From Neovahlkampfia damariscottae (lineage: Eukaryota; Heterolobosea; Selenaionea; Neovahlkampfiida; Neovahlkampfiidae): a stretch of DNA of 64,000 bases. The notes beneath the pieces were generated by a model that made no database searches, was not told the origin of the DNA, and worked only from the letters and a program-made list of their open reading frames with translations. The translations under genes were made by a program, and so were the position numbers. This document shows positions 1 through 64,000 of the stretch, one piece after another (within the stretch, counting starts at the first letter, position 1; the number at the start of each line of letters is the position of its first letter). Location of the stretch: positions 33,917-97,916 of the forward strand of contig JABLTG010000064.1 in NCBI GenBank assembly GCA_016618085.1, given 5' to 3'.

Positions 1-3000
1 TTGTTCCAACTGCTGAAGCAAAAATAAATCGACAAACAGCGAAGAAATAAAACCCAAATATTGCAACAATAAAAACGAAAGGAATTGCACTGTTGGTGAA
101 ATATAAGTAATAGTATTTGTAAGAGTCCGAATACTCGGAAAATACATTCAGGAGCCAAGAGATCAAACTGAGAAAAATAAAAAGAAAATATTTTCTAACT
201 TACATTGAATTTTGCTGCAACAGCTAATGTAACTCCAACGATTTGAGGCCAATTTATATCCAATGTTGTGAAAGTTGAGATGATATTCATTGATGTCAAT
301 TGAGTAGAAGTTACAACCAAGAAGAGACCTACAATGATTAATATCAAACCAACTAAAAAAAATAAAACCAATTAATGTGAGGACAGTCACATAAGAATCG
401 TTACATTTTTTACAACCAGTTTTGATTTGAAAAAACCTTCTGCACATCTTCTACATCTTAGACCAATATAACCAGTAGTGCAATTGTCAGGTGTGTCTGG
501 TAAACATCTTTCAAATGGATGACATTGACAAAAAATTGAAATATCAGCTTTGCTGAATCACCCTCCTATTTTTGATCTTGGGAGCGTCACTTTTCAGAAT
601 TGCAAATGGCACCCTCTGGGCAATCAATAAAAGCACCATTAATCGGATGTTTCATGGTATTATTGACACAGACACATTGATTGACATTTTTGATTCCTGT
701 TGTCTGTTTTGGTGACTTCATTTTTATTGGGCAATTTCTGGAGCCAAGTGTATCCGAATAAGTGTTTACAGACAATTTGTGCATATTTCAATACCTGGGA
801 TTGATTTAAAGAGTCCAAAAGGACACAGTTGACATTCTTTTTGATATGATTCAGTCCCATATCCGGATCCACAAGGCAAAAATGTGAAATTAGATCTTGT
901 TTGATACCATTCCAATCTATTGTAAGATAATTCAACTTTTGTAGAATGTCAGCACTTGATATCATCATGCACCTAAATACAGTTGAATTGATAATTTCAC
1001 ATGGTATTTCTCCCTTTATATTTCCAAACTTCAAAAACATCTCTGAAAGTCTTGTGTCAAATGTTCCAGTAATGATTACAGAATAATTTCCTGCTGATTT
1101 ACCTGAAGATGGAATTATTTCCTGTGGAAAATGAATTTTTGACTATTTGAAGTATCATTGAATTTTTTTTCAAATTGATCCACATTTCATTAATTCCGTC
1201 CAATTTGGATGTATATTTTAACGAGCAAACTAAATTTCCTCCTGCAAAAATATGTTTCTCTTCTTGAAGCAAATTTAGACTCATATCACGAAACTCACAA
1301 GATTTTACTTCATTGAAGCTTGTTCCTTGATAAAGAACCATTTCACTATCACAATTGAATGAAATAACTTCTTGTTTTGATACAAGTAGAATAGTTAATT
1401 TTTTCCCTTTCAAGTTCAAATTAGGAAAATTTGTGAACAAAATTTTCAAAGGAGTTCCAAACAAAAATGACTTTGGTGTGATCCAGATTTGAAAAAAAAG
1501 TATTTTCTGTCGAAAACAATGAAGTGTTCAATGCAAGACCAACATGAATATATTCAATTGGATCGAAAAAGAATGATTTCTTGATTTCACATTTCATCCA
1601 ATTTCCTTCAAAGTAAACTTTTGATATTGAATATCCAATATGTTGGATGAATTGAATTTGAAAAATAATCCTTTATCATTTACCACTGTATCAGATGCTT
1701 TCAACTGCAATGAAACATTAAATGCAATACTCTGAGATTTAGGTGATAATCCTTTTGCAAACGGAACAATTGTTGATAGTTCAACAGGTTTTCTGAAAAT
1801 ATATTCAACTAAATTTTTTGAAAAATCAATGTGATTTTGACAGTCATCTGTTGATATTCTGATCTTGAGACTTTCGTTTCTTGCATTTCCATCTGAAAAT
1901 ATGAACGCTGAAAAAGTTCAATCTATGGACAATGTGAAGGGGAATATCATTCCAGAACTTGATTTTAATGAATATGTGACATTTCCTCCATAAATGTCAT
2001 TGTTGAATTTGTGATAACTTTGGTCGGTGTTTCAATTCCGATCATTGTGGTAAATGGTTTATTTTATTCAATCGATATTTTTTCCACAAAAACCGAATTC
2101 AAAACATTTGAAGAAATCATGAATTCTTCATTATTTGCACCATCGTTAAGATACCAAAGTGAAATTTGTTTCACCCCAGCAATGTTTGAAGCAACATGAC
2201 ACTTCACATTTTCCAACGATTCGTCTGGTTCAGTTGCAACATATTCATCATTTAATCGAAATTTGACAAATGGAATTATGCTTGAAGGCACTGATGATGA
2301 AACTTTTTTAATTGTAAGTGTTGAAGTGCTTCCAATTTCAATAATTCTATTACAATCTATGACTTGTATTGAATCAATTGTCAAAATTGTAATATTTTTT
2401 TTATCACTGAATGTAAATTGTTCCCTGAAATTCAGAGAATGAAGATTCTTGTAATTGATTTCAAGTTCATAAATACCTGAAGAAAAACCATCAAATTTCA
2501 AATCATTTTTTGAAATAGAATATCCATTCCATGCAGAAAATTGAAGATAGTAAATTGAATTGCTGTTCAATTCAGACAATTGAATAATGGTTGTTCCTTC
2601 TAACATATATGTGGCATTATCTAATTTGATATTCGTTGAATAATTCTTTGATTTCAAATTAGGAAAAACAGTTGGAAATATTGATACTATTCTCCTCTTT
2701 TCATATAGTATGAATTTGATTGTCAAAAATTCATCACTTTCTATGTAATATAAAAAATAAGATTTGAATGGTGGAAAAGTTGAATTGAATTTTGGAGTTA
2801 AACAAACTAAGGATCCAGATAATGTACAATTGAATTTTGTATCAATATTAAATGGACCTTCCATGGTGATAACATCATATATTACTTTTGGTTTTAAAAT
2901 TTTACAATCTCCCCACCTTTTGACAAAGCATGATTTGGGGTGAAATAATTTGAATCAATGAACTTGAGGTACAGGAGATACAATTTGAAGTTTTCGTCCA

Positions 3001-5239
3001 AACGCGATCATTGAAATTGAAACAAAATAGGTGGAACGTTGTAACACTGTCATGGATGTTTTAAAATTCAACATATTGCCATCAGAAATAGAAGTAGTAC
3101 TCTTGGTTTGATTATGATATGGTGCTTTTTCAAATCCAAATTTGGTCACAAATGTTGAGTTTCCATAATCATTTGCTAGAAAATTAGATTTCATTTCTAT
3201 AGTTAGGATTGTATTTGAAAGAGTAACTATCGGATTAAATGAAGTGAATATTGAAGCAGTAGCCAAAACAAATTGTATAGTATTTGTGGAAATCGAAAAC
3301 GAATCATTTCCTTCGGTATACTGAAAGAAAGCAATCACTTTACCAGGAACTGTAAAGAAAAATCTTCCATTGAATTTCAAACTTCCATCTGATATTGATG
3401 GATTTTGTTCACTTGTAAATGATTTGGAAGTGTTTAAAGTCAATTTAATATTAGCAAACAATGATGAATGAAATAGTGTTGACACATAAAAATCCATAAA
3501 ATCAGTTGGTGAACCAGTCAAAAAAAATCTGTTTGAAGTATTGTCAACATTCAAAATTCCTTGTTGAATATAATAAAAAGTTGATGAATTGTTTGAAATC
3601 ATTATATACTGATTTGAAATGCTTGGGATTCGAATGAAACCTGTAATTGTTGTTTGTTTAAATCCTAAAAATAGAATTGCACAGATCAGTTGGTTTTCAT
3701 TAATTCTGACAGAAAAATACTTTACATTTCCATTTTCTTTGATGTTGCAATAGTATTCAATATCATCTATTTTTGGATGAATTCTGAGAGTATTTTCATT
3801 GAATGTCATCGTTAAAGTAATGTTTTTTCCAAAAAGGGTTGCATGTGGTGAAATGTCAATACAAGAAGATTTATAATTCAATAGTGGATTTGATATATTC
3901 ATAACTTTGAAAGTGTCAGCTCCAGTTTTTTCAAAGCTGAAGAAACTCAAATAAATATCATATTCGTAAGATATCGAAGAAACATCAACTTGACAAATTG
4001 TTTCATTTGACTTCAAAAGACATATATAACTTTGTGAGGTCGATAAATCTTTGACAACATAATCGAATGAGTTCTGGTAATGTGGCCGAACAATAAATAC
4101 TGATGAATCATTTTTGATCAATTTAATATATCTAATTTCTAATTTCTCCAAGAATGAAGGGGAAATTTTCAATGAAATAAATTCTAATGTGAGATCTTTT
4201 GAAATTTTTGAATTCCCTATAATAGTGCTGTTCACATAAACAGACATTCTAAATTCTTCCTCTTTGAAATTTGATTCAAATTCACAAATTAAGACATCTC
4301 CAAATAATCCAGAATCTATGTGTCTTGCAATGATTTTTCTAGAGTCTCTGAATCCAAACAAAAATACCTGAAATCTTTGTTGAACATTGGAAAAGTAGAA
4401 ATAGCTACGAGCGTAGTAATTTCTATTGGATTGAGTACAAAAGGAAATGGTGATACTTGTTCAATTTCTACATTACCTGTAATGTAGAATTCATTGGATT
4501 CAAAATCAATTTCTTTCTTTCCATTTTGAATCCTCAAAATAAAATTCCATTTCTCTGGTATGGATGTGGCCATTCAGTTGTGTTGATGGAACAGTTTGAA
4601 ATTTCATCACAATTCAAATCTATCAATCCAAATTTGTTCTTTGCAAATACTGAAACATTATAATTATTTAACATAAAAATAATTGACATATTAAAAGAAA
4701 AAGGAACTGTTTTGTTTTTTTGAATGACTAAAGGAACATTTGTAATCAATGGTTCTCGAACAACTAAGAAAGACATATTTTTGTTGGATAAATAGAATGA
4801 GTGCTCTCCAAATGACGTACTAGAGTTTACCCATAAACCAATTGAACTTTCATCAATATTATTTTGGAACACTGAAGGGATTTGGATATTGCATGTAGCA
4901 GAATTTGAATCGATTCTGTTTGCTTTGTAAAAAACCACACCTGAATTTGTGACATGTCTGCTTTTTCAGGCTAATTTCAAAAATTAGAAGAAGAATACAA
5001 ACCTTGAGGTAATAAGATATTTCATTTTGTTGTCCTGGATTACCTAGAAATATTGAGGCACTAGAATCTGGAGGTAAAACTTCTTTCCTTGTTCCAGAAT
5101 TTGGAAGCCATGAGGAAAGTGTTAGCATGTTGAGGTCATGGTCTTCTGGTCCAGTTGGTGGTACTGGTTGTATTGGAGAACATAATACTTTAGAAACGAA
5201 AATTAACAAAACCACAAAGGAAGCAAACTTGAAAACAAT
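1..5239 (-). pseudogene. Large decayed surface/receptor-like protein with TIG-like repeats, Cys-rich stalk and C-terminal membrane segments (3' end outside window)
   Basis: Reading leftward there is a signal-peptide-like leader, then a long run of beta-rich modules resembling IPT/TIG repeats (about 900-4900). Next comes a Cys-rich stalk with ephrin-receptor-like spacing (C..CPFG near 810-850, CVCVNN near 660-680, CRRCAEG near 425-450). A hydrophobic segment encoded near 300-350 and a second near 1-70 look like membrane spans, so a surface receptor is inferred. No ATG opens the frame: the leader starts with ATT at 5237-5239. Single-base frame changes occur near 4560, 1645, 1490, 1130, 885 and 790. 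In-frame stops lie at 2955-2957 (TGA), near 2061 (TAA) and near 1933 (TGA). A 41-nt intron GTAGCT..TTTCAG near 4366-4406 joins frames cleanly, but most breaks have no such fix. Neighbouring genes are intact, so decay is likelier than poor sequence. Ligand unknown. Confidence 0.6.
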
Positions 5240-5266
5240 ATTTGTTTCTTATTAGATAAAAGGTAG

Positions 5267-5273
5267 CCAATCA
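5267..5273 (+). promoter_or_regulatory. CCAATCA element near the surface-protein start
   Basis: CCAATCA on the + strand, about 28 bp before the leader of the minus-strand gene (its coding strand reads TGATTGG). Confidence 0.4.
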
Positions 5274-5423
5274 GCACATCCCTATGAGTTTTTTTTTTTT
5301 TCTGCGTTCAATAATTTAATGGTTTTGATTGATCTCATAAATCTTAGGTATCACAAAATTTAACCTGGTGACGAATTGTCAGTTGTGGATCAATCTAGAT
5401 TGTCAACAAAAATGAACTGAGGT

Positions 5424-7179
5424 TTAACATTTATTTTTGTTGTCATAATTCCTGTCCATGTATTCTTCTATTTTTTCAATATCTTCATCAGTTTCATTTT
5501 TTCCAGCAGTACACTTCCATGAAGTCAAAATAAAAAAAAAATTACTTGGGTCAATGATGTATTTTTTTCTAAAGCCAAAATCAACTTTTTCACATTCGAA
5601 TTTTCAATTGGGCATTCATCTAGAATCAACTCTTCCAATACTTTTGTATTCAATAATAATTTTTCAACATCTTCAAAACAACTTCCTTTCACCAAATTTG
5701 AAGTCAAATCCAATAATCTAACATGAGTATTATTCATAAGAGAATTTGTTATTTTGGAAACATCAAAATCAGTCAATTTTGAATTTTGTAAAACAATTTC
5801 TTTTAATGTTGGATCATTTTTTGTTGATCTTTCAATGATGGATTTGACCAATGGATTCATATCATCTTCTTTTGGTTTTTCAGATGATTCTTTCACTGTT
5901 TCTTGATGAATTATTTTCTTAAATGATTGAGCCATTTCTTTCTTTTGTGTTTTTAACATTTCAATTTCTGATTCTTTACTCATCAAATTTTGATTTTGAG
6001 TTTCATTTTCTTTTAATAGAAATTCTATTTTTTCTTGTAATGATTTGATGGTTTCATCCTTTTTTTTATCGAGATGTGTCAATTCATGAAGTTCTTTTTT
6101 CAATTTTAAATTTTCATTTTTTGACTCTTTTGCATCTTCAGACAATTGTTTTTTTTCTCTTTCTGATTTTTGTTTGAAAAGTTCAAATTCTTCTCCCTTT
6201 TCAATATTAATTTCTGCTCTGGATAGGAAATCATTCATATATTGGAATTGTGTTGTTATTCTTCGAAATTCTTGCTCACGTTCTTCTTTCAAAGTAGAAA
6301 ATTGTTGTTCAAGTTCTTGTTGAAATTTTGAAAAAACATCATTCGTCATTTTTCTAACAGACTCATCATGCAATTCAATTTGCTTTAACTATTAAAAAAA
6401 TGAGTTTCAAAAATAGTTTTTTACTTGAGATTGAATGTACTTTTCCGAACCCGCATTTTTCAAAGGAGAATGATTTGATTGATCTGATAATTGAACAGTA
6501 GATGAATAAATTTTTGAATCCTTTAAGTTTGGCTTTGGTACTGAAAATGTCAAATCACTAAAGTTATTATTTGGTATGTTTTTCTGGTCATCAAGTAAAT
6601 CTTCTAAATCATCATCAAAATCAAAAGACTGAACAAATGATTCTTTTCTGGCATCACCAGGAGTTTCAACAAGAAAATCGGTTTCATCTTGCACAAAAAT
6701 GGTTTCTCCATATTCTTTTGGTTCTATTTTTGCCTTTGGTTTTTGGTCAGGTTTTACTGAAGGTTCTGGTGTGTTGACTTTTTGTTTTTTTTCAATGTGA
6801 CGAACAGAAACTCTTCCTGAAAAAAAAAAAGTTTTTTAGATGTTTTTCTTTTTTTACTTTGAAATGTTTCTTCAACTCCAAGTCTTTTATCTTGTTTTTT
6901 TTCAGGTGATTTATGTTTTGGACGAAATATATTTAGTGTATTAAATAGATTCAATTCTTCTTCTGTGTGTATTAAAATTTCTGATCCTACAGGTATTTTA
7001 TCTCGTTGAAGAGCTTCTGTGAGTGTAATTTTGTTTAGATTTTTTGGATCACCTTTTGGTGTTGAAGTTCCTGACACTCCAGAAGTTGAACCAGTACGTG
7101 GAGACATTAAATTAAGTATGGGTATGAAAGATCTTCTTCTCTTTTCAGCTGGAATCTCTTCACCTTTGGATTGAAACAT
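5424..7179 (-). CDS. Coiled-coil protein with C-terminal tropomodulin-like leucine-rich repeats
   Basis: About four exons. The N-terminal part (7179-6420) is low-complexity and charged, with a basic patch (EKRRRS) near residue 12 and S/T-P sites. A heptad-rich coiled coil follows (about 6370-5900; runs such as EQQFSTLKEERE). The last part has LRR-like strands (LKEIVLQNSKL, VRLLDLTSN, LEELILDECP) with spacing like the actin-capping domain of tropomodulin. The final intron starts GTAATT after LTQ (near 5545), and a short acidic tail ends at 5424. Homology to tropomodulin is only at the level of LRR pattern, so an actin or scaffold role is inference. A CCAATCA element (coding sense) lies 39 bp before the ATG. 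Confidence 0.6.
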
Positions 7180-7217
7180 GCTTTGACTTGAGGTGGCTGT
7201 TGTGAAAAATTTTGATC

Positions 7218-7224
7218 TGATTGG
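7218..7224 (-). promoter_or_regulatory. CCAATCA element of the coiled-coil/LRR gene
   Basis: TGATTGG on the + strand, CCAATCA in coding sense, 39 bp before ATG 7179. Confidence 0.5.
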
Positions 7225-7317
7225 ATAGTTTTTTTAACAATCCAAAATTCATCAATTGGGCTTTATTTTTAAAATTGAAGATTTTGTTTTTTTGATCTGT
7301 TTTTCATTGGGAGTTGA

Positions 7318-7324
7318 CCAATAA
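7318..7324 (+). promoter_or_regulatory. CCAATAA element of the MAPEG gene
   Basis: CCAATAA in coding sense, ending 27 bp before ATG 7351. Confidence 0.5.
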
Positions 7325-7350
7325 AGTTTTTCATTGGATTTTTCACTTGA

Positions 7351-7916
7351 ATGTATTCCGTAGGAGCTGTAGTTTATAATCCACAAACCCAAACATTCAT
7401 TCCAACTTTTGGAATTGAACACGTTTACTGTATCATTCTTGTCAGTTTAACTTTCATCTTGAACATGTACCTCCTACAAAAAGTTGCAAGAGCAAGAAAA
7501 AAATATAATGTAAAAGCACCACAAATGTATGAAGAAGCAACTGAAAAAGATGGTTGTGATACACCATTCAACCGCATTCAAAGAGGCCATCAAGTTTGTT
7601 TTTAATTTTTTTACATTCAAAAAGAACTTTTTAGAAGCTTTTCCATTTTTCATCATTTTATTCACTTTGGCATCTGTTTTTTATCCATTATATGCTTTAG
7701 GTGGAGGTGTTGTTTTTATCATTTCAAGAATAGTTTACTCCATTGGCTATGAAACAGGTTTATCTTTTTTTTTTGATTTAACTGATTTTTTTAGCTGCTT
7801 CAAAACGCGAATATGGTGCCGCTCCATCATTTTTTTCTTTATTTTTTTTGTTTGGAGCTGTCATATATGCTTGTTATGGAATGATTTTAACTTACAAAAT
7901 AAATGGTTCTTCATAA
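7351..7916 (+). CDS. Microsomal glutathione S-transferase 3-like MAPEG protein
   Basis: Three exons; introns at 7594-7624 (31 nt) and 7758-7794 (37 nt). The spliced protein of about 150 residues has four membrane segments, as in the MAPEG family. Family marks are the cytosolic-loop motif FNRIQRGHQNFLEAFP (the family form is FNCIQRAHQN.LE), the R..Y..GY signature (SRIVYSIGYET) and a KREYGA segment. MGST3-type enzymes conjugate glutathione to lipid hydroperoxides and leukotrienes at the ER or outer mitochondrial membrane. Length and domain match the family. Start chosen at the first ATG after a CCAATAA element 27 bp upstream. Confidence 0.88.
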
Positions 7917-8033
7917 CAAAAGTTTAGAATTCCTATGAGTTTTCGTCAATTTTTTTTCATTTCCGTTCCATTCATTTCACTATGTGAATATTCCGAAAAT
8001 TCCGTTGAAAGCAATAAATAAGCGGAAAATCAA

Positions 8034-8040
8034 CCAATCA
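8034..8040 (+). promoter_or_regulatory. CCAATCA element of the 8079 gene
   Basis: CCAATCA ends 39 bp before the ATG of the small basic protein. Confidence 0.5.
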
Positions 8041-8078
8041 AATTATCGATCAATCCAACAAACGAACAAACAAAACGA

Positions 8079-8501
8079 ATGATGTCAATGAAAAGAAAAA
8101 GATCATTAACTGAAAATTATATGGATTATGATAAAAATAAACTCAAAGTAACAGAAGACATGATTGAAGAATTGCGAAAACTCAACCTTGCTCAAATAAA
8201 ATACGAAAAAATAGATCTAAACAAACCACCCAAAACTATGCAAAAAACAATTTCTGAAAAAGAAGAAAATGTTTCTCAAAAACTATTAAACATGTACAAA
8301 TCAAATTATCAATTTACAAAATCACTTTCGCCAAACAAGTAAGTTTTTTTTATTTCTCAATTTTTTTTTAGAAATATGCAATTAATCCTCTACCAAGAAC
8401 CTAAAGATATAATTTTACCAACACCTTGTATTCAACCCAAAAAATATGAACAAATTACACTAACTGAACCTTCAGATGAAGAAATGATGGAATTAGAGTA
8501 A
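8079..8501 (+). CDS. Small basic/acidic hypothetical protein, two exons
   Basis: The first exon encodes a basic N-terminus (KRKRS near residue 5, a possible nuclear signal) and a charged helical region. A 33-nt GTAAGT..TTTTAG intron (8340-8372) leads to a second exon that ends in an acidic tail (EPSDEEMMELE). About 129 residues. I recognise no family. The intron joins the frames cleanly, codon use matches neighbours, and a CCAATCA element lies 39-45 bp upstream, so it is probably a real gene. The C-terminal end lies only 41 bp from the stop of the convergent SNARE gene. Confidence 0.55.
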
Positions 8502-8542
8502 AAACAAACTGTCATAAAAAATAAATGATTTGTAATTACAAC

Positions 8543-9618
8543 TTACAATAATTTAGTCAGTAAAATTGCTATAATGAAAGCTATCACCATGATAGTTATA
8601 ATAATGCACATTGTCCATGTACTTTTTTTTTGGTATTGTTCGGCACTCTTGTGAAGTTAAAAAAAAAAAAAAATTACCTGTAAATGTCCTACAGATTCTG
8701 AAATGTTAGTTTGAGCATTATCAATATTATTGTCTATTCTGTCCAACATTGTTCCTTGTTCAATTACTGCTTCATGTATTTCTTTGAATAAACCTTGTAA
8801 CTCGACAATTGAAGTTAATACTGTTTCTAATTCTTGATCTCTTTCAATGATCTCTCTTTGGGTTTTTAAAATTTCTGACATTTCTTCTTCTGACATTCCT
8901 TTTGCGAAAATTTGGTCTTGAAGATTCTCTAATTTTTTTGTAACTTCACTATCAATTTCTTCTTGTTGATAGTTCAAGTTTAGTTGTTTCTTTCTTGATT
9001 TAATTTCTTTTAATTCTGGTAAAAAGAGTTATATAAAAAATTGAATGTAACATACTTTGGATGTATTTTTTTTGGTCTTCTTTGAATTCTATAGATAATT
9101 CATTCAATTGAATATTTAATTTTGCTTTTAAATTTTTTTTCATTTGAAGAACTTAAAGAAAAAAAATGTTAACAGAAAAAAAAAAATCAACCTGAAAATA
9201 TAAAAAATGAAAGAAATCAAACCTTGAGTTTGTTCATAAAGTTCATCACCTTGAAAATAAGAAAGAGATTTTATCATTTTTTTAAACAATTTCTGAACAG
9301 CTTTTGTTTGAATTTGAATTTGAGATTCTTCATCTTCATAATCTTTTCCAAATGAAACTGTTGAATGCTCTTTATGCAACTCTTTCAAAATATCCACTTT
9401 CAAAAAATTAAAAACAACAAAAGCTCTTCACTTCTCTTTCGGAGATTTTTGAAATCAGTTTCTCTTAATGAACTGAAATGAACAATTTCTGAGACTGATT
9501 CAGCATCATCAAACGTCACTTCATCATCAAATTTTCTTTTTATAAGTTGATGAGATTTTGGTCGAAATTTTGTAACTGTCAAAAATTGTTGGTATTCTTC
9601 AGTTCTGTTTCTAATCAT
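8543..9618 (-). CDS. Qa-SNARE, syntaxin-16/Tlg2-like
   Basis: Multi-exon (introns near 9400, 9200, 9170, 9050, 8670). It starts MIRNRTEEYQQF, like the N-peptide of Tlg2/syntaxin-16, which binds the SM protein Vps45. A three-helix regulatory region follows, then a SNARE motif (about 8900-8680; REIIERDQELETV, then EAVIEQGTMLDRIDNNI with the zero-layer glutamine). The last exon gives a C-terminal membrane anchor (TMCIIITIMVIAFIAILL) with three residues after it. Such Qa-SNAREs drive endosome-to-TGN fusion. It faces the Iml1 gene, with only 65 bp between the two start codons. Confidence 0.85.
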
Positions 9619-9640
9619 TTTTTGTTCAATTTGGTCTTAT

Positions 9641-9647
9641 CCAATAA
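9641..9647 (+). promoter_or_regulatory. Shared CCAATAA element, SNARE / Iml1 genes
   Basis: The only such box in the 65-bp gap between the divergent start codons 9618 and 9684, 23 and 37 bp from them. Confidence 0.5.
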
Positions 9648-9683
9648 GAAACAATTAAACACTGTTAAAAGCATTTTTTTTGG

Positions 9684-12600
9684 ATGAAACAGCATAAACT
9701 TCAAATTCATGATGAAGCTTTTAGTCTTCAAGAGGTTATTATTAATCCATCCAAGTTCAAAGAAATTATTGTTGGAGATATTTTAAAAATTACACAAGAT
9801 ATTCATTCACAAAGTTTTGTTATAAAAGTTAATTCTGTGGATGTAGTGAAAGGTATAACAGATATATCTTTATCAAAAGATATTATAACCAAAAATAATT
9901 TGGATCCTGATTCACCAGTTTTCGTTGAAAAAAATTCTGGAGATGTAACATTGTCTCATCTGGAGTTACGAATAAAAGATCAATATTCATCAGGTAAATG
10001 ATATATGTTTAAAATATAGGTGGTGATATGTGGAAATTTAAAAAAGCTATTATTGGTCAAACTGTGTATCATGGAAAATATTTGGAAGAAATAGGGATGA
10101 AAGCCTCAGTTTTATTGATGTCAAGAAATGGACTTGAATTAAAGAGTGGTTTAATAACAGAAAAAACAAAAATAACCTTCAGATCACCATCAGGACACAT
10201 ATATTGGTTAATTCAAATGAGTAAAAAATGAAAAAAAAAATTAAAATTCAAAGGCAAAGAAATGTGGGAATATTCTTTGAATGGAGATTTACATTTTGAA
10301 AAATCTATCAATTTTTTTGGTGAATTATATGATAAATGGGCTCAAGAAAAAGTTTCTCATTCTGTGAAGTTTTTATTATTTTCTAGATACTATGTTCAAA
10401 AGAATGAAACTTTTGATAACATAGATTCATTTTATGCTTTAAATGGAAAAGAATATGTTGATTTCTATAAATTCATCCACTTAGATTTGAAAAAAACAAC
10501 ACGAGAACAACTTCTAATAATGTTGAAAAAAGAGTTTATTGATTTTCCAAAACAAATCACAAAGCATTCAACAGATAAAAAATTAATCAATTCAAGTGCA
10601 TCCGAAGGTAATATTCTTGAAGCTATGAATTTAGTTTTTCATCAATATGAGGAAAGACATTTGAATCGAGATATGCAAAGAACTGGTCATTTTATTCATA
10701 TTTTAACGGCTGGTCAGGGATTGATTACAATTAATAATCCTGATATTGCCTACATAACGCAACATATTGTTATCACTGAATCTTTCACTGTTGATTTAGT
10801 ATGTTTGTCACATCCACCTACTCATGGTGTTCCAATTCTTCGTGGAAAGAATGATGATACAAAAGAAGATTTCTTCATTTTCGCGTATTGGATAGATATC
10901 ATGTTTTACAAAAATGACTCAATACTTTCAAAGAAATTCATTCCAAGCTGTAGAATTCCACCAGTGAAGAAACCATCAAAAATTCAAGTTTTCAATGTTT
11001 CAGATTGTTATCCACAAGAAAAGGCATTTAAATTGGATCCTAAAAGTGATTCTCAAATGGATACATTACTTCCATTGGCAAAATCAATGGTTAAGAAACA
11101 AACAAAGATGAAAAAGTCCACATCACATGATGACATTTTTGCTGAGTCTAGTTCATCAACATCACCAATTCATTTCAAAACACCAAAAAAATTAACGGAT
11201 GTAAACTTACATTCAAGCCCAAAAAATCCTGATTTTGATTTATCTCATTCTTTAGGCAATTCATCGTATATGAATCATGTTCCAAAATCATATTCACCAA
11301 ATGTCAATTTTTTGATTGTAATCATTTCACAATTTTAATTTTTTCTATTCAGTACTGCAATCCTTTTGATTTGGCTGAATTTGAAAATCAAAGTTTTTAC
11401 ATCAAAAAAAAATCAAAACAAACAAAACAATGGAGTCACTTATTTCCAACAATTTCAAGATTAATTCATGAAAGAGATGTTTCAGCTCATAATGATTCTT
11501 TTTTGAAAATGTTCGAATTTCAATGGAAAATTTTGATAGAACCTGCAGTACTTCCAGTGACCAATGATTTTTGGCCATCTAATGATGATTTGTAACTTGA
11601 TTTTTCATTTTCTAACTATATTGATAGAAATGATAAATATGTTGATTTTACTTATTCTTTGACAGTGGAAGATCCATCAATTATCACAGAAATGATTGCT
11701 CAAAGACTAAATCATTCATTTCAATTATTTGACCTTGGTTTGCAGTACATTCACACTCAAAACGATGGAAATGTATATCATTTGAGCAATGAAGACGAAC
11801 TTCAAACAATTTCATTTGATCCTGACGACAAAGATGTCATAATCATCAAAAGATATGAATCAAAATCAAATGAAAAAAAATCAATTGATTATAAATACAA
11901 AATGTTCTTTGGAGTTGGATTTTCAGAGTCAGAAATTCAATTGAGAAAATCAAAATCATATCCTTGGAATCACTTGGATTTTATCTTAACAGAAACATCA
12001 ATGATTGGATCAAGTATTAATCCATCAACTTTACAATTCCATTTGATCCCAAATGAGAAAAATTCAATTGAATCAAGAATTTCCAACTTCAAACAGTTGT
12101 TAGAATCAGTTTTAAGTCGTTCATTAATTCCTGAAAATAATTCAAAATTTGATGTTGAAATGATCACAGAAGAGAGTGAACCAAAAACATCAAAAATGAA
12201 TAAAATGAAATTGATATCAAGTAAAACTAAAATTAATGCTTGGGCAGTAAGAAATTGAAATTGATCTGATTTCTTTTGAAAGAATTTGATGTATAAGTCA
12301 ACATATCATCCAAAAGAAACATTCAAATTTCAATTGGTCTGGATTTCATGTCGTCCTTCATTGATTTCCGATTTTTTCGTTTCATTTTCAAGGAGAGCAA
12401 AACAGTTCCATTTCAACTTGTTTCAAACCTCTATTTTTTCAGTAACATCCAAAGAAATGTTTAATATTTTTTTCCAGAAAACTAGTTGTTTTGCTATGAG
12501 AAATTATCCAATTTTTGACTTGAAATCACTGGGAAACATGAAGAAAATGAAAAATATTCTCTGTAATGAATTGAATGTGAGTCAATTGGCATTGGTGCTT

Positions 12601-12838
12601 ATTTTTTTAATAGTTTTATCCTGAAGAGTATTCTATTGAGGAATGTGATGTTTTCGTTCATGAATCAGGTGCTGTGATAATTTACTGTTTTGAAACAGAA
12701 TTTAGTTGGTAAGAAAAAAAAAATTTGTTTTGAAATTCTTCCCAAAGGGTTGTTAATCATTTTGAATCAATTAAATTTGATTCTGATGAATTATATAAAA
12801 AAACTTTAAATTTTTATAATGAAATGTTTCAAAAATAA
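9684..12838 (+). CDS. Iml1/DEPDC5 homologue, GATOR1 complex subunit lacking an obvious DEP domain
   Basis: About eight exons; the first intron is only 26 nt (9994-10019). Iml1 marks in order: the N-terminal domain with LELRIKDQY then GDMWKFKK, an FRSPSGHIYWLIQMS block, the SABA-type region MWEYSLNGDLHFEKSIN, GNILEAMNLVFHQYEERHLNRDMQRTG split across lines of the family alignment, DLVCLSHPP, and PAVLPVTNDFWP. A C-terminal domain follows (YHPKETFKFQLVW, RRAKQFHFNLFQ, HESGAVIIYCF). In yeast and animals this is the GATOR1 subunit that acts with Nprl2/3 as a GAP for Rag GTPases and restrains TORC1. It is about 990 residues against about 1,600 in yeast and human. The DEP domain normally before the C-terminal domain is absent: SABA-side sequence runs through a Lys/Ser linker and a 36-nt intron straight into it. 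Confidence 0.9.
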
Positions 12839-12878
12839 ATTAATTACAAAAACCACTTTTTTTGGCTTTTTCAATTAA

Positions 12879-12885
12879 CCAATCA
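12879..12885 (+). promoter_or_regulatory. CCAATCA touching the ATG of the 12887 gene
   Basis: The box ends one base before the start codon, the closest non-overlapping case in the window. Confidence 0.5.
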
Positions 12886-12886
12886 A

Positions 12887-13291
12887 ATGATTACCGTTTC
12901 AGGTGTTGCAAAAGTTTTGACAAGAGGAACCAAAGCCAAAAACAAAGTGACTGTGAAAGTTACAATTGAAAATAACTCAGAAAAAGATTTAAAATTCCAA
13001 TTTGTTGATTCTTTGGTTAATGTAAAAAAATTAAAATTCAAAAATGAAATACTGCATCCAAAAAAAGAAGAAGAAATTTTGACAAGTGATAATGAGGAAT
13101 ATTGGTCTGCAGAAATACCACAAGGTGAATCAATGAATGTAACATTAATTCTACATCATAAAAAAGAAACAGGAGGTTATGACCTGTCAGAAAAAGGTGA
13201 ATATTCTCTAATAATCGATGAAAAATTAGTCACAGAAGATGGAGAAATTGTAATTTTAGATGTTAATCCAATAACTTTCAAGTTAAAGTAA
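12887..13291 (+). CDS. Small beta-rich hypothetical protein
   Basis: Single exon of 134 residues with alternating hydrophobic strands (VTVKVTIENNSEKDLKFQF; later GESMNVTLILHHK and GEYSLIID), consistent with an immunoglobulin-like or intracellular-inhibitor fold. The pattern weakly recalls the beta-sandwich propeptide of M35 metallopeptidases, but no protease domain follows, so no function is assigned. There is no signal peptide. The CCAATCA element ends one base before this ATG, which leaves almost no room for a conventional leader if the element marks the promoter; no in-frame ATG further on would keep the first strands. Confidence 0.6.
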   Translation: MITVSGVAKVLTRGTKAKNKVTVKVTIENNSEKDLKFQFVDSLVNVKKLKFKNEILHPKKEEEILTSDNEEYWSAEIPQGESMNVTLILHHKKETGGYDLSEKGEYSLIIDEKLVTEDGEIVILDVNPITFKLK

Positions 13292-13385
13292 AAAAATACA
13301 TTTTTGAGTAAAAGATTAAAAATATATAAAAATATATGTTGTGTTGTTGAATTTTATATTTTTCTGTTCAAGTTTTCTAGAATAT

Positions 13386-13392
13386 CCAATTA
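13386..13392 (+). promoter_or_regulatory. CCAATTA variant before the glucanase
   Basis: A one-base variant of the element ending 10 bp before ATG 13402. Confidence 0.4.
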
Positions 13393-13401
13393 GATTCTTT
13401 G

Positions 13402-14757
13402 ATGGAAGAAGGTGAAGCACAGAGCAATCAACAAAATGAAAAATATTCAAATTTTGATAAAGAAGATTCTGACTATCATCCAATAATTAAAAAATTGAAA
13501 ACTGAAGCAGTTTCAAATATTTTTACAGTGTCAATAATCGTAGCAATTTTTGTCGTTCTGTTGGTCACAATACCTCTTTATTTTTTTTTTTATCAAGGAG
13601 AATTTTCAAAAGAAAAAATAAGAGGTGTCAATTTAGGAGGTTGGTTTATTCTAGAACCATGGATCACTCCAAGTTTATTTGAAAATCAAACCACTTCCAA
13701 TTTTGTTGATGAATTTACTTTTTGTGAACAATTAGGTCACTCAAAAGCAAAAATAATTCTAGAAAAACATTGGAATACATGGGTCACTCAAAAAGAAATT
13801 GTGAAACTTTCAACATATGGTATTAATCATGTTAGAATACCAGTTGGTCATTGGATGTTTGATGTGGATCCTTCAGAACCTTATGTCACTGGATCATTGA
13901 ATTATTTAAAAAGGTCATTGAAATGGATGAAAGAATCAAATATTAAAGTGATATTAGATTTACATGGTGCTCCAGGAGGTCAAAATGGCTTTGACAATTC
14001 CGGAAGAAAAGATCATAGAGAATGGGCATGTTGTATTGGAAAAAACACGAAAAGAACAATTGAAATATTGAAGAATGTCACTTCAATATTCTCAAAATCA
14101 GAATATCATTCAACTATTGTTGGTATCAACTTAGTGAATGAACCATTTGGAATTGACATTCAAATTGTTCAAGATTTCTATAAAAATGCAATTGAAGCAA
14201 TTCAAAAGGTATCAGATAATCCAAACTTAAGTATCACCATTTCTGATGCATTTCAAAAATTGGATGTTTGGAGAGAATTTAAGAAAACTATAGATGAAAA
14301 ATCATTGTTTTTAGATTCACACATTTATCACGTTTTTGATTATTCTATTTTGAACTATACGTTCGACCAACATCTAAAATTGACTTGTAATCACAAGATG
14401 GAGATTGAAAAATCGAATATGATTATTCCTACCTACATCGGAGAATTTAGTTTGGCGAGAACTGATTGTACCAAATGGTTGAATGGATATGAAAAAGGAT
14501 CGAGATATGAAGGTTCCTTGGAAAATACCATTCCTTTAGGTTCATGTGTATTCGAAAATGATCACAATCAATGGTCTGTTGACTACAAAAATTGGATGAA
14601 AATATTTTTTGAAAGACAAATTGATTCTTACGAGAGTGGAGCTGGTTGGTTTTTTTGGAACTTCAAAACTGAAAATTCACCTCATTGGGATTACTTACTT
14701 GGTGTCAAAGAAGGGTGGATTCCAAAAGATTTTTCCACAAATACTAATAAATGTTAA
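13402..14757 (+). CDS. Membrane-anchored exo-1,3-beta-glucanase, GH5 family
   Basis: Single exon, 451 residues. The first 35 residues are polar, then a membrane anchor (about residues 40-63; FTVSIIVAIFVVLLVTI) gives a type II topology with an outer catalytic domain. GH5 marks: GVNLGGWFILEPW, the acid/base VNEPFG (NEP, near 14140) and the nucleophile block IGEFSLA (near 14450), plus HGAPGGQNGFDNSG. Enzymes of this group cleave glucose from beta-1,3-glucan. In a protist, wall or cyst-wall remodelling or digestion of fungal and algal glucan are both possible. Cysteines near the C-terminus suggest disulfides. Start is ATG 13402, 10 bp after a CCAATTA element. Confidence 0.9.
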   Translation: MEEGEAQSNQQNEKYSNFDKEDSDYHPIIKKLKTEAVSNIFTVSIIVAIFVVLLVTIPLYFFFYQGEFSKEKIRGVNLGGWFILEPWITPSLFENQTTSNFVDEFTFCEQLGHSKAKIILEKHWNTWVTQKEIVKLSTYGINHVRIPVGHWMFDVDPSEPYVTGSLNYLKRSLKWMKESNIKVILDLHGAPGGQNGFDNSGRKDHREWACCIGKNTKRTIEILKNVTSIFSKSEYHSTIVGINLVNEPFGIDIQIVQDFYKNAIEAIQKVSDNPNLSITISDAFQKLDVWREFKKTIDEKSLFLDSHIYHVFDYSILNYTFDQHLKLTCNHKMEIEKSNMIIPTYIGEFSLARTDCTKWLNGYEKGSRYEGSLENTIPLGSCVFENDHNQWSVDYKNWMKIFFERQIDSYESGAGWFFWNFKTENSPHWDYLLGVKEGWIPKDFSTNTNKC

Positions 14758-14777
14758 CAAAATTTATGAAAATTTCA

Positions 14778-16034
14778 TCATGGTCCTTCCAAAAGAAAGG
14801 TGGATCTGTTGCTACAGAAAATATCAACAATAACCTTTTGATTTATATCTATTGGTATTACTGAATGAGATGTACTTTCCCATGCTCCAAGTTGTCCAGA
14901 ATCATTCTTACCCCAACCAAAAACTTCTCCATTTTCTGAGAGGATTTATAAATTTTTGATTTACCTTTTACAGCAACAGTATGGTGACCAAATGAGCTTA
15001 TTAATTTCACATCAGAAATTGAGTTTATCTTTTCAAGTTTGTATCTATTTTTGGTATCACTTAATCCCAATTGTTCAAGTTCATTCCATCCACATGCATA
15101 AAGTGATCCCCCTGTTATAACAATTGAAAAATAGTATGATGCGATGATGTTGGATACTCCTTTTTGATCAAAAATCACAGTTGGAGTAGTAATATCATCA
15201 TTTCCTGTCCCGATTTCACCATATACGTTTGATCCCCAGGAATAAACAGTTGAATCATTTTCAAGAGCCAAACAATGGGTGTAACCACAAGACATTTTTG
15301 TGATATTCTTTCCTTCAAAATATTTTATCTTTTGAGGGTTCTTTGGGCTGAAATTAGTTCCTATGCCTAATTGTCCATATCCATTACTTCCAAATGCATA
15401 AAATCCATCTTTACACTCTACTATCGAAAAATTGTATCCACAATAAACTTTTAGCACTTCTTTGTCTTCAAAAAATTTCAATTCTTTTGGTTGATTGTAT
15501 TTCTCATCTTCAAAACCCAATTGTCCATATTTGTTTGATCCAAACCCATATAGTTTCCCATCAGCTTTATTTTAGTTTATATTATTCTTACTGTTCCTAA
15601 TTATTGTATGATAGCCTCCCATTGTAATTTCCAAAATCTCAAAAGATGATAGTGATTTTATTTCGGTAAATTTGCTGTGATCCGAGTAACTCTGGAGTCC
15701 AAGTTGTCCATAAGAATTATCTCCGGCACCATAAATTTTGCTCTCTAACGTTTTTAGAAAAACAGTTCCTACCACAAGAAACAATGGTTGAAAATTCTCC
15801 ACATGAAACAGATTTGATTTTTTTGTCATGAAAAAAATTGATTTCTGTCAATTTTGATGTTGATTCTGTTGTTTGAATTCCAAGTGTTCCACTGTTGTTG
15901 TTGCCACATCCAAATAACTTTTCTTTCAAAATTAAACAAAAAGAAATATGAAACCTACTTGAAAAATGTGTCTGTGTTGAATTTGATTCACTACTTTTAA
16001 GTGAATCAATGTTACCTTGTTGTGAATGGGACAT
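14778..16034 (-). CDS. RCC1-repeat beta-propeller protein
   Basis: Five exons. Removing introns near 15945, 15760, 15570 and 14950 joins seven RCC1 repeats, each with the G.GxN..GQLG type core (FGCGNNNSGTLG, GAGDNSYGQLG, GFGSNKYGQLG, AFGSNGYGQLG, SWGSNVYGEIG, ACGWNELEQLG, GWGKNDSGQLG). That makes a complete seven-bladed propeller and little else, about 370 residues. Family members include Ran exchange factors, UVR8-like and HERC-type proteins; the partner here cannot be told. The 30 residues before the first blade are Ser/Thr-rich. It converges on the glucanase gene with a 20-bp gap. Confidence 0.85.
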
Positions 16035-16078
16035 TTGAATTGTTCTTTTTTTTTTGTTCAAAAAGGTATAAAATGCTC

Positions 16079-16085
16079 TTATTGG
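16079..16085 (-). promoter_or_regulatory. CCAATAA element of the RCC1 gene
   Basis: TTATTGG on the + strand, 45 bp before ATG 16034 in coding sense. Confidence 0.5.
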
Positions 16086-16274
16086 TCAATTGCCAAAAAA
16101 AAAAAAGAATTATTTTTTTAATATTCTTGAATTTTGGAGGGAAATTCACTTGAATAATGCAAGAGTATATTCCAATAATATCATCTAAATATCCAACCAA
16201 CCAAATCATTCAGAAATTCTGAAAAACAAAATAAATGTAACACCTTTTTGTCTGTTTTTCATTCTTAAAAAAAT

Positions 16275-17124
16275 ATGACAGAACAACCAAATCAACCAAA
16301 ACAACCAAATAATGTAACAGAATTTTTTGGAATGTTTCAAAACGCAACTGGAAAACCAAACTTCAAAGGAAATCCTACACAAATGCTCAAAAGAAGCCGA
16401 GGCTCAAGATATTTACTTCCATTGATTTTAGGAGGTACTTTAATTTATAAGTGCTTGAATATTATACCTGCTGGAAATATAGGAGTTGTAGACATATTTC
16501 CAGTTCAAGAAAAAGTTCTTCAACTAGGTATTCATGTTGTGAATCCGTTCGCAAAAGTTGCCAAAATTTCACTTCAAACAAGAAAATTATCATCAACTAT
16601 CCAAGTTCCATCTCAAGAAGGAGTGGTAATTGAGTTGGAAAGTTCTCTTTTGTATAAATTAGATACTTCAAAAGTTGTTGAAATGTACAAAACTGTTGGT
16701 TTAAATTATGAAAAAGTTGTATTAATTCCGCTTTATACTTCAACTGGAGACAAAAGATGTGAAAAACGAACTTCAAGATTTAATAGGACATAGAGGTGTT
16801 ATTGTTGAAGATGTTCCTTTGAAAAATATAAAATTACCAGAGAAATTAACCAAAGAAATTGAATTTAAATTATCAGCTGAACAAGAAAGTCAAAAAATGA
16901 AATTTATACTTGAAAAAGAAAAATTGGAAGCTGAAAGAAAAAGAATAGAGGCACAAGGAATTTCAGACTTTCAAAAAATTGTTTCAGAAGGAATTTCTGA
17001 ACAATTGTTGGTTTGGAAAGGAATTGAAGCAACAGAAAAATTAGCTGAATCAACAAACTCAAAAGTTATTGTAGTAGGTGGAGGTAAAAATGGATTACCT
17101 TTAATTTTAAATTCTAAAAAATAA
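16275..17124 (+). CDS. SPFH/prohibitin-family protein, reading frame interrupted
   Basis: An N-terminal region rich in Pro/Asn/Gln, a membrane segment (LLPLILGGTLIYKCL) and an SPFH/Band 7 domain (GNIGVVDIFPVQ, LQLGIHVVNPFAK). The C-terminal coiled coil carries EKEKLEAERKRIEAQGISDF and WKGIEATEKLAES, typical of the bacterial/plant-type prohibitin family. Prohibitins form ring complexes in the inner mitochondrial membrane. The frame breaks near 16735-16760: VVLIP is followed directly by LYTST, then the frame moves by one before ETKDVKNELQDL. Family members carry about 15-17 more residues between IP and LYTST. No GT..AG intron explains this, because the sequence is missing rather than extra. Either an internal deletion plus frameshift (a damaged gene) or an assembly error. 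Confidence 0.7.
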
Positions 17125-17211
17125 AACCCCTTTGATTTTTTCAATCAAACTATTTTTCATTGGTGAAAAAAATCTCCGTTGGGTTAGAAAGGAAGTATCT
17201 TTTTCCTTTGT

Positions 17212-17218
17212 CCAATCA
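17212..17218 (+). promoter_or_regulatory. CCAATCA element of the DUF5648 gene
   Basis: Ends 13 bp before ATG 17231; the spacer is nearly all T and A. Confidence 0.5.
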
Positions 17219-17230
17219 TTTTACAAAAAA

Positions 17231-18895
17231 ATGAGAATCATCGTCATAGCTGTGTTACTCACTTTCTTTTTCAGTGAAATCCTTGCTGTACCAGTTAGAG
17301 TTGCTCGCGTAGATGTTGCTGCTTATCAGAAAGAGGTATACCCATTCGTAAGTGCAACTTTCGTATTCATTCTTTCAAGGAAATGGTTAAAGACCTTAAT
17401 TTTGGACAACACTTGAAATACAATCACGATTATTGTAACTCTGGTGAATCAGATTTCCATCGTATTTCTGTTGTTGGAGACATCACCAAAAAAGTTACAA
17501 AACAAATTACTGAAAAACTACCAAATGGAATGATGAGAATAACAATGAAAGAAGTTGAAGAACATGTTCCATGTCTCAGATGTAGAATTATTTCACAAGA
17601 TGATAATTGTATTTATGGACGTAGAGTCAGACACATCAATTTTGTTTTTTCTGATGAAATTCCAGTTGCTCAATTTGATCAACTCAAAGAAAGAATATTG
17701 TTTGAAATACACAAAAAAACTAACTTTTTCTAATAGAAAATACCACAAGACAATTGTCCGTTTTCCTTGTCAAAATGCTTTGGCCATTCTGAAGAAATTT
17801 GGACATATACATTTGTATAACCTTGTTAAATCAAGAGCACTTAAATATGCTTCACCAAATCGTTCAATTCCACCTGAACTTGCTTCTTATGCTTTAGCCA
17901 ACAAACCTTACAAAAAAGAAAAATATGTGACTCCATTTTTCAGATACAACCACAAAAAAGTGAAAGATCATCATTATACCATTTACAATGTCAAAAGAAG
18001 ATTAAACAGAATCGGATACTCATCAGAAGGAATTGCTGCATATATATTGTCAAAACCACAACCAAACTCAGTTCCATTTTACAGATATTATTCTTCAAAA
18101 GATAGAGATCATTATTTCTCGACCAAAAAAGTTAAAAAAAATGGATATAAATATGAAGGAGTTGCTGGTCATGTTTACTCAAAATTTTATGGGGATACTC
18201 AAAGTGGGAAATTAGTTCCACTTTACCAATACTATAGTCAACAATTAAAAGATCATTTTTACACAACAAATAAAGAAGAAATTGCATCCACATTTGGAAC
18301 CATCTCAATAAATGGAGGATACTTAGGATACAATTATATGGGAGTTGCTGCTTTTGTTTATGAACCTTGCACAGAATTAAGAGTTTCAAATTGGAATGGA
18401 AATATTTTCAGAACTTGTATCAAAGAAGGAAGAAAAAAACTTGTTTCTAAGTCAGTTTATCACAAAAGAACTAGATCATGTAGACGTCATAGATCTTGGC
18501 TGACAGTTCAAAAACAAAAAGGAGCATTCAGAGTCAACTATCTCAATAGATGCTCAAAGAAATGGTCTCATGGAAAATTCGTAAATCATGGATATTCAAT
18601 TGCAAAATCTCAAGGATACAAAGTTACTGCAAGAAAATTTGATTATAGTGGAAGAAATTGTTTTGGGGAATTCCAAAAGACAACTGCTGTATTTACTAAC
18701 AATAAAGTTAAAATGTCACAAAATTGCATCAGAGTTCTTGGTGCAAACTATAATGGAAAAGATGTCACTTTCATTTTTGGTGAATGGGTTAATAAGAAAG
18801 GAGGAAAAAAAATTCATTCTCACATCAACATGGTGAAGGTATTTGGAGGATCTCCAAATGGAAAACTCACTGTTTCCTATGCATATGATAAATAA
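17231..18895 (+). CDS. Secreted DUF5648-repeat protein
   Basis: Three exons (introns about 17340-17380 and 17700-17741). A signal peptide (MRIIVIAVLLTFFFSEILA) is followed by a Cys-containing N-terminal domain (PCLRCRI). Then three repeats have the DUF5648 pattern: a P.FRY motif, DHHYTIY / DHYFST / DHFYTTN, and a GY..EGIAAYI close. The C-terminal 170 residues hold paired Cys and many Lys/Arg (RTRSCRRHRSW). DUF5648 is found in secreted or surface proteins of bacteria, fungi and protists; its role is unknown to me. The lack of a C-terminal hydrophobic anchor suggests release to the medium or a vacuole. A CCAATCA element lies 13 bp before the ATG. Confidence 0.75.
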
Positions 18896-19107
18896 ATATG
18901 TTTTTCATAAAATATTTCTTGTCAAATTGAGGTTTCTAAATTTTTCTTAATTTAGCGTTGCTGAAAAGTAGTTTTCCAACAAATCATCCAAAAGAATTCT
19001 ACGTACCTTTTGGAATGTTATAAAGGATTAGGGGAGATGATAGTGAGAACAGATGATATGAAATAATTTTTTGGGTTCAATTCCTAGTTCTACCTTTTTT
19101 TTGTTGT

Positions 19108-19114
19108 CCAATCA
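19108..19114 (+). promoter_or_regulatory. CCAATCA element of the phosphatase gene
   Basis: Ends 32 bp before ATG 19146, preceded by a T8 run. Confidence 0.5.
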
Positions 19115-19145
19115 TTCTCAATTTTCATTTCCCAATTTGAAAACA

Positions 19146-19818
19146 ATGGTGAAGAAAAAAAAAGATGATTTAAAAAGTACCATCATAAATAATTTTACAC
19201 TACCACCACTACCTTCTATTGATAACATAGATCCAAACATCTATAAAGGACCAAATGAATACTGCAAGTAAAAAAAAAAAAAAATAAAAAAGAATAGTTG
19301 GGTGATTCCAAATGCTTTATTAGTTGGAGCATATCCTAGAAGAAAGAATTTAGAAACCATATTACCGCTTGAAATCACCAAATTCATCTGTTTGATGGAA
19401 GAACATGAAATCAAACGATATGGTGATTATTTCAATTTCAATGTTTTGAAAACAGCAAAAAACCCAAAATTATACTCGTTTGAGCATGTTCCTATCAAAG
19501 GTAAAGCTTAAATCCATTCTTTTTCATGAATCAGATCACAGTGTTTTGGTAGACGAAGAAGCAATGGAATTGGTGACAAAAATTATAAATTGGTTAAATA
19601 ATGGTGAAAAGATTTATTTACATTGTTTGGGTGGACATGGAAGAACTGGGACCATAGTTTCTTTGTTACTATTTAGGTTATATAAATTGGATGCTTACAA
19701 TGCAATGGAATTTTGCCAAAAATTTCATGATTCAAGAGGAAAAACCAAAAATTTAAAATCACCTGAATCATCAGAGCAACGAAATCAACTCTATAGAATT
19801 GCAATTATTGAGGAATAA
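19146..19818 (+). CDS. Protein tyrosine / dual-specificity phosphatase-like protein
   Basis: Three exons; introns 19268-19296 (29 nt) and 19501-19534 (34 nt) both restore frame. The catalytic loop HCLGGHGRTG fits C-x5-R (Cys near 19625), and an upstream FEHVPIKDHSV segment stands where the general-acid loop of cysteine phosphatases lies. About 200 residues with little beyond the catalytic core. N-terminal Lys cluster (KKKKDD). The loop resembles that of small PTP/kinase-associated-phosphatase-like enzymes; protein or other phosphate substrates cannot be told apart. The ATG at 19146 follows a CCAATCA element at 32 bp. Confidence 0.75.
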
Positions 19819-19959
19819 ATAATCTAAATTTAAATTGCTAATTTTGTGTTTTCATTCTTCCAGTTTTATTGAAGAAGTGGATTACATGTTGGTCATTCAA
19901 AAGCTTTTCTTTTCAATTACTTCAAAGAATATGAAAGAAAATTTTTCCTCCTTTTTTGA

Positions 19960-19966
19960 CCAATGG
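19960..19966 (+). promoter_or_regulatory. CCAAT overlapping the ATG of the DUF1877-WGR-SAP gene
   Basis: CCAATGG in which ATG is the start codon; DUF1877 homology (MGISL) supports this ATG as the true start. Confidence 0.4.
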
Positions 19967-20988
19967 GAATTTCACTAATTTTGAAAACAATTGAACAACA
20001 AGACATCAATGAAGTCGTTCAAGATCCAAAAAAACTTGGAGAGATTTTAAAATATCCTTACGTTGACTATATTGATTATTACAAATCTGAAGAAGCCCAA
20101 CAAGACAAAAAAAATCAATATGACGCTGATTCATCATGGGATCCTTTGAATTATTTATTCAAACCAGAATTTGATGGAAAACTTAAAAAAGACGTTGAAT
20201 TCAAGTTATGTGTTGGTTTAAAAAAATACTACGTCCTGCAACTCTCCAAAAATAATATTGTTAAAATTACCTATGGAAAAGGTACTTTTAAGAATATTGG
20301 TATCTATGGCTCAAAAACTGAAAGTAATTACTTCAGTTCTCTCGCAGAATCACTTGAATATGTCACAAAAAAATTGAAAGAAAAGTTAAAAGAATACCAA
20401 CTTGTTTTAGAATTCACACCACAATTAACAGAAGAAGACTTACAAAAAGATGAAGAAGAAGAAAATACTGATGATAAACCTGGTGAAAAAAGAAAAAGAG
20501 CAACAAAACCAAAATCTTCCAAAAAAATCAAGATTTTACAAACATTACAAGGAGCATCCATTGATTTTATGAAATTAGAGCTTGAAAAAAGAGGTTTAGA
20601 AACTAATGGTACCAAAGCAGATTTAACGATCAGATTAGCATTTGAAATTCTAGGGTTACACATAAAACCACCAACTGAAAAATTGAAAAAGTGCTTTTTT
20701 CTTGATGGAGGAAAATCAGTTGATTTTCCAATGGCTTATGGAAACCCAAGGATTTTAAGATTACCACTTGTGAAAGAATGGTTGGATACTATGAATAGTT
20801 TTTCAGAAGAAGACTTGAAAAAAAAATATGATCCAAAAAAAATGGAACAGGAAGCAATTGGACCACCAAATTTCTACAATAATGTTGATGAAACTTGGAA
20901 ATACTTGTTACTACATATCAGAGGAGTTAAAAGTTTTTTGAGTGAAACAGTCAATGAAAAAAAAGGTTTGATTGTCTATTTATCATAA
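19963..20988 (+). CDS. DUF1877 protein with inserted WGR-like and SAP domains
   Basis: Single exon, 341 residues. The N-terminus (MGISLILKTI, PYVDYIDYYKSEE, SSWDPLNYLF) and C-terminus (FSEEDLKKKYDPKKM, LLLHIRGVKSFL, GLIVYLS) together match the two halves of DUF1877 (YfbM-like). Between them is a WGR-like domain (about residues 75-130; KYYVLQLSKNNIVKITYGKG, then FSSLAESLEYVTKKLKEKLKEY), an acidic/basic linker (EEEENTDDK, KRKRATKPKSSKK) and a SAP motif (IDFMKLELEKRGLETNGTKA). WGR and SAP are DNA- or chromatin-linked modules found with PARPs, so a nuclear role is inferred. The CCAAT box overlaps the ATG itself (19960-19966). Confidence 0.75.
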   Translation: MGISLILKTIEQQDINEVVQDPKKLGEILKYPYVDYIDYYKSEEAQQDKKNQYDADSSWDPLNYLFKPEFDGKLKKDVEFKLCVGLKKYYVLQLSKNNIVKITYGKGTFKNIGIYGSKTESNYFSSLAESLEYVTKKLKEKLKEYQLVLEFTPQLTEEDLQKDEEEENTDDKPGEKRKRATKPKSSKKIKILQTLQGASIDFMKLELEKRGLETNGTKADLTIRLAFEILGLHIKPPTEKLKKCFFLDGGKSVDFPMAYGNPRILRLPLVKEWLDTMNSFSEEDLKKKYDPKKMEQEAIGPPNFYNNVDETWKYLLLHIRGVKSFLSETVNEKKGLIVYLS

Positions 20989-21017
20989 AAATGAAATTTC
21001 TCATTATTTTTAGAAAA

Positions 21018-22545
21018 CTAATAGATTTTAAAATTCCATGATATTTCCATCACTCCATTTTGTCTTTGTGAAAATCCATCAGAAATGCAAAGATCCAATC
21101 CATGCAAAATCATCAAATCTCTTTCATGAAAAATCAACTTTTCACAACAAGTTTGAATTTGTTGTAATGTTAAATTACTTGCATAAGTCAAAGAAGACAA
21201 TCTAAATTTCTTTCTGACAACTGTTAATAACTCTGAAATTTTGTTTGAAACTGTTATCTCTTTTTGTTGAATTGATATACATTGCATTCCTTTCATTTGA
21301 ATAAGAGTCACAATTTCGAATAATGTTGCATCTAATGGAGCTACTAAAAACCCTTTTTTATGAACATGTAAATCTTTTGGTTGTCTTTCTGGATAATGAT
21401 CATATAAATCACGAATAATCAAAGTCAATTTTGATTTTTCATTTTTTGATAAATTAATATGAAACATTTGACTTGTTGGTAACTCTTCTGTTGTATATAT
21501 TTCTTTTAATAAACTTATGTACATTGGGTTCATCAAAATATGATCACTTTCAGGTAAAATTCCTTGAATACCTAATTTTGAAGTTGCTTTCAATTCTAAA
21601 TCTAATATTGAATTTCTTAATTCTAATTTATCAACAACTTCATCTTTATTCAAATTTGAAAATAAATAATCCATCCATATGGATGGCTCTTCTTTATAAT
21701 TCAAAATGACATTTCCCATTTCATCAATTCTTGAATTTCCTTTTCCTATGACCAATCTAAGACTTTCTAATTTCTTCCTTAGTTGTATTAAGAATGGTTC
21801 CATTTTAAATTTTCCTGAATAAATTGCCTCAAAATCTGATCTTTCTTCAATCTTGAAAATTATTAGTTTGGAAAAAATGAGTTACATTTTCACAATATTT
21901 TGAGATTTCATCTTTAAATTTCTTTAATAATTCAAATTGAAATGGAAAATCGAATGATTTGTCTAAATCAATTGAACGAGTTGATAAAATTTCGTTCAAT
22001 TGATTTTTATGAATATTCACAATTGGATCAAGTCTTTCTTTTGGTTTTATGTTTTTGTTTCTTAAAATGAAATCAATTATACTTCCTTGAGATGCATTTT
22101 CAACTGTTGATCCCAAAAATTCGGAATCGTCTTCTTCTAAGTTGAATTGTTCCTGTTCTTCTTCTGTTAACAAACCAACCGATTTAAATAATTTTTTTAA
22201 GTTATAATTCAAAGACATTTGTTTCTCCATGATACCTAAAAGTTAATGAAACCACAAAAAACCTGAATTTGGTTTTGGACCCGTTAAATTTAGCTGTATT
22301 AAATTTTCAATTTCATTCTTCAAATAAAATTGAAATAAATAAGTTTTTGAAGTTAATTGAAAATTGTTTTCAGTTTTATAATCATCCATGAAACTTTGAA
22401 GTAAACTCAAAGAATTTTGATTTATTTTTTGTTGTTTTGGCAAATCTGAAAAATAATCTGGATGTGTATTCTTGTATAATTGATTTAATTTCTTCTTTAT
22501 AGAGAAATGTTCATTTTTGTTGAAGAGAAATAAACATCTCTTCAT
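21018..22545 (-). CDS. TCAIM-like mitochondrial protein (DUF4460/DUF4461)
   Basis: Three exons. The first encodes the DUF4460 block, recognisable by a J-domain-like HPDYFSDLPKQQKINQNSLSLLQ segment split over the alignment as HPDYFSDLP and NQNSLSLLQSF. The later exons carry a DUF4461-like region (PSIWMDYLF, HILMNPMY, HVHKKGFLVAPLDA). Human TCAIM is a mitochondrial protein of similar size (about 500 residues); its biochemical role is unclear. The start is ATG 22545; an upstream TTG in the same frame lies inside the CCAATCA element and is not a start. It diverges from the next gene with 47 bp between start codons. Confidence 0.75.
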
Positions 22546-22556
22546 TTTTTTATTAT

Positions 22557-22563
22557 CCAATCA
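22557..22563 (+). promoter_or_regulatory. CCAATCA element, TCAIM-like gene side
   Basis: Lies 12 bp before the minus-strand ATG 22545 within a 47-bp divergent gap. Confidence 0.5.
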
Positions 22564-22583
22564 ATTTTCTTCATTATCATCAA

Positions 22584-22590
22584 CCAATAA
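22584..22590 (+). promoter_or_regulatory. CCAATAA element, AT-hook gene side
   Basis: Second box of the same 47-bp gap, ending two bases before ATG 22593. Confidence 0.5.
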
Positions 22591-22592
22591 AA

Positions 22593-24158
22593 ATGAAAAG
22601 TGATTCAAAGTCGTTACAAAGAGAACAAATCTTTGAAACACTTTCAAAAATAATAAAAAATGTTTTGGAGAACAAAAAAATATTCCTGATTTTGTACTAC
22701 ACAAATTTACTCGAAAAAAAAATTAGTTGCAAAGAAAAAAGAAAAAAACAATTGAACGAATTTTTCAGAAAAGAAATCATAAAAAAAAAAGAATATAACC
22801 TTGTCGAAGAAGATGAAGAAGAAATTTATTTAACTAAAAATTGTCATTTTGAAGCTTCAATTAGTCATCAAAAGAGTTTATCTTTTCAACAACAACAAGA
22901 TGAAATTATTGTTGAATTATCAACTGGAATTCAAAGTTATGCAAAAGTTCGAAAAAATGGAGTTAGAAAAAAAAGTACAAAAGCAGAAAGAGAAGAAAAA
23001 AAACTTCAAGGAATTTTAAAAAGGGTTTCAACTTTGGAAGATGAAGAATCAGAAGATGAAGAAGAAGATGATGAAGATGAAGAAGATTATGAAGATGAAG
23101 AAGATGAAGAAATTGAACATGATGAAGAAGAGGAGGAAGAAGAATCTGAATTTTCTCATGGTGATGAAAAAGAACAAGAACCAGAAGAACAACCTGTCAA
23201 AAGAAGAAGAGGAAGACCAAAAAAAATAAAAGAAGAAAAACCAACAAGAAAGATTATTAGAAAAAAAAATACACCTACGACAAACACAAAGGATTTAGAA
23301 TCAAAGTTAAAAACATATTTTTATATTCAAGAAAATTGTGTTGAATGGAAAGAAGAAAGAATAGGAGCAAAAAAAAAAATATTAGGAAATTTTTTAGGTA
23401 AAACAAAAATGAAAATGGAAAGTTCAAGTACACCTACAACTCCTACAACACCTTCAATTCTTCAAAAATTGACAGCAACTGCTCCTGTGAAAGAGCAAGC
23501 TCCTATGTCACATACAATGGTGAAGGAACAACCACCTCCACCTCCACCACCACCACCACAACAGGGACATCAACAACAACAATATATTCCACAACAAACT
23601 CAAAATACATCAGCACCAACAAGTTATAAAATTCCAAAAAAAAAATCAACACCAACAACACCTGTTGATAAATTGAGCAGTCCAACATCAAGTTCATCAT
23701 CAATAACAAAATCAGTTTCAACACCTATACCACCTGATATTTCAACTCGATACCCAAAAGAAGTTTTAATTCAATGGTGTAAACATCACATGTATCCACT
23801 TCCATTGTTTAAAGAAATTAAAAGATCACATGAAGGAATTGTTGTAGGTGTTATTCTACCACATTTGAATAACCTTTTATTTTCTGATCCAATTTTCTCA
23901 TCTAATTTAGAAATTTCAGAAAATAGAGCATGCATGAAAGCAATTGAATATATGTGGAGCATGACATCACAACAACAACAACCTCCACCATCACAAGATT
24001 TTGTAAATAATTCATTGAATGATAGAAGATATGATAATTCAGAACAACAATGGAGACAACAAAATAGAATGAGACAAGGTTATGATCAACAACAAAAATA
24101 TTACAATCAACAACAACAAAATAATAGATACTATGATGATAAGAATTATAGATATTAA
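22593..24158 (+). CDS. Acidic low-complexity protein with AT-hook and possible dsRNA-binding-like C-terminal domain
   Basis: Single exon, 521 residues. After a Lys-rich N-terminus comes an acidic stretch (about residues 148-200, mostly D/E), then an AT-hook-like RRRGRPKK, a proline run (about 310-320), Thr/Ser/Pro linkers, and a folded-looking block at about 385-455 (YPKEVLIQWCKHHMY; ENRACMKAIEYMW). The block resembles a double-stranded RNA-binding fold in helix spacing; I hold this loosely. The last 65 residues are Gln/Asn/Tyr-rich. This composition suits a nuclear chromatin or RNA protein. It ends six bases from the stop codon of the convergent MGM101-like gene. Confidence 0.6.
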   Translation: MKSDSKSLQREQIFETLSKIIKNVLENKKIFLILYYTNLLEKKISCKEKRKKQLNEFFRKEIIKKKEYNLVEEDEEEIYLTKNCHFEASISHQKSLSFQQQQDEIIVELSTGIQSYAKVRKNGVRKKSTKAEREEKKLQGILKRVSTLEDEESEDEEEDDEDEEDYEDEEDEEIEHDEEEEEEESEFSHGDEKEQEPEEQPVKRRRGRPKKIKEEKPTRKIIRKKNTPTTNTKDLESKLKTYFYIQENCVEWKEERIGAKKKILGNFLGKTKMKMESSSTPTTPTTPSILQKLTATAPVKEQAPMSHTMVKEQPPPPPPPPPQQGHQQQQYIPQQTQNTSAPTSYKIPKKKSTPTTPVDKLSSPTSSSSSITKSVSTPIPPDISTRYPKEVLIQWCKHHMYPLPLFKEIKRSHEGIVVGVILPHLNNLLFSDPIFSSNLEISENRACMKAIEYMWSMTSQQQQPPPSQDFVNNSLNDRRYDNSEQQWRQQNRMRQGYDQQQKYYNQQQQNNRYYDDKNYRY

Positions 24159-24164
24159 AATTTC

Positions 24165-25393
24165 TTATTTGTTTGATTTCAAATAATTCAATGCATCTTT
24201 TCCTGTTTGTAACATGTATGGTGTATTGGCTCCTGTTGATAACCATTTGAGATAGCTTTCAATACCTTTTTGATTAAGAACATCTTTCCATTTTTGACCT
24301 TTGAATTTTCCAAAATATACATTTCCTTCAATGTTAAATCCACTATTTGATGAATTTGGAACTTGTTTTTTATTTTCTGATTCATAAGTTGGTGTTGAAG
24401 GATTCATGAATTCAAGGGATTCAAACATATTAACATCATCATCACTTTGTTGAATTTTAGCTTTAGCCTCATCCATTGAATTTGTTGGTGGAGTTTCGAG
24501 TTCTTCTTGTTGGACAACATTTTCTTGAAATGATGCAGTAGATTCTTCTTGAAAATCAGATGTTTCTTGAGCAATATTTTGATTAAGATCACTTGAATCA
24601 ACAACAGATTCTTGTAAATATTCATTTGGTAATTCATCTTCAAAAACAGGTTGGATTACTCTTGCTTTTTCAAAACCAACTTCTTTCCATGGATATTCAA
24701 ATGCAGGTCTATCTTTTCTTCTTGTTAAAAGCTTCTTTTTTTTATTCACTTGATGTTCACACCAAACTTTGACTGTATGCTTTTCCAACCATTGGATAAT
24801 ATAATTTGGATCCCATAATTCAGAAGCAATACCTAAATCTTTACAGCATCTCATAAGAGCATTACTTTTAGCACCTTCTAAAGCAGTTGCTACAGATCGA
24901 TGTGAAAATTGTGTTTCATTAAAAACTTGTTCTCCAAAGCTTTGTGAAACAAATTGACCTAAACAGAATAAAGCAAACTCTTGACTTAAAAATTGATCTT
25001 CTAGGACATGTGGACCACGTTGCATTAAACCCCAACCACCAGGTTGAAATGCATTATTAAGAATTCTTCTGTATTTTATCTCTGGTAAGTAAATTATACC
25101 TTTTGGAAGATATTTTAACTTTTTGTTTTTCTTTTACCATCAGGTTTGACTTCTACATCAGTCTCGTCTATTTTTTTTTTAATTTTTTTTTTTTTACTTA
25201 ATGGTGCGAGTAGAATGTCTGTTGATTCTTTTGGAAAACTTCCTTTTGAAATGTTCCAGAAGAATTTTTTTTCATTTTCGATTTTAAATTCGTTTTTTGC
25301 ATCTATTTTTTGAAGTTTCTCTGATACTTCCTGGTTATAAAATTTTTTACAAGTTTGAAGAAGTTTTCTTTGGTTTCTTAAAAATTTGAACAT
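24165..25393 (-). CDS. MGM101-type mitochondrial recombinase with C-terminal exonuclease X-like domain
   Basis: Two exons; the intron GTAAAAG..CCAAAAG (near 25087-25129) splits DG/IIYLPEIKYRRIL. The N-terminus is basic and Ser/Thr-poor acid-free (FKFLRNQRKLLQTCKKF), a plausible mitochondrial presequence. The core carries the Mgm101 signature: VEVKPDG, GGWGLMQRG, SHRSVATALEGAKSNALMRCCKDLGIASELWDP spaced as in the family (Ala-Thr-Glu-Gly, Cys-Cys). Mgm101 is a Rad52-like annealing protein needed for mtDNA upkeep. After an acidic Gln-rich linker the last 50 residues (YFGKFKGQKWKDVL, SYLKWLST) match the small C-terminal domain seen in exonuclease X-like proteins. That fusion is not part of yeast Mgm101. 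Confidence 0.85.
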
Positions 25394-25402
25394 GTTGAAT
25401 TT

Positions 25403-25409
25403 TTATTGG
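25403..25409 (-). promoter_or_regulatory. CCAATAA element of the MGM101-like gene
   Basis: TTATTGG on the + strand, 10 bp before ATG 25393 in coding sense. Confidence 0.5.
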
Positions 25410-25545
25410 ATAAAAAACTGAACATCACAAAATTGTTTCCAAAGCAGGATATACAATAAAATATAAAGAGTTGGATGAATTGATTTTTTTCTACTTATTA
25501 TTGGGTGGTACTTTAGTCATTCAATATTATTGGTTGAATCAAAAA

Positions 25546-26761
25546 ATGAAGTTGGTTTTGTTTCTTGTTGCTTTGATAACTTTGTTCTCTTTCAGCTCAA
25601 CATCTGTTATTAGGTGTATTTCAAATGAAGTTGTAGCTCTTGAACAATACAGTCTTGAATACATCGAACAGTTGTCTCCAAATGAACAAATTGTTGAAGA
25701 AGTTGTTGGACAAGAAGAACAAAATGAATGTTTTACAGGAAAAAATATCTGTGAATTTAACTGTAAAACAATTCCTGGATGTAAAACAGATAAAATCTTT
25801 CATCCAGTACTCACTGGATATTTCAAAACATCAGCTGAAAAAAAGGCTTATGATGAAGTTTGCGAACACAGAGGAAGAAATGATATTGAAGGATTAACAT
25901 ATATCGATAGAGATACACCTTTTTCAAGAAAATTCCGTAAATTGCTCACCAAAAATTTTCCAGAAGCAGAAGTGACAGAAGCAATGTCAAAAATCAACTC
26001 AGATTGGTATTTTACACAAGCATTTCTTATTAAGAATCAAAAGCTCATTGAACCTTATGGTGAACTTCTTTTAGTTCTTGCTGATCTTAAATACATTTAT
26101 CAAGGAATTCAAAGTGTTTGTTTAAGTCACAAAGATTGGGAAGCGTCTTTTGGAGAATTAATGATGAAACTTGAAGAACAACCATTATATGCTGGTATTG
26201 GAAGAGTTATTACAAAATACAAAACTATTTCACAAAGAAATCCAAAAGCATTGAAAGCAACACTTTTTTCAAAATTTGAACAATTAAAAAGTGATCTTTT
26301 GAACGTTTTGAAATCATTAGTAACATCTAAAAAATTTCATTATTGTCCATGCATCGACCTTGTTATGTAATTCAAAAAAATATATTTTTAACACTCTTTT
26401 TATTAGTTATGATAAAATTCAAAAGTCAAATACTGCTGGCTCTAAAATACTTCAAGATATGGTTAAAAAAGAATGTGGATGTGATTTTAAAATTCCTTCA
26501 AAAAAAGAAGAAGAACCTTTAGGTTATATTGAAAAAATGCTTTCATCTTCAAATCCAAATTCAGGATCAAGATATATCATTGAACAGAGTGATGAACTCA
26601 CAGGTGCTGTTAGAAATCCAGAAGATCTTGAAAAAGGAAAAGGAAAAAAAGGAAAGAAATCAAAAGAAGCTAAATCAAGAAAAGGTGTTTCAAAAGGAAC
26701 TGATTTTGCAAAAGATCATTATAAAAACAAAAAAAAAGGTAAAGGACGAAGAAAAGGATAA
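25546..26761 (+). CDS. Secreted Cys-containing protein with Lys/Gly-rich tail, unknown
   Basis: Two exons joined over an intron near 26367-26412. A signal peptide (MKLVLFLVALITLFSFSS) is followed by a Cys cluster (NECFTGKNICEFNC, PGCK), a helical middle part (residues about 120-270) and CPC near residue 270. The second exon has KKECGCDF and a tail of Lys/Gly/Ser (KGKGKKGKKSKEAKS; ends KKGKGRRKG). I recognise no family. The basic tail could bind polysaccharide or nucleic acid; that is a guess. ATG 25546 is chosen because an upstream TTG-opened frame contains the divergent promoter. Confidence 0.6.
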
Positions 26762-26881
26762 CAAAATCTTCATGAAATTCAAATTTGTTGAATATTGTTT
26801 TTTTATATTTCTATTTCAATTTATATTCTTGCTTTGAGTTTTCATTTAAATTTCGATCAACTCCAATTCATTTTTTTTCAA

Positions 26882-26888
26882 CCAATCA
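26882..26888 (+). promoter_or_regulatory. CCAATCA element of EMG1
   Basis: Ends 26 bp before ATG 26914; a TTTTTTTAGG follows, so a short 5' leader is possible. Confidence 0.5.
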
Positions 26889-26913
26889 AAAACTTTTTTA
26901 GGTTCAGCAAATT

Positions 26914-27637
26914 ATGAAGTCAAATTTTAAAAAGAAAATTTTAGCACCTTTGAACCCACTTGAAAAAGATACAAACAAAAGATTGGTCATTATTTTAGAT
27001 GATTGTCCTTTGGAAGCAGCAAAAATCAGGAATGAGTATGTTTTATTGAATTCTGATGATCATTACAAATTTCTTTTAAATAACAAACAAAAACCAGAAG
27101 AATATCGTCCTGATATTGTTCATCAATGTTTATTGACTTTATTAGATTCACCTATTAATAAATCTGGACACTTAGAACTTTATTTGAGAACAAAAAAGAA
27201 CGTTTTAATTCAAATGAACCCACAAGTTAGATTACCAAGAACATATCAAAGATTTGCTGGTTTAATGATTCAACTTTTACAAAAATTAAAAATTCGTGCT
27301 TCAGATGGAAACGCAGTTTTAATGAAAGTTATAAAAAACCCAATCACGAATTATTTGCCTGTTCGTCTTAATTTTAGTTTTTAATTATTCTCAGTCCAAT
27401 TGTAGAATTATAGGTTGCAGTCATAAAGCTGAAAAAACTGTCCAATTATCAAAATATATTCCAGAAAATGCTCCAGATGGAAAACCAATTGTTTTTGTCG
27501 TTGGTGGGTTCGCTCATGGTCAAATTCAAGCAGATTACACAGATGAATTTATTTGCATTTCAAATTATCCATTATCAGCTTCTGTTGTTTTATCAAAAAT
27601 TTGTCATGCTTGCGAAGATTTTTGGAATATTGTTTAA
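26914..27637 (+). CDS. EMG1: EMG1/NEP1, 18S rRNA pseudouridine N1-methyltransferase
   Basis: Two exons with an intron near 27362-27406 (GTTCGT..TTGTAG). Family marks: LVIILDDCPLEAAK, HQCLLTLLDSPINKSG, VRLPRTYQRFAGLM, KVIKNPITNYLPV, then VFVVGGFAHG and ISNYPLSASV, which form the SPOUT knot that binds S-adenosylmethionine. The enzyme methylates a pseudouridine in 18S rRNA and is needed for small-subunit assembly in the nucleolus. About 225 residues, near the family norm. The CCAATCA element lies 26 bp before the ATG. Confidence 0.93.
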
Positions 27638-27700
27638 GCGAAAAAAAATAAATTTTTATTCAAATTGTTTGAGTAATAAAGAACATCTATGAAGAAAATA

Positions 27701-28657
27701 TTAATCCAGTAAAAAATCGAACGAATAAATAAGAATCATACCAATCACATTTGAAATGATTGTATTGGATAAATTCAGATAACTATAAGCTGATGGTATT
27801 AATTCTTGAAGACAAATGAAAACCATAACACCTGATACTCCGGATAGCATACAATAAACGAAATATTCACTGATAATATGATAGAAAAAGAACCCAAAAG
27901 CGAATGCTCCTAACGGTTCGCACATTCCACTCAAAAATGTCCATTTTAACGCTTCATATTTACTCTTTGAACCAGCATATATTGTGCTAGCAACAACCTA
28001 AACGATTAAAAAAAAAAAAGAAAATTTACAATTCCTGTTTTTTTTGATTAATTATTGGAATTATTACCTTCTGGAATATTATGCAATCCAATCGCAATTG
28101 CAATAGTCAACCCTAAAGACCATCCTTTTAAAGTCGAAAAATAAACAGCCATTCCTAAAATTGGTTAATATTTTCAAATAATTCCAAAACCTTCTGGAAA
28201 ATTATGCAAAGAAATTCCAGTAAAAACAACTAATCCAGTCATCAATAATTTCGTCTTTTTGCGTGAATAAAAAAAAAAAAATTTACATCAACTTTTTCTG
28301 CTTTACTTATTTCTTCAGGTTTTGGTTCAGGTATCAATTTTATAATGGCATAAAATAACAAACATCCTAACAGGAACTATTTCAGATTAAAAAATTTGAA
28401 AATTCAAACACAAAGAAGTGATACTGGTATTCCTATTTTCTCAACAGATTCTGGAAGTAAATCAAAAGTTGATACAAAGAGCATGACACCAGAGGAAATA
28501 CCTTTTCTTTTACTTAAAAAAATAATTTCAAACCTAACATCCAACCAACGGTATTTTCAGAAGGTTTATCAAATAAAATAACAATTAATCCACCTAAAGT
28601 AGTTGATAGTCCAGAGACCAATGATAAAATCATCGCAGTTGTATTTGGTGACGTCAT
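27701..28657 (-). CDS. ZIP-family zinc/divalent metal transporter
   Basis: Six exons split by introns of about 30-50 nt. Membrane helices run throughout. The metal-site helices carry the ZIP signatures HNFPEG (near 28200) and HNIPEG (near 28080), as in the GufA/ZupT/ZRT3-like group; GISSGVMLFVSTFDLLPES marks an earlier helix and SGMCEPLGAFAFG a later one. Transport of Zn2+ (or Fe2+/Mn2+) into the cytosol from outside or from a store is the family role. About 260 residues. The start MTSPNTT is the first ATG after the shared CCAATCA element. Only 32 bp separate it from the xylulokinase ATG. Confidence 0.88.
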
Positions 28658-28673
28658 TGTTTGAATAAATTCA

Positions 28674-28680
28674 CCAATCA
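28674..28680 (+). promoter_or_regulatory. Single CCAATCA serving ZIP and xylulokinase genes
   Basis: The only recognisable element in the 32 bp between divergent ATGs 28657 and 28690; 17 and 10 bp from them. Confidence 0.6.
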
Positions 28681-28689
28681 AAATCAACA

Positions 28690-30435
28690 ATGTTTCTTGG
28701 TCTTGATCTGGGTACACAATCACTAAAAGCGATTTTAATCTCACAGGATTTATCTGTGGTGGATGAATTCACAGTAAACTTCCAGGAAGAATTACGTAAA
28801 TATTTCACTCTTGTTGATGGAGTAAGAATTCAAGATTTAGAAGCTATGGTTCCAACTTTAAGTAATTAGTTAAAAAAAATTAAAATTGATAATAGTGTGG
28901 GTGGAGGCATTAGATTTGTTATTTCAAAAAATGAAAAACAAAAAAATTGAATTTGACCATATTAAATGCATTAGTGGAAGTGGTAAAAAGAAAATTTTTA
29001 TTTAAAATTCTTCAGCTCAACAGCACGGAAGTGGTAACAAAATCAAATGGATGTTAATGTTAATTTTTTAAGTCTATTGGAAAATTGGATCAAAAAAATT
29101 GTTAAAAAATTTGAATCCTGAAAAATTCTTATATGAAGAATTGAAAGATAGTTTTATTGTTGAAAGTCCAATTTGGATGGATTCTTCAACTCAAGAAATT
29201 TGTGATGAATTGGAAAAAAATATTGGTGGAGTTCAAGAATTATCTGAAATTACTGGATCTAGAGCATACTGTCGTTTCACACTACCACAAATAACAAAAC
29301 AATTTCGATTGAAAAATTTAGAAAATTGTGAACGAATTTCACTCATTAGTTCATTTTTAGGATCTTTATTTTTAGGTGAATATATGCCTATTGATTTTAG
29401 TGATGCATCAGGAATGAATTTGTTTGATATCAAATCTTTAGATTGGTCATCAAAATGCTTTGAAGCATTACAATTACCAGAAGATGATATCAGAAAAAAA
29501 TTAGGAACTCCAATTCAAAGCTCACATGAATGTGGTAACATCAGTGACTATTTTATCAAGAAATATGGATTTCATTCAAATTGTTTGATTACTGCATTTT
29601 CTGGTGATAATCCAAATAGTGCTTGTTTTACCTTAAGAAAACCTGATGATATTTCAGTTTCATTAGGTACCTCAAATACTATTTTTGGGTATTCAAAAGA
29701 TTATAAACCAAATGGAAAGGAGGGACATGTGTTCATTTCACCATTTCATGAAGTGTAAGTTACATTTTTCTTTCATTCTTTTTTAGGAAATCTGATCGAT
29801 ATTTAATAATGTCAGTATTCAAAAATGGAGGAATTGTCAAGAATGAAATTAAAGAAAACTTCAATATCAAGGACTGGAATCAATTTGATGAGGTGTTAAT
29901 AAAAACCAAACCTGGAAATGATGGAAATATTGGATTCTACTACAAATTCCCTGAAATCACTCCAACAACTTCAAAAAGTGGTTATTTCAGATTTGACAAA
30001 GATAATGAATTACAAGACAAATTTGATCAAGAAAAGGAAATTCGTGCGGTTATTGAATCTCAATTCATGTCTTTGAAAATTCATGGATCAAAATTAGGAT
30101 TGAAAAATCCAAAGAGAATCATCACGACTGGAGGTGCTTCAAAAAGTAAAATTTGCTCTCAAATCTTATCTGATATATTTGATTGTCCTGTTTATTCAAA
30201 TACAAATACAAATTCTGCTCCATTTGGGGCTGCGTTACGTGCTTTACATTCATTCAATGTTTTTGTTGATAAGACCATTATGCCAGTCGGAAAAACGAAT
30301 TTCAAAACAATTATTTCAGAATTAGAAGATTTTGAATTGAAAGCAACTCCAAATGAAGATGCATTCAAAATTTATCAAAAAATGGAAGAAAATTTTATCA
30401 AATTAGAAGAAAAAATAATCAACCAGTTAAAATAG
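28690..30435 (+). CDS. Xylulokinase (XYLB-like)
   Basis: About five exons, including an 18-nt microexon at 29016-29033 that completes SGSAQQHGSVYW. FGGY kinase marks: FLGLDLGTQSLK at the N-terminus, GSAQQHGSV, DASGMNLFDI, LGTSNTIFGY (phosphate loop), and TTGGASKSK with NSAPFGAALRA near the C-terminus. The order and spacing fit the eukaryotic XYLB group. The enzyme phosphorylates D-xylulose to xylulose 5-phosphate, feeding the pentose phosphate pathway, whose two oxidative dehydrogenases are also in this window. It converges on the next gene with only 3 bp between stop codons. Confidence 0.92.
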
Positions 30436-30438
30436 AAA

Positions 30439-31441
30439 TTACATGTTTATTTTTAAAAATGAGTCTTTTGATTTTCTCATATATTTCTCAATAAAAAGTT
30501 GTAAATCTTCCAGAATCATTTGACACAATGTCCTTTTAAAAAAATCAAAAATCTTTCGAAGTGGTTTTAAAACATTTTTTTTGTTTTTTTGTTGATGAAT
30601 GATATAATAATCATACAATAAAAACATATTTTCAAGTGTTATAAGTGCATTAATAAAATAAAGTTTTTCATCTTCTTCTTCTTTTTTGACAGGCGCACTG
30701 GAAAATGCACCAAAAAAACTTTTACTCAAATTACCAAAAAAATCAGATTGCTTAAAGTTATGAAAAACTATTTTTTTTGGATTACTTGAACAGTTGACTT
30801 TTTTAAAAATTCATATTCACTTTCACACATTCTTGAAAATTTTTCCAAACCAAAAATAAATAAATTTTCATTTGCAACATCAACCTTTTGTAAAGTTTTG
30901 ATTAAATTTGTAATGTTTTCACAAAACTAAAATGATTTATATTTTAGAAAAATCATTTTTAATTACTTTTGATTTCAAAGAATTAACTGGTACTTTGAGG
31001 TCTGTTTGAAAACAAACTTCTTTTGGTATATACACATCTTGACATAAATAACCTCCTTTCTTGAATATATTAACTAAATTCGTTATCAAAAAATGAATCC
31101 TTGAAACTTCGTCTTTTGGTAATTTGAAATCATCCTTTGGAAACTTTTTAAATCTCTTTTAAAATATTGGAAAAACGAACTTTTGGAATACTCATCTTTT
31201 GAAATTTCACATGTGGTTCTTCTTTTTCACTATTCATTTTTTTTAACTTTTTTTTTTCTTACTTCACCATCCAGGCTTCAAATGTTTTTGAAAAATTCTT
31301 TGTGAAAAATCATTAGAATTCGATGTTTTTTGTTACATTTTGTGGTGATTTTGAAACTGGAACACCTAATTGAGAAGATAATTTCCTCATGGGTGAGTTG
31401 ATTATTTCAACCGGTTTTGTTTTCTGTTTCTCCAATTCCAT
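30439..31441 (-). CDS. Hypothetical helical protein, multi-exon
   Basis: At least five exons are needed: MELEKQKTKPVEI; a short exon with SKTFEAWM; SEKEEPHVKF to SLKSK; FCENITNLIK to KKSTVQ; and a last exon with FFGAFSSAPVKK to SFLKINM. About 270 residues, mostly helical, Lys-rich, with no signal peptide or membrane span. I do not recognise the family; the FFGAFSSAP segment and helical C-terminus recall trafficking-complex subunits, but this is not firm. The splice choices at 31130-31340 are the least certain part. Confidence 0.5.
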
Positions 31442-31451
31442 CAATTTTTAT

Positions 31452-31458
31452 CCAATAA
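31452..31458 (+). promoter_or_regulatory. CCAATAA element of the 30439-31441 gene
   Basis: Reverse orientation to its gene, 11 bp before ATG 31441. Confidence 0.45.
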
Positions 31459-31551
31459 AAACAATCCCAGTTCAAGTATTAAAAAAAAAATAAAATAAAT
31501 TGTTTAAAAAAAAAATATGATGTCAAGCTTTTTTTGCTGTTGAGAATTTGA

Positions 31552-31558
31552 CCAATAA
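31552..31558 (+). promoter_or_regulatory. CCAATAA element of the EGF-like gene
   Basis: Ends 40 bp before ATG 31598; a second CCAAT follows at 31564. Confidence 0.5.
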
Positions 31559-31597
31559 AATTACCAATTCACTTCTGTGAAGTGTTTTGCACTACAT

Positions 31598-31900
31598 ATG
31601 AGCGCATTTAAAGAACTGATGGTTAAAGTAATAGGTATTTTAGCTTTAGTATTAGTTATTGTTTTTTCATTCATCTCAGTTGGATTGATGGTTGTCCATG
31701 CATCCTTGTGTAGTAATCAAAGATGCCAACAATGTCCAACTGGATATTCACTGCCACCAAGCTGTACATATTTTGAATGTTTTGGGATCAATAGTACAAA
31801 TACAGGTACTGTTTGTAACGGAAATGGAAAATGTCTGCGGCCAAATTTTTGTGAATGCTTCACAAATTACTCAGGAACTAATTGTAGTTTAAAAATTTAA
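31598..31900 (+). CDS. Short type II membrane protein with EGF-like domain
   Basis: Single exon, 100 residues. A hydrophobic segment (VIGILALVLVIVFSFISVGLMVV, residues about 9-31) follows a short polar start; it may be an uncleaved anchor or a long signal. The rest is Cys-rich: SLCSNQRCQQCPTGY, then a clean EGF-like module (CNGNGKC, FCECFTNYSGTNC) at the C-terminus. A cell-surface or lumenal location is inferred. The translation start at 31598 is the first ATG after CCAATAA at 31552; an upstream GTG in frame is not used. Confidence 0.65.
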   Translation: MSAFKELMVKVIGILALVLVIVFSFISVGLMVVHASLCSNQRCQQCPTGYSLPPSCTYFECFGINSTNTGTVCNGNGKCLRPNFCECFTNYSGTNCSLKI

Positions 31901-32101
31901 TTTAATTTTCAATAAAAAATAATTTTTCAACGGAAAAAAAAAATCGGTTGGTTATTTTGAAGGATTCGAAACTTTGTTTTGGAAAGATTTGATGAAAATT
32001 GGACCAAAGAAAATTTAAAAAAGGGTTTAAGGATATAACAAAGAATTTTTCGCCTTGAACGAAAAATAAAACATTTAAGACCACAAAAAAAATTATTTAA
32101 A

Positions 32102-32108
32102 CCAATAA
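32102..32108 (+). promoter_or_regulatory. CCAATAA element of the TPR-like gene
   Basis: Ends 34 bp before ATG 32142. Confidence 0.5.
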
Positions 32109-32141
32109 TTTCATTTTCGGTTGAGTTTTATTTTCTTGAAC

Positions 32142-33134
32142 ATGGGAGAAGATGAAGGCTCAAATATGAATAAACAAGTTGATTTATTAATTGAGGAAAT
32201 TAAAGAATTACAAAAAGAACATCAATTTGAAGAAGCAATCCTTAAAACAAACGACCTTTATCCAGAAGTAAATAACAAAGACAGTCTTTATGAAGCTAAA
32301 CTCTTAAGATTAATGACAGACCAAAGTAAGTACAATGGAGAAGAAGAAGAAGCAATTACAAATATCAAAAAATCCATCCATTTATTACAAGATCTCAATG
32401 AAAAAGAAGAGTTGATTGCATCAATAAATCAAAAAGGAAAGTTGTTATTTGAATGTCTTAAACTTGAAGAATCAATTGAAACTTATGAATATCTTCTTGA
32501 ATTGATCAAGGAAATCAACGAAAAAGATGAAAGAATCAAAAAAATTGAATTGGAAATTGAAAACGTTCAAGAATTGCAATATATGAATTTTGAAGCATTT
32601 CTTAATGTAATTTTAGATTTAGAAAAAAAAGAAATGACTAAAGATTTGGAAAAAGAATTTGAAGATCAATACGACTGTGGTCCACTTGAATTTCTTGTTA
32701 GATTGTACAGTAAAATTGCAACTGAATTATTGTCAAGAGATGATCCATTAGCAGTTGTAGGGTTAATGAAAAAAGGAATTGAATTAACAAAGGAATTACA
32801 CTTCCAACAAGTCAATCTAATCTTTAAGAATAATTTAGGATTGGCTTATGCAAAACTTGGAAATTTTAACAAGGCAATGTTTGTTATGGAAAAAACTTTA
32901 AATGAATGTCAAAAGTTAGGAACTATCATTGGTGAGGCGATGGTTTTAAGAAATATGGCAAAAATTAAATTTGAAGTACAGAAAAATGCTCAAAAAGATG
33001 AAACAATGTTGAAAGAAATTCTTGTGGATTTACAAAATTCCATTACTGTTTCTGAAAAAATAAGTGATGATCTTGGAATTGAAACTGCAAAAGAACTTGT
33101 AAATTCTGTTACAGTTGCTTTGAAAGCATTATAA
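32142..33134 (+). CDS. TPR-like helical repeat protein
   Basis: Single exon, about 330 residues, starting MGEDEGSN after a CCAATAA element at 34 bp. The chain is a series of paired helices with TPR-type residues: FEEAILKTNDLYP, ESIETYEYLLELI, LGLAYAKLGNFNKAM, then the last pair with GEAMVLRNMAKI. No other domain is present, so it is probably an adaptor or complex subunit. Partner unknown. Codon use and composition match neighbouring housekeeping genes. Confidence 0.65.
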   Translation: MGEDEGSNMNKQVDLLIEEIKELQKEHQFEEAILKTNDLYPEVNNKDSLYEAKLLRLMTDQSKYNGEEEEAITNIKKSIHLLQDLNEKEELIASINQKGKLLFECLKLEESIETYEYLLELIKEINEKDERIKKIELEIENVQELQYMNFEAFLNVILDLEKKEMTKDLEKEFEDQYDCGPLEFLVRLYSKIATELLSRDDPLAVVGLMKKGIELTKELHFQQVNLIFKNNLGLAYAKLGNFNKAMFVMEKTLNECQKLGTIIGEAMVLRNMAKIKFEVQKNAQKDETMLKEILVDLQNSITVSEKISDDLGIETAKELVNSVTVALKAL

Positions 33135-33174
33135 ACATATTTGAATAATTTAACTTTTATTTTTACTTGCAAAT

Positions 33175-34933
33175 TTATTTCTGTATGTTTGAGAGAGTGG
33201 TGAGAATATCATCTCCTGTGATGGAAATATAAGAAATCATTGCTCCTGAAACAGCGCCTCCAAATCCCATGCATGTCACATCTTGGCCTGTTAAGTAAAG
33301 ATTTTTAATTGAAGTTTCTGGTTTAAATATTTCATTTGAAGATGAAAACTTCAATCCATAAGAAGATCCTTTATAACTTGCCAAGTAATGCTCATTCGTC
33401 AATGGTGTCGCAACATTCAAGTATTCAATTGAATTTTCAATATTAGGAAATTGCTTCAATAAGGCCGATAATAGTTTTTCTTGGACTTTGTCTTTGAAAT
33501 CTTTGTAATCGTTTGATCTGTTTTTCACTTTTTCTTCATTCCATTCTTTTACCCAATCATAATTTGCTTCAGCAATCACAACACAAGTTGATTTATTTGG
33601 ATATCTTTCATTGTGCAGTGGATCTTTTGATGAAGGAAATGAAATGAAGTATCCACATTTATCCCATTCAATATCATTACTTTCTCGAAATTTAATCATG
33701 TTTTTGATATCATGAGAAGGATGAATCCAGTAATTCGCTTTTGGGAGATTCAAATCTTTTGCTGATTTTTTCAAACCGACAAAAAGGTAAAAATGACTAA
33801 CCCCTTCTTTTACTGTTTCCAAAGTTGATTTGAACTGTTTGTTATTTTTTACTAATTTTCCAAAAGTGTTAAATACTCCAGCATTGCTAACAACAATTTT
33901 AGAAAGAATTTCTTCTCCTTTTGATGTTTTTACACCATAAGCTTTGTTATCTTTAATAAGAATTGAGTCAACTTTAACTTTAACCAGCACTTTTCCACCA
34001 GTTGCTTCAATTGTAGGGATAATAGATTCAGAAATTTGTTTTGGTCCCCCTACAGGATAATATCCACCACTTTTACCATAATGAACAGCAACAAGTGATT
34101 GAATGATAAATGATCCTTTGTCAGATGGCAAAGATCCATGATCTCCAGATAAATAGCATAATGTGAACATCAGTTCTTTGGACATTCCTAATTCTCCACA
34201 CATTACCTCTTCACATGTTTTATCTCTGTATCCACTGTAATATCCAGCAAACAAGTAAACAATGTAAGATAACCAATTTGGTAAAATTTTGGTTGCAAAG
34301 AAAATTCCACATCCATCAGAGACCTTCTTGGTCAATTGAAAATATTTTCGAATTTTTTCTTCTTCTTTTGGAAATATTTCAACTAAATTTTTGATTGTTT
34401 CTTCTAATTGTTGCTTCCATTCCATTTTCACGCCTTCAATGATTGAAACATCGTAAGATTCACCCATTGATTCCCATTTCAATTCATAATCAGTGATATG
34501 GTCTAAAATACCTCTTAAGGGATTGACTTTATTTTCTTTAAGTTTCATATCTCCAACATAATGAATTCCAGTGTCAAATTCGAATCCTTCATCTTCAAAG
34601 CAATGACAACAACCACCAGCTTCAAAAATAAAAGAAAAAAAAGTTGTTACCAACATCATGTTGTTCAAGAACAAGAACTCTTCTACCTTGTTTTGAAAGT
34701 AATCCTGCAAGAGATAAACCTCCAATTCCAGAACCAATTATAATTGCATCCAGATCATCTGGAACAACTCCACTTTTTGTTGAATATATTTGCTTGGAAT
34801 ATTCATAGTTTGATTTTACTTTTCTATCAAACGATTTTGGTTTGAACCAGTTTTTGAATTTAAACTGGAATAGTGTCCATATAATATACAAAATAATAAA
34901 AAGAACAAAGAGCACTGTGACGTGTAAAAACAT
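33175..34933 (-). CDS. RETSAT/carotenoid isomerase-like FAD oxidoreductase
   Basis: Two exons; the first encodes an N-terminal membrane anchor ([18 protein letters not shown]) and the dinucleotide-binding motif [20 protein letters not shown]. An intron near 34622-34656 follows LEQHDVG. The second exon has [44 protein letters not shown] and near the end [19 protein letters not shown], typical of the retinol saturase / CrtISO family. Human RETSAT reduces all-trans-retinol at the 13-14 double bond in the ER; the substrate in this organism is unknown. Length (about 570 residues) fits the family. No CCAAT box lies within 65 bp of the ATG; the nearest, in coding sense, is about 90 bp away. Confidence 0.85.
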
Positions 34934-35318
34934 GTGAATTGTTTAGCTGGATAATATTCACTCCTTAAACAGTATATCCGGAAAAAAAAAGTCCATTTCT
35001 TCCGTTCGAACGAATAAATCTCCGATTGGATGTTTATTCTCCGTTTGTTTTTTTTATTTTGAGAATGGTGAACTGACCCACTGTTAGTAATTTATTGTCC
35101 TTGATTATTTTTGTTTGGTTGATTTCAATTCATTATTAATATAAAAAAAAAAAAGTAAAAAAGTGGAAGTAATTTCTCTTCACAGTCTCAAGACCAAAAG
35201 ATTTTTTTATTCTCCATCAATTAAGTCACAAAGGAATTATTTTTAAATTTGTGCTAAAAATATCTCTTATTGGACAGTTCAAATATCCAATCATCGGTCT
35301 CCAAATTTTTCAAACAAA
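34934..35318. other. Intergenic region between divergent RETSAT-like and CCT4 genes
   Basis: AT-rich, with A/T homopolymers near 35140-35165. Two CCAAT boxes (35024-35029 in RETSAT sense, 35287-35293 in CCT4 sense). I see no coding potential or RNA gene in it. Confidence 0.5.
35287..35293 (+). promoter_or_regulatory. CCAATCA element of CCT4
   Basis: Ends 26 bp before ATG 35319. Confidence 0.5.
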
Positions 35319-37032
35319 ATGTCTCAACCAAAACAACAACAAAAATATAAGAAAGGAAATAAAGGTGAATCTATGTTAACTGAAGAAAGTAGATCAGTTG
35401 ATACCAGAAAATCCAATATTTTAGCAGCCAAAGGTAAAGAAAAATAAAAAATTAAAAAATTAAAATTATAGCTGTTGCTGATGCTGTCCAAACAAGTTTA
35501 GGACCAAGAGGTATGGATAAAATGATCGTTCATCCAAATAATGAAATTTTAATCACTAATGATGGAGCTACAATTTTGAAGCAATTTGAAGTAACTCATC
35601 CTTGTGGAAAAATGGTATTTTAAAAAAAAAAAAAAAATTAAAAATTTAAGTTGGTAGAAGTATCAAAAGCACAAGATATTGAAGCAGGTGATGGAACAAC
35701 TTCAGTTGTTATTCTCACTGGAGCTTTATTAGATGGAAGTCTTAAATTACTTTCAAAAGGTATTCATCCAACAATCATTTCAGATTCATTCGGATATTGT
35801 TCAGATGAAGCTGTAAAAGTTTTAGAAAATATGTCAACAAAAGTTGATTTAAAAGACAGAGATTCATTAGTCCAATCAGCTAAAACTTCATTAGGTTCAA
35901 AAGTAAGTTTTTTTTTTTTTAAAGGAAAAAGGTTGTTTCACAATATTCAGATATACTTGCTCCATTGGCTGTAGATGCTGTTTTAAAAGTAATAAACCCA
36001 GAAACTGATGTAAACGTTGATTTAAAAAATATTAGAACAGTTACCAAACTTGGAGGTACTTTAGATGATACTGAATTAGTTGATGGTTTTGTTTTCAATC
36101 AATGTGCAACAACATTAAAACAAGGTCCTTCAAAAATGAAAAAAGCCAAGATTGCTTTAATTCAATTTTGTATTTCACCTCCTAAAACAGATATGGACAG
36201 TTCAGTTGTTGTTAGTGATTCAGCTCAGATAGATCGTCTTTTAAAAGAAGAATCAAAATATCTTTTAGATTTATGCAAAAAAATTAAAAAATCAGGATGT
36301 AATGTTCTTTTGATTCAAAAATCAATTTTACGTGATGCAACAACAGATATGTCACTTCACTTTTTAGCTAAAATGGGTATCATGGTTATTGAAGATATTG
36401 AAAGATCAGAAGTTGGATTCATAAGTACAACACTTGGACTTAAACCAATTGCTCATATTGATTTATTAAAACCTGAAAAATTTGCTCATGCTGATTTAGT
36501 TGAAGAAATTGCTGTTGGTGAAGAAATGTGTGTTAAAGTTTCAGGAATTCAAAATCCAGGTAAAACTGTTACAATTCTTGTTAGAGGTTCAAATTCATAT
36601 CTTCTTGATGAAACAGATCGTTCAATTCATGATGCACTTTGTGTTGTTCGTTCATTAGTTAAAAAAAGATTCATGATTGCAGGAGGTAGTGCTCCTGAAA
36701 TGGAAGTTTCATGTCAATTATTAAAAAAATCACGTGAACTTGAAGGAAATTTATCTGTTTGTTGTCGACAATTTGCAGAATCACTTGAAGTAGTTCCAAC
36801 TATTTTAGCTGAAAATGCTGGTTTTAAACCAATTCAAATGGTTACTGAATTAAGAGCTGCACATGCAAAAGGTGAAAAAAATTTTGGAGTCAATATAAAA
36901 AAAGGAATCGTTTCAGACATGGTTAAAGAAAATGTTGTACAACCATTATTAGTATCAACAAGTGCATTAACATTAGCAACAGAAACAGTTAGACAAATTC
37001 TTAAAATTGATGATATCGTTGATACAAGATAA
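35319..37032 (+). CDS. CCT4: CCT4, T-complex protein 1 subunit delta
   Basis: Four exons with short introns (near 35432, 35615 and 35902). Chaperonin marks: [29 protein letters not shown] (ATP site) and [10 protein letters not shown]. The delta-specific end [23 protein letters not shown] (shown here over the last 23 residues as [11 protein letters not shown] and [11 protein letters not shown]) matches human CCT4. It is one of eight subunits of the cytosolic TRiC/CCT ring that folds actin and tubulin. Full length (about 530 residues). Strong preference for a few codons suggests high expression. Confidence 0.95.
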
Positions 37033-37068
37033 AATAAAAATAATTTTTTCTCAATTACAATCTTTTAT

Positions 37069-37758
37069 TCAAAATAATGAAGTAAAGGTATTCCAAATCA
37101 TTGAAATCATATGTTCTCCAAAAGGTAAATATGTTAATATATACCATCCAAAAGAAATCATTTGAATGATTATTAAAAAAAATACAATTCCAAGTGATTT
37201 CATCATTAACGAAAAATATAAAGTTAATATTAAACTACCTACAAATAAAATGGATGGTATGATTCTATTCAAAGTTACCATTGACTGTATTTGTCTAAAT
37301 GGACCAACAATAAACATTGAACTTAAAAATAAACTTGAAACTCCTAATGTATAAAACAAAGCAAATAATCTTGGTGTCACCAGGATAAATGATAAACAAA
37401 CAAAAGCTAAAATGAAATTTAAAATTCCAAATGCAAAAGTTATTCCAAAACCGTACATTCTTTGTTTTGATGATAATGTGATATATCCTTCATATTTCAA
37501 TTGTAATTTTTGAAACCATGTTTTTTCTCTTTCATCTTCTTCATTGGTTATTTTTTTTTTTAAAGTTGTAATTTGATCTGTAAAATTTGAAAACCAAGAA
37601 GTATCATCTTTTCTTACAACTTCAATTTCTTCAGTTTTAGTTTGAAACCAAGCATTGGATGGTTCTTCTAAATCTTTATTTATTACAATATCTTCCAGTT
37701 TTTGACCTGTTGTAGGTTTTGCTGGGTTGTTTCCAATTAAATTTTGAAAAAAATTCAT
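37069..37758 (-). CDS. SFT2-family vesicle transport protein
   Basis: Single exon, 229 residues. A polar N-terminal half (NAWFQTKTEEIEVV) ends at TWFQKLQ, then four membrane helices with the SFT2 signatures RMYGFGITFAFGILNFILAF and PRLFALFYTLGVSSLFLSS, and FIVGPFRQIQSM. In yeast, Sft2 and Got1 act in retrograde fusion with the Golgi. The protein sits downstream and convergent to CCT4 with a 36-bp gap. The CCAATCA at 37822 is 64 bp from the start and is the longest such spacing I accepted. Confidence 0.88.
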   Translation of the reverse strand: MNFFQNLIGNNPAKPTTGQKLEDIVINKDLEEPSNAWFQTKTEEIEVVRKDDTSWFSNFTDQITTLKKKITNEEDEREKTWFQKLQLKYEGYITLSSKQRMYGFGITFAFGILNFILAFVCLSFILVTPRLFALFYTLGVSSLFLSSMFIVGPFRQIQSMVTLNRIIPSILFVGSLILTLYFSLMMKSLGIVFFLIIIQMISFGWYILTYLPFGEHMISMIWNTFTSLF

Positions 37759-37854
37759 TTTTCAATTTGTTTGGTGATAACTTCAAGTGAACACCAAAAA
37801 AAACTTCAAGGATGAAATTATCCAATCAAATCATTTTTTTTAAAATATTTATTC

Positions 37855-39589
37855 TTAATCTTCACTCCATTTAATATTATATCTTGCAGCCAAGTAATCA
37901 CTTTCAACAGGACCTCTTGATCCAAATGGATATGTTTCAGGTATGATTGAATTTTCTTCAAGATTTTGTAAAATTGGAGTGAACAACTTCCAAGAAACTC
38001 TTAATTCTTCTTCATTGACAAAATTAGATTTCTTTCCTCGAATTACATCACCAACTAATCTTTCATAAGCATCAGGAATTCTTTGAGTTGATTTTGATTT
38101 ATAGGTAAAATCGAGTTTACTTGTTTTAGTAATTTCTTTTAAACCAGGTTGTTTGTTCATAATACTAAAGTAAATAGCTTCATCAGGTTGAACTCTAATT
38201 ACAAGTTCATTGGTTGTTGTAAATCCTGTATATAAATTTGCAGGTACATCATGAAATTGAATTCTAATTTCAGCTTTTGATTCATCCAATCCTTTTCCAC
38301 ATTTTAAGAGAAATGGAACACCATCCCAACGACGATTTTTAATATGTATAACAGCAGCAGCAAACGTTGGAGTCAATGAATTATCATCAACTGATGGATC
38401 TTCTCTATATCCAGGATATTCTTTTCCTTCGTATTTACGTGATTTATATTGACCAACCACAATGTCTTTATCTGAAATTGGAGCAACTGAACGGATTACT
38501 TTGATTTTTTCACTAATGATATCTTCAGATGCTAAACTAACCTTTCAATTGAAGTTTAAATTTTTGTTTTTTTTTTTGTTACTGGTTGTTCCATAGCTAC
38601 CAAAGCTAAAATTTGAAGTAAATGATTTTGCATGACATCTCTAATGATACCATATTTATCGAAATAGCCACCTCTTCCTTCAACCCCTAATTGTTCTTTA
38701 AAGATAATTTGAACACTTTTAATGTTGCTTCTGTTCCAAAGAGGATCTAAAATGAAAATTTTTAAAATTCAAGAATTTGCTTTACCAAAAATGACATTTG
38801 CGAATCTTAGAACTAATAAATTTTGGACAACTTCTTTTCCAATGTAATGATCCATTCTGTAGATTTCTTCTTCTTGAAATACTTGGTTAAGTCCTTTTGA
38901 AAGATGTTCAAATGATTTTGAGTCTCTTCCGAAAGGTTTTTCAACAACAATTCTATTCCATCCACTATGTGATTTAACATGATTTCCTACATTTGTAGCA
39001 GCTTTTATAAAAATATCTGGTGGTAAACTTAAGTAGAATAGTCTGTTAACAACTTTAATGTGTTTTGATTCGAGTTCTATGGCTTCAAGTTCTTTGTTTA
39101 ATATTTTATAATCATCTTTTTTATCATATGATCCAGCTACATAAAAGATGTGTTTTTTAAATTCTTCATAAAGTTCGTTTGTTTTTTCATCTTTGATGTG
39201 TTTTTCCATGAATGGCTGAAGGTTTTTAATGAGATCCTCTTTTGTCAATTCTTAATAATGTTAAAGATAAAATGTATTTCAAACTAGATCTTGCATATCC
39301 AACTGTTTTGTGTTAAAAAATAAAACAAGAATTTTTTACCAACTTGAAAATGCTTTGGTAAAAGGTTTTGAATGAATAAAAGAAAAGCAGCAGGGAATAA
39401 TTTTCTTTTAGCTAAATCTCCAGAAGCTCCGAAGATGATTATTCTAAAAAAAAAAAAAAAATTAAATTTTTTAACAAGTTTTGTTTACGAGACAGAATCT
39501 GATGATTCAACTGTGTGTTCAAAAACATCATCAAAATCTTCACAAGAATTTGAAGGTTTAAAAGTTGACGGTGTTGAACTTAAACTCAT
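37855..39589 (-). CDS. Glucose-6-phosphate 1-dehydrogenase
   Basis: Six exons. The first (39589-39488) gives a Ser/Asp-rich leader; a GTAAAC..TTTTAG intron leads into the NADP site [15 protein letters not shown]. Then VGYARS, the catalytic block [15 protein letters not shown] with RVVVEKPFG-type [37 protein letters not shown], the substrate/structural block [10 protein letters not shown], and [11 protein letters not shown] at the C-terminal side. It catalyses the first step of the oxidative pentose phosphate pathway, giving NADPH. About 500 residues, full length. Its start faces that of 6PGD across 118 bp. Confidence 0.94.
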
Positions 39590-39639
39590 TTATATTGGAT
39601 TAATGACTCCGAGATACTTTGGTTTGATAAAACCCCGAA

Positions 39640-39646
39640 CCAATCA
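39640..39646 (+). promoter_or_regulatory. CCAATCA in the G6PD / 6PGD divergent promoter
   Basis: Central box of the 118-bp gap, 62 bp from the 6PGD ATG. A second box (ATTGG, 39594-39598) sits five bases from the G6PD ATG. Confidence 0.5.
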
Positions 39647-39707
39647 TTTAGTTTTATAACAAAAACATTGCTTTTTTAGCTCAACAAAATTTAACCGACT
39701 TCAAAAA

Positions 39708-41175
39708 ATGAGTTCAGACATTGGATTATTTGGTTTAGCTGTCATGGGACAAAACCTTGCTTTAAATATTGCAGAAAAGGGATTTTCTATTTCAGTTCAC
39801 AATAGATCACCACAAAAAGTTGATGATACAGTTGAAAGATCAAAAAAAGAAGGAAATGGAAAATTTGCATTGACAGGTTATAAAGATATGGAATCATTCA
39901 TTAAATCACTTAAAAAACCGAGAAGAGTAATTTTATTAGTTCAAGCTGGTCCAGCTGTTGATGCAACTATTGGTTTGAATTTTTCACACAAAATTAAAAA
40001 CTTTATTAGAAAAAATGATGCAATATTTAGAAAAGGATGATGCTATTATTGATGGTGGAAATGAATTTTATGTTAATACAGAAAGACGTCAAGAAGAATG
40101 TTTAAAACAAGGTGTTTTGTATTTAGGAATGGGTGTTTCAGGAGGTGAAGAAGGAGCGAGATATGGTCCTTCGTTAATGCCTGGTGGAAATAAAGCTGTT
40201 TATGATTCAATTTCTCACATTTTAGTAAAAGTTGCTGCTCAATTAAAAGATGATGGTCCTTGTGTTACATATATCGGACCAGGAGGTGCTGGAAATTATG
40301 TTAAAATGGTACATAATGGAATTGAATATGGTGATATGCAACTTATTGCTGAAGCTTATGACCTCTTAAAAAATATTGGTGGCTTATCAAATGAAGAATT
40401 AGCAAAAGTATTTTCAGAATGGAATGACAATGAACTTCAATCATTTTTAATTGAAATCACAGCTAGAATTTTCACAAAAAAAGATGATGACAAAACAAAA
40501 GAAGGAGAATTAGTTGACAAAGTTTTAGATTCAAGTGGTTCAAAAGGAACAGGAATGTGGACTGTTCAAGAAGGTGCTGCAAAAGGTGTTAGTGTTACAA
40601 CTATTTCATCAGCTTTGGATCAACGTTATATTTCATCTTATAAACAAGAACGTATTAATGCTTCAAAAGTACTCACTGGACCAAAAGTTGAATTGACAAA
40701 AGAAAAAGAAAAATTCATTGCAGATGTTAGAAATGCTCTTTATTGTGCTAAAATTATGTCATACACTCAAGGTATGAATTTACTCAAAAAAGTATCAGAC
40801 GAACAAAAATGGAATTTAGATTTTGGTGAAATCTCAAGAATTTGGAAAGGTGGATGTATCATTCGTGCTGTATTTTTGGATAGAATTAAAGCAGCTTATG
40901 CAAAGAACAAAGATTTACCTTCACTTCTTTTAGACGAAGATTTCAAAAAAGAAATCATTGAAAGACAAGATTCTTGGAGAAAAGTTGTTTGTACTTCAGT
41001 TATGAGTGGAATTCCATGTCAAGCATTTTCAGCTTCTTTGGCTTATTATGATTCATACAGAAGAGAAAAATTACCAGCTAATTTAGTACAATCACAACGT
41101 GACTTTTTTGGTGCTCACACATATAAAAGATTAGATAAAGAAGGAACTTTTCATTCAGAATGGAATGATCAATAA
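39708..41175 (+). CDS. 6-phosphogluconate dehydrogenase, decarboxylating
   Basis: Two exons; the intron GTTTGA..TATTAG (near 39972-40007) is followed by EKMMQYLEKDD. Family marks: IGLFGLAVMGQNLALNIAE (NADP site), IIDGGNEFY, YLGMGVSGGEEGARYGPSLMPGG, the catalytic block VKMVHNGIEYGDMQLI and a C-terminal YDSYRREKLPANLVQSQRDFFGAHTY segment (shown split as YDSYRRE and QRDFFGAHTY). It converts 6-phosphogluconate to ribulose 5-phosphate plus CO2 and NADPH, two steps after G6PD. Full length (about 475 residues). Head-to-head with G6PD suggests joint control. Confidence 0.95.
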
Positions 41176-41255
41176 AAATTAAAAATTTTTGTATGGTGAA
41201 ATGAATTTCTCAAAATGTCAAAAAAACATAAAATAAAGGTCAGTTTGGTGTTTAT

Positions 41256-41817
41256 TCACATTTTTCTTTCAATCAGCTCATCAACTTCTGGTATGACTTC
41301 TTTCAATTCATTCCATTCATCCATAGAAAGAGCTATACCTTTTTTACCAGGTTTCATAACACCATTAGCATCATAGTATTCTCTAATTTGAACATTCCAT
41401 TTCCCACGAAACTGTGAAATTGTTATTCTTCTGTTTCTTGGCAACTTTAGAAAAAATTAAATTTTTTTTTTTTTTAGAAACTGATACCTCAAAGTAAGGT
41501 TCGCCTTGTTCATCTGTTTTAAATTTGGAGTTTGATTCAACTTTTTGTTTTTTAGTTTTTTGAGGAAGTTCAAATTTTGGTGCCTCTTTTATTTTTTTTG
41601 TTTCTTTTTTTGGTACAACTGCAACAGTTTCAACATGTTCTTCAGATGTTTGATTTACAGTTGACATTAATATTTCTTTTATTAAATCTTTTTTGTCTAA
41701 TAAATTGATGCCATATTCTTTTTCAATGTTGGTTCGAACTGTCTTTAAAGAATAATTTCCATCTTTACAATTCTTCACATATTTTTCAATTTCTTGTGTT
41801 AATTGTTCCTTTTCCAT
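41256..41817 (-). CDS. SUB1/PC4 (KELP-type) transcriptional coactivator with DEK-C domain
   Basis: Two exons with a homopolymer-rich intron near 41443-41490. The N-terminal 60 residues match a DEK_C helical domain (YSLKTVRTNIEKEYGINLLDKKD in two parts: LKTVRTNIEKEYG, LLDKKDLIKEIL). The C-terminal 60 residues are the PC4 single-stranded-DNA-binding fold (RRITISQFRGKWNVQIREYY, then GKKGIALSMDEWNELKEVIP). This two-domain form is typical of plants (KELP) and several protists, unlike human PC4. Function: RNA polymerase II coactivation. I start it at ATG 41817, 30 bp after an ATTGG box; an in-frame extension upstream would run through that box. Confidence 0.88.
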
Positions 41818-41942
41818 TCGGAATGTTGACACAATACTGTGATTTAATTGGACAACGGTTTTTTTGAAGAAATTAAATTGTAAAAATTTGATCAAATTGT
41901 TTATTTTTTTAAAAAAAAAAACCAAAAATAAAATAAAGAATC

Positions 41943-41949
41943 TGATTGG
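41943..41949 (-). promoter_or_regulatory. CCAATCA element of striatin
   Basis: TGATTGG in coding sense, 16 bp before ATG 41965. The SUB1 gene on the other side has ATTGG at 41847-41851, 30 bp from its ATG. Confidence 0.5.
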
Positions 41950-41964
41950 ATAAACGAAAAAAAC

Positions 41965-43884
41965 ATGTCAGAGGAATATTCTTATGCAGGAGGTAAGCTA
42001 AAACAGAAAAATTAAAGAAATTACAAATAAAAGTTTTAAATTTTTTGGATAAAGAATTCAGAAAATTTCAAGACAAACAAGAAGCATGGGAACTTGAAAA
42101 ATCAGAACTAAAATCAGAAATTTCAACTTTGAAAGAAAAGAATTTAAAACATGAACATATTCAAATAGATTTATTAAAACGGATAAAAATGTTAGAATTT
42201 TCATTGAGAAACGAAAGAAACAAACAAAAAGTTGAAGATGATAGTATTTCTTTATCACTTCGAGCAACATCAAAATTTACACAAAACCAATTAAAACCTG
42301 TTGCATTACCACAAACATTTCAATCAAAAACACCTGTTGCTTCCGAAACTCTCAGAAAGTTTTTATTTTTTTTTTTAATTTTTTTTTTATACGTTCAGAT
42401 ATCTACAAGAATTGTCATGCTCTGAAGTTTGGTCTTTGATTTCAAAACCATCAAACGTAGTTGCACAATCTTTAGGAGTTACTCAACTCACTGATATTGA
42501 TTCAACATTTTCAAAATTACAATTAACACCAAAAACAAATCAACAACAACCTGATATACAAATATCAAAACCTGGTGATTCAGATAGAATGGAAGAAGAA
42601 GATTTTGGAGCTACAGTTAAAATATCATCAATGAATAAAAATCCAACGAAAGAATTGACTGATGAAGATTGGGAAGCAATGTCAGATGAAGAATTGACAA
42701 AAAGAGTTTTGAAAAAAAAAAATTTAACACCAAAACTTTTTTAGGCAAGTGAAAAGTTTAAAATTTCAGATCTTGAAGGATTATTAGGAACAGGTAAAAA
42801 AGATAAAAAAAATAAAGAAAAACACACTTCCAAACATTTTTCTATGGATGAATTAGGTGAAATGGGTTCAATGAAAATAACAGATCAATCAAAGAATTTA
42901 GAAGATAATGCAGTGAAAATTACAAAAAGTCATGATCCTTGGAAGACAAAATATACTCTACTTTCACATTTTATGGGTGTTCGTTCTTTAAATTTTCATC
43001 CAAAACAATCCATTTTGTTAAGTGGATCCGAAGACGGAACTATGAAATTATGGGATTTGAAAAAGAAAAGATCATCCGATAATGAACCAATACATACATT
43101 TAGAGGTCATATTGGAGGTGTTTATTCAGTTTTATTTTTAGATGAAAAAGAAGTTGTTTCTGCTGGAGATGATGGTGAAATCAAGATTTGGGATTTACCT
43201 TCATTTTCACAAAAAGTATATAAAACACATGGAATTGCTGTTCCTTATTTGAAAGGTAATCTAAAAGGACACAAAAATTCAATTTGGAGTTTATCAACAA
43301 ATTTCAATTCAAAAAAATTACTTTCTGCTTCTTCTGATCAAACTGTCAAATTATGGGATTTTGAAGATATGAAAGATTTAAAAACATTCAATTTGGATAA
43401 TATACCAACATTTGTTTCACATTTTGATTCATCAAAATTTTTGTATTCTGACATTTCTTCAAATTTAATTTTGAAAGATATTGAATCTGAAAAAACAATT
43501 TGGAATGTAAATTCAAACAAAAATGATAATTCATTAATATATCAATTTATTCAACATCCAACTTTGCCTTTAATCATTTCAGCGCATGACAATAAAATGA
43601 TCAAATTTTGGGATTCAAACACAGGTAAATTAGTTCATGAGTTGGTTGGTCATAAAGATTCAGTTACATGTTTATCAATGGACCCAAATGGATCTGTATT
43701 TTTATCAGGTAGTCATGATAATTCTATTAGAATGTGGGACATTTCAACAAAAAATTGTATTCAAGATATTTCATCTGCTCATAGGAAGAAATTTGATGAA
43801 TCTGTACTTTCAATGTCACATCACTCAAATACATCTTATTTTGCATCAGGTGGAGCGGATTCTATCATTAAAGTTTATCAATAA
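41965..43884 (+). CDS. Striatin-like WD40 protein (STRIPAK scaffold)
   Basis: Four exons. After MSEEYSYAG an intron (41992 onward) leads to GVLNFLDKEFRKFQDKQ and a coiled coil with RRIKMLEF-type RIKMLEFSLRNERNKQ, the hallmark of striatin N-termini that bind PP2A and calmodulin. A serine- and acid-rich linker follows, then WD40 repeats (SGSEDGTMKLWDL, SAGDDGEIKIWDL, SASSDQTVKLWDF, SAHDNKMIKFWDS, SGSHDNSIRMWDI, SGGADSIIKVY). Striatins hold the STRIPAK phosphatase-kinase complex together. The start sits 16 bp after TGATTGG. It diverges from SUB1 with 147 bp between start codons. Confidence 0.9.
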
Positions 43885-43912
43885 AATTTGTTTATTTTAT
43901 TTAATTTCCGAA

Positions 43913-43919
43913 CCAATCA
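43913..43919 (+). promoter_or_regulatory. CCAATCA element of the 60-residue gene
   Basis: Ends 20 bp before ATG 43939; the main reason to accept that small gene. Confidence 0.5.
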
Positions 43920-43938
43920 TTTTTTCTGTTTCATACAA

Positions 43939-44121
43939 ATGTCTGAAAGTTTTGAAAAAGTTGAGTTCACACAAAAAGATATTATGGAAGCAATTGAAGA
44001 AGAAAAACAAAAAGGAAATTCAGATGAAGTTTTTTATACAAGAGAAAAATTAATTATCGGTTTAGATTTTCAAAACGAAGAATCTTTGGAATCTTCAATT
44101 GAAAGAGCATCAAATTTGTAA
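43939..44121 (+). CDS. Small acidic hypothetical protein (60 residues)
   Basis: A short frame starting MSESFEKVEF and ending SIERASNL, strongly acidic and helical. I recognise no family. Support for it being real is a CCAATCA element 20 bp before the ATG, a normal stop, and a fit in the tight gap between striatin and PRMT5. It could instead be a first exon of a larger model, but no good donor site is visible near its end and PRMT5 starts 48 bp later. Confidence 0.45.
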   Translation: MSESFEKVEFTQKDIMEAIEEEKQKGNSDEVFYTREKLIIGLDFQNEESLESSIERASNL

Positions 44122-44169
44122 TCAAAACAATTTTATTTTTAACAAAAAATCAGAAATTTTGATTTCATC

Positions 44170-46139
44170 ATGACAAAAACAATGCATGAGGTGAATAAAG
44201 AATTTCAACACAACATTTCAACAACTCATTATTTATTAAAGAGTGAATTATGGTGTCAATCTGGTAAGAAAAAATCATTATTTAACAATAAATAGTTATT
44301 GGAAGAATTGAAATAAACTCAAAAAAGTTTCCAAAAGAAAGAAGAGAAATTGAAAAAAATTTTAAGACTCAAGTTGAATGGGCAAAATAGTTTGAAATAT
44401 TTTTTTTTTGACATATTTTTCAAAGTTTATCATTAAAAGGAATCTGTATTTCAATTTCTCAATATGATAATATTGAATTTATTTCACAATTATTGAACCA
44501 AAACATTTCTGAGTTATCAAATACTTTAGTGTTCATTCAAGTACCGCTTGAATTTCCAGAAAAAAAAGATTCATGGGAAATATGGAATAAGTTAAGAATA
44601 TTATGTGATTATAATTTAAAGTTGAATGTATTACTGTAAGTCAAATTATTTGATGTTGAATTTTTCCTTTAGTGAAATGACAGAAAATACACCAGAAAAT
44701 GATTATGTAAGTCAATATTTATACTCATTTAGTAGACTTTTAAAAGTAAATTTTCAATTAAAACTAAAAGATTTAATAAAGGATGGATAGCAGAACCACT
44801 TCATTCAATTGTTCTTCCAACTTCAATATTCACAACAGGAACAGAAGGAAATCCAAAATTATCACAAAAACATGTGGAATTGTTAGAATATGCGTTTAAT
44901 TATCAAATTCAAATCATTTTATCTGGAAAAACAAAAGATATCAATGATTACAAAGAATATATTGAAATTGTTTATGATGAAATACCTCCTTTATCAGAAG
45001 AAGAATATTTCATTCAACCATATTATGATTACTTACAACAACCATTACAGCCATTAATGATGAATTTAGAAAATCAAACTTATGATGTGTTTGAAAAAGA
45101 TCCAGTGAAATATGATTTATATCAAGATGCATTTTATCATGCATGCAAAGATATGAAGAAGAATGAAGTCACAGTTTATGTTTTAGGATCAGGAAGAGGA
45201 GGTATTGTTAAACGTGTTTTAAGAGCAGCAAAACAATTGGGTCAAAAAATGAAACTTTATGCAGTCGAAAAAAATCCAAATGCAATTGCAATGTAATAAT
45301 CAAAAAATTCACATTAAAATTCAATAGTTTAAAACATTTTAAGAAGGTAATTTGGGGAGATAAAGTGGAAATCATTGAAAAGGATATGAGAGATTTAAAA
45401 GATTATTCAGGAACAGCTGATATTATTGTCAGTGAATTATTGGGTTCATTTGGTGATAATGAATTAAGTCCAGAATGCATTGGTAAATCAAAGTTTAAAA
45501 TCCTCATTTTTTAGATGGCGCACAGCATTTACTCAAGAAAACTGGTATTTCAATTCCTTGTGAATACACATCCTTCGTAAGAAAAAATTCAAAATTTAAA
45601 ATTAGATCGCTTTACTTCATTCATCAAAATTTTATTCAAATGTTAGAAAATTAGGTAATGTTAAATACTTTGAAACACCGTATGTGAATAATATTCATCA
45701 ATATCAATTATTGTCAAAACCACAAAAACTCTTCAAATTCAATCATCCAAAAAAAGACGAAAAAGAAGACAACACAAGATTTAAATCAATTAAATTCAAA
45801 GTATAAAAAAACAATTTTATTCTCATCTTCAAACAAAAGGTACTTGAAAATGGAATGGTTCATGGAATTGCTGGATATTTTGAAGCAAAACTTTACAAAG
45901 ATATTTACTTGAGCATCAACCCTGAAACCAAAGATACTTACAACAAAAACATGTTTTCTTGGTTTCCAATCACATTTCCAATCGTCACACCTTTCAAAGT
46001 GAAAAAAAATTCAACAGTTCAAGTTACATTTTCAAGAAATTTAGATTCAACAAAAGTATGGTATGAATGGTCTGTTAGTGATCCTGTTACTCTTCCAATT
46101 CACAATACAAATGGAAGATCAAATTGGGTTGGATTATAA
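44170..46139 (+). CDS. PRMT5-type protein arginine methyltransferase
   Basis: Many exons (introns near 44263, 44388, 44637, 44708, 44756, 45294, 45483, 45578, 45804). Family marks in order: VIGRIEIN in the TIM-barrel part, [17 protein letters not shown], the AdoMet site [12 protein letters not shown], the catalytic double-E loop [30 protein letters not shown] and the final [15 protein letters not shown]5 makes symmetric dimethylarginine on Sm proteins and histones. About 540 residues after splicing, slightly short of the human enzyme. It is one of the few genes here without a CCAAT box near its ATG; only 48 bp separate it from the preceding stop. Confidence 0.88.
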
Positions 46140-46157
46140 AAATTTTTATTTACATTT

Positions 46158-48644
46158 TCATTTAAATGATGATCCTTTGAATTTTTTTTTTTGTTTTCCG
46201 CTTGATGAGTTGCCATTGACTTTTTGATTTGATTTGAATTCTAAAAAAGAGTTTTAATGATGTCTTTTTTTTGTCTTACTTGAATCATTTTGATTTGATT
46301 TCTTTTTTGATTCAGATTGATTGGATGAAGAAGATTCATTTGCAGCATTGAATTTTTTCAATTCTTTTTCATCTTTTGAAATCCATCCAATTTTTTTCAT
46401 AAAATCAACTGGTGTTTCTAATTCAACAACTTTTTCTTTTTCTTGAGTTCCATCATAGGCAGGTGAAGGATCTAATTTTGCTTCTTGTTTCAAAATTTTT
46501 TTTGATTTATTTCCAACTCTTTTCTTTTGTGAAATATTATAAATTTCGTTTAAAGATTTTGGAACATCTTCTGTTTTTTCTTGTTCCTTTTCACTAGTAG
46601 AGATAGTTGGTTGATTTTCATTTGAAGTGATATTTGGTGAGACTTCTGGTGGAGTGTTCATTTTTTGTTTTTTTGGATAAATTGAATCAAAAGAGAATGA
46701 ATCATACAATGATTTAACATTTTCATTTTTCAAAATTTCATCATCCAATTGATCAAATAATGAAGATGTTTCTGATTCTTGAATTGCTTCAATTGTTCTT
46801 TTTTCATGTGAACGAGGTAACATATCATCTTCATCATCACTACTATTTCCATTTTCGTTGAAATTTAAATGAATTGAATTTTCTACCCATCCTGATGATT
46901 TAAATAAATCTTGTGCTTTATCTTGTTCATTTTGTGAATCTATCATTGAAACATCATCATCTTCAAATGCATCTTGTTTGATTGGTTTATTTCCATCACC
47001 TGTTTGATCTTCTTTGAAATCAATAAGTTTCATAATTTCTTGACGATATTTTCTAACTAAAGGAGGAACAGGTGATATCATTGAAAAAAATTTTTCAATT
47101 GTTTTTGGTAAATTTTCAGCCACTAAAAATAAAGAAGCATCTGATAAAACGTATCTTAAACTTTCATCTTCTTCTCTTGCAATTCTATCTCTCCAATTGA
47201 ATAAACGTCTAAAAATTTCTTGTTGTTGTTTATTGAATGAATTCGTTTTCAAGTAAGATAAGTATGAAGCTTCTGTCCATAAAACTTTTTCATATCTTGA
47301 TTTACAAATCTCTTTTGATTTTTCTAAAACTTGTATCATTAATTTCTTTTGAGGTTCTTGACATAATAAATTTCTTAAACGATCATAAATGTATAATAAA
47401 TGATGAGTATCTTGTCTTGCATATGAAATGAGTTCATTTGGTAATGGTCTCACTCTCCAATCTGAAAGTTGATATTTTTTATCTGCTTCAATACCACAGA
47501 AGTATTTTAAAAGATATGCATATGAAAAATTTGGAAATTCTAAAACTCGACAAGCCTATTGGTTTAAAAATTTTGTTTTTTTTTTTTTACTTGTCCTGTG
47601 TCAAATAAATTGACAATATAAAGTCCAAAATCTCTTTGTAACCAGAGAATATCATTTTCACTTCCATGTAAAACTTTTAAAATTTTTGGATTTGTGAAAC
47701 AAGAGTTTAAGTGATGCATGTGTTTGCGAAGGGCCAAAGTATCAATGAGAAAATCTTCTTGTCTTGTTGAAATTTGCATTAAACAAACAAATCCTTGAAA
47801 AGTACGATAACTATGTTGCTAAAGGAGGTTTGAATTTTTTTTTTTTTTACTTCCAAATCTATTGCAATAATTGATTCTTTTTCTAACTTTGAGAGGACTT
47901 CAAATAGTTTTTTTTGTGTGTCTACCCATGTACAAGGTACATTTTTTAAACCAAGAAAAATTTGTTCTTTGTGTTTTTTGAATTGCCAATCCATGTATTC
48001 TAATGAATTTAATTCATAAAGGTAAGGGTGTGGATGACTATCTCTATTAACTGTACCACCACTTCCACTTCCAAAGCCTAATTTGACTAAACCATCAGTA
48101 GCTTTCATGCTTAAAGATTCTTCCAAAGAAATTTGAGCATTTGGTTTTTCTTTAATTTTTGGAACAAAATTCTTGTTTGAATTGTCATAATCATCAGACC
48201 AATCTTCTTGTGGTCTTAAAATCTTGTTAAACTGAAGTTTCTTCTCAATGACATTTTGTGTTGTTGTTTTTGACGTGTTTAATTGTTGAGTTGGTTTATC
48301 CAATTGATCTAAATTATAGTCAACATGTTCAAGAAAGAAATCAAGCAAATCTACTGTGTTATCAAATTGATCAGTCATGTCTTCATCGTCTTCAAAATTG
48401 ATTTCATCATGTAATTCAGAAAGTGTTCTTTTTTTATGTTATTTTGCTTTTTTTTTTACCTTTTCATTGAAAGAGTATCATTTTTTAATTTCTTTTGGTC
48501 ATTTTGACTAAGTAATTTAATTTCTTCATTTGATGGTAATCCATTTCCTAATCTTGTTGTAGAAACCATTTTTGAATAAATAGATTGAATGTAGTCATCA
48601 AATTGAATTCCGTTGATTTCAAATTCTTCGGTGTCCTTGTTCAT
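46158..48644 (-). CDS. Rrp6/EXOSC10 nuclear exosome 3'-5' exoribonuclease
   Basis: About seven exons. The N-terminus has the PMC2NT-like helical region. The DEDD-Y exonuclease follows: SIIAIDLE (first catalytic D and E, split from the next exon by an intron), [25 protein letters not shown], then [16 protein letters not shown] with the catalytic Tyr and Asp. An HRDC-like domain follows ([19 protein letters not shown]). The C-terminal 250 residues are acidic then Lys/Ser-rich and end in basic, low-complexity sequence typical of the Rrp6 lasso. It trims rRNA, snoRNA and other nuclear RNAs with the exosome. The last intron (near 46230-46268) moves the stop to 46158. Confidence 0.9.
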
Positions 48645-48672
48645 AAAAATTTGTTTACTTCAGAATTTTTGA

Positions 48673-48679
48673 CCAATGA
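48673..48679 (+). promoter_or_regulatory. CCAATGA element of Rrp6
   Basis: Reverse orientation to the gene, 29 bp before ATG 48644. Confidence 0.4.
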
Positions 48680-48831
48680 AAAATAATCAAAAAAATCTAA
48701 TGGACAAAAAAAAATTTTTTTTTGTTTATTCTATTCCACAAGAATATTTATTTTGCTTTTTAATTTTTCCTCTGAAATTGGATGAATTCATACATTTTGA
48801 TGGAAGAATCGAATATCTGACAGTTTTTCAT

Positions 48832-49914
48832 TCAACACCAATTTTTTGATATTGAAATTATACCTCGAATGTAGATCAACATATTTTCTTGATAATATTC
48901 TTTGGATATATTACAATAGATATTGATTTCTTTTCACATCAAGCCCACATGTTTCGAATATGAACAAATTTTCCCTGTTTTTGCAGAGATCCATATATTT
49001 CTGATTGATAAAGTCTTTAGGAGATAGATTTGTTGAACTGAAATTTTCGAATATTTCTTTGAATTTGAATAGTTGCACAAATTCTTCCAATAAATCAATC
49101 ATTGTGAAAACAAGAACAATTGGGACTCTTGAAAGAATTATCATTGACAAACATCTCAAAAGAATTTAAATCCACCTTTAAATGATTAATATTAGCCATA
49201 CTTTCGAAAATCTCTTGACGGAAACCAACATAAATGAATAAATCTTTGTTTGGCATTCTCAGTGGCCAAATTTTTTTTCTATCCTTCAATCTCCCAGAGA
49301 TGACTTCCACTTTTAAATTTGAACCTTTGAGTTGAGTGTCATATATACCAGTAAGTGGTACAGTTGAATGAAAAATGTCTATTTTTGAAAATTTTTGATA
49401 CAGTTTTTCTTCATCATTTTCCATTAATTTTTCAATATTTTCAATAAAACTATTTTAAATTACGTAGAAAATAAATTACTATGGAAATCCGTAATTTTTA
49501 AAAAGATCATTTTTGTTGATCCAAAAGTTGTCATAGTAGCATTTCTTCACATTTTCGTTTTTCCAGAATAGAATCAATTCTTTATGTATAGGGTTTTTAT
49601 ATGATATGGTTTCATATGGAGAAGCACATTTCATTAAAATATGAAGGTGATTCTGTGAAAAAGTTCGACTATTTGGTGTCATCGTTGTTTTAAACTTACA
49701 CATCAGGTTGTGTTTCGAATAAAGCACAAAAATTAATGGTTTCTCTGTAAATACATTTTATGATTCTGTGAGAAAAAATTGATTTTTCAAGTTCAGCAAG
49801 TGGGTGATTTGAAGAAAACATGAAGTTGTGGAAGAGTGTTTGTCTTCCACTTTTTGCTAAACCAAGTATCAATATTTCTTGGGTTTTTAACGGTTTTGTG
49901 ATGTGATTACCCAT
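48832..49914 (-). CDS. Degenerate heterotrimeric G-protein alpha-like protein
   Basis: MGNHITKPLK at the N-terminus offers a Gly2 myristoylation site, as in G-alpha. The P-loop position reads GLAKSGRQT, so the GESGKS lysine is Arg and the next Ser is Gln. Later blocks follow G-alpha order: ELILFWKNENVKKCYYDNFW (helical domain), TVPLTGI (switch I, catalytic Arg lost), EVISGRLKDRKKIW where DVGGQ.SERKKW should be, and VFTMIDLL in place of NKxD. Intron sites near 49455-49482 and 49690 are clean, but two one-base frame changes (49122-49135 and 48925-48937) are not explained. Either a GTP-blind relative or a decaying gene. The start could also be six bases earlier (MAMGNH). Confidence 0.65.
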
Positions 49915-49942
49915 GGCCATAAAAATCTTGTTTTTTTGTATT

Positions 49943-49949
49943 CCAATAA
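49943..49949 (+). promoter_or_regulatory. CCAATAA element of the G-alpha-like gene
   Basis: About 29 bp before its start. The divergent secreted gene (50007) has its own ATTGG at 49977-49981. Confidence 0.45.
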
Positions 49950-50006
49950 GAATGCTTTGTTTTCTAAAACTCATTCATTGGTCAGAATTTCTTCAAGAAA
50001 AAAATC

Positions 50007-50670
50007 ATGAAAATGGTCACTTTTGCTTTGATCCTTTCATTTACAATTGCTACAGTATTTTCACGTATTTCCATTAGTGATGTTTCAAGAACAAGTGGCT
50101 CTACAGGAAGAATTGCTTGGCATACAACAAAAACAAGATTTTCAGGTGTTTACAAAGATGATAAAGTCATGCCAAAAGATTTAGTCCAAGATGGTATTAT
50201 GGTTGGTGTATTCACCGGAAAATCACCTCCAGGTTTGATGGGTGTTGTTGCTTGTCAAGAAAAATTGACAGGACATGGAAAAGATGCCTTCAGAAGCTTG
50301 CACACATGTAGAGTACAAGGTATATCACCTGCTGTATTCAACTATACAATGAGAATATCAAAATGGGAAGGTATAGTTTTTTCAATTTTATCTCATTTTC
50401 ATAGATGAACACGTTCAAATTGAATTTAAGTTTTCAGGAATGCTTGAAGGAATTGGATATCAAGATTATAAAGTTGATGGTTTATCAGTCATGGGCACTG
50501 AAATTTGGTATCCAGGTGGTGCGAAAGTAATTAAAGCCTCCATTGAATCATTAGCTCGCCCTGTAGCTTTCTTGCATTCAAAAGGTGTGGTAACATGTTT
50601 CAAATTACTTGCTGACAGATTAAATAACAATCTAAGACAACAAGGAAATACTATTCCTTTCACCAAATAA
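50007..50670 (+). CDS. Secreted hypothetical protein
   Basis: Two exons; the intron GTATAG..TTCATAG (near 50371-50404) joins ISKWE to DEHVQIEF. A signal peptide (MKMVTFALILSFTIATVFS) is followed by about 190 residues with few Cys (VACQEKL, HTCRV, VTCFKLL) and many beta-prone stretches. I recognise no family. It has no C-terminal anchor or ER-retention signal that I can see, so secretion or delivery to a vacuole is likely. It stands head-to-head with the G-alpha-like gene and is followed by another short secreted or membrane orphan. Confidence 0.6.
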
Positions 50671-50679
50671 AAAATTTGT

Positions 50680-50686
50680 TGATTGG
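50680..50686 (-). promoter_or_regulatory. CCAATCA element of the 50724 gene
   Basis: TGATTGG in coding sense, 38 bp before the ATG and only 10 bp after the preceding stop codon. Confidence 0.5.
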
Positions 50687-50723
50687 TCAAAATTTCAATC
50701 AACTTCGACAAGTTGTGAACAAC

Positions 50724-50993
50724 ATGAAGTTAATATATTTTCTATTTCTTTTTTTAATTTGTGTAGCCAAAGGAGAAACTCTGCAAATTTTAGATGCAGG
50801 AGCAATAATTACCATCGTTTTAGCAGCGAGTTTAGTTGTTGCTTGTTGTTGTGGATTATCATGTTGCATACTGCTTGGAATAGTTGGTGGAATTTATTTG
50901 AAAAGTGTGGAAAAAACTACCAGCACATTACCAAGTTATGAAAAAGCAAGAAAAAAAAATAAAAAAAAAAAATCAACAATGGAACAGTCATAA
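50724..50993 (+). CDS. Short signal-peptide/single-span membrane protein with Cys-rich transmembrane helix
   Basis: Single exon, 89 residues. A signal peptide (MKLIYFLFLFLICVAKG), a short outer segment (ETLQILDAG), then a membrane span packed with Cys (LVVACCCGLSCCILLGIVGG), and a Lys-rich inner tail (YEKARKKNKKKKS). The layout resembles CYYR1/shisa-like small type I proteins in shape only; five Cys near the span could be palmitoylated. TGATTGG lies 38 bp upstream of the ATG. Function unknown. Confidence 0.6.
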   Translation: MKLIYFLFLFLICVAKGETLQILDAGAIITIVLAASLVVACCCGLSCCILLGIVGGIYLKSVEKTTSTLPSYEKARKKNKKKKSTMEQS

Positions 50994-51093
50994 AAAATAT
51001 GTTTGAAAAACACATGTTTTCTCAGACAAATTTTTAATTTCAAATATTTGATTCAGAAAAAATAAAAAATCAATTTTGCAAGTAATTTCTATT

Positions 51094-51100
51094 TGATTGG
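51094..51100 (-). promoter_or_regulatory. CCAATCA element of the F-box/GNAT gene
   Basis: TGATTGG in coding sense, 35 bp before ATG 51135. Confidence 0.5.
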
Positions 51101-51134
51101 ATGAATCAATTCTATTTTTGTATTTAAGTTCATC

Positions 51135-52636
51135 ATGAAAAGTTATCTGTTAGGTAATGATGACCAATATGAAGTAAAGGTAACTATAAAACATGACCTC
51201 CCATTTTTTGGTCAAGAAAAACCTTTAGAAGCTACTTGTAAAAAAAAAATTTCTAAAGGTTGAAGATTATACTTTGGAGAATATTCCAATGAACGAAGTA
51301 TTTGACACACACAAAGAAAATTATGCAATAACATCAGGAAGTGTTACATTTTATTATAAAGATAGCCTTGTAGCAGTGAGCGGTAGTTTTCATTAATCCA
51401 TTAACTTTTTAAGATACACCCTATTCCTTGATCAAACAGTCCTGTGATAAATTTGAAAATCCTATTGTAATTACTATGAAAGGTTTTGAAAGAGAAAGAC
51501 TCTATAAAATGTTGAACCAAAATGGTAATATTTTACACTCAACCATCACCATTCAAAGATTGAAATCGATCAATCACGGACCGTTTTATGAGGATCTGTT
51601 GAACAATATTTTTTCTTTCTTAGAATTAAAGGAATTGGTCACCACTTCAAATATTTGTGTCTTTTGGCATATGGTTACCCAGAAATTATCACTTTTAACT
51701 CAAATGAATGAATCTGACTTTGCGTGGATTGAAAGACAAAGTTATCCGGAATGGTTGGAAGAAGTTAGTGAAATGACTTGGAAAATTATGATTTCCAGTC
51801 AAGAAAACAAAAAAATGAGTGAAAAATGGAAGTTTTCAAATCTTGGAAAAAGTCCAAAGCTAAATCTCAGGATGGATGATGGCAGACCACAAATTGCAAA
51901 AGCTATGGGTTGTTCAATGATAAAATCTGTCAAATTCATTGAAGGACCAAAACCTGATCATTCCTTGCAATTGTACAATATTCGAAATGAATTTTTTTCT
52001 CATTTTGTACCAAAGAAGGAACCAAAGAAAACCAGATGGTTATTTAGAACGCCTGAAGTCAAAAAAGTCATCATCAATCCAAAGGAATACCAAAAATTCA
52101 AGAATTTAGAAATCCTTAATATCACTGATGCACATCCCAAATTACAAAGCAAATGTATTGAAATGTTTCAAGAATATTTTTCACCTGAAATCCAATACTT
52201 ATTTCCATTGATTGTGTTCAAACAAAAAAAAGAGTATTTGAATTTTTCTAATGTCATCACATGGATGATTTTTGGAGGAGATGAAGAAATCATTCCATTT
52301 GGAGCTTGTTCGTTCAGATTATTAAAAAAATCAATTGAATCTAAAAAGGTTGAAAATGTATGTGAAGTATTATTTATAGGTGTTTGGGAAAAATTAAGAA
52401 ACCAAAGATATGGAAGTGAATTGGTTAAGAAAATTGAAGAATATGCATTGAAGAATGATTGTGGAATTTTTTATGTTGAAATATCAGATGATCAACCTTT
52501 AGCAAGAGATTTTTGGAAATTAAATGAATTTGAAGAATTAAAATATTCCAAACTGTCAACTGATGAACAGCTCAGATTTTTCAATAACAATTGTTTGAGA
52601 TTTAGAGATACAACACAATTTGTGAAAAAATTATAA
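51135..52636 (+). CDS. F-box protein with C-terminal GNAT acetyltransferase-like domain
   Basis: At least two introns. The N-terminal part (51135-51410) carries KDLPFFG-like beta strands. An F-box follows (FYEDLLNNIFSFLELKELVTTSNICVFWHMV, here as LLNNIFSFLELKELV and ICVFWHMV). The C-terminal 130 residues fit a GNAT fold: strand VCEVLFIGVWEKLRNQRYGSELV with the R/Q-x-x-G-x-G/S acetyl-CoA loop (RNQRYGSELV), then IFYVEISDD and ARDFWKLNEF. The frame changes by one at an A10 run (51240-51249); with nine A the frame reads through CKKKFLKVEDY. Such a pair suggests ubiquitin-ligase targeting linked to acetylation; inference only. Confidence 0.6.
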
Positions 52637-52745
52637 ATCTAAATGAACAATAAATGTATTTTAAATTTTATTTTTATTTCAGGAAAGTCATTTTTTTTGA
52701 TTTGTTTTTATTGGTCAAAAAAGTTTTATTTCCAAATTTTGCCAT

Positions 52746-53836
52746 TCAATATATTTTGTTGCTTAGACCAAGAGCGTCCAATATTTTATTATATACATCA
52801 AATGATTGGAACCGTTGAGTTTCTGTGTTCCACATTGTATTGAAAAATGAAACAAAGAATTTTTTTCCATCAATAAAAGTAGTTCCTCTCCAGAATTCTG
52901 TACGATCTTTAGCATCCAAATATACTTGATCTAACTGATAACAAGGTATTTTTGAACAAATATGATGAATCATATGAGCCTCCATCCCACAAGTAGCCCA
53001 TTTTATCCAAGAAGGTGTCATGGCATAAGTAGAAGCATGATACAAGCTGTGGTCATACCTCCAGTTCTCTCTATCCTCATAGTAACCAACATTAACTTCG
53101 TGATGTAAATGAAAAACAACCATGGTCATAGCGGCTCCAGCAAGAGTTCCGATAAATTCATCAATGAACAATTCAAAGTTAAAATAATACAAATAACTAA
53201 ACCATCCAAAAAAATAAAAATTAGTGACATGAGTTGAAATATAATCAAGATACATGTACCTTTGTTGAATGAAAAAATGGTATAAGGTGACTGCAGTGAA
53301 AAAGAAGAATGGGTCTCTGATAACCCTAACAACCAATTTGTCCAAGAAATTGAACTTTTTGTATTGTTCATATGTACATACAGTAGTTCTGTTCAAATCA
53401 ATAAGTGATAAATCTCCGAAATGTTGATGGTGAAAAAAGTGTTTTGCACTCCAACTGTGATAAGAAGTGAAGGTCAAAGAAGCAAAAAGATGACCAAAGT
53501 ACCTAAAAAATCGATTAGTTCATTTTTATCCTTACTTATTTAAGTATCGTTGTTCAAAGAAAGCGTAATGAACCATATCATGAAATTGAACAAAACTGCG
53601 TAGGAATATCCCACCTGGATTTTTCTTAGAATTAAATAGTTCTAAGTACCTCTTATAACGTGCCATATCGGTTTATAGTGATTTGTCACATACGGATGAA
53701 CAATGTACAAAAGAATGAGTGTGCCAAGGGTGATTCCAATGCTCTGAAAGGCCATCTTGTTATTTGCTCTATATTTTTCTTGGTAGCAATGTTTCTTTAA
53801 CTCATCAATATCGTCTTGGAAAGTTGTCTTTACCAT
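52746..53836 (-). CDS. Membrane fatty-acid/sphingolipid desaturase-type enzyme
   Basis: Three exons. N-terminal membrane span (SIGITLGTLILLYIVHPY), then the His boxes: HDMVHY (53566-53583, in the middle exon), HFFHHQHFGD (near 53430) and, after more spans, AHMIHH (near 52965), plus HLHHE (near 53105). This His pattern marks the fatty-acid desaturase/hydroxylase superfamily, a di-iron ER membrane enzyme. The chain length fits. The exact regiospecificity or whether it hydroxylates cannot be told. Coding-sense CCAATCA sits 48 bp before the ATG. Confidence 0.82.
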
Positions 53837-53883
53837 CGAATTTTTTTTGAGCCCGACGTCAAGTTAAAAAACGGAAAAATAGA

Positions 53884-53890
53884 TGATTGG
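53884..53890 (-). promoter_or_regulatory. CCAATCA element of the desaturase
   Basis: CCAATCA in coding sense, 48 bp before ATG 53836. Confidence 0.5.
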
Positions 53891-54269
53891 ATAAGTCATC
53901 AATTTTAGAATTAAAAATTCCGATTTGGATGTTTCTGGACAGTATTTCAAGAAAAATTATTTTAAATATCCAAATGCTGGTTTATTTTCGACACATTTGT
54001 CACCGAGTAAGAAACTACTAGTGTGCAATTTGCCTTTTTTTGGAAAAAAAATTTTTGTGTAGAAAAAATGGCAAATTTGGGTATTGCACAGTGTTTTTTT
54101 TCAAATCTACTGACATCAATTTTTTCCAGATGAGGAAAAATACAACTAATTGGCTAAAGTTGTTCTATTCTCTGACTTTGATGGGTGGTTCAAAATTTTG
54201 AAAGATTCTTATAAATTCTGTTTCACTTCTTCAGATGTCAAAGTCTCAATTTAAAGTTCATCTGTTCAT

Positions 54270-54276
54270 CCAATCA
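54270..54276 (+). promoter_or_regulatory. CCAATCA element of the SARDH/DMGDH gene
   Basis: Ends 47 bp before ATG 54323. Confidence 0.5.
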
Positions 54277-54322
54277 AACAATTTTTCTTTTTTTGTTTGA
54301 ACCACCAACAAATACAATAAAA

Positions 54323-56878
54323 ATGCTGTTATTCAAAAAATTCAAAAATTGTCCAAAGAAAAAATTCAAATACAACTACAGCGACATACAACAAAAAATA
54401 CCAAAAAATTCAAGAGTAATTGTTGTAGGAGGAGGTATAATTGGTACGTCTGTTGCTTATCACCTTGGAAAAATGGGTTGGGGCAATGAAACTATTGTTT
54501 TAGAACAAGATAAATTGACATCAGGAACTACATGGCATGCTGCTGGATTAATAGAAACTTTTGGTTCACTTTCAGAAACATCCACTGAATTCCGTAAATA
54601 CAGTCGTGATTTATATGCCTCTCTTGAAAAAGAGACAGGTCTTTCAACAGGATGGAATCAATGTGGTTTTATTGAACTTGCAACAAATAAAGATAATTTG
54701 GAACAATGGAGAAGAGTGTCTGCTTTCAATAGAAAACACGGAGTTGATGTTCAAGAAATATCACCAAAAGAAGTTCAAAATTTATTTCCTTTAGCAAAAG
54801 TTGATGATATTATTGCTGGTTTTTATGTTAAAGAAGATGGTCGTGCAAATCCAGTTGACATCACAATGTCACTTTCTAAAGGAGCAAAAATGAATGGGGT
54901 GAAGTTTTTTGAAAACACAAGAGTAAAAACTGTCAAAAGTGAAAATGGAGAAGTTAAAGGAATTGTTTTGGAAAATGGAAGTTTTATTGAAGCCGAGTAT
55001 GTTGTAAATTGTGCTGGAATGTGGGCTCGTCAATTTGGAGAATTATCTGGTGTTTCTGTTCCAAACCAAGCTGCTGAACATTATTATCTTGTTACTGAAA
55101 AAATACCAGAAGTTGATCCAAATTGGCCTGTAATTGAAGATCCTGATTCTTACACATATATACGTCCTGAAGGAAATGGTTTAATGGTTGGTCTTTTTGA
55201 ACCAGTTGCTGCCTCTTGGAATGTTAAAAAAGTTCCTAATGTTTTTTCATTTGATAGTATTGAACCGGATTGGGAGCGTATGACACCTTTTTTGGATAAA
55301 GCAATGAATCGTGTCCCAATTTCTTTAGATTCTGGAGTGAAACTATTTTTTTGTGGACCTGAAAGTTTCACACCTGATTTGTCACCTATTATTGGAGAAG
55401 CACCTGAATTGAGGAATTACTTTGTTGGAGCTGGATTAAATTCAATTGGAATTGCAACTGGTGGAGGTGTAGGAAGACTATTAGCGCATTGGATTGTAAC
55501 TGGATATCCAGATATGGATGTTACAGGTATTAATATTGATAGATTGCATCCTTATCAATCTACACCGAGTTATAGAGATCATAGAGTTGTTGAATCACTT
55601 GGAATGGTTTACAAATGTCACTATCCTTCTTTATCACTTAAAACAGCAAGAAATTGCAAAGTTTCTCCAATTCATGCTCGTACAAAAGAAAAAAATGCTT
55701 ATTTCAGAGATGTGAGTGGATGGGAGTCTGCTGGGTTTTATGCTCCAAAAGGAGTTGAACCAATAGTACTTGAATCAAGTAGAACTGGATGGTGGGAACG
55801 TGAAAATTGGTTTCAATATTGGGAAAAGGAACATAAAGCATGTAGAGAAAATGTTGTTTTAATTGACATGTCATTTATGAGTAAATTTTTAGTACAAGGG
55901 AAAGATGCTGGTAAAATATTAAATAAAATGGCAACTGCTAATGTCAATGGTGCAATTGATTCAATAAAATACACACAATTCTTGAACAAATTTGGTAAAC
56001 TTGAAGCAGATATTACAATCATGAAAATGAAAGAAGATAAATTTATTGTAATTGCAACAGATACTGCACATCGCCATGTTGAAACTTTGATCAAACGAAG
56101 AATTGAAGACGAAGAAGCAAATGCTTTTGTTACGGATATCACCGGATCATATGCTCAAATCAACATCCAAGGCCCAAAATCTCGTGAATTGATGGAAAAA
56201 CTCACTTCATTTGATATGAGTCATGAGAATTATCCTTTTGCATCTTGTAAAGAAATAGACATTGGCTATGCACTTGTTAGATGTAGTAGATTGACCTATG
56301 TTGGTGAATTAGGTTTCGAATTATTTATTCCTTCTGAACAAGCACTTCATGTTTATGATAAAATTATGGAAATTAATGATGAAAATAATTTAGGATTAGT
56401 TCATGCAGGATTATATGCTTTGGGAAGTTTAAGACAAGAAAAAGCTTATCGTGATTATGGACATGATATGGATAACACAGATTCTCTTTTAGAAGTTGGC
56501 CTTGGATTTACTTGTGACTTTGAAAAAGAAGGAGGTTTTATTGGAAAAGAAGCAGTTTTGGAAGAAAAAAAATTACCTGCTACAAAAAGACTGTGTCAAG
56601 TGCTTGTGAATGATCCAATACCACTCTTGTATCACGGAGAAGTTTTATACAGAAATGATAAAATAGTTGGTGATATTAGATCTTCATCTTATGGTCATAC
56701 TCTTGGTGGTGCTGTTGGTCTTGCCATGGTGAATGCAATTGCTGGTGGAGAGAAAATAGTAAATTCTGATTTTGTCAATTCTGGAAAATGGGAAATTGAA
56801 ATTGGTGCTAAAAAGTATCCTTGTACTGTTTCATTGAAACCAATGTACGACCCAAATAACAAAAAAATAAAAATTTGA
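54323..56878 (+). CDS. Sarcosine/dimethylglycine dehydrogenase-family flavoprotein, mitochondrial
   Basis: Single intronless frame of 851 residues. A basic presequence (MLLFKKFKNCPKKKFKYNY) suggests mitochondrial import. The FAD domain starts VIVVGGGIIGTSVAYHLGKMG and has the TTWHAAGL block whose His carries covalent FAD in DMGDH/SARDH. The C-terminal half is GcvT/aminomethyltransferase-like and folate-binding (GFELFIPSEQAL, ALGSLRQEKAYRDYG, GLGFTCDFEK). These enzymes oxidatively demethylate glycine derivatives with tetrahydrofolate. SARDH, DMGDH and the PDPR regulator share the fold; the preserved His favours an active dehydrogenase. It is the longest clean frame in the window. Confidence 0.88.
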   Translation: MLLFKKFKNCPKKKFKYNYSDIQQKIPKNSRVIVVGGGIIGTSVAYHLGKMGWGNETIVLEQDKLTSGTTWHAAGLIETFGSLSETSTEFRKYSRDLYASLEKETGLSTGWNQCGFIELATNKDNLEQWRRVSAFNRKHGVDVQEISPKEVQNLFPLAKVDDIIAGFYVKEDGRANPVDITMSLSKGAKMNGVKFFENTRVKTVKSENGEVKGIVLENGSFIEAEYVVNCAGMWARQFGELSGVSVPNQAAEHYYLVTEKIPEVDPNWPVIEDPDSYTYIRPEGNGLMVGLFEPVAASWNVKKVPNVFSFDSIEPDWERMTPFLDKAMNRVPISLDSGVKLFFCGPESFTPDLSPIIGEAPELRNYFVGAGLNSIGIATGGGVGRLLAHWIVTGYPDMDVTGINIDRLHPYQSTPSYRDHRVVESLGMVYKCHYPSLSLKTARNCKVSPIHARTKEKNAYFRDVSGWESAGFYAPKGVEPIVLESSRTGWWERENWFQYWEKEHKACRENVVLIDMSFMSKFLVQGKDAGKILNKMATANVNGAIDSIKYTQFLNKFGKLEADITIMKMKEDKFIVIATDTAHRHVETLIKRRIEDEEANAFVTDITGSYAQINIQGPKSRELMEKLTSFDMSHENYPFASCKEIDIGYALVRCSRLTYVGELGFELFIPSEQALHVYDKIMEINDENNLGLVHAGLYALGSLRQEKAYRDYGHDMDNTDSLLEVGLGFTCDFEKEGGFIGKEAVLEEKKLPATKRLCQVLVNDPIPLLYHGEVLYRNDKIVGDIRSSSYGHTLGGAVGLAMVNAIAGGEKIVNSDFVNSGKWEIEIGAKKYPCTVSLKPMYDPNNKKIKI

Positions 56879-56937
56879 ATCAATTTTCATCATTCCGAAC
56901 ATCTCGTTGAAATAGTTTATTTTTAGGATTAAATCAT

Positions 56938-56944
56938 CCAATCA
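56938..56944 (+). promoter_or_regulatory. CCAATCA element of the ankyrin gene
   Basis: Ends 20 bp before ATG 56964. Confidence 0.5.
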
Positions 56945-56963
56945 TTTCACAAACAAAACTACG

Positions 56964-57947
56964 ATGAGTGTAAACCAACAACCAACAGCAGTTGAACTTT
57001 TAGCTGAACATGTTACTCAATACTTCACAGAAAAACTTAAATTTGCTCCAGATTATGACCAAGTCTTAAAACACTCTAAGAGAATGTCATTAAAAAATTC
57101 CGAAGGTTTTAAATTTTTAAGAAGCATTTTAAAAAACATAAACAACAAACCAGAAGAAATCAAATACAGAAAAATAAAAAAATCAAACAAAAAAATCTCC
57201 GAAACTTTGTGTGAAGATTTTAAATTCCTTTTAGGAGAAGCTGGTTGGGAAGAAAATGACTCGGAATTCAACTTTCCAAAAGAAAATTTAGAAAAGTTAA
57301 GAGGGGTTTTAAACCTTATTGAAGATGAATTCAAATCAGAACAAGAAAAAAAAGTTGAATTTTTTACATACCTCTCAAATCAAAAATATTTAAACGAAGA
57401 TGATTTTAAAGAATTTGAAAATGACTTTAATGAACAAAAACAGTTGTTTTTTATGAATTTTCTACAATCAAACACAAATATTTCATATGAAAAAGCGGTT
57501 CAATATATGAAATTATTCATCAAATTTGGTTTAGATTTAACATCATCTTCTTTTGTTTTGAGAAATGGAAAGTATTATCTTGGAAATGCAATGACTTATG
57601 CAATTGGAATAAATTCATTAAGATCTGTTGAAATTTTATTAGAACTTGGATTTGATGTAAATAATGAAGATGAATTAATGGGAATGACACCAATTTGTGT
57701 TGCTTGTATTAGAAAAGATATTGATCATTCAAAATATGAATGGATGATAAAATTCTTAATTCAAAAAGGAGCTGATGTTAATTTACCAACAAAAAAAGGA
57801 TTGAAACCATTGGGATATTCAATCACTCAAGGATCAGTATCTGCAGTTGAAATTCTTTGTTCAAATGGAGCAATTGTTGAAGAAAAGGATCTAAAAATAT
57901 GTGAGAATGAAGCAATTTCAGACATTTTAGAAAAATATAAAAATTGA
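56964..57947 (+). CDS. Ankyrin-repeat protein
   Basis: Single exon, 327 residues. The N-terminal 190 residues are helical and Lys-rich with no domain I recognise. The C-terminal part has about three ankyrin repeats (GNAMTYAIGINSLRSVEILLELGFDVN, here as AMTYAIGIN and VEILLELGFDVN; MTPICVACIRKD; FLIQKGADVNLPTKKGLKPL; AVEILCSNGA). A binding adaptor is likely. The start follows CCAATCA by 20 bp. It converges on the LRR-phosphatase gene with a 13-bp gap. Confidence 0.75.
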   Translation: MSVNQQPTAVELLAEHVTQYFTEKLKFAPDYDQVLKHSKRMSLKNSEGFKFLRSILKNINNKPEEIKYRKIKKSNKKISETLCEDFKFLLGEAGWEENDSEFNFPKENLEKLRGVLNLIEDEFKSEQEKKVEFFTYLSNQKYLNEDDFKEFENDFNEQKQLFFMNFLQSNTNISYEKAVQYMKLFIKFGLDLTSSSFVLRNGKYYLGNAMTYAIGINSLRSVEILLELGFDVNNEDELMGMTPICVACIRKDIDHSKYEWMIKFLIQKGADVNLPTKKGLKPLGYSITQGSVSAVEILCSNGAIVEEKDLKICENEAISDILEKYKN

Positions 57948-57960
57948 GAGTATAAAAATT

Positions 57961-60224
57961 TTATTTTGGTTTTTTGAACATTTCAACTTCATTTTCTTGA
58001 TTTGAAACAAAAATTCCTTTTTCATTTTTTTTATGGACAATTCTATTCTGAGTTTTTTTATAAACTTCATCTAATTCCCATTTTGATATTTCTTCATTTA
58101 ATCTTTCTTCTTTATCTTTTACACATATTTTGAATAACTCTGATTCTTCTTCATAACCAAATAATTTCCATTTATTTTTTGGATGTGAAAGATATTCATT
58201 ATCCTCTGTTGATAATGGATTCTTCAATAATAATTGTTGATACACTTTTAATTCATTCCTAAATGTTGGATTCGGATCAATGATTGGACGTCTTTTTTTA
58301 ACCCAACTATAAGCTTCTCTGACCGTTTTTTGTTGTTCTTTCATTAAATATGCAATGGTAACAGTTGATGATCTTGAAACACCAGCCATACAATGTATAA
58401 CAACACTTTCTTTTTTTTCCAAAGCTGTTTTAATAAATAACCAAGTATCATGAAAATGTTTGATCAATGATGTTGATCTAGCATCTTCTGCATATATTAT
58501 CATATATTTTAAATCATCTAAATGTGGTGGTGGAATATTTGATGCCATTGTCAGTACATGAGTTACTCCTAACTCTTTTAAATGATGTTTATTTGTTGAT
58601 GCATTAGCTGATCCTAGATATAACCCTTCTTCTAAAATCATTGATACTTTTTCAAATTCTTCAGTAAATTCAATATTATTGGTTTTTATAAAATTCGATA
58701 ATTCATTGGACATTTGTATACCTATTTTTAGAAAAATATTAATTTTTTTTTTTTTTTAAACCATTTGGTGAATTAAAAGATAATAATATAGTTTTAAGTT
58801 TTGGTATTTTCATTATTTGATCAGGTAATGATAACACTGCATTATTATCTAAATTTATATATGATAAATTTTGTAAATTTGAAATTAAATTTTCATCAAT
58901 TTGTTCAATTTGATTATGTTTCAGCCTTAAAAATGATAAATTTTTCAAGTTGTATAATTCTTTTGGTATTTGTTTTATTGAATTTATTGTAACATCTATT
59001 GAAGATAATTGAATACAATTTTGAATTGAAGATGGTATTTCTTCAAGTCTATTATTTTTAACTGTTAAATTTAATAATTTAACCATATTTTTTCCAAATG
59101 GAAATAATTGTTTTAATTTGTTATCTGATAGGTCTAAATATTCTAAATTTTCCAAATCACCAAATTCTTTTGGAATTGATTTTAAGTTATTTGAATTCAA
59201 TAATAATGATTTTAAATTCTTTAGTTTACCAATTGAAGGTGAAATTGAATCAATTTTGTTTTGACTTAAATCTAAATATTCTAACGAATCAAAAAACTGT
59301 AAATGATCAGGTACATTCTTTATCAAATTTTTGTTTAATTTTAAATCTTTTAAACAACATAAAGATTTAACTTCAATTGGAATTGAAACGATTGAATTAT
59401 CAGATAAATTCAAATTTCTTAATTTAACTTGATGTGAAATATTTGACCATTGTTTGAGTTCACATTTTGATAATTCTAATGATTCTAATGATGATAATTG
59501 AAACATCAAATCTTGACCAGGTAATTCTTTAATTGAATTTTCAGTTAAATTTAATTTCTTTAATGTATAAAGTGTTAAAATTGAATTTGGAAATTTTGTT
59601 AAATTTGTTTTTTCTAATTCCAATGATTTGAACTTTTCTTGAAATTTTGAAATTGTATCTGGAATTGAATCAGAAATATCATTATGTCCTAAATTTAATT
59701 CTTCTAATTCTTCAAAGTTTAAAACTTTTTCTGGAAATTTCGTGAATTTATTAAAACTTAAATTTAGTTTTTTGATATTTCCATTTCCTTTTTTTTTTAA
59801 ATCTATTTTGTCTAAATTGTTGAAAGAAAAATCTAAACTTTCTAAATTTGGAATTTTCGAAATTTCTTTTGGAAAAACTTTGATTGAGTTAAGTTTCAAA
59901 GATAGTGATTTTAACTGTTGTAAATTATATATTTGTTTTGGAAATTGTTTAAACTCGTTTTTTGATAAATCCAGTTTTTCTAATTTTGAAAGTTCTTGGA
60001 AATTATCAGGTATATCTTTGAGACTATGTCCACTTAAATTTAAATCCTGTAAGCTCTTTATCTTTGAAATCTGTTTTTTTTTAATTTTTTTTTTTTTTTT
60101 TTTAACTTACGTTTGACAACTCATTCGTCTCTATTTTTATATTTTTATGTGATTTTGAAGATATGTCTAAACTTTCTGTTTTATTTTGTAGACTTTGTTC
60201 GATTATCTCGTTAAAAGAACTCAT
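57961..60224 (-). CDS. LRR plus dual-specificity phosphatase protein
   Basis: Three exons. The first (60224-60112) gives MSSFNEIIEQSL; a T/A-homopolymer intron follows. The middle exon carries about 14-15 leucine-rich repeats of the L.SLDLS.N.L..IP type. An intron GTTTAA..AAATAG (near 58722-58762) joins SPNG to IQMSNELS in frame. The last exon is a DUSP catalytic domain: ILEEGLYLGSA, AEDARSTSL (general-acid Asp), HCMAGVSRSSTVTIAYLM (Cys and Arg of C-x5-R), then YLMKEQQKTVREAYSW. LRR-DUSP proteins occur in amoebae and are taken to be MAPK- or Raf-type signalling phosphatases. If the joint is wrong the two parts are adjacent genes with no promoter gap. Confidence 0.75.
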
Positions 60225-60257
60225 AACAGTTTGTTTGTTACGTCAGAGCCTTTTTAT

Positions 60258-60264
60258 CCAATCA
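60258..60264 (+). promoter_or_regulatory. CCAATCA element of the LRR-DUSP gene
   Basis: Reverse orientation, 34 bp before ATG 60224. None lies before the internal ATG 58713, which supports a single LRR-DUSP gene. Confidence 0.45.
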
Positions 60265-60373
60265 AAATTGATTATTTCTTTGCTCCAAAAATTTTATTCA
60301 GTTTTTTGAGATCTTTTTTCAGATAATATATTCGATTTTTAAATAATTCCAACTTCCGGATTTTTATATCAAT

Positions 60374-60380
60374 TGATTGG
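60374..60380 (-). promoter_or_regulatory. CCAATCA element of copine
   Basis: TGATTGG in coding sense, 53 bp before ATG 60433. Confidence 0.45.
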
Positions 60381-60432
60381 TTCAATTTCAACCAACAAAC
60401 ACCGTCGCATAAAACACAACGAATACTTGATC

Positions 60433-62847
60433 ATGCAAGACGATTCGCTTTCATCAAAAATAGATATTCGTGTCAAATGCAAGTATGAATTAAATTCAAA
60501 TAACCTTTGTTTCCATTAGGGATTTAGTCAAACTAGATACATTTTCTCCTTCAGATCCTCAATGTATTCTCTATTGCAAAGATCCAAAAAAAGGTAACTA
60601 GAAAAACTAATATTTAAACAAAAAGGAAAATGGTATGAAATAGGTAGAACTGAATTCATCCAAAATGAACCAAATCCAGTCTTTTCAAAGACTTTTCAAA
60701 TGCAATTTCGTTTTGAAGAAACTCAAGAATTGAAATTTTTAATTTTGGACATTGACAATTCATCATCAAATAATATAGAAGATCAAGATACTATAGGTGA
60801 ATTATATTGTACAGTTGCTGAAATTGTTGGCTCAAAAGCATCTACTTTGACAAAACCTTTGAAAAATTCAAAACATCCAAACAGAAAAAATGGGTTCATA
60901 TCAATAAATGCAGAATCGCAACATGATTCAAAACACTTGATTTCTTTTAATTTATCTGCTTCAAAATTAACAAAAAAAAATTTCTTTGGGAAATCTGATC
61001 GTAAAAAAAAAAAGTTATGAATTTATTAATTTTTTAAAACAGCTTATATTATCATTTATCGACAAAACAATGATGGTTCACACACTATTGTTTATAAATC
61101 AAGTTTGTTTTTTGTAATTTCTAATTCAATTAAACAGACCATATTTTGGCTAATTTGAATCCAACATTTCCAAAATTTGAATTACCAAGTGGTAATTTAT
61201 GTTTAAATGATTATGATAGAACAATTAGAATTGAAATTTGGGACTATTCTTCATGGTATTCATTTGACAAAAAAAATTAAAAAAAATTTAGGAGAGCAGA
61301 TTCATTGATCGGCAGAGTTGAAACAACAATTAATAAAATGAATAAAAATCACACCCACAAATTAACAATTGTTGAAAAAGGTAAAACTCATGACTCTGGT
61401 ACACTGTTGATTGATAAAATGGTCATGACACCTTGTTATACATTTCTTGATTATATTTCAGGTGGACATCAAGTTTCATTGTTAGTTGCTATTGATTTCA
61501 CAGGTACAAATTCAAAACAAATTTTTTAATTTTTAAAAAACAGCATCAAATGGGAAAATTAATCAATCAAATAGTTTACATGCTTTGAGTCAAAACAAAT
61601 ATAATGATTATCAAAAAGCTATTATATCTGTCGGGAATATACTCAATTATTATGATTCTGACAAGAAATATCCAGGTAAAAATATATTTAACATTTTAAT
61701 TTTTTTTAGTCTATGGGTAAAATTTAAATTTTTTTTTTAAAAAAGTGTCTTTTAGGTTTGGTGCAAAACTACCAGATGGAAAATTATCACATTGTTTTCC
61801 TTGGTAAAAAAAAAAAAATTTTTTTAATTTTTCGTTTTCAGTACCTTAGATTTCAACAATATCGAAGTTTATGGAGTGGAGGGTATATTAACAGCTTATA
61901 ATAATGCAGTACAAAAAGTTCAATTTTTTGGACCAACTTATTTCCGTTATGTAATTCAATCAGCCGCTTATTTTGCAAATCGAGATAAAGGAACAAATTA
62001 TTACATTTTGTTAATCCTTACAGATGGTGAAATCACAGATATGAGTGAAACAATCGATGAAATTGTTAAAGCATCCAATTTACCTCTTAGCATAATTATT
62101 GTTGGAATTGGAAATGAAAAATTTCAAAACATGGTTGTATTAGATGCAGATGATGTTCCTTTAGTTTCCAATGGTGTTAAAATGGCTAGAGATATCGTAC
62201 AATTTGTCCCTTTCAAAGATTTCAAAGATTTACCTCTTGATCGATTAGCACAAGAAGTTTTGGAAGAAGTACCTGGACAATTTGTAGAATACATGAAAAA
62301 GAATAATATAACACCAAATCAAGTTCAACAAAATCAGAATCCATTTTCTACGGTACAAAATCCATGGGGTAAAATTCAACAAAATGTTCAACCGAATATC
62401 GTGTTGAATCAACAACCACAAAAGCAATCAAGCACAGGAGGATGGGGACAGGTTCAAACTAATGTTCAAAATCCTTATGTTCAACAAAATCAACAACCAA
62501 ATTATTTTGATCAACAACCTTCATTCTATAATCAATCATCAAATAATCAACAACAGAATTATAATCCATATCAACAACAACAACAACAACAACAAAATCA
62601 AGGATCATTTGGACAACAGAATCAACAACCTTCATTTTATCAACAACCAAATCAAAACCAACAATCCTATTATAATCAATCAAACAATCAAAATCAAGGA
62701 TCTCTTGGACAACAGAATCAACAACCTTCATTTTATCAACAACCAAATCAAAATCAATCAAACCCATATTTACAAAATACAAATCCATATTTAAACACTG
62801 ACACAACTAAAAGTGGTACAAATTCAAACAATCCATATTTACAATAA
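60433..62847 (+). CDS. Copine with Gln/Asn-rich C-terminal tail
   Basis: About eight exons. Two C2 domains: the first with SPSDPQCILYCKD and IQNEPNPVFSKTF, the second with NDGSHTIVYKSS, ILANLNPTFPKF and IEIWDYSS (Ca2+-binding Asp residues). The copine vWA domain follows (LLVAIDFTASNG MIDAS; GGHQVSL, FGAKLPDG, HCFPL, LLILTDGEITDMS). The conserved end RDIVQFVPFKDF closes the family. Past this, about 170 residues are Q/N/Y/P-rich and repeat GQQNQQPSFYQQPNQN. Copines bind membranes upon Ca2+ and act in signalling, osmotic and contractile vacuole tasks in amoebae. The long Q/N tail is unusual. Confidence 0.88.
62591..62770 (+). repeat. Tandem repeat in the copine Q/N tail
   Basis: Two imperfect copies (about 62591-62690 and 62691-62770) each encode NQGS, GQQNQQPSFYQQPNQN and a Ser/Asn end. 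DNA identity is high across the core, so duplication is recent. CAA-rich runs flank it. Confidence 0.7.
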
Positions 62848-62954
62848 ATTCAATTGTCATTTTCTGACTACTCACAAAGATTGGAAATAAAGTTATGGTG
62901 AGGAGCAGCAAGATAAAAATGACATAAAAAAGAAAGGTTCCTTTGTGATTAGTT

Positions 62955-63281
62955 TTATTTTTTATTTTTTTTTTCTTCCTCTTCCAAAGATCTCAAAAGA
63001 ATATTAATTCTATATTTATGTTTGTCAACTTCTGATGTTAATTTTTCATTTGTTTTTTTTAATTCTTCAACATTTCCGATTAAAAAATCTGTTTCTTTTG
63101 CTTCAGTTGTCATTGTTTTTTTTAAAATTTGTAATTTTTTTAACATGTTCGTTTTGAATTGGTTCAACTCAGTATTTTCTTTTTCTAATTCTGTTATTTG
63201 CTTTAAAATTTCATCCATCTTTTCATTTGATTCTTTAACACTTTGTTCAAGTTTTTTTATTCTTTCTTCTTCTGCAGACAT
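62955..63281 (-). CDS. Small coiled-coil protein
   Basis: Single exon, 108 residues, MSAEEERIKKLE to EEEKKNKK, an almost unbroken Lys/Glu-rich coiled coil with heptads (LEQSVKESNEKMDEILKQI; LKKTNEKLTSEV). No other domain. It could be a centriolar, prefoldin-like or tropomyosin-like structural peptide, but nothing decides this. Coding-sense CCAATCA lies 22 bp upstream of the ATG, and the stop faces the copine stop across 107 bp. Confidence 0.55.
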   Translation of the reverse strand: MSAEEERIKKLEQSVKESNEKMDEILKQITELEKENTELNQFKTNMLKKLQILKKTMTTEAKETDFLIGNVEELKKTNEKLTSEVDKHKYRINILLRSLEEEEKKNKK

Positions 63282-63302
63282 TTTTTTAACACTCCAAAAA
63301 TA

Positions 63303-63309
63303 TGATTGG
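63303..63309 (-). promoter_or_regulatory. CCAATCA element of the coiled-coil gene
   Basis: CCAATCA in coding sense, 22 bp before ATG 63281. Confidence 0.5.
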
Positions 63310-63751
63310 ACAAAACCATTTGGTCGATTTTGAAGGAGTAACCGAAAAAAGTGGGTATCACAGAGAAGAGGAGAAGGCGTTTTAGTTATGTAAAAGAATG
63401 AAAAGGTTAATAAAAGTTATTCTGCTTCTCAAAATTTCAATTGAGAAATGAAAAAATCTGGAGAAAAAAAATTAGCTGCTGTATTGAGGAGAAAACATGA
63501 AACAGTGAGGTTTCTTTTTCAAAATAGTTACAAGTTGAGAATATTTCTTCAAATGAGTTACTGGATGTTTTTATTGCTTTCCAGTATCAATTTCTTCAAC
63601 AGAAACTAAAAAAAAATTCAGGAATTATTTTTTTGGAAATTTGAGTGTTCTGCAATTCCAAATGAAAACTAAAAAATTTGAATTTATTTTTAATTTAAAA
63701 TAAAAGAAATAATTCTACAGCGATTGCAAAAAAAGTAAAATTTTTTTTTAA

Positions 63752-63758
63752 CCAATCA
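63752..63758 (+). promoter_or_regulatory. CCAATCA element of the truncated ATPase-like gene
   Basis: Ends 12 bp before ATG 63771, after a T9 run. Confidence 0.5.
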
Positions 63759-63770
63759 TTTTCATTGATC

Positions 63771-64000
63771 ATGTTTCTTTTAGAAAAAGTTACAAGTTTT
63801 ATGAGAAATTTATTTAGTTCAACACTCAAAAATAATGGATATCTTCAAAAAGCAATATTAACTGGAATATTGTGCATCACAAAAGCGAATTCATTTAGTG
63901 GATTTAATAACTTTAAAGAATTTACAATGTTAAACCAACGTTATAGTACTTCTTTTGGATATTTAGATGAAGAAATTAAATTTATGCTTCAAGAATCTGA
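63771..64000 (+). CDS. N-terminally truncated AAA-ATPase-like (DUF1703-associated) protein, runs off the window
   Basis: The frame opens MFLLEKVTSFMRNLF and shows the segment of AAA-ATPase-like / DUF1703 proteins normally lying after the Walker B region: FMRNLFSSTLKNN, LQKAILTGI, FSGFNNFKEF, FGYLDEEIK. The preceding part with Walker A and the usual IGIQDF start is not encoded upstream on this strand. These proteins, often carrying a nuclease-like end, are common in bacteria and scattered protists and seem mobile between lineages. The CCAATCA at 63752 is 12 bp before this ATG, as for a normal gene. Confidence 0.6.
   Translation, partial: MFLLEKVTSFMRNLFSSTLKNNGYLQKAILTGILCITKANSFSGFNNFKEFTMLNQRYSTSFGYLDEEIKFMLQES

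Follow-up and report, generated by a model that had tools for sequence, protein, structure and literature searches.

Boxes and gene starts in the window

A CCAAT-type box lies no more than a few dozen bases from the start codon of nearly every gene in the window, by which we mean the whole 64-kb stretch of DNA that was analysed. The 42 gene starts of this single piece constitute our whole sample; in 41 of them the ATG is the earliest in-frame one of the exon, and about half were curated by eye with the boxes in view. Genes are named from Pfam matches, often on a single downstream exon that was joined to the start by reading (d.e. below). Coordinates are those of the CCAAT pentamer in the window, followed by its strand.

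The form CCAATCA is found at 7220..7224 (-), with a gap of 40 bp to the gene starting at 7179 (-); at 8034..8038 (+) for 8079 (+); at 12879..12883 (+), where the pentamer ends 3 bp ahead of ATG 12887 (+); at 17212..17216 (+) for 17231 (+); at 19108..19112 (+) for 19146 (+); at 22557..22561 (+) for 22545 (-; DUF4461, d.e.); at 26882..26886 (+) for 26914 (+, EMG1); at 35287..35291 (+) for 35319 (+; TCP-1/cpn60, d.e.); at 37822..37826 (+) for 37758 (-, Got1/Sft2), with a gap of 63 bp; and at 41945..41949 (-) for 41965 (+; WD40, d.e.), which we take to be katanin-like. Further on it lies at 43913..43917 (+) for PRMT5 (43939, +); at 50682..50686 (-) for 50724 (+), 11 bp beyond the preceding stop codon; at 51096..51100 (-) for 51135 (+; F-box/GNAT, d.e.); at 53886..53890 (-) for 53836 (-; fatty acid desaturase, d.e.); at 54270..54274 (+) for 54323 (+, DAO/GCV_T); at 56938..56942 (+) for 56964 (+, PUB/ankyrin); at 60258..60262 (+) for 60224 (-, LRR-DUSP); at 60376..60380 (-) for 60433 (+; copine, d.e.); at 63305..63309 (-) for 63281 (-); and at 63752..63756 (+) for 63771 (+; AAA-ATPase_like under cut-off).

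CCAATAA is present at 16081..16085 (-) for the gene starting at 16034 (-; RCC1 repeats, d.e.), at 25405..25409 (-) for 25393 (-; MGM101, d.e.), at 25529..25533 (-) for 25546 (+), at 31452..31456 (+) for 31441 (-), at 31552..31556 (+) for 31598 (+), at 32102..32106 (+) for 32142 (+; TPR matches weak) and at 49943..49947 (+) for 49920 (-; G-alpha match under cut-off). It also stands at 22584..22588 (+), 4 bp upstream of ATG 22593 (+); this ATG and that of 22545 (-) are 47 bp apart, each with its own box. CCAATGA is seen at 7333..7337 (-), 13 bp from 7351 (+), which has a further CCAATAA at 7318 (+); at 48673..48677 (+) for 48644 (-; HRDC, d.e.), presumably RRP6-like; and at 49977..49981 (-) for 50007 (+). 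Two weak boxes read CCAATTA, at 13386..13390 (+) for 13402 (+, GH5) and at 41847..41851 (-) for 41817 (-; DEK_C slightly under cut-off).

Three boxes are common to divergent pairs: CCAATAA at 9641..9645 (+) between 9618 (-) and 9684 (+, IML1, whose IML1_N match begins at residue 1); CCAATCA at 28674..28678 (+), the sole box between 28657 (-, ZIP) and 28690 (+, FGGY kinase), the ATGs of which are 32 bp apart; and CCAATCA at 39640..39644 (+) between 39589 (-, G6PD, with an additional CCAATAT at -9) and 39708 (+, NAD-binding domain of 6PGDH).

Three of the 42 genes lack a box at 75 bp or less. The gene starting at 19963 has a CCAATGG that overlaps its ATG (19960..19964, +). The other two had already been named as exceptions in the preliminary description, and rightly so: the nearest element to the presumably RETSAT-like start 34933 (-) is CCAATCG at 35025..35029 (-), 91-96 bp away, and near the prohibitin-like start 16275 (Band 7) there is no more than CCAACCAAATCA at 16197..16208 (+), an exact CCAATAA lying at 16172 (-103). 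PRMT5, listed with them on account of ATG 44170, had a misplaced start. A 36-bp intron (44118..44153, +) joins the ORF starting at 43939 to PRMT5, with the reading frame open across the junction and PRMT5 profile matches present, so that ATG 44170 becomes internal; from 43939, CCAATCA is 26 bp upstream.

Enrichment, spacing and consensus of the box

Exact CCAAT on either strand occurs within 65 bp of 37 of the 42 curated starts and within 75 bp of 39, and CCAAT[C/A/G]A within the same distances of 35 and 37. According to the preliminary description, 41 of 44 genes had a box at up to about 65 bp; the near-universality stands, with these lower figures. Its acceptance of one-base variants was a weak criterion: at most one mismatch to CCAATCA or CCAATAA is found within 65 bp of 38 of the 42 starts, and in 42% of random 65-bp windows. 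CCAAT itself falls in 20% of such windows, and not in roughly one in ten as had been supposed, and CCAAT[C/A/G]A in 6.4%. In 200 dinucleotide shuffles, CCAAT was found near a mean of 8.5 starts (maximum 17) versus 37 observed, and CCAAT[CAG]A near 2.1 (maximum 7) versus 35; these counts, like those for TATAWA below, refer to 43 starts, including 44170, later dropped to leave 42. De novo motif discovery, which had been proposed as a check, was run on the starts of the window and ranked CCAATCA first among 7-mers.

It is the placement of CCAAT, and not its overall number, that is unusual. Over the whole window it is without clear enrichment (231 versus 196 expected under an order-1 model, or 230 under order-3). 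In tandem and divergent gaps, which total 4704 bp, CCAAT[C/A/G]A occurs 41 times (8.7 per kb); convergent gaps (453 bp) hold one copy, and gene bodies (58684 bp) hold 33 (0.56 per kb). Intergenic gaps are short, with medians of 110 bp (tandem), 154 bp (divergent) and 22 bp (convergent). Box and ATG are separated by 3 to 63 bp (median 27), and the range of 10-45 bp given earlier holds for 30 of 39 boxes; periodicity of these gaps is not significant (p = 0.067).

Beyond the pentamer, the boxes agree in a longer consensus, T-Y-R-W-CCAAT-M-A. Its flanks, on which the choice of boxes did not depend, show conservation: T stands at -4 in 29 of 36 boxes, A or G at -2 in 34, and T (20) or A (16) at -1 in all 36. 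After CCAAT comes C in 22, A in 9, G in 3 and T in 2, followed by A in all 36, the latter partly through selection. A matrix built from the 36 boxes places 26 of its top 29 window sites just upstream of curated starts, a ranking that is circular in part, the matrix being trained on the same boxes; leaving each box out in turn, 21 of 36 score at least 14.5, versus 4 sites elsewhere. The NF-Y box has purines at -2 and -1 and, after CCAAT, C or G and then A or G. Here -1 is never G, and is T or A instead, so the box is not classed as a member of the NF-Y CCAAT boxes. The NF-Y box works in both orientations, and the elements of the window occur in both: orientation is mixed (23:16; p = 0.34 versus 1:1) and three boxes are common to divergent genes.

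Gene starts placed without regard to the box also show the enrichment. A gene finder (52 genes, 44 introns) agrees with the curated start in 20 of 42 cases, and 14 of these 20 have a box, versus 16 of its 52 starts overall. Of 59 mechanical ORFs, 21 have their first codon at a curated start; 14 of these 21 carry CCAAT[CAG]A no more than 65 bp away, versus 1 of the 38 remaining ORFs and 97 of 2501 other ATGs. The box-plus-ATG pattern is present in at least 120 stretches of viral contigs, of which 80 were listed; in these, 62 of 1376 ORF starts have the motif CCAAT[CAG]A at 65 bp or less (highest fractions 2/5 and 3/9), even though the stretches were all picked for holding the motif. Searches with three window proteins among viral contigs and with two among genome contigs, which reach close relatives only, returned no relative. 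Mechanical starts carry the box less often (14/21) than the full curated list does (35/42).

The box and the start of transcription

The short gaps, the box 11 bp after a stop codon and the single box between ATGs 32 bp apart make it reasonable to place the box in the core-promoter zone, in partial support of the earlier proposal of a core promoter or initiator. A strict directional initiator is disfavoured by the variable distance and the 23:16 orientation, directionality being a trait of Inr elements. The NF-Y box is usually 60-100 bp ahead of the transcription start; the geometry of the window makes such a distance unlikely here. ATG triplets, counted as an indirect sign of the transcription start, number 1 between box and start codon (12.4 expected) and 21 in the 50 bp upstream of the box (32.6 expected). 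In the former interval, other triplets made up of these letters vary around 12.4, with TAG lowest at 4 and TGA highest at 20; a crude test of the depletion gives p = 0.003, with TTG differing too (p = 0.013), and tests matched for distance stay short of significance (p between 0.10 and 0.20).

TATA, which had been suggested as an alternative to look for, is not enriched within 65 bp of the starts (TATA[A/T]A in 3 of 43 versus 2.9 expected); within 100 bp, TATAWA is present in 10 of 43 versus 5.5 expected, with a shuffle maximum of 13. Once the boxes are masked, TTCAA stands out (in 15 of the 42 60-bp regions versus 3.9 expected), together with T- and A-tracts and AACAAA-like words, and, against a single-base shuffle, which is a weak control, nothing else matched the box in frequency.

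On balance we lean towards a CCAAT element that works in either orientation in the core-promoter zone of a compact genome, at nearly every gene. The box would be a double-stranded promoter element, T-Y-R-W-CCAAT-M-A. It would be recognised whichever way it faces, and the CCAAT-binding factor would most probably be NF-Y or a relative. With the genome so compact, the element would have come to sit in the core-promoter zone and not at the usual distance upstream. Transcription would start a few to a few dozen bases from the box, mostly between box and ATG, and the bound factor may help to position the initiation complex, as proposed for NF-Y in mammals. A more far-reaching version, in which the element has replaced TATA and Inr as a near-universal core promoter and an NF-Y-like complex sets the start sites of most genes, in both directions of divergent pairs, is possible but doubtful.

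The box could instead be a directional initiator, with transcription starting within it. Its distance of 3 to 63 bp from the ATG would suit this, as would the similarity of CCAATC to the loose initiator consensus YYANWY, but one asymmetric consensus occurs in both orientations, and two divergent genes can have a single box in common. Such mixing and sharing favour an orientation-independent DNA element, and leave the initiator improbable. The same two features indicate DNA and make it most improbable that the box acts in the mRNA leader, on translation or stability, although it is close to the ATG and one pentamer ends 3 bp before 12887. It is also conceivable, though rather unlikely, that the element is as we propose and is read by a lineage-specific CCAAT binder; this overlaps with the favoured reading. 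T or A at -1 and the strong T at -4 differ from the NF-Y flanks, and Trichomonas, by analogy, has its own factors for Inr and M5. Against it, NF-Y is described as the primary, and likely the sole, CCAAT-binding activity of eukaryotes (PMC7793273), and a T-rich flank is also reported for the CCAAT boxes of Phytophthora (PMC3599244).

Rather unlikely, in our estimate, is an ordinary activator site that lies near the ATG merely through the short gaps, the core promoter being an unrecognised second signal. In Phytophthora, most CCAAT elements are no farther than 150 nt from the start codon, the core being formed by INR/FPR (PMC3599244), and TTCAA and the T-/A-tracts would be candidates for such a signal. 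However, none of these equals the box in frequency (with the weak control mentioned above), and the 32 bp between ATGs 28657 and 28690 leave little space for a separate core element.

Relation to known systems

Start-proximal signals are already known in microsporidia and Trichomonas, as is CCAAT near the starts of part of the Phytophthora genes. NF-Y is a known promoter-proximal factor with an effect on where transcription begins. In mammals it makes contact with 25-28 bp, and it may act in a TBP-like way (PMC7793273); in mouse cells it influences start-site choice (PMC6624317). The mammalian box shares with ours the CCAAT core and, possibly, that influence, but lies 60-100 bp upstream of the start site and belongs to about 25% of core promoters (PMC7793273, PMC6624317). 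In Phytophthora infestans, CCAAT is equally frequent in both orientations (984 and 969 hits), has a T-rich flank and is for the most part found at no more than 150 nt from the start codon; however, it has 1953 hits in all promoters, at a median of 83 nt upstream of INR, and is not counted as core, whereas the boxes of the window are nearly universal and nearer to the ATG (PMC3599244). NF-Y also binds CCAAT in the protist Entamoeba invadens, there linked to encystation and without positional concentration across the 500 nt ahead of the start codon (PMC6581852).

Elsewhere, start-proximal signals have other sequences. Inr and M5 of Trichomonas vaginalis are near-universal near the ATG (about 90% of genes) and dictate the start site (PMC7370421). 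The compact genome of Spironucleus salmonicida has a short C-rich motif some 10 bp ahead of the start codon, but in 16.7% of genes and with a TATA-like motif also present (PMC3916229). Among the matches listed for the open-access literature, by titles and abstract openings, we found no near-universal start-proximal CCAAT in a protist. The sequence of the window suggests that a classic upstream switch may have turned into part of the basic start signal. If this is true, it would show how a core promoter changes under genome compression, and, with a box in the core-promoter zone of nearly every gene, it would offer a natural test of the TBP-like part of NF-Y.

A parallel in use comes from the CCC/GGG-like signals of the microsporidian Encephalitozoon cuniculi, which differ in sequence from CCAAT and are likewise short signals near the AUG in a compact genome: they were found at 1591 of 1996 CDSs before start correction (1474 CCC, 117 GGG) and helped to correct misplaced starts (PMC2803860). 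The box of the window can be useful for gene finding too, as the PRMT5 start proved to carry one after its intron was recognised.

CCAAT boxes ahead of start codons

The DNA of the window is eukaryotic, with a G+C content of about 28-29%, a median intron of 33 bp (n=44 predicted introns) and predicted genes that end in TAA, TGA and TAG. Its Pfam matches include TCP-1/cpn60, DAO/GCV_T, copine, IML1, Band 7, G6PD, EMG1, MGM101 and fatty acid desaturase; in these 64 kb no tRNA was found and no Rfam match reached its gathering score. Searches with several of the encoded proteins turned up no close relative.

By reading the whole window we listed 43 starts, 42 once 44170 was dropped; the leftmost gene was excluded because no in-frame ATG was found. 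In this window CCAAT clusters genuinely and strongly close to these starts. With both strands counted, 37/42 starts have an exact CCAAT no more than 65 bp away and 39/42 no more than 75 bp away, which bears out the preliminary description of a box upstream of nearly every gene (41 of 44); 35/42 have the stricter CCAAT[CAG]A within 65 bp. Random 65-bp windows contained CCAAT in 20% of cases, not the one in ten or so first claimed, and CCAAT[CAG]A in 6.4%; shuffled upstream regions (n=43) gave means of 8.5 and 2.1, respectively. A word search upstream of the starts in this window gave CCAAT as the top 5-mer and CCAATCA as the top 7-mer (25/43 regions of 70 bp versus 0.85 expected); among 6-mers, CCAATC (25 versus 1.75 expected) was outranked by a single-occurrence word of near-zero expectation. 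Over the whole window CCAAT is not clearly enriched (231 seen versus 196 or 230 expected). With gene ends set by reading, tandem and divergent gaps (4704 bp) hold 41 copies of CCAAT[CAG]A, convergent gaps (453 bp) hold one and gene bodies (58684 bp) hold 33.

Starts were curated with the boxes visible, so the choice may be biased. Among 59 mechanical ORFs, CCAAT[CAG]A is found within 65 bp of 14 of the 21 that begin at a curated start and of 1 of the other 38; for other ATGs the figure is 97/2501. It precedes 16/52 gene-finder starts, 14 of them among the 20 identical to curated ones. The curated start is the first in-frame ATG of its exon in 41/42 cases, and some starts are backed by Pfam domains at or adjoining residue 1: IML1_N (9684), the 6PGDH NAD-binding domain (39708) and, below cut-off, FGGY_N (28690) and DEK_C (41817).

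Box anatomy and possible mode of action

The pentamer lies 3-63 bp from the ATG (median 27), in either orientation (23 forward, 16 reverse; p = 0.34). Read in their own orientation, 36 boxes give the consensus T-T/C-A/G-T/A-CCAAT-C/A-A, with T at -4 in 29/36, A/G at -2 in 34/36 and A/T at -1 in 36/36, all three positions outside the rule used for picking boxes. A matrix trained on these same boxes places 26 of its top 29 window sites directly upstream of curated starts; when each box is left out in turn, 21/36 score at least 14.5, versus four sites elsewhere (46320, 46981, 52710 and 12004). The strong matches at 46320 and 46981 fall within the coding region of an HRDC gene. That at 52710 (minus strand) sits between two convergent genes (gap 52637-52745), where it has no gene to drive; it may reflect an antisense or noncoding transcript, or chance.

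The boxes at 9641, 28674 and 39640 are each shared by two divergent genes, which, together with the mixed orientation, points to recognition as double-stranded DNA. In the tightest pair, 28657 (ZIP, with a match that starts at residue 5 of the protein, though not at the start of the profile) and 28690 (FGGY kinase), the ATGs are 32 bp apart and the single box lies 16 and 11 bp from them. Another box is only 11 bp past an upstream stop codon, so little upstream of the box can be generally needed. For TATA, raised as an alternative in the preliminary description, TATAWA is at shuffle level within 65 bp; within 100 bp it is somewhat above shuffles (10/43 versus 5.5 expected, shuffle maximum 13). 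ATG triplets number 1 between box and start versus 12.4 expected, with a milder shortage in the 50 bp upstream of the box (21 versus 32.6); since counts of other triplets made of the same letters vary widely (4 to 20 downstream of the box, 9 to 42 upstream), and a distance-matched comparison was not significant, this scarcity is a hint only.

The A/T that precedes CCAAT in all 36 boxes departs from the usual flank of NF-Y, the classical CCAAT-binding factor, and partly for this reason we do not class the element as an NF-Y box. It probably works like one. In the simplest model, a CCAAT factor that is probably NF-Y itself or related to it would be bound in the core-promoter zone and would help to place the initiation complex, a role supported for mammalian NF-Y (PMC7793273, PMC6624317). 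A core-promoter reading is plausible; that the box is a strict initiator is unlikely. Microsporidia carry a CCC or GGG signal close to most AUGs (PMC2803860), Trichomonas uses Inr or M5 (PMC7370421), Phytophthora has CCAAT near the starts of a subset of genes, in both orientations, with separate core elements (PMC3599244), and in Entamoeba the CCAAT motifs show no preferred position (PMC6581852).

Exceptions and gene models

PRMT5, first taken as an exception, is not one. A short ORF at 43939 joins it through a 36-bp GT..AG intron (44118-44153) with the junction frame open, and CCAATCA lies 26 bp before this start. Once joined, the fragment matches solved PRMT5 (E 2.7e-50, residues 171-394). 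Its PRMT5_TIM match runs from profile position 21 onward at residue 72, and ATG 44170 would fall at about residue 66, from which we infer that the domain's missing beginning is encoded before 44170. The prohibitin-like (16275) and RETSAT-like (34933) genes remain exceptions, as originally described, and 19963 is another, its CCAATGG overlapping the ATG. Between a CCAAAT-like sequence and the prohibitin-like start, an ATG is followed immediately by TAA (16235-16240); the leader of this gene may start downstream of it.

The large gene at 160-5250 (minus strand) has an N-terminus that reads as signal-peptide-like and is preceded by a CCAATCA box at 5267. No in-frame ATG was found after its upstream stop: a first exon may be unseen, the start may be non-ATG, or the gene may be broken. 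At 57961-60224 (minus strand), LRR and dual-specificity phosphatase ORFs can be read as a single gene with a 40-bp intron (58722-58761), and at 63771-63998 (plus strand) a gene start with a below-cut-off AAA-ATPase_like match is interrupted by the window end.
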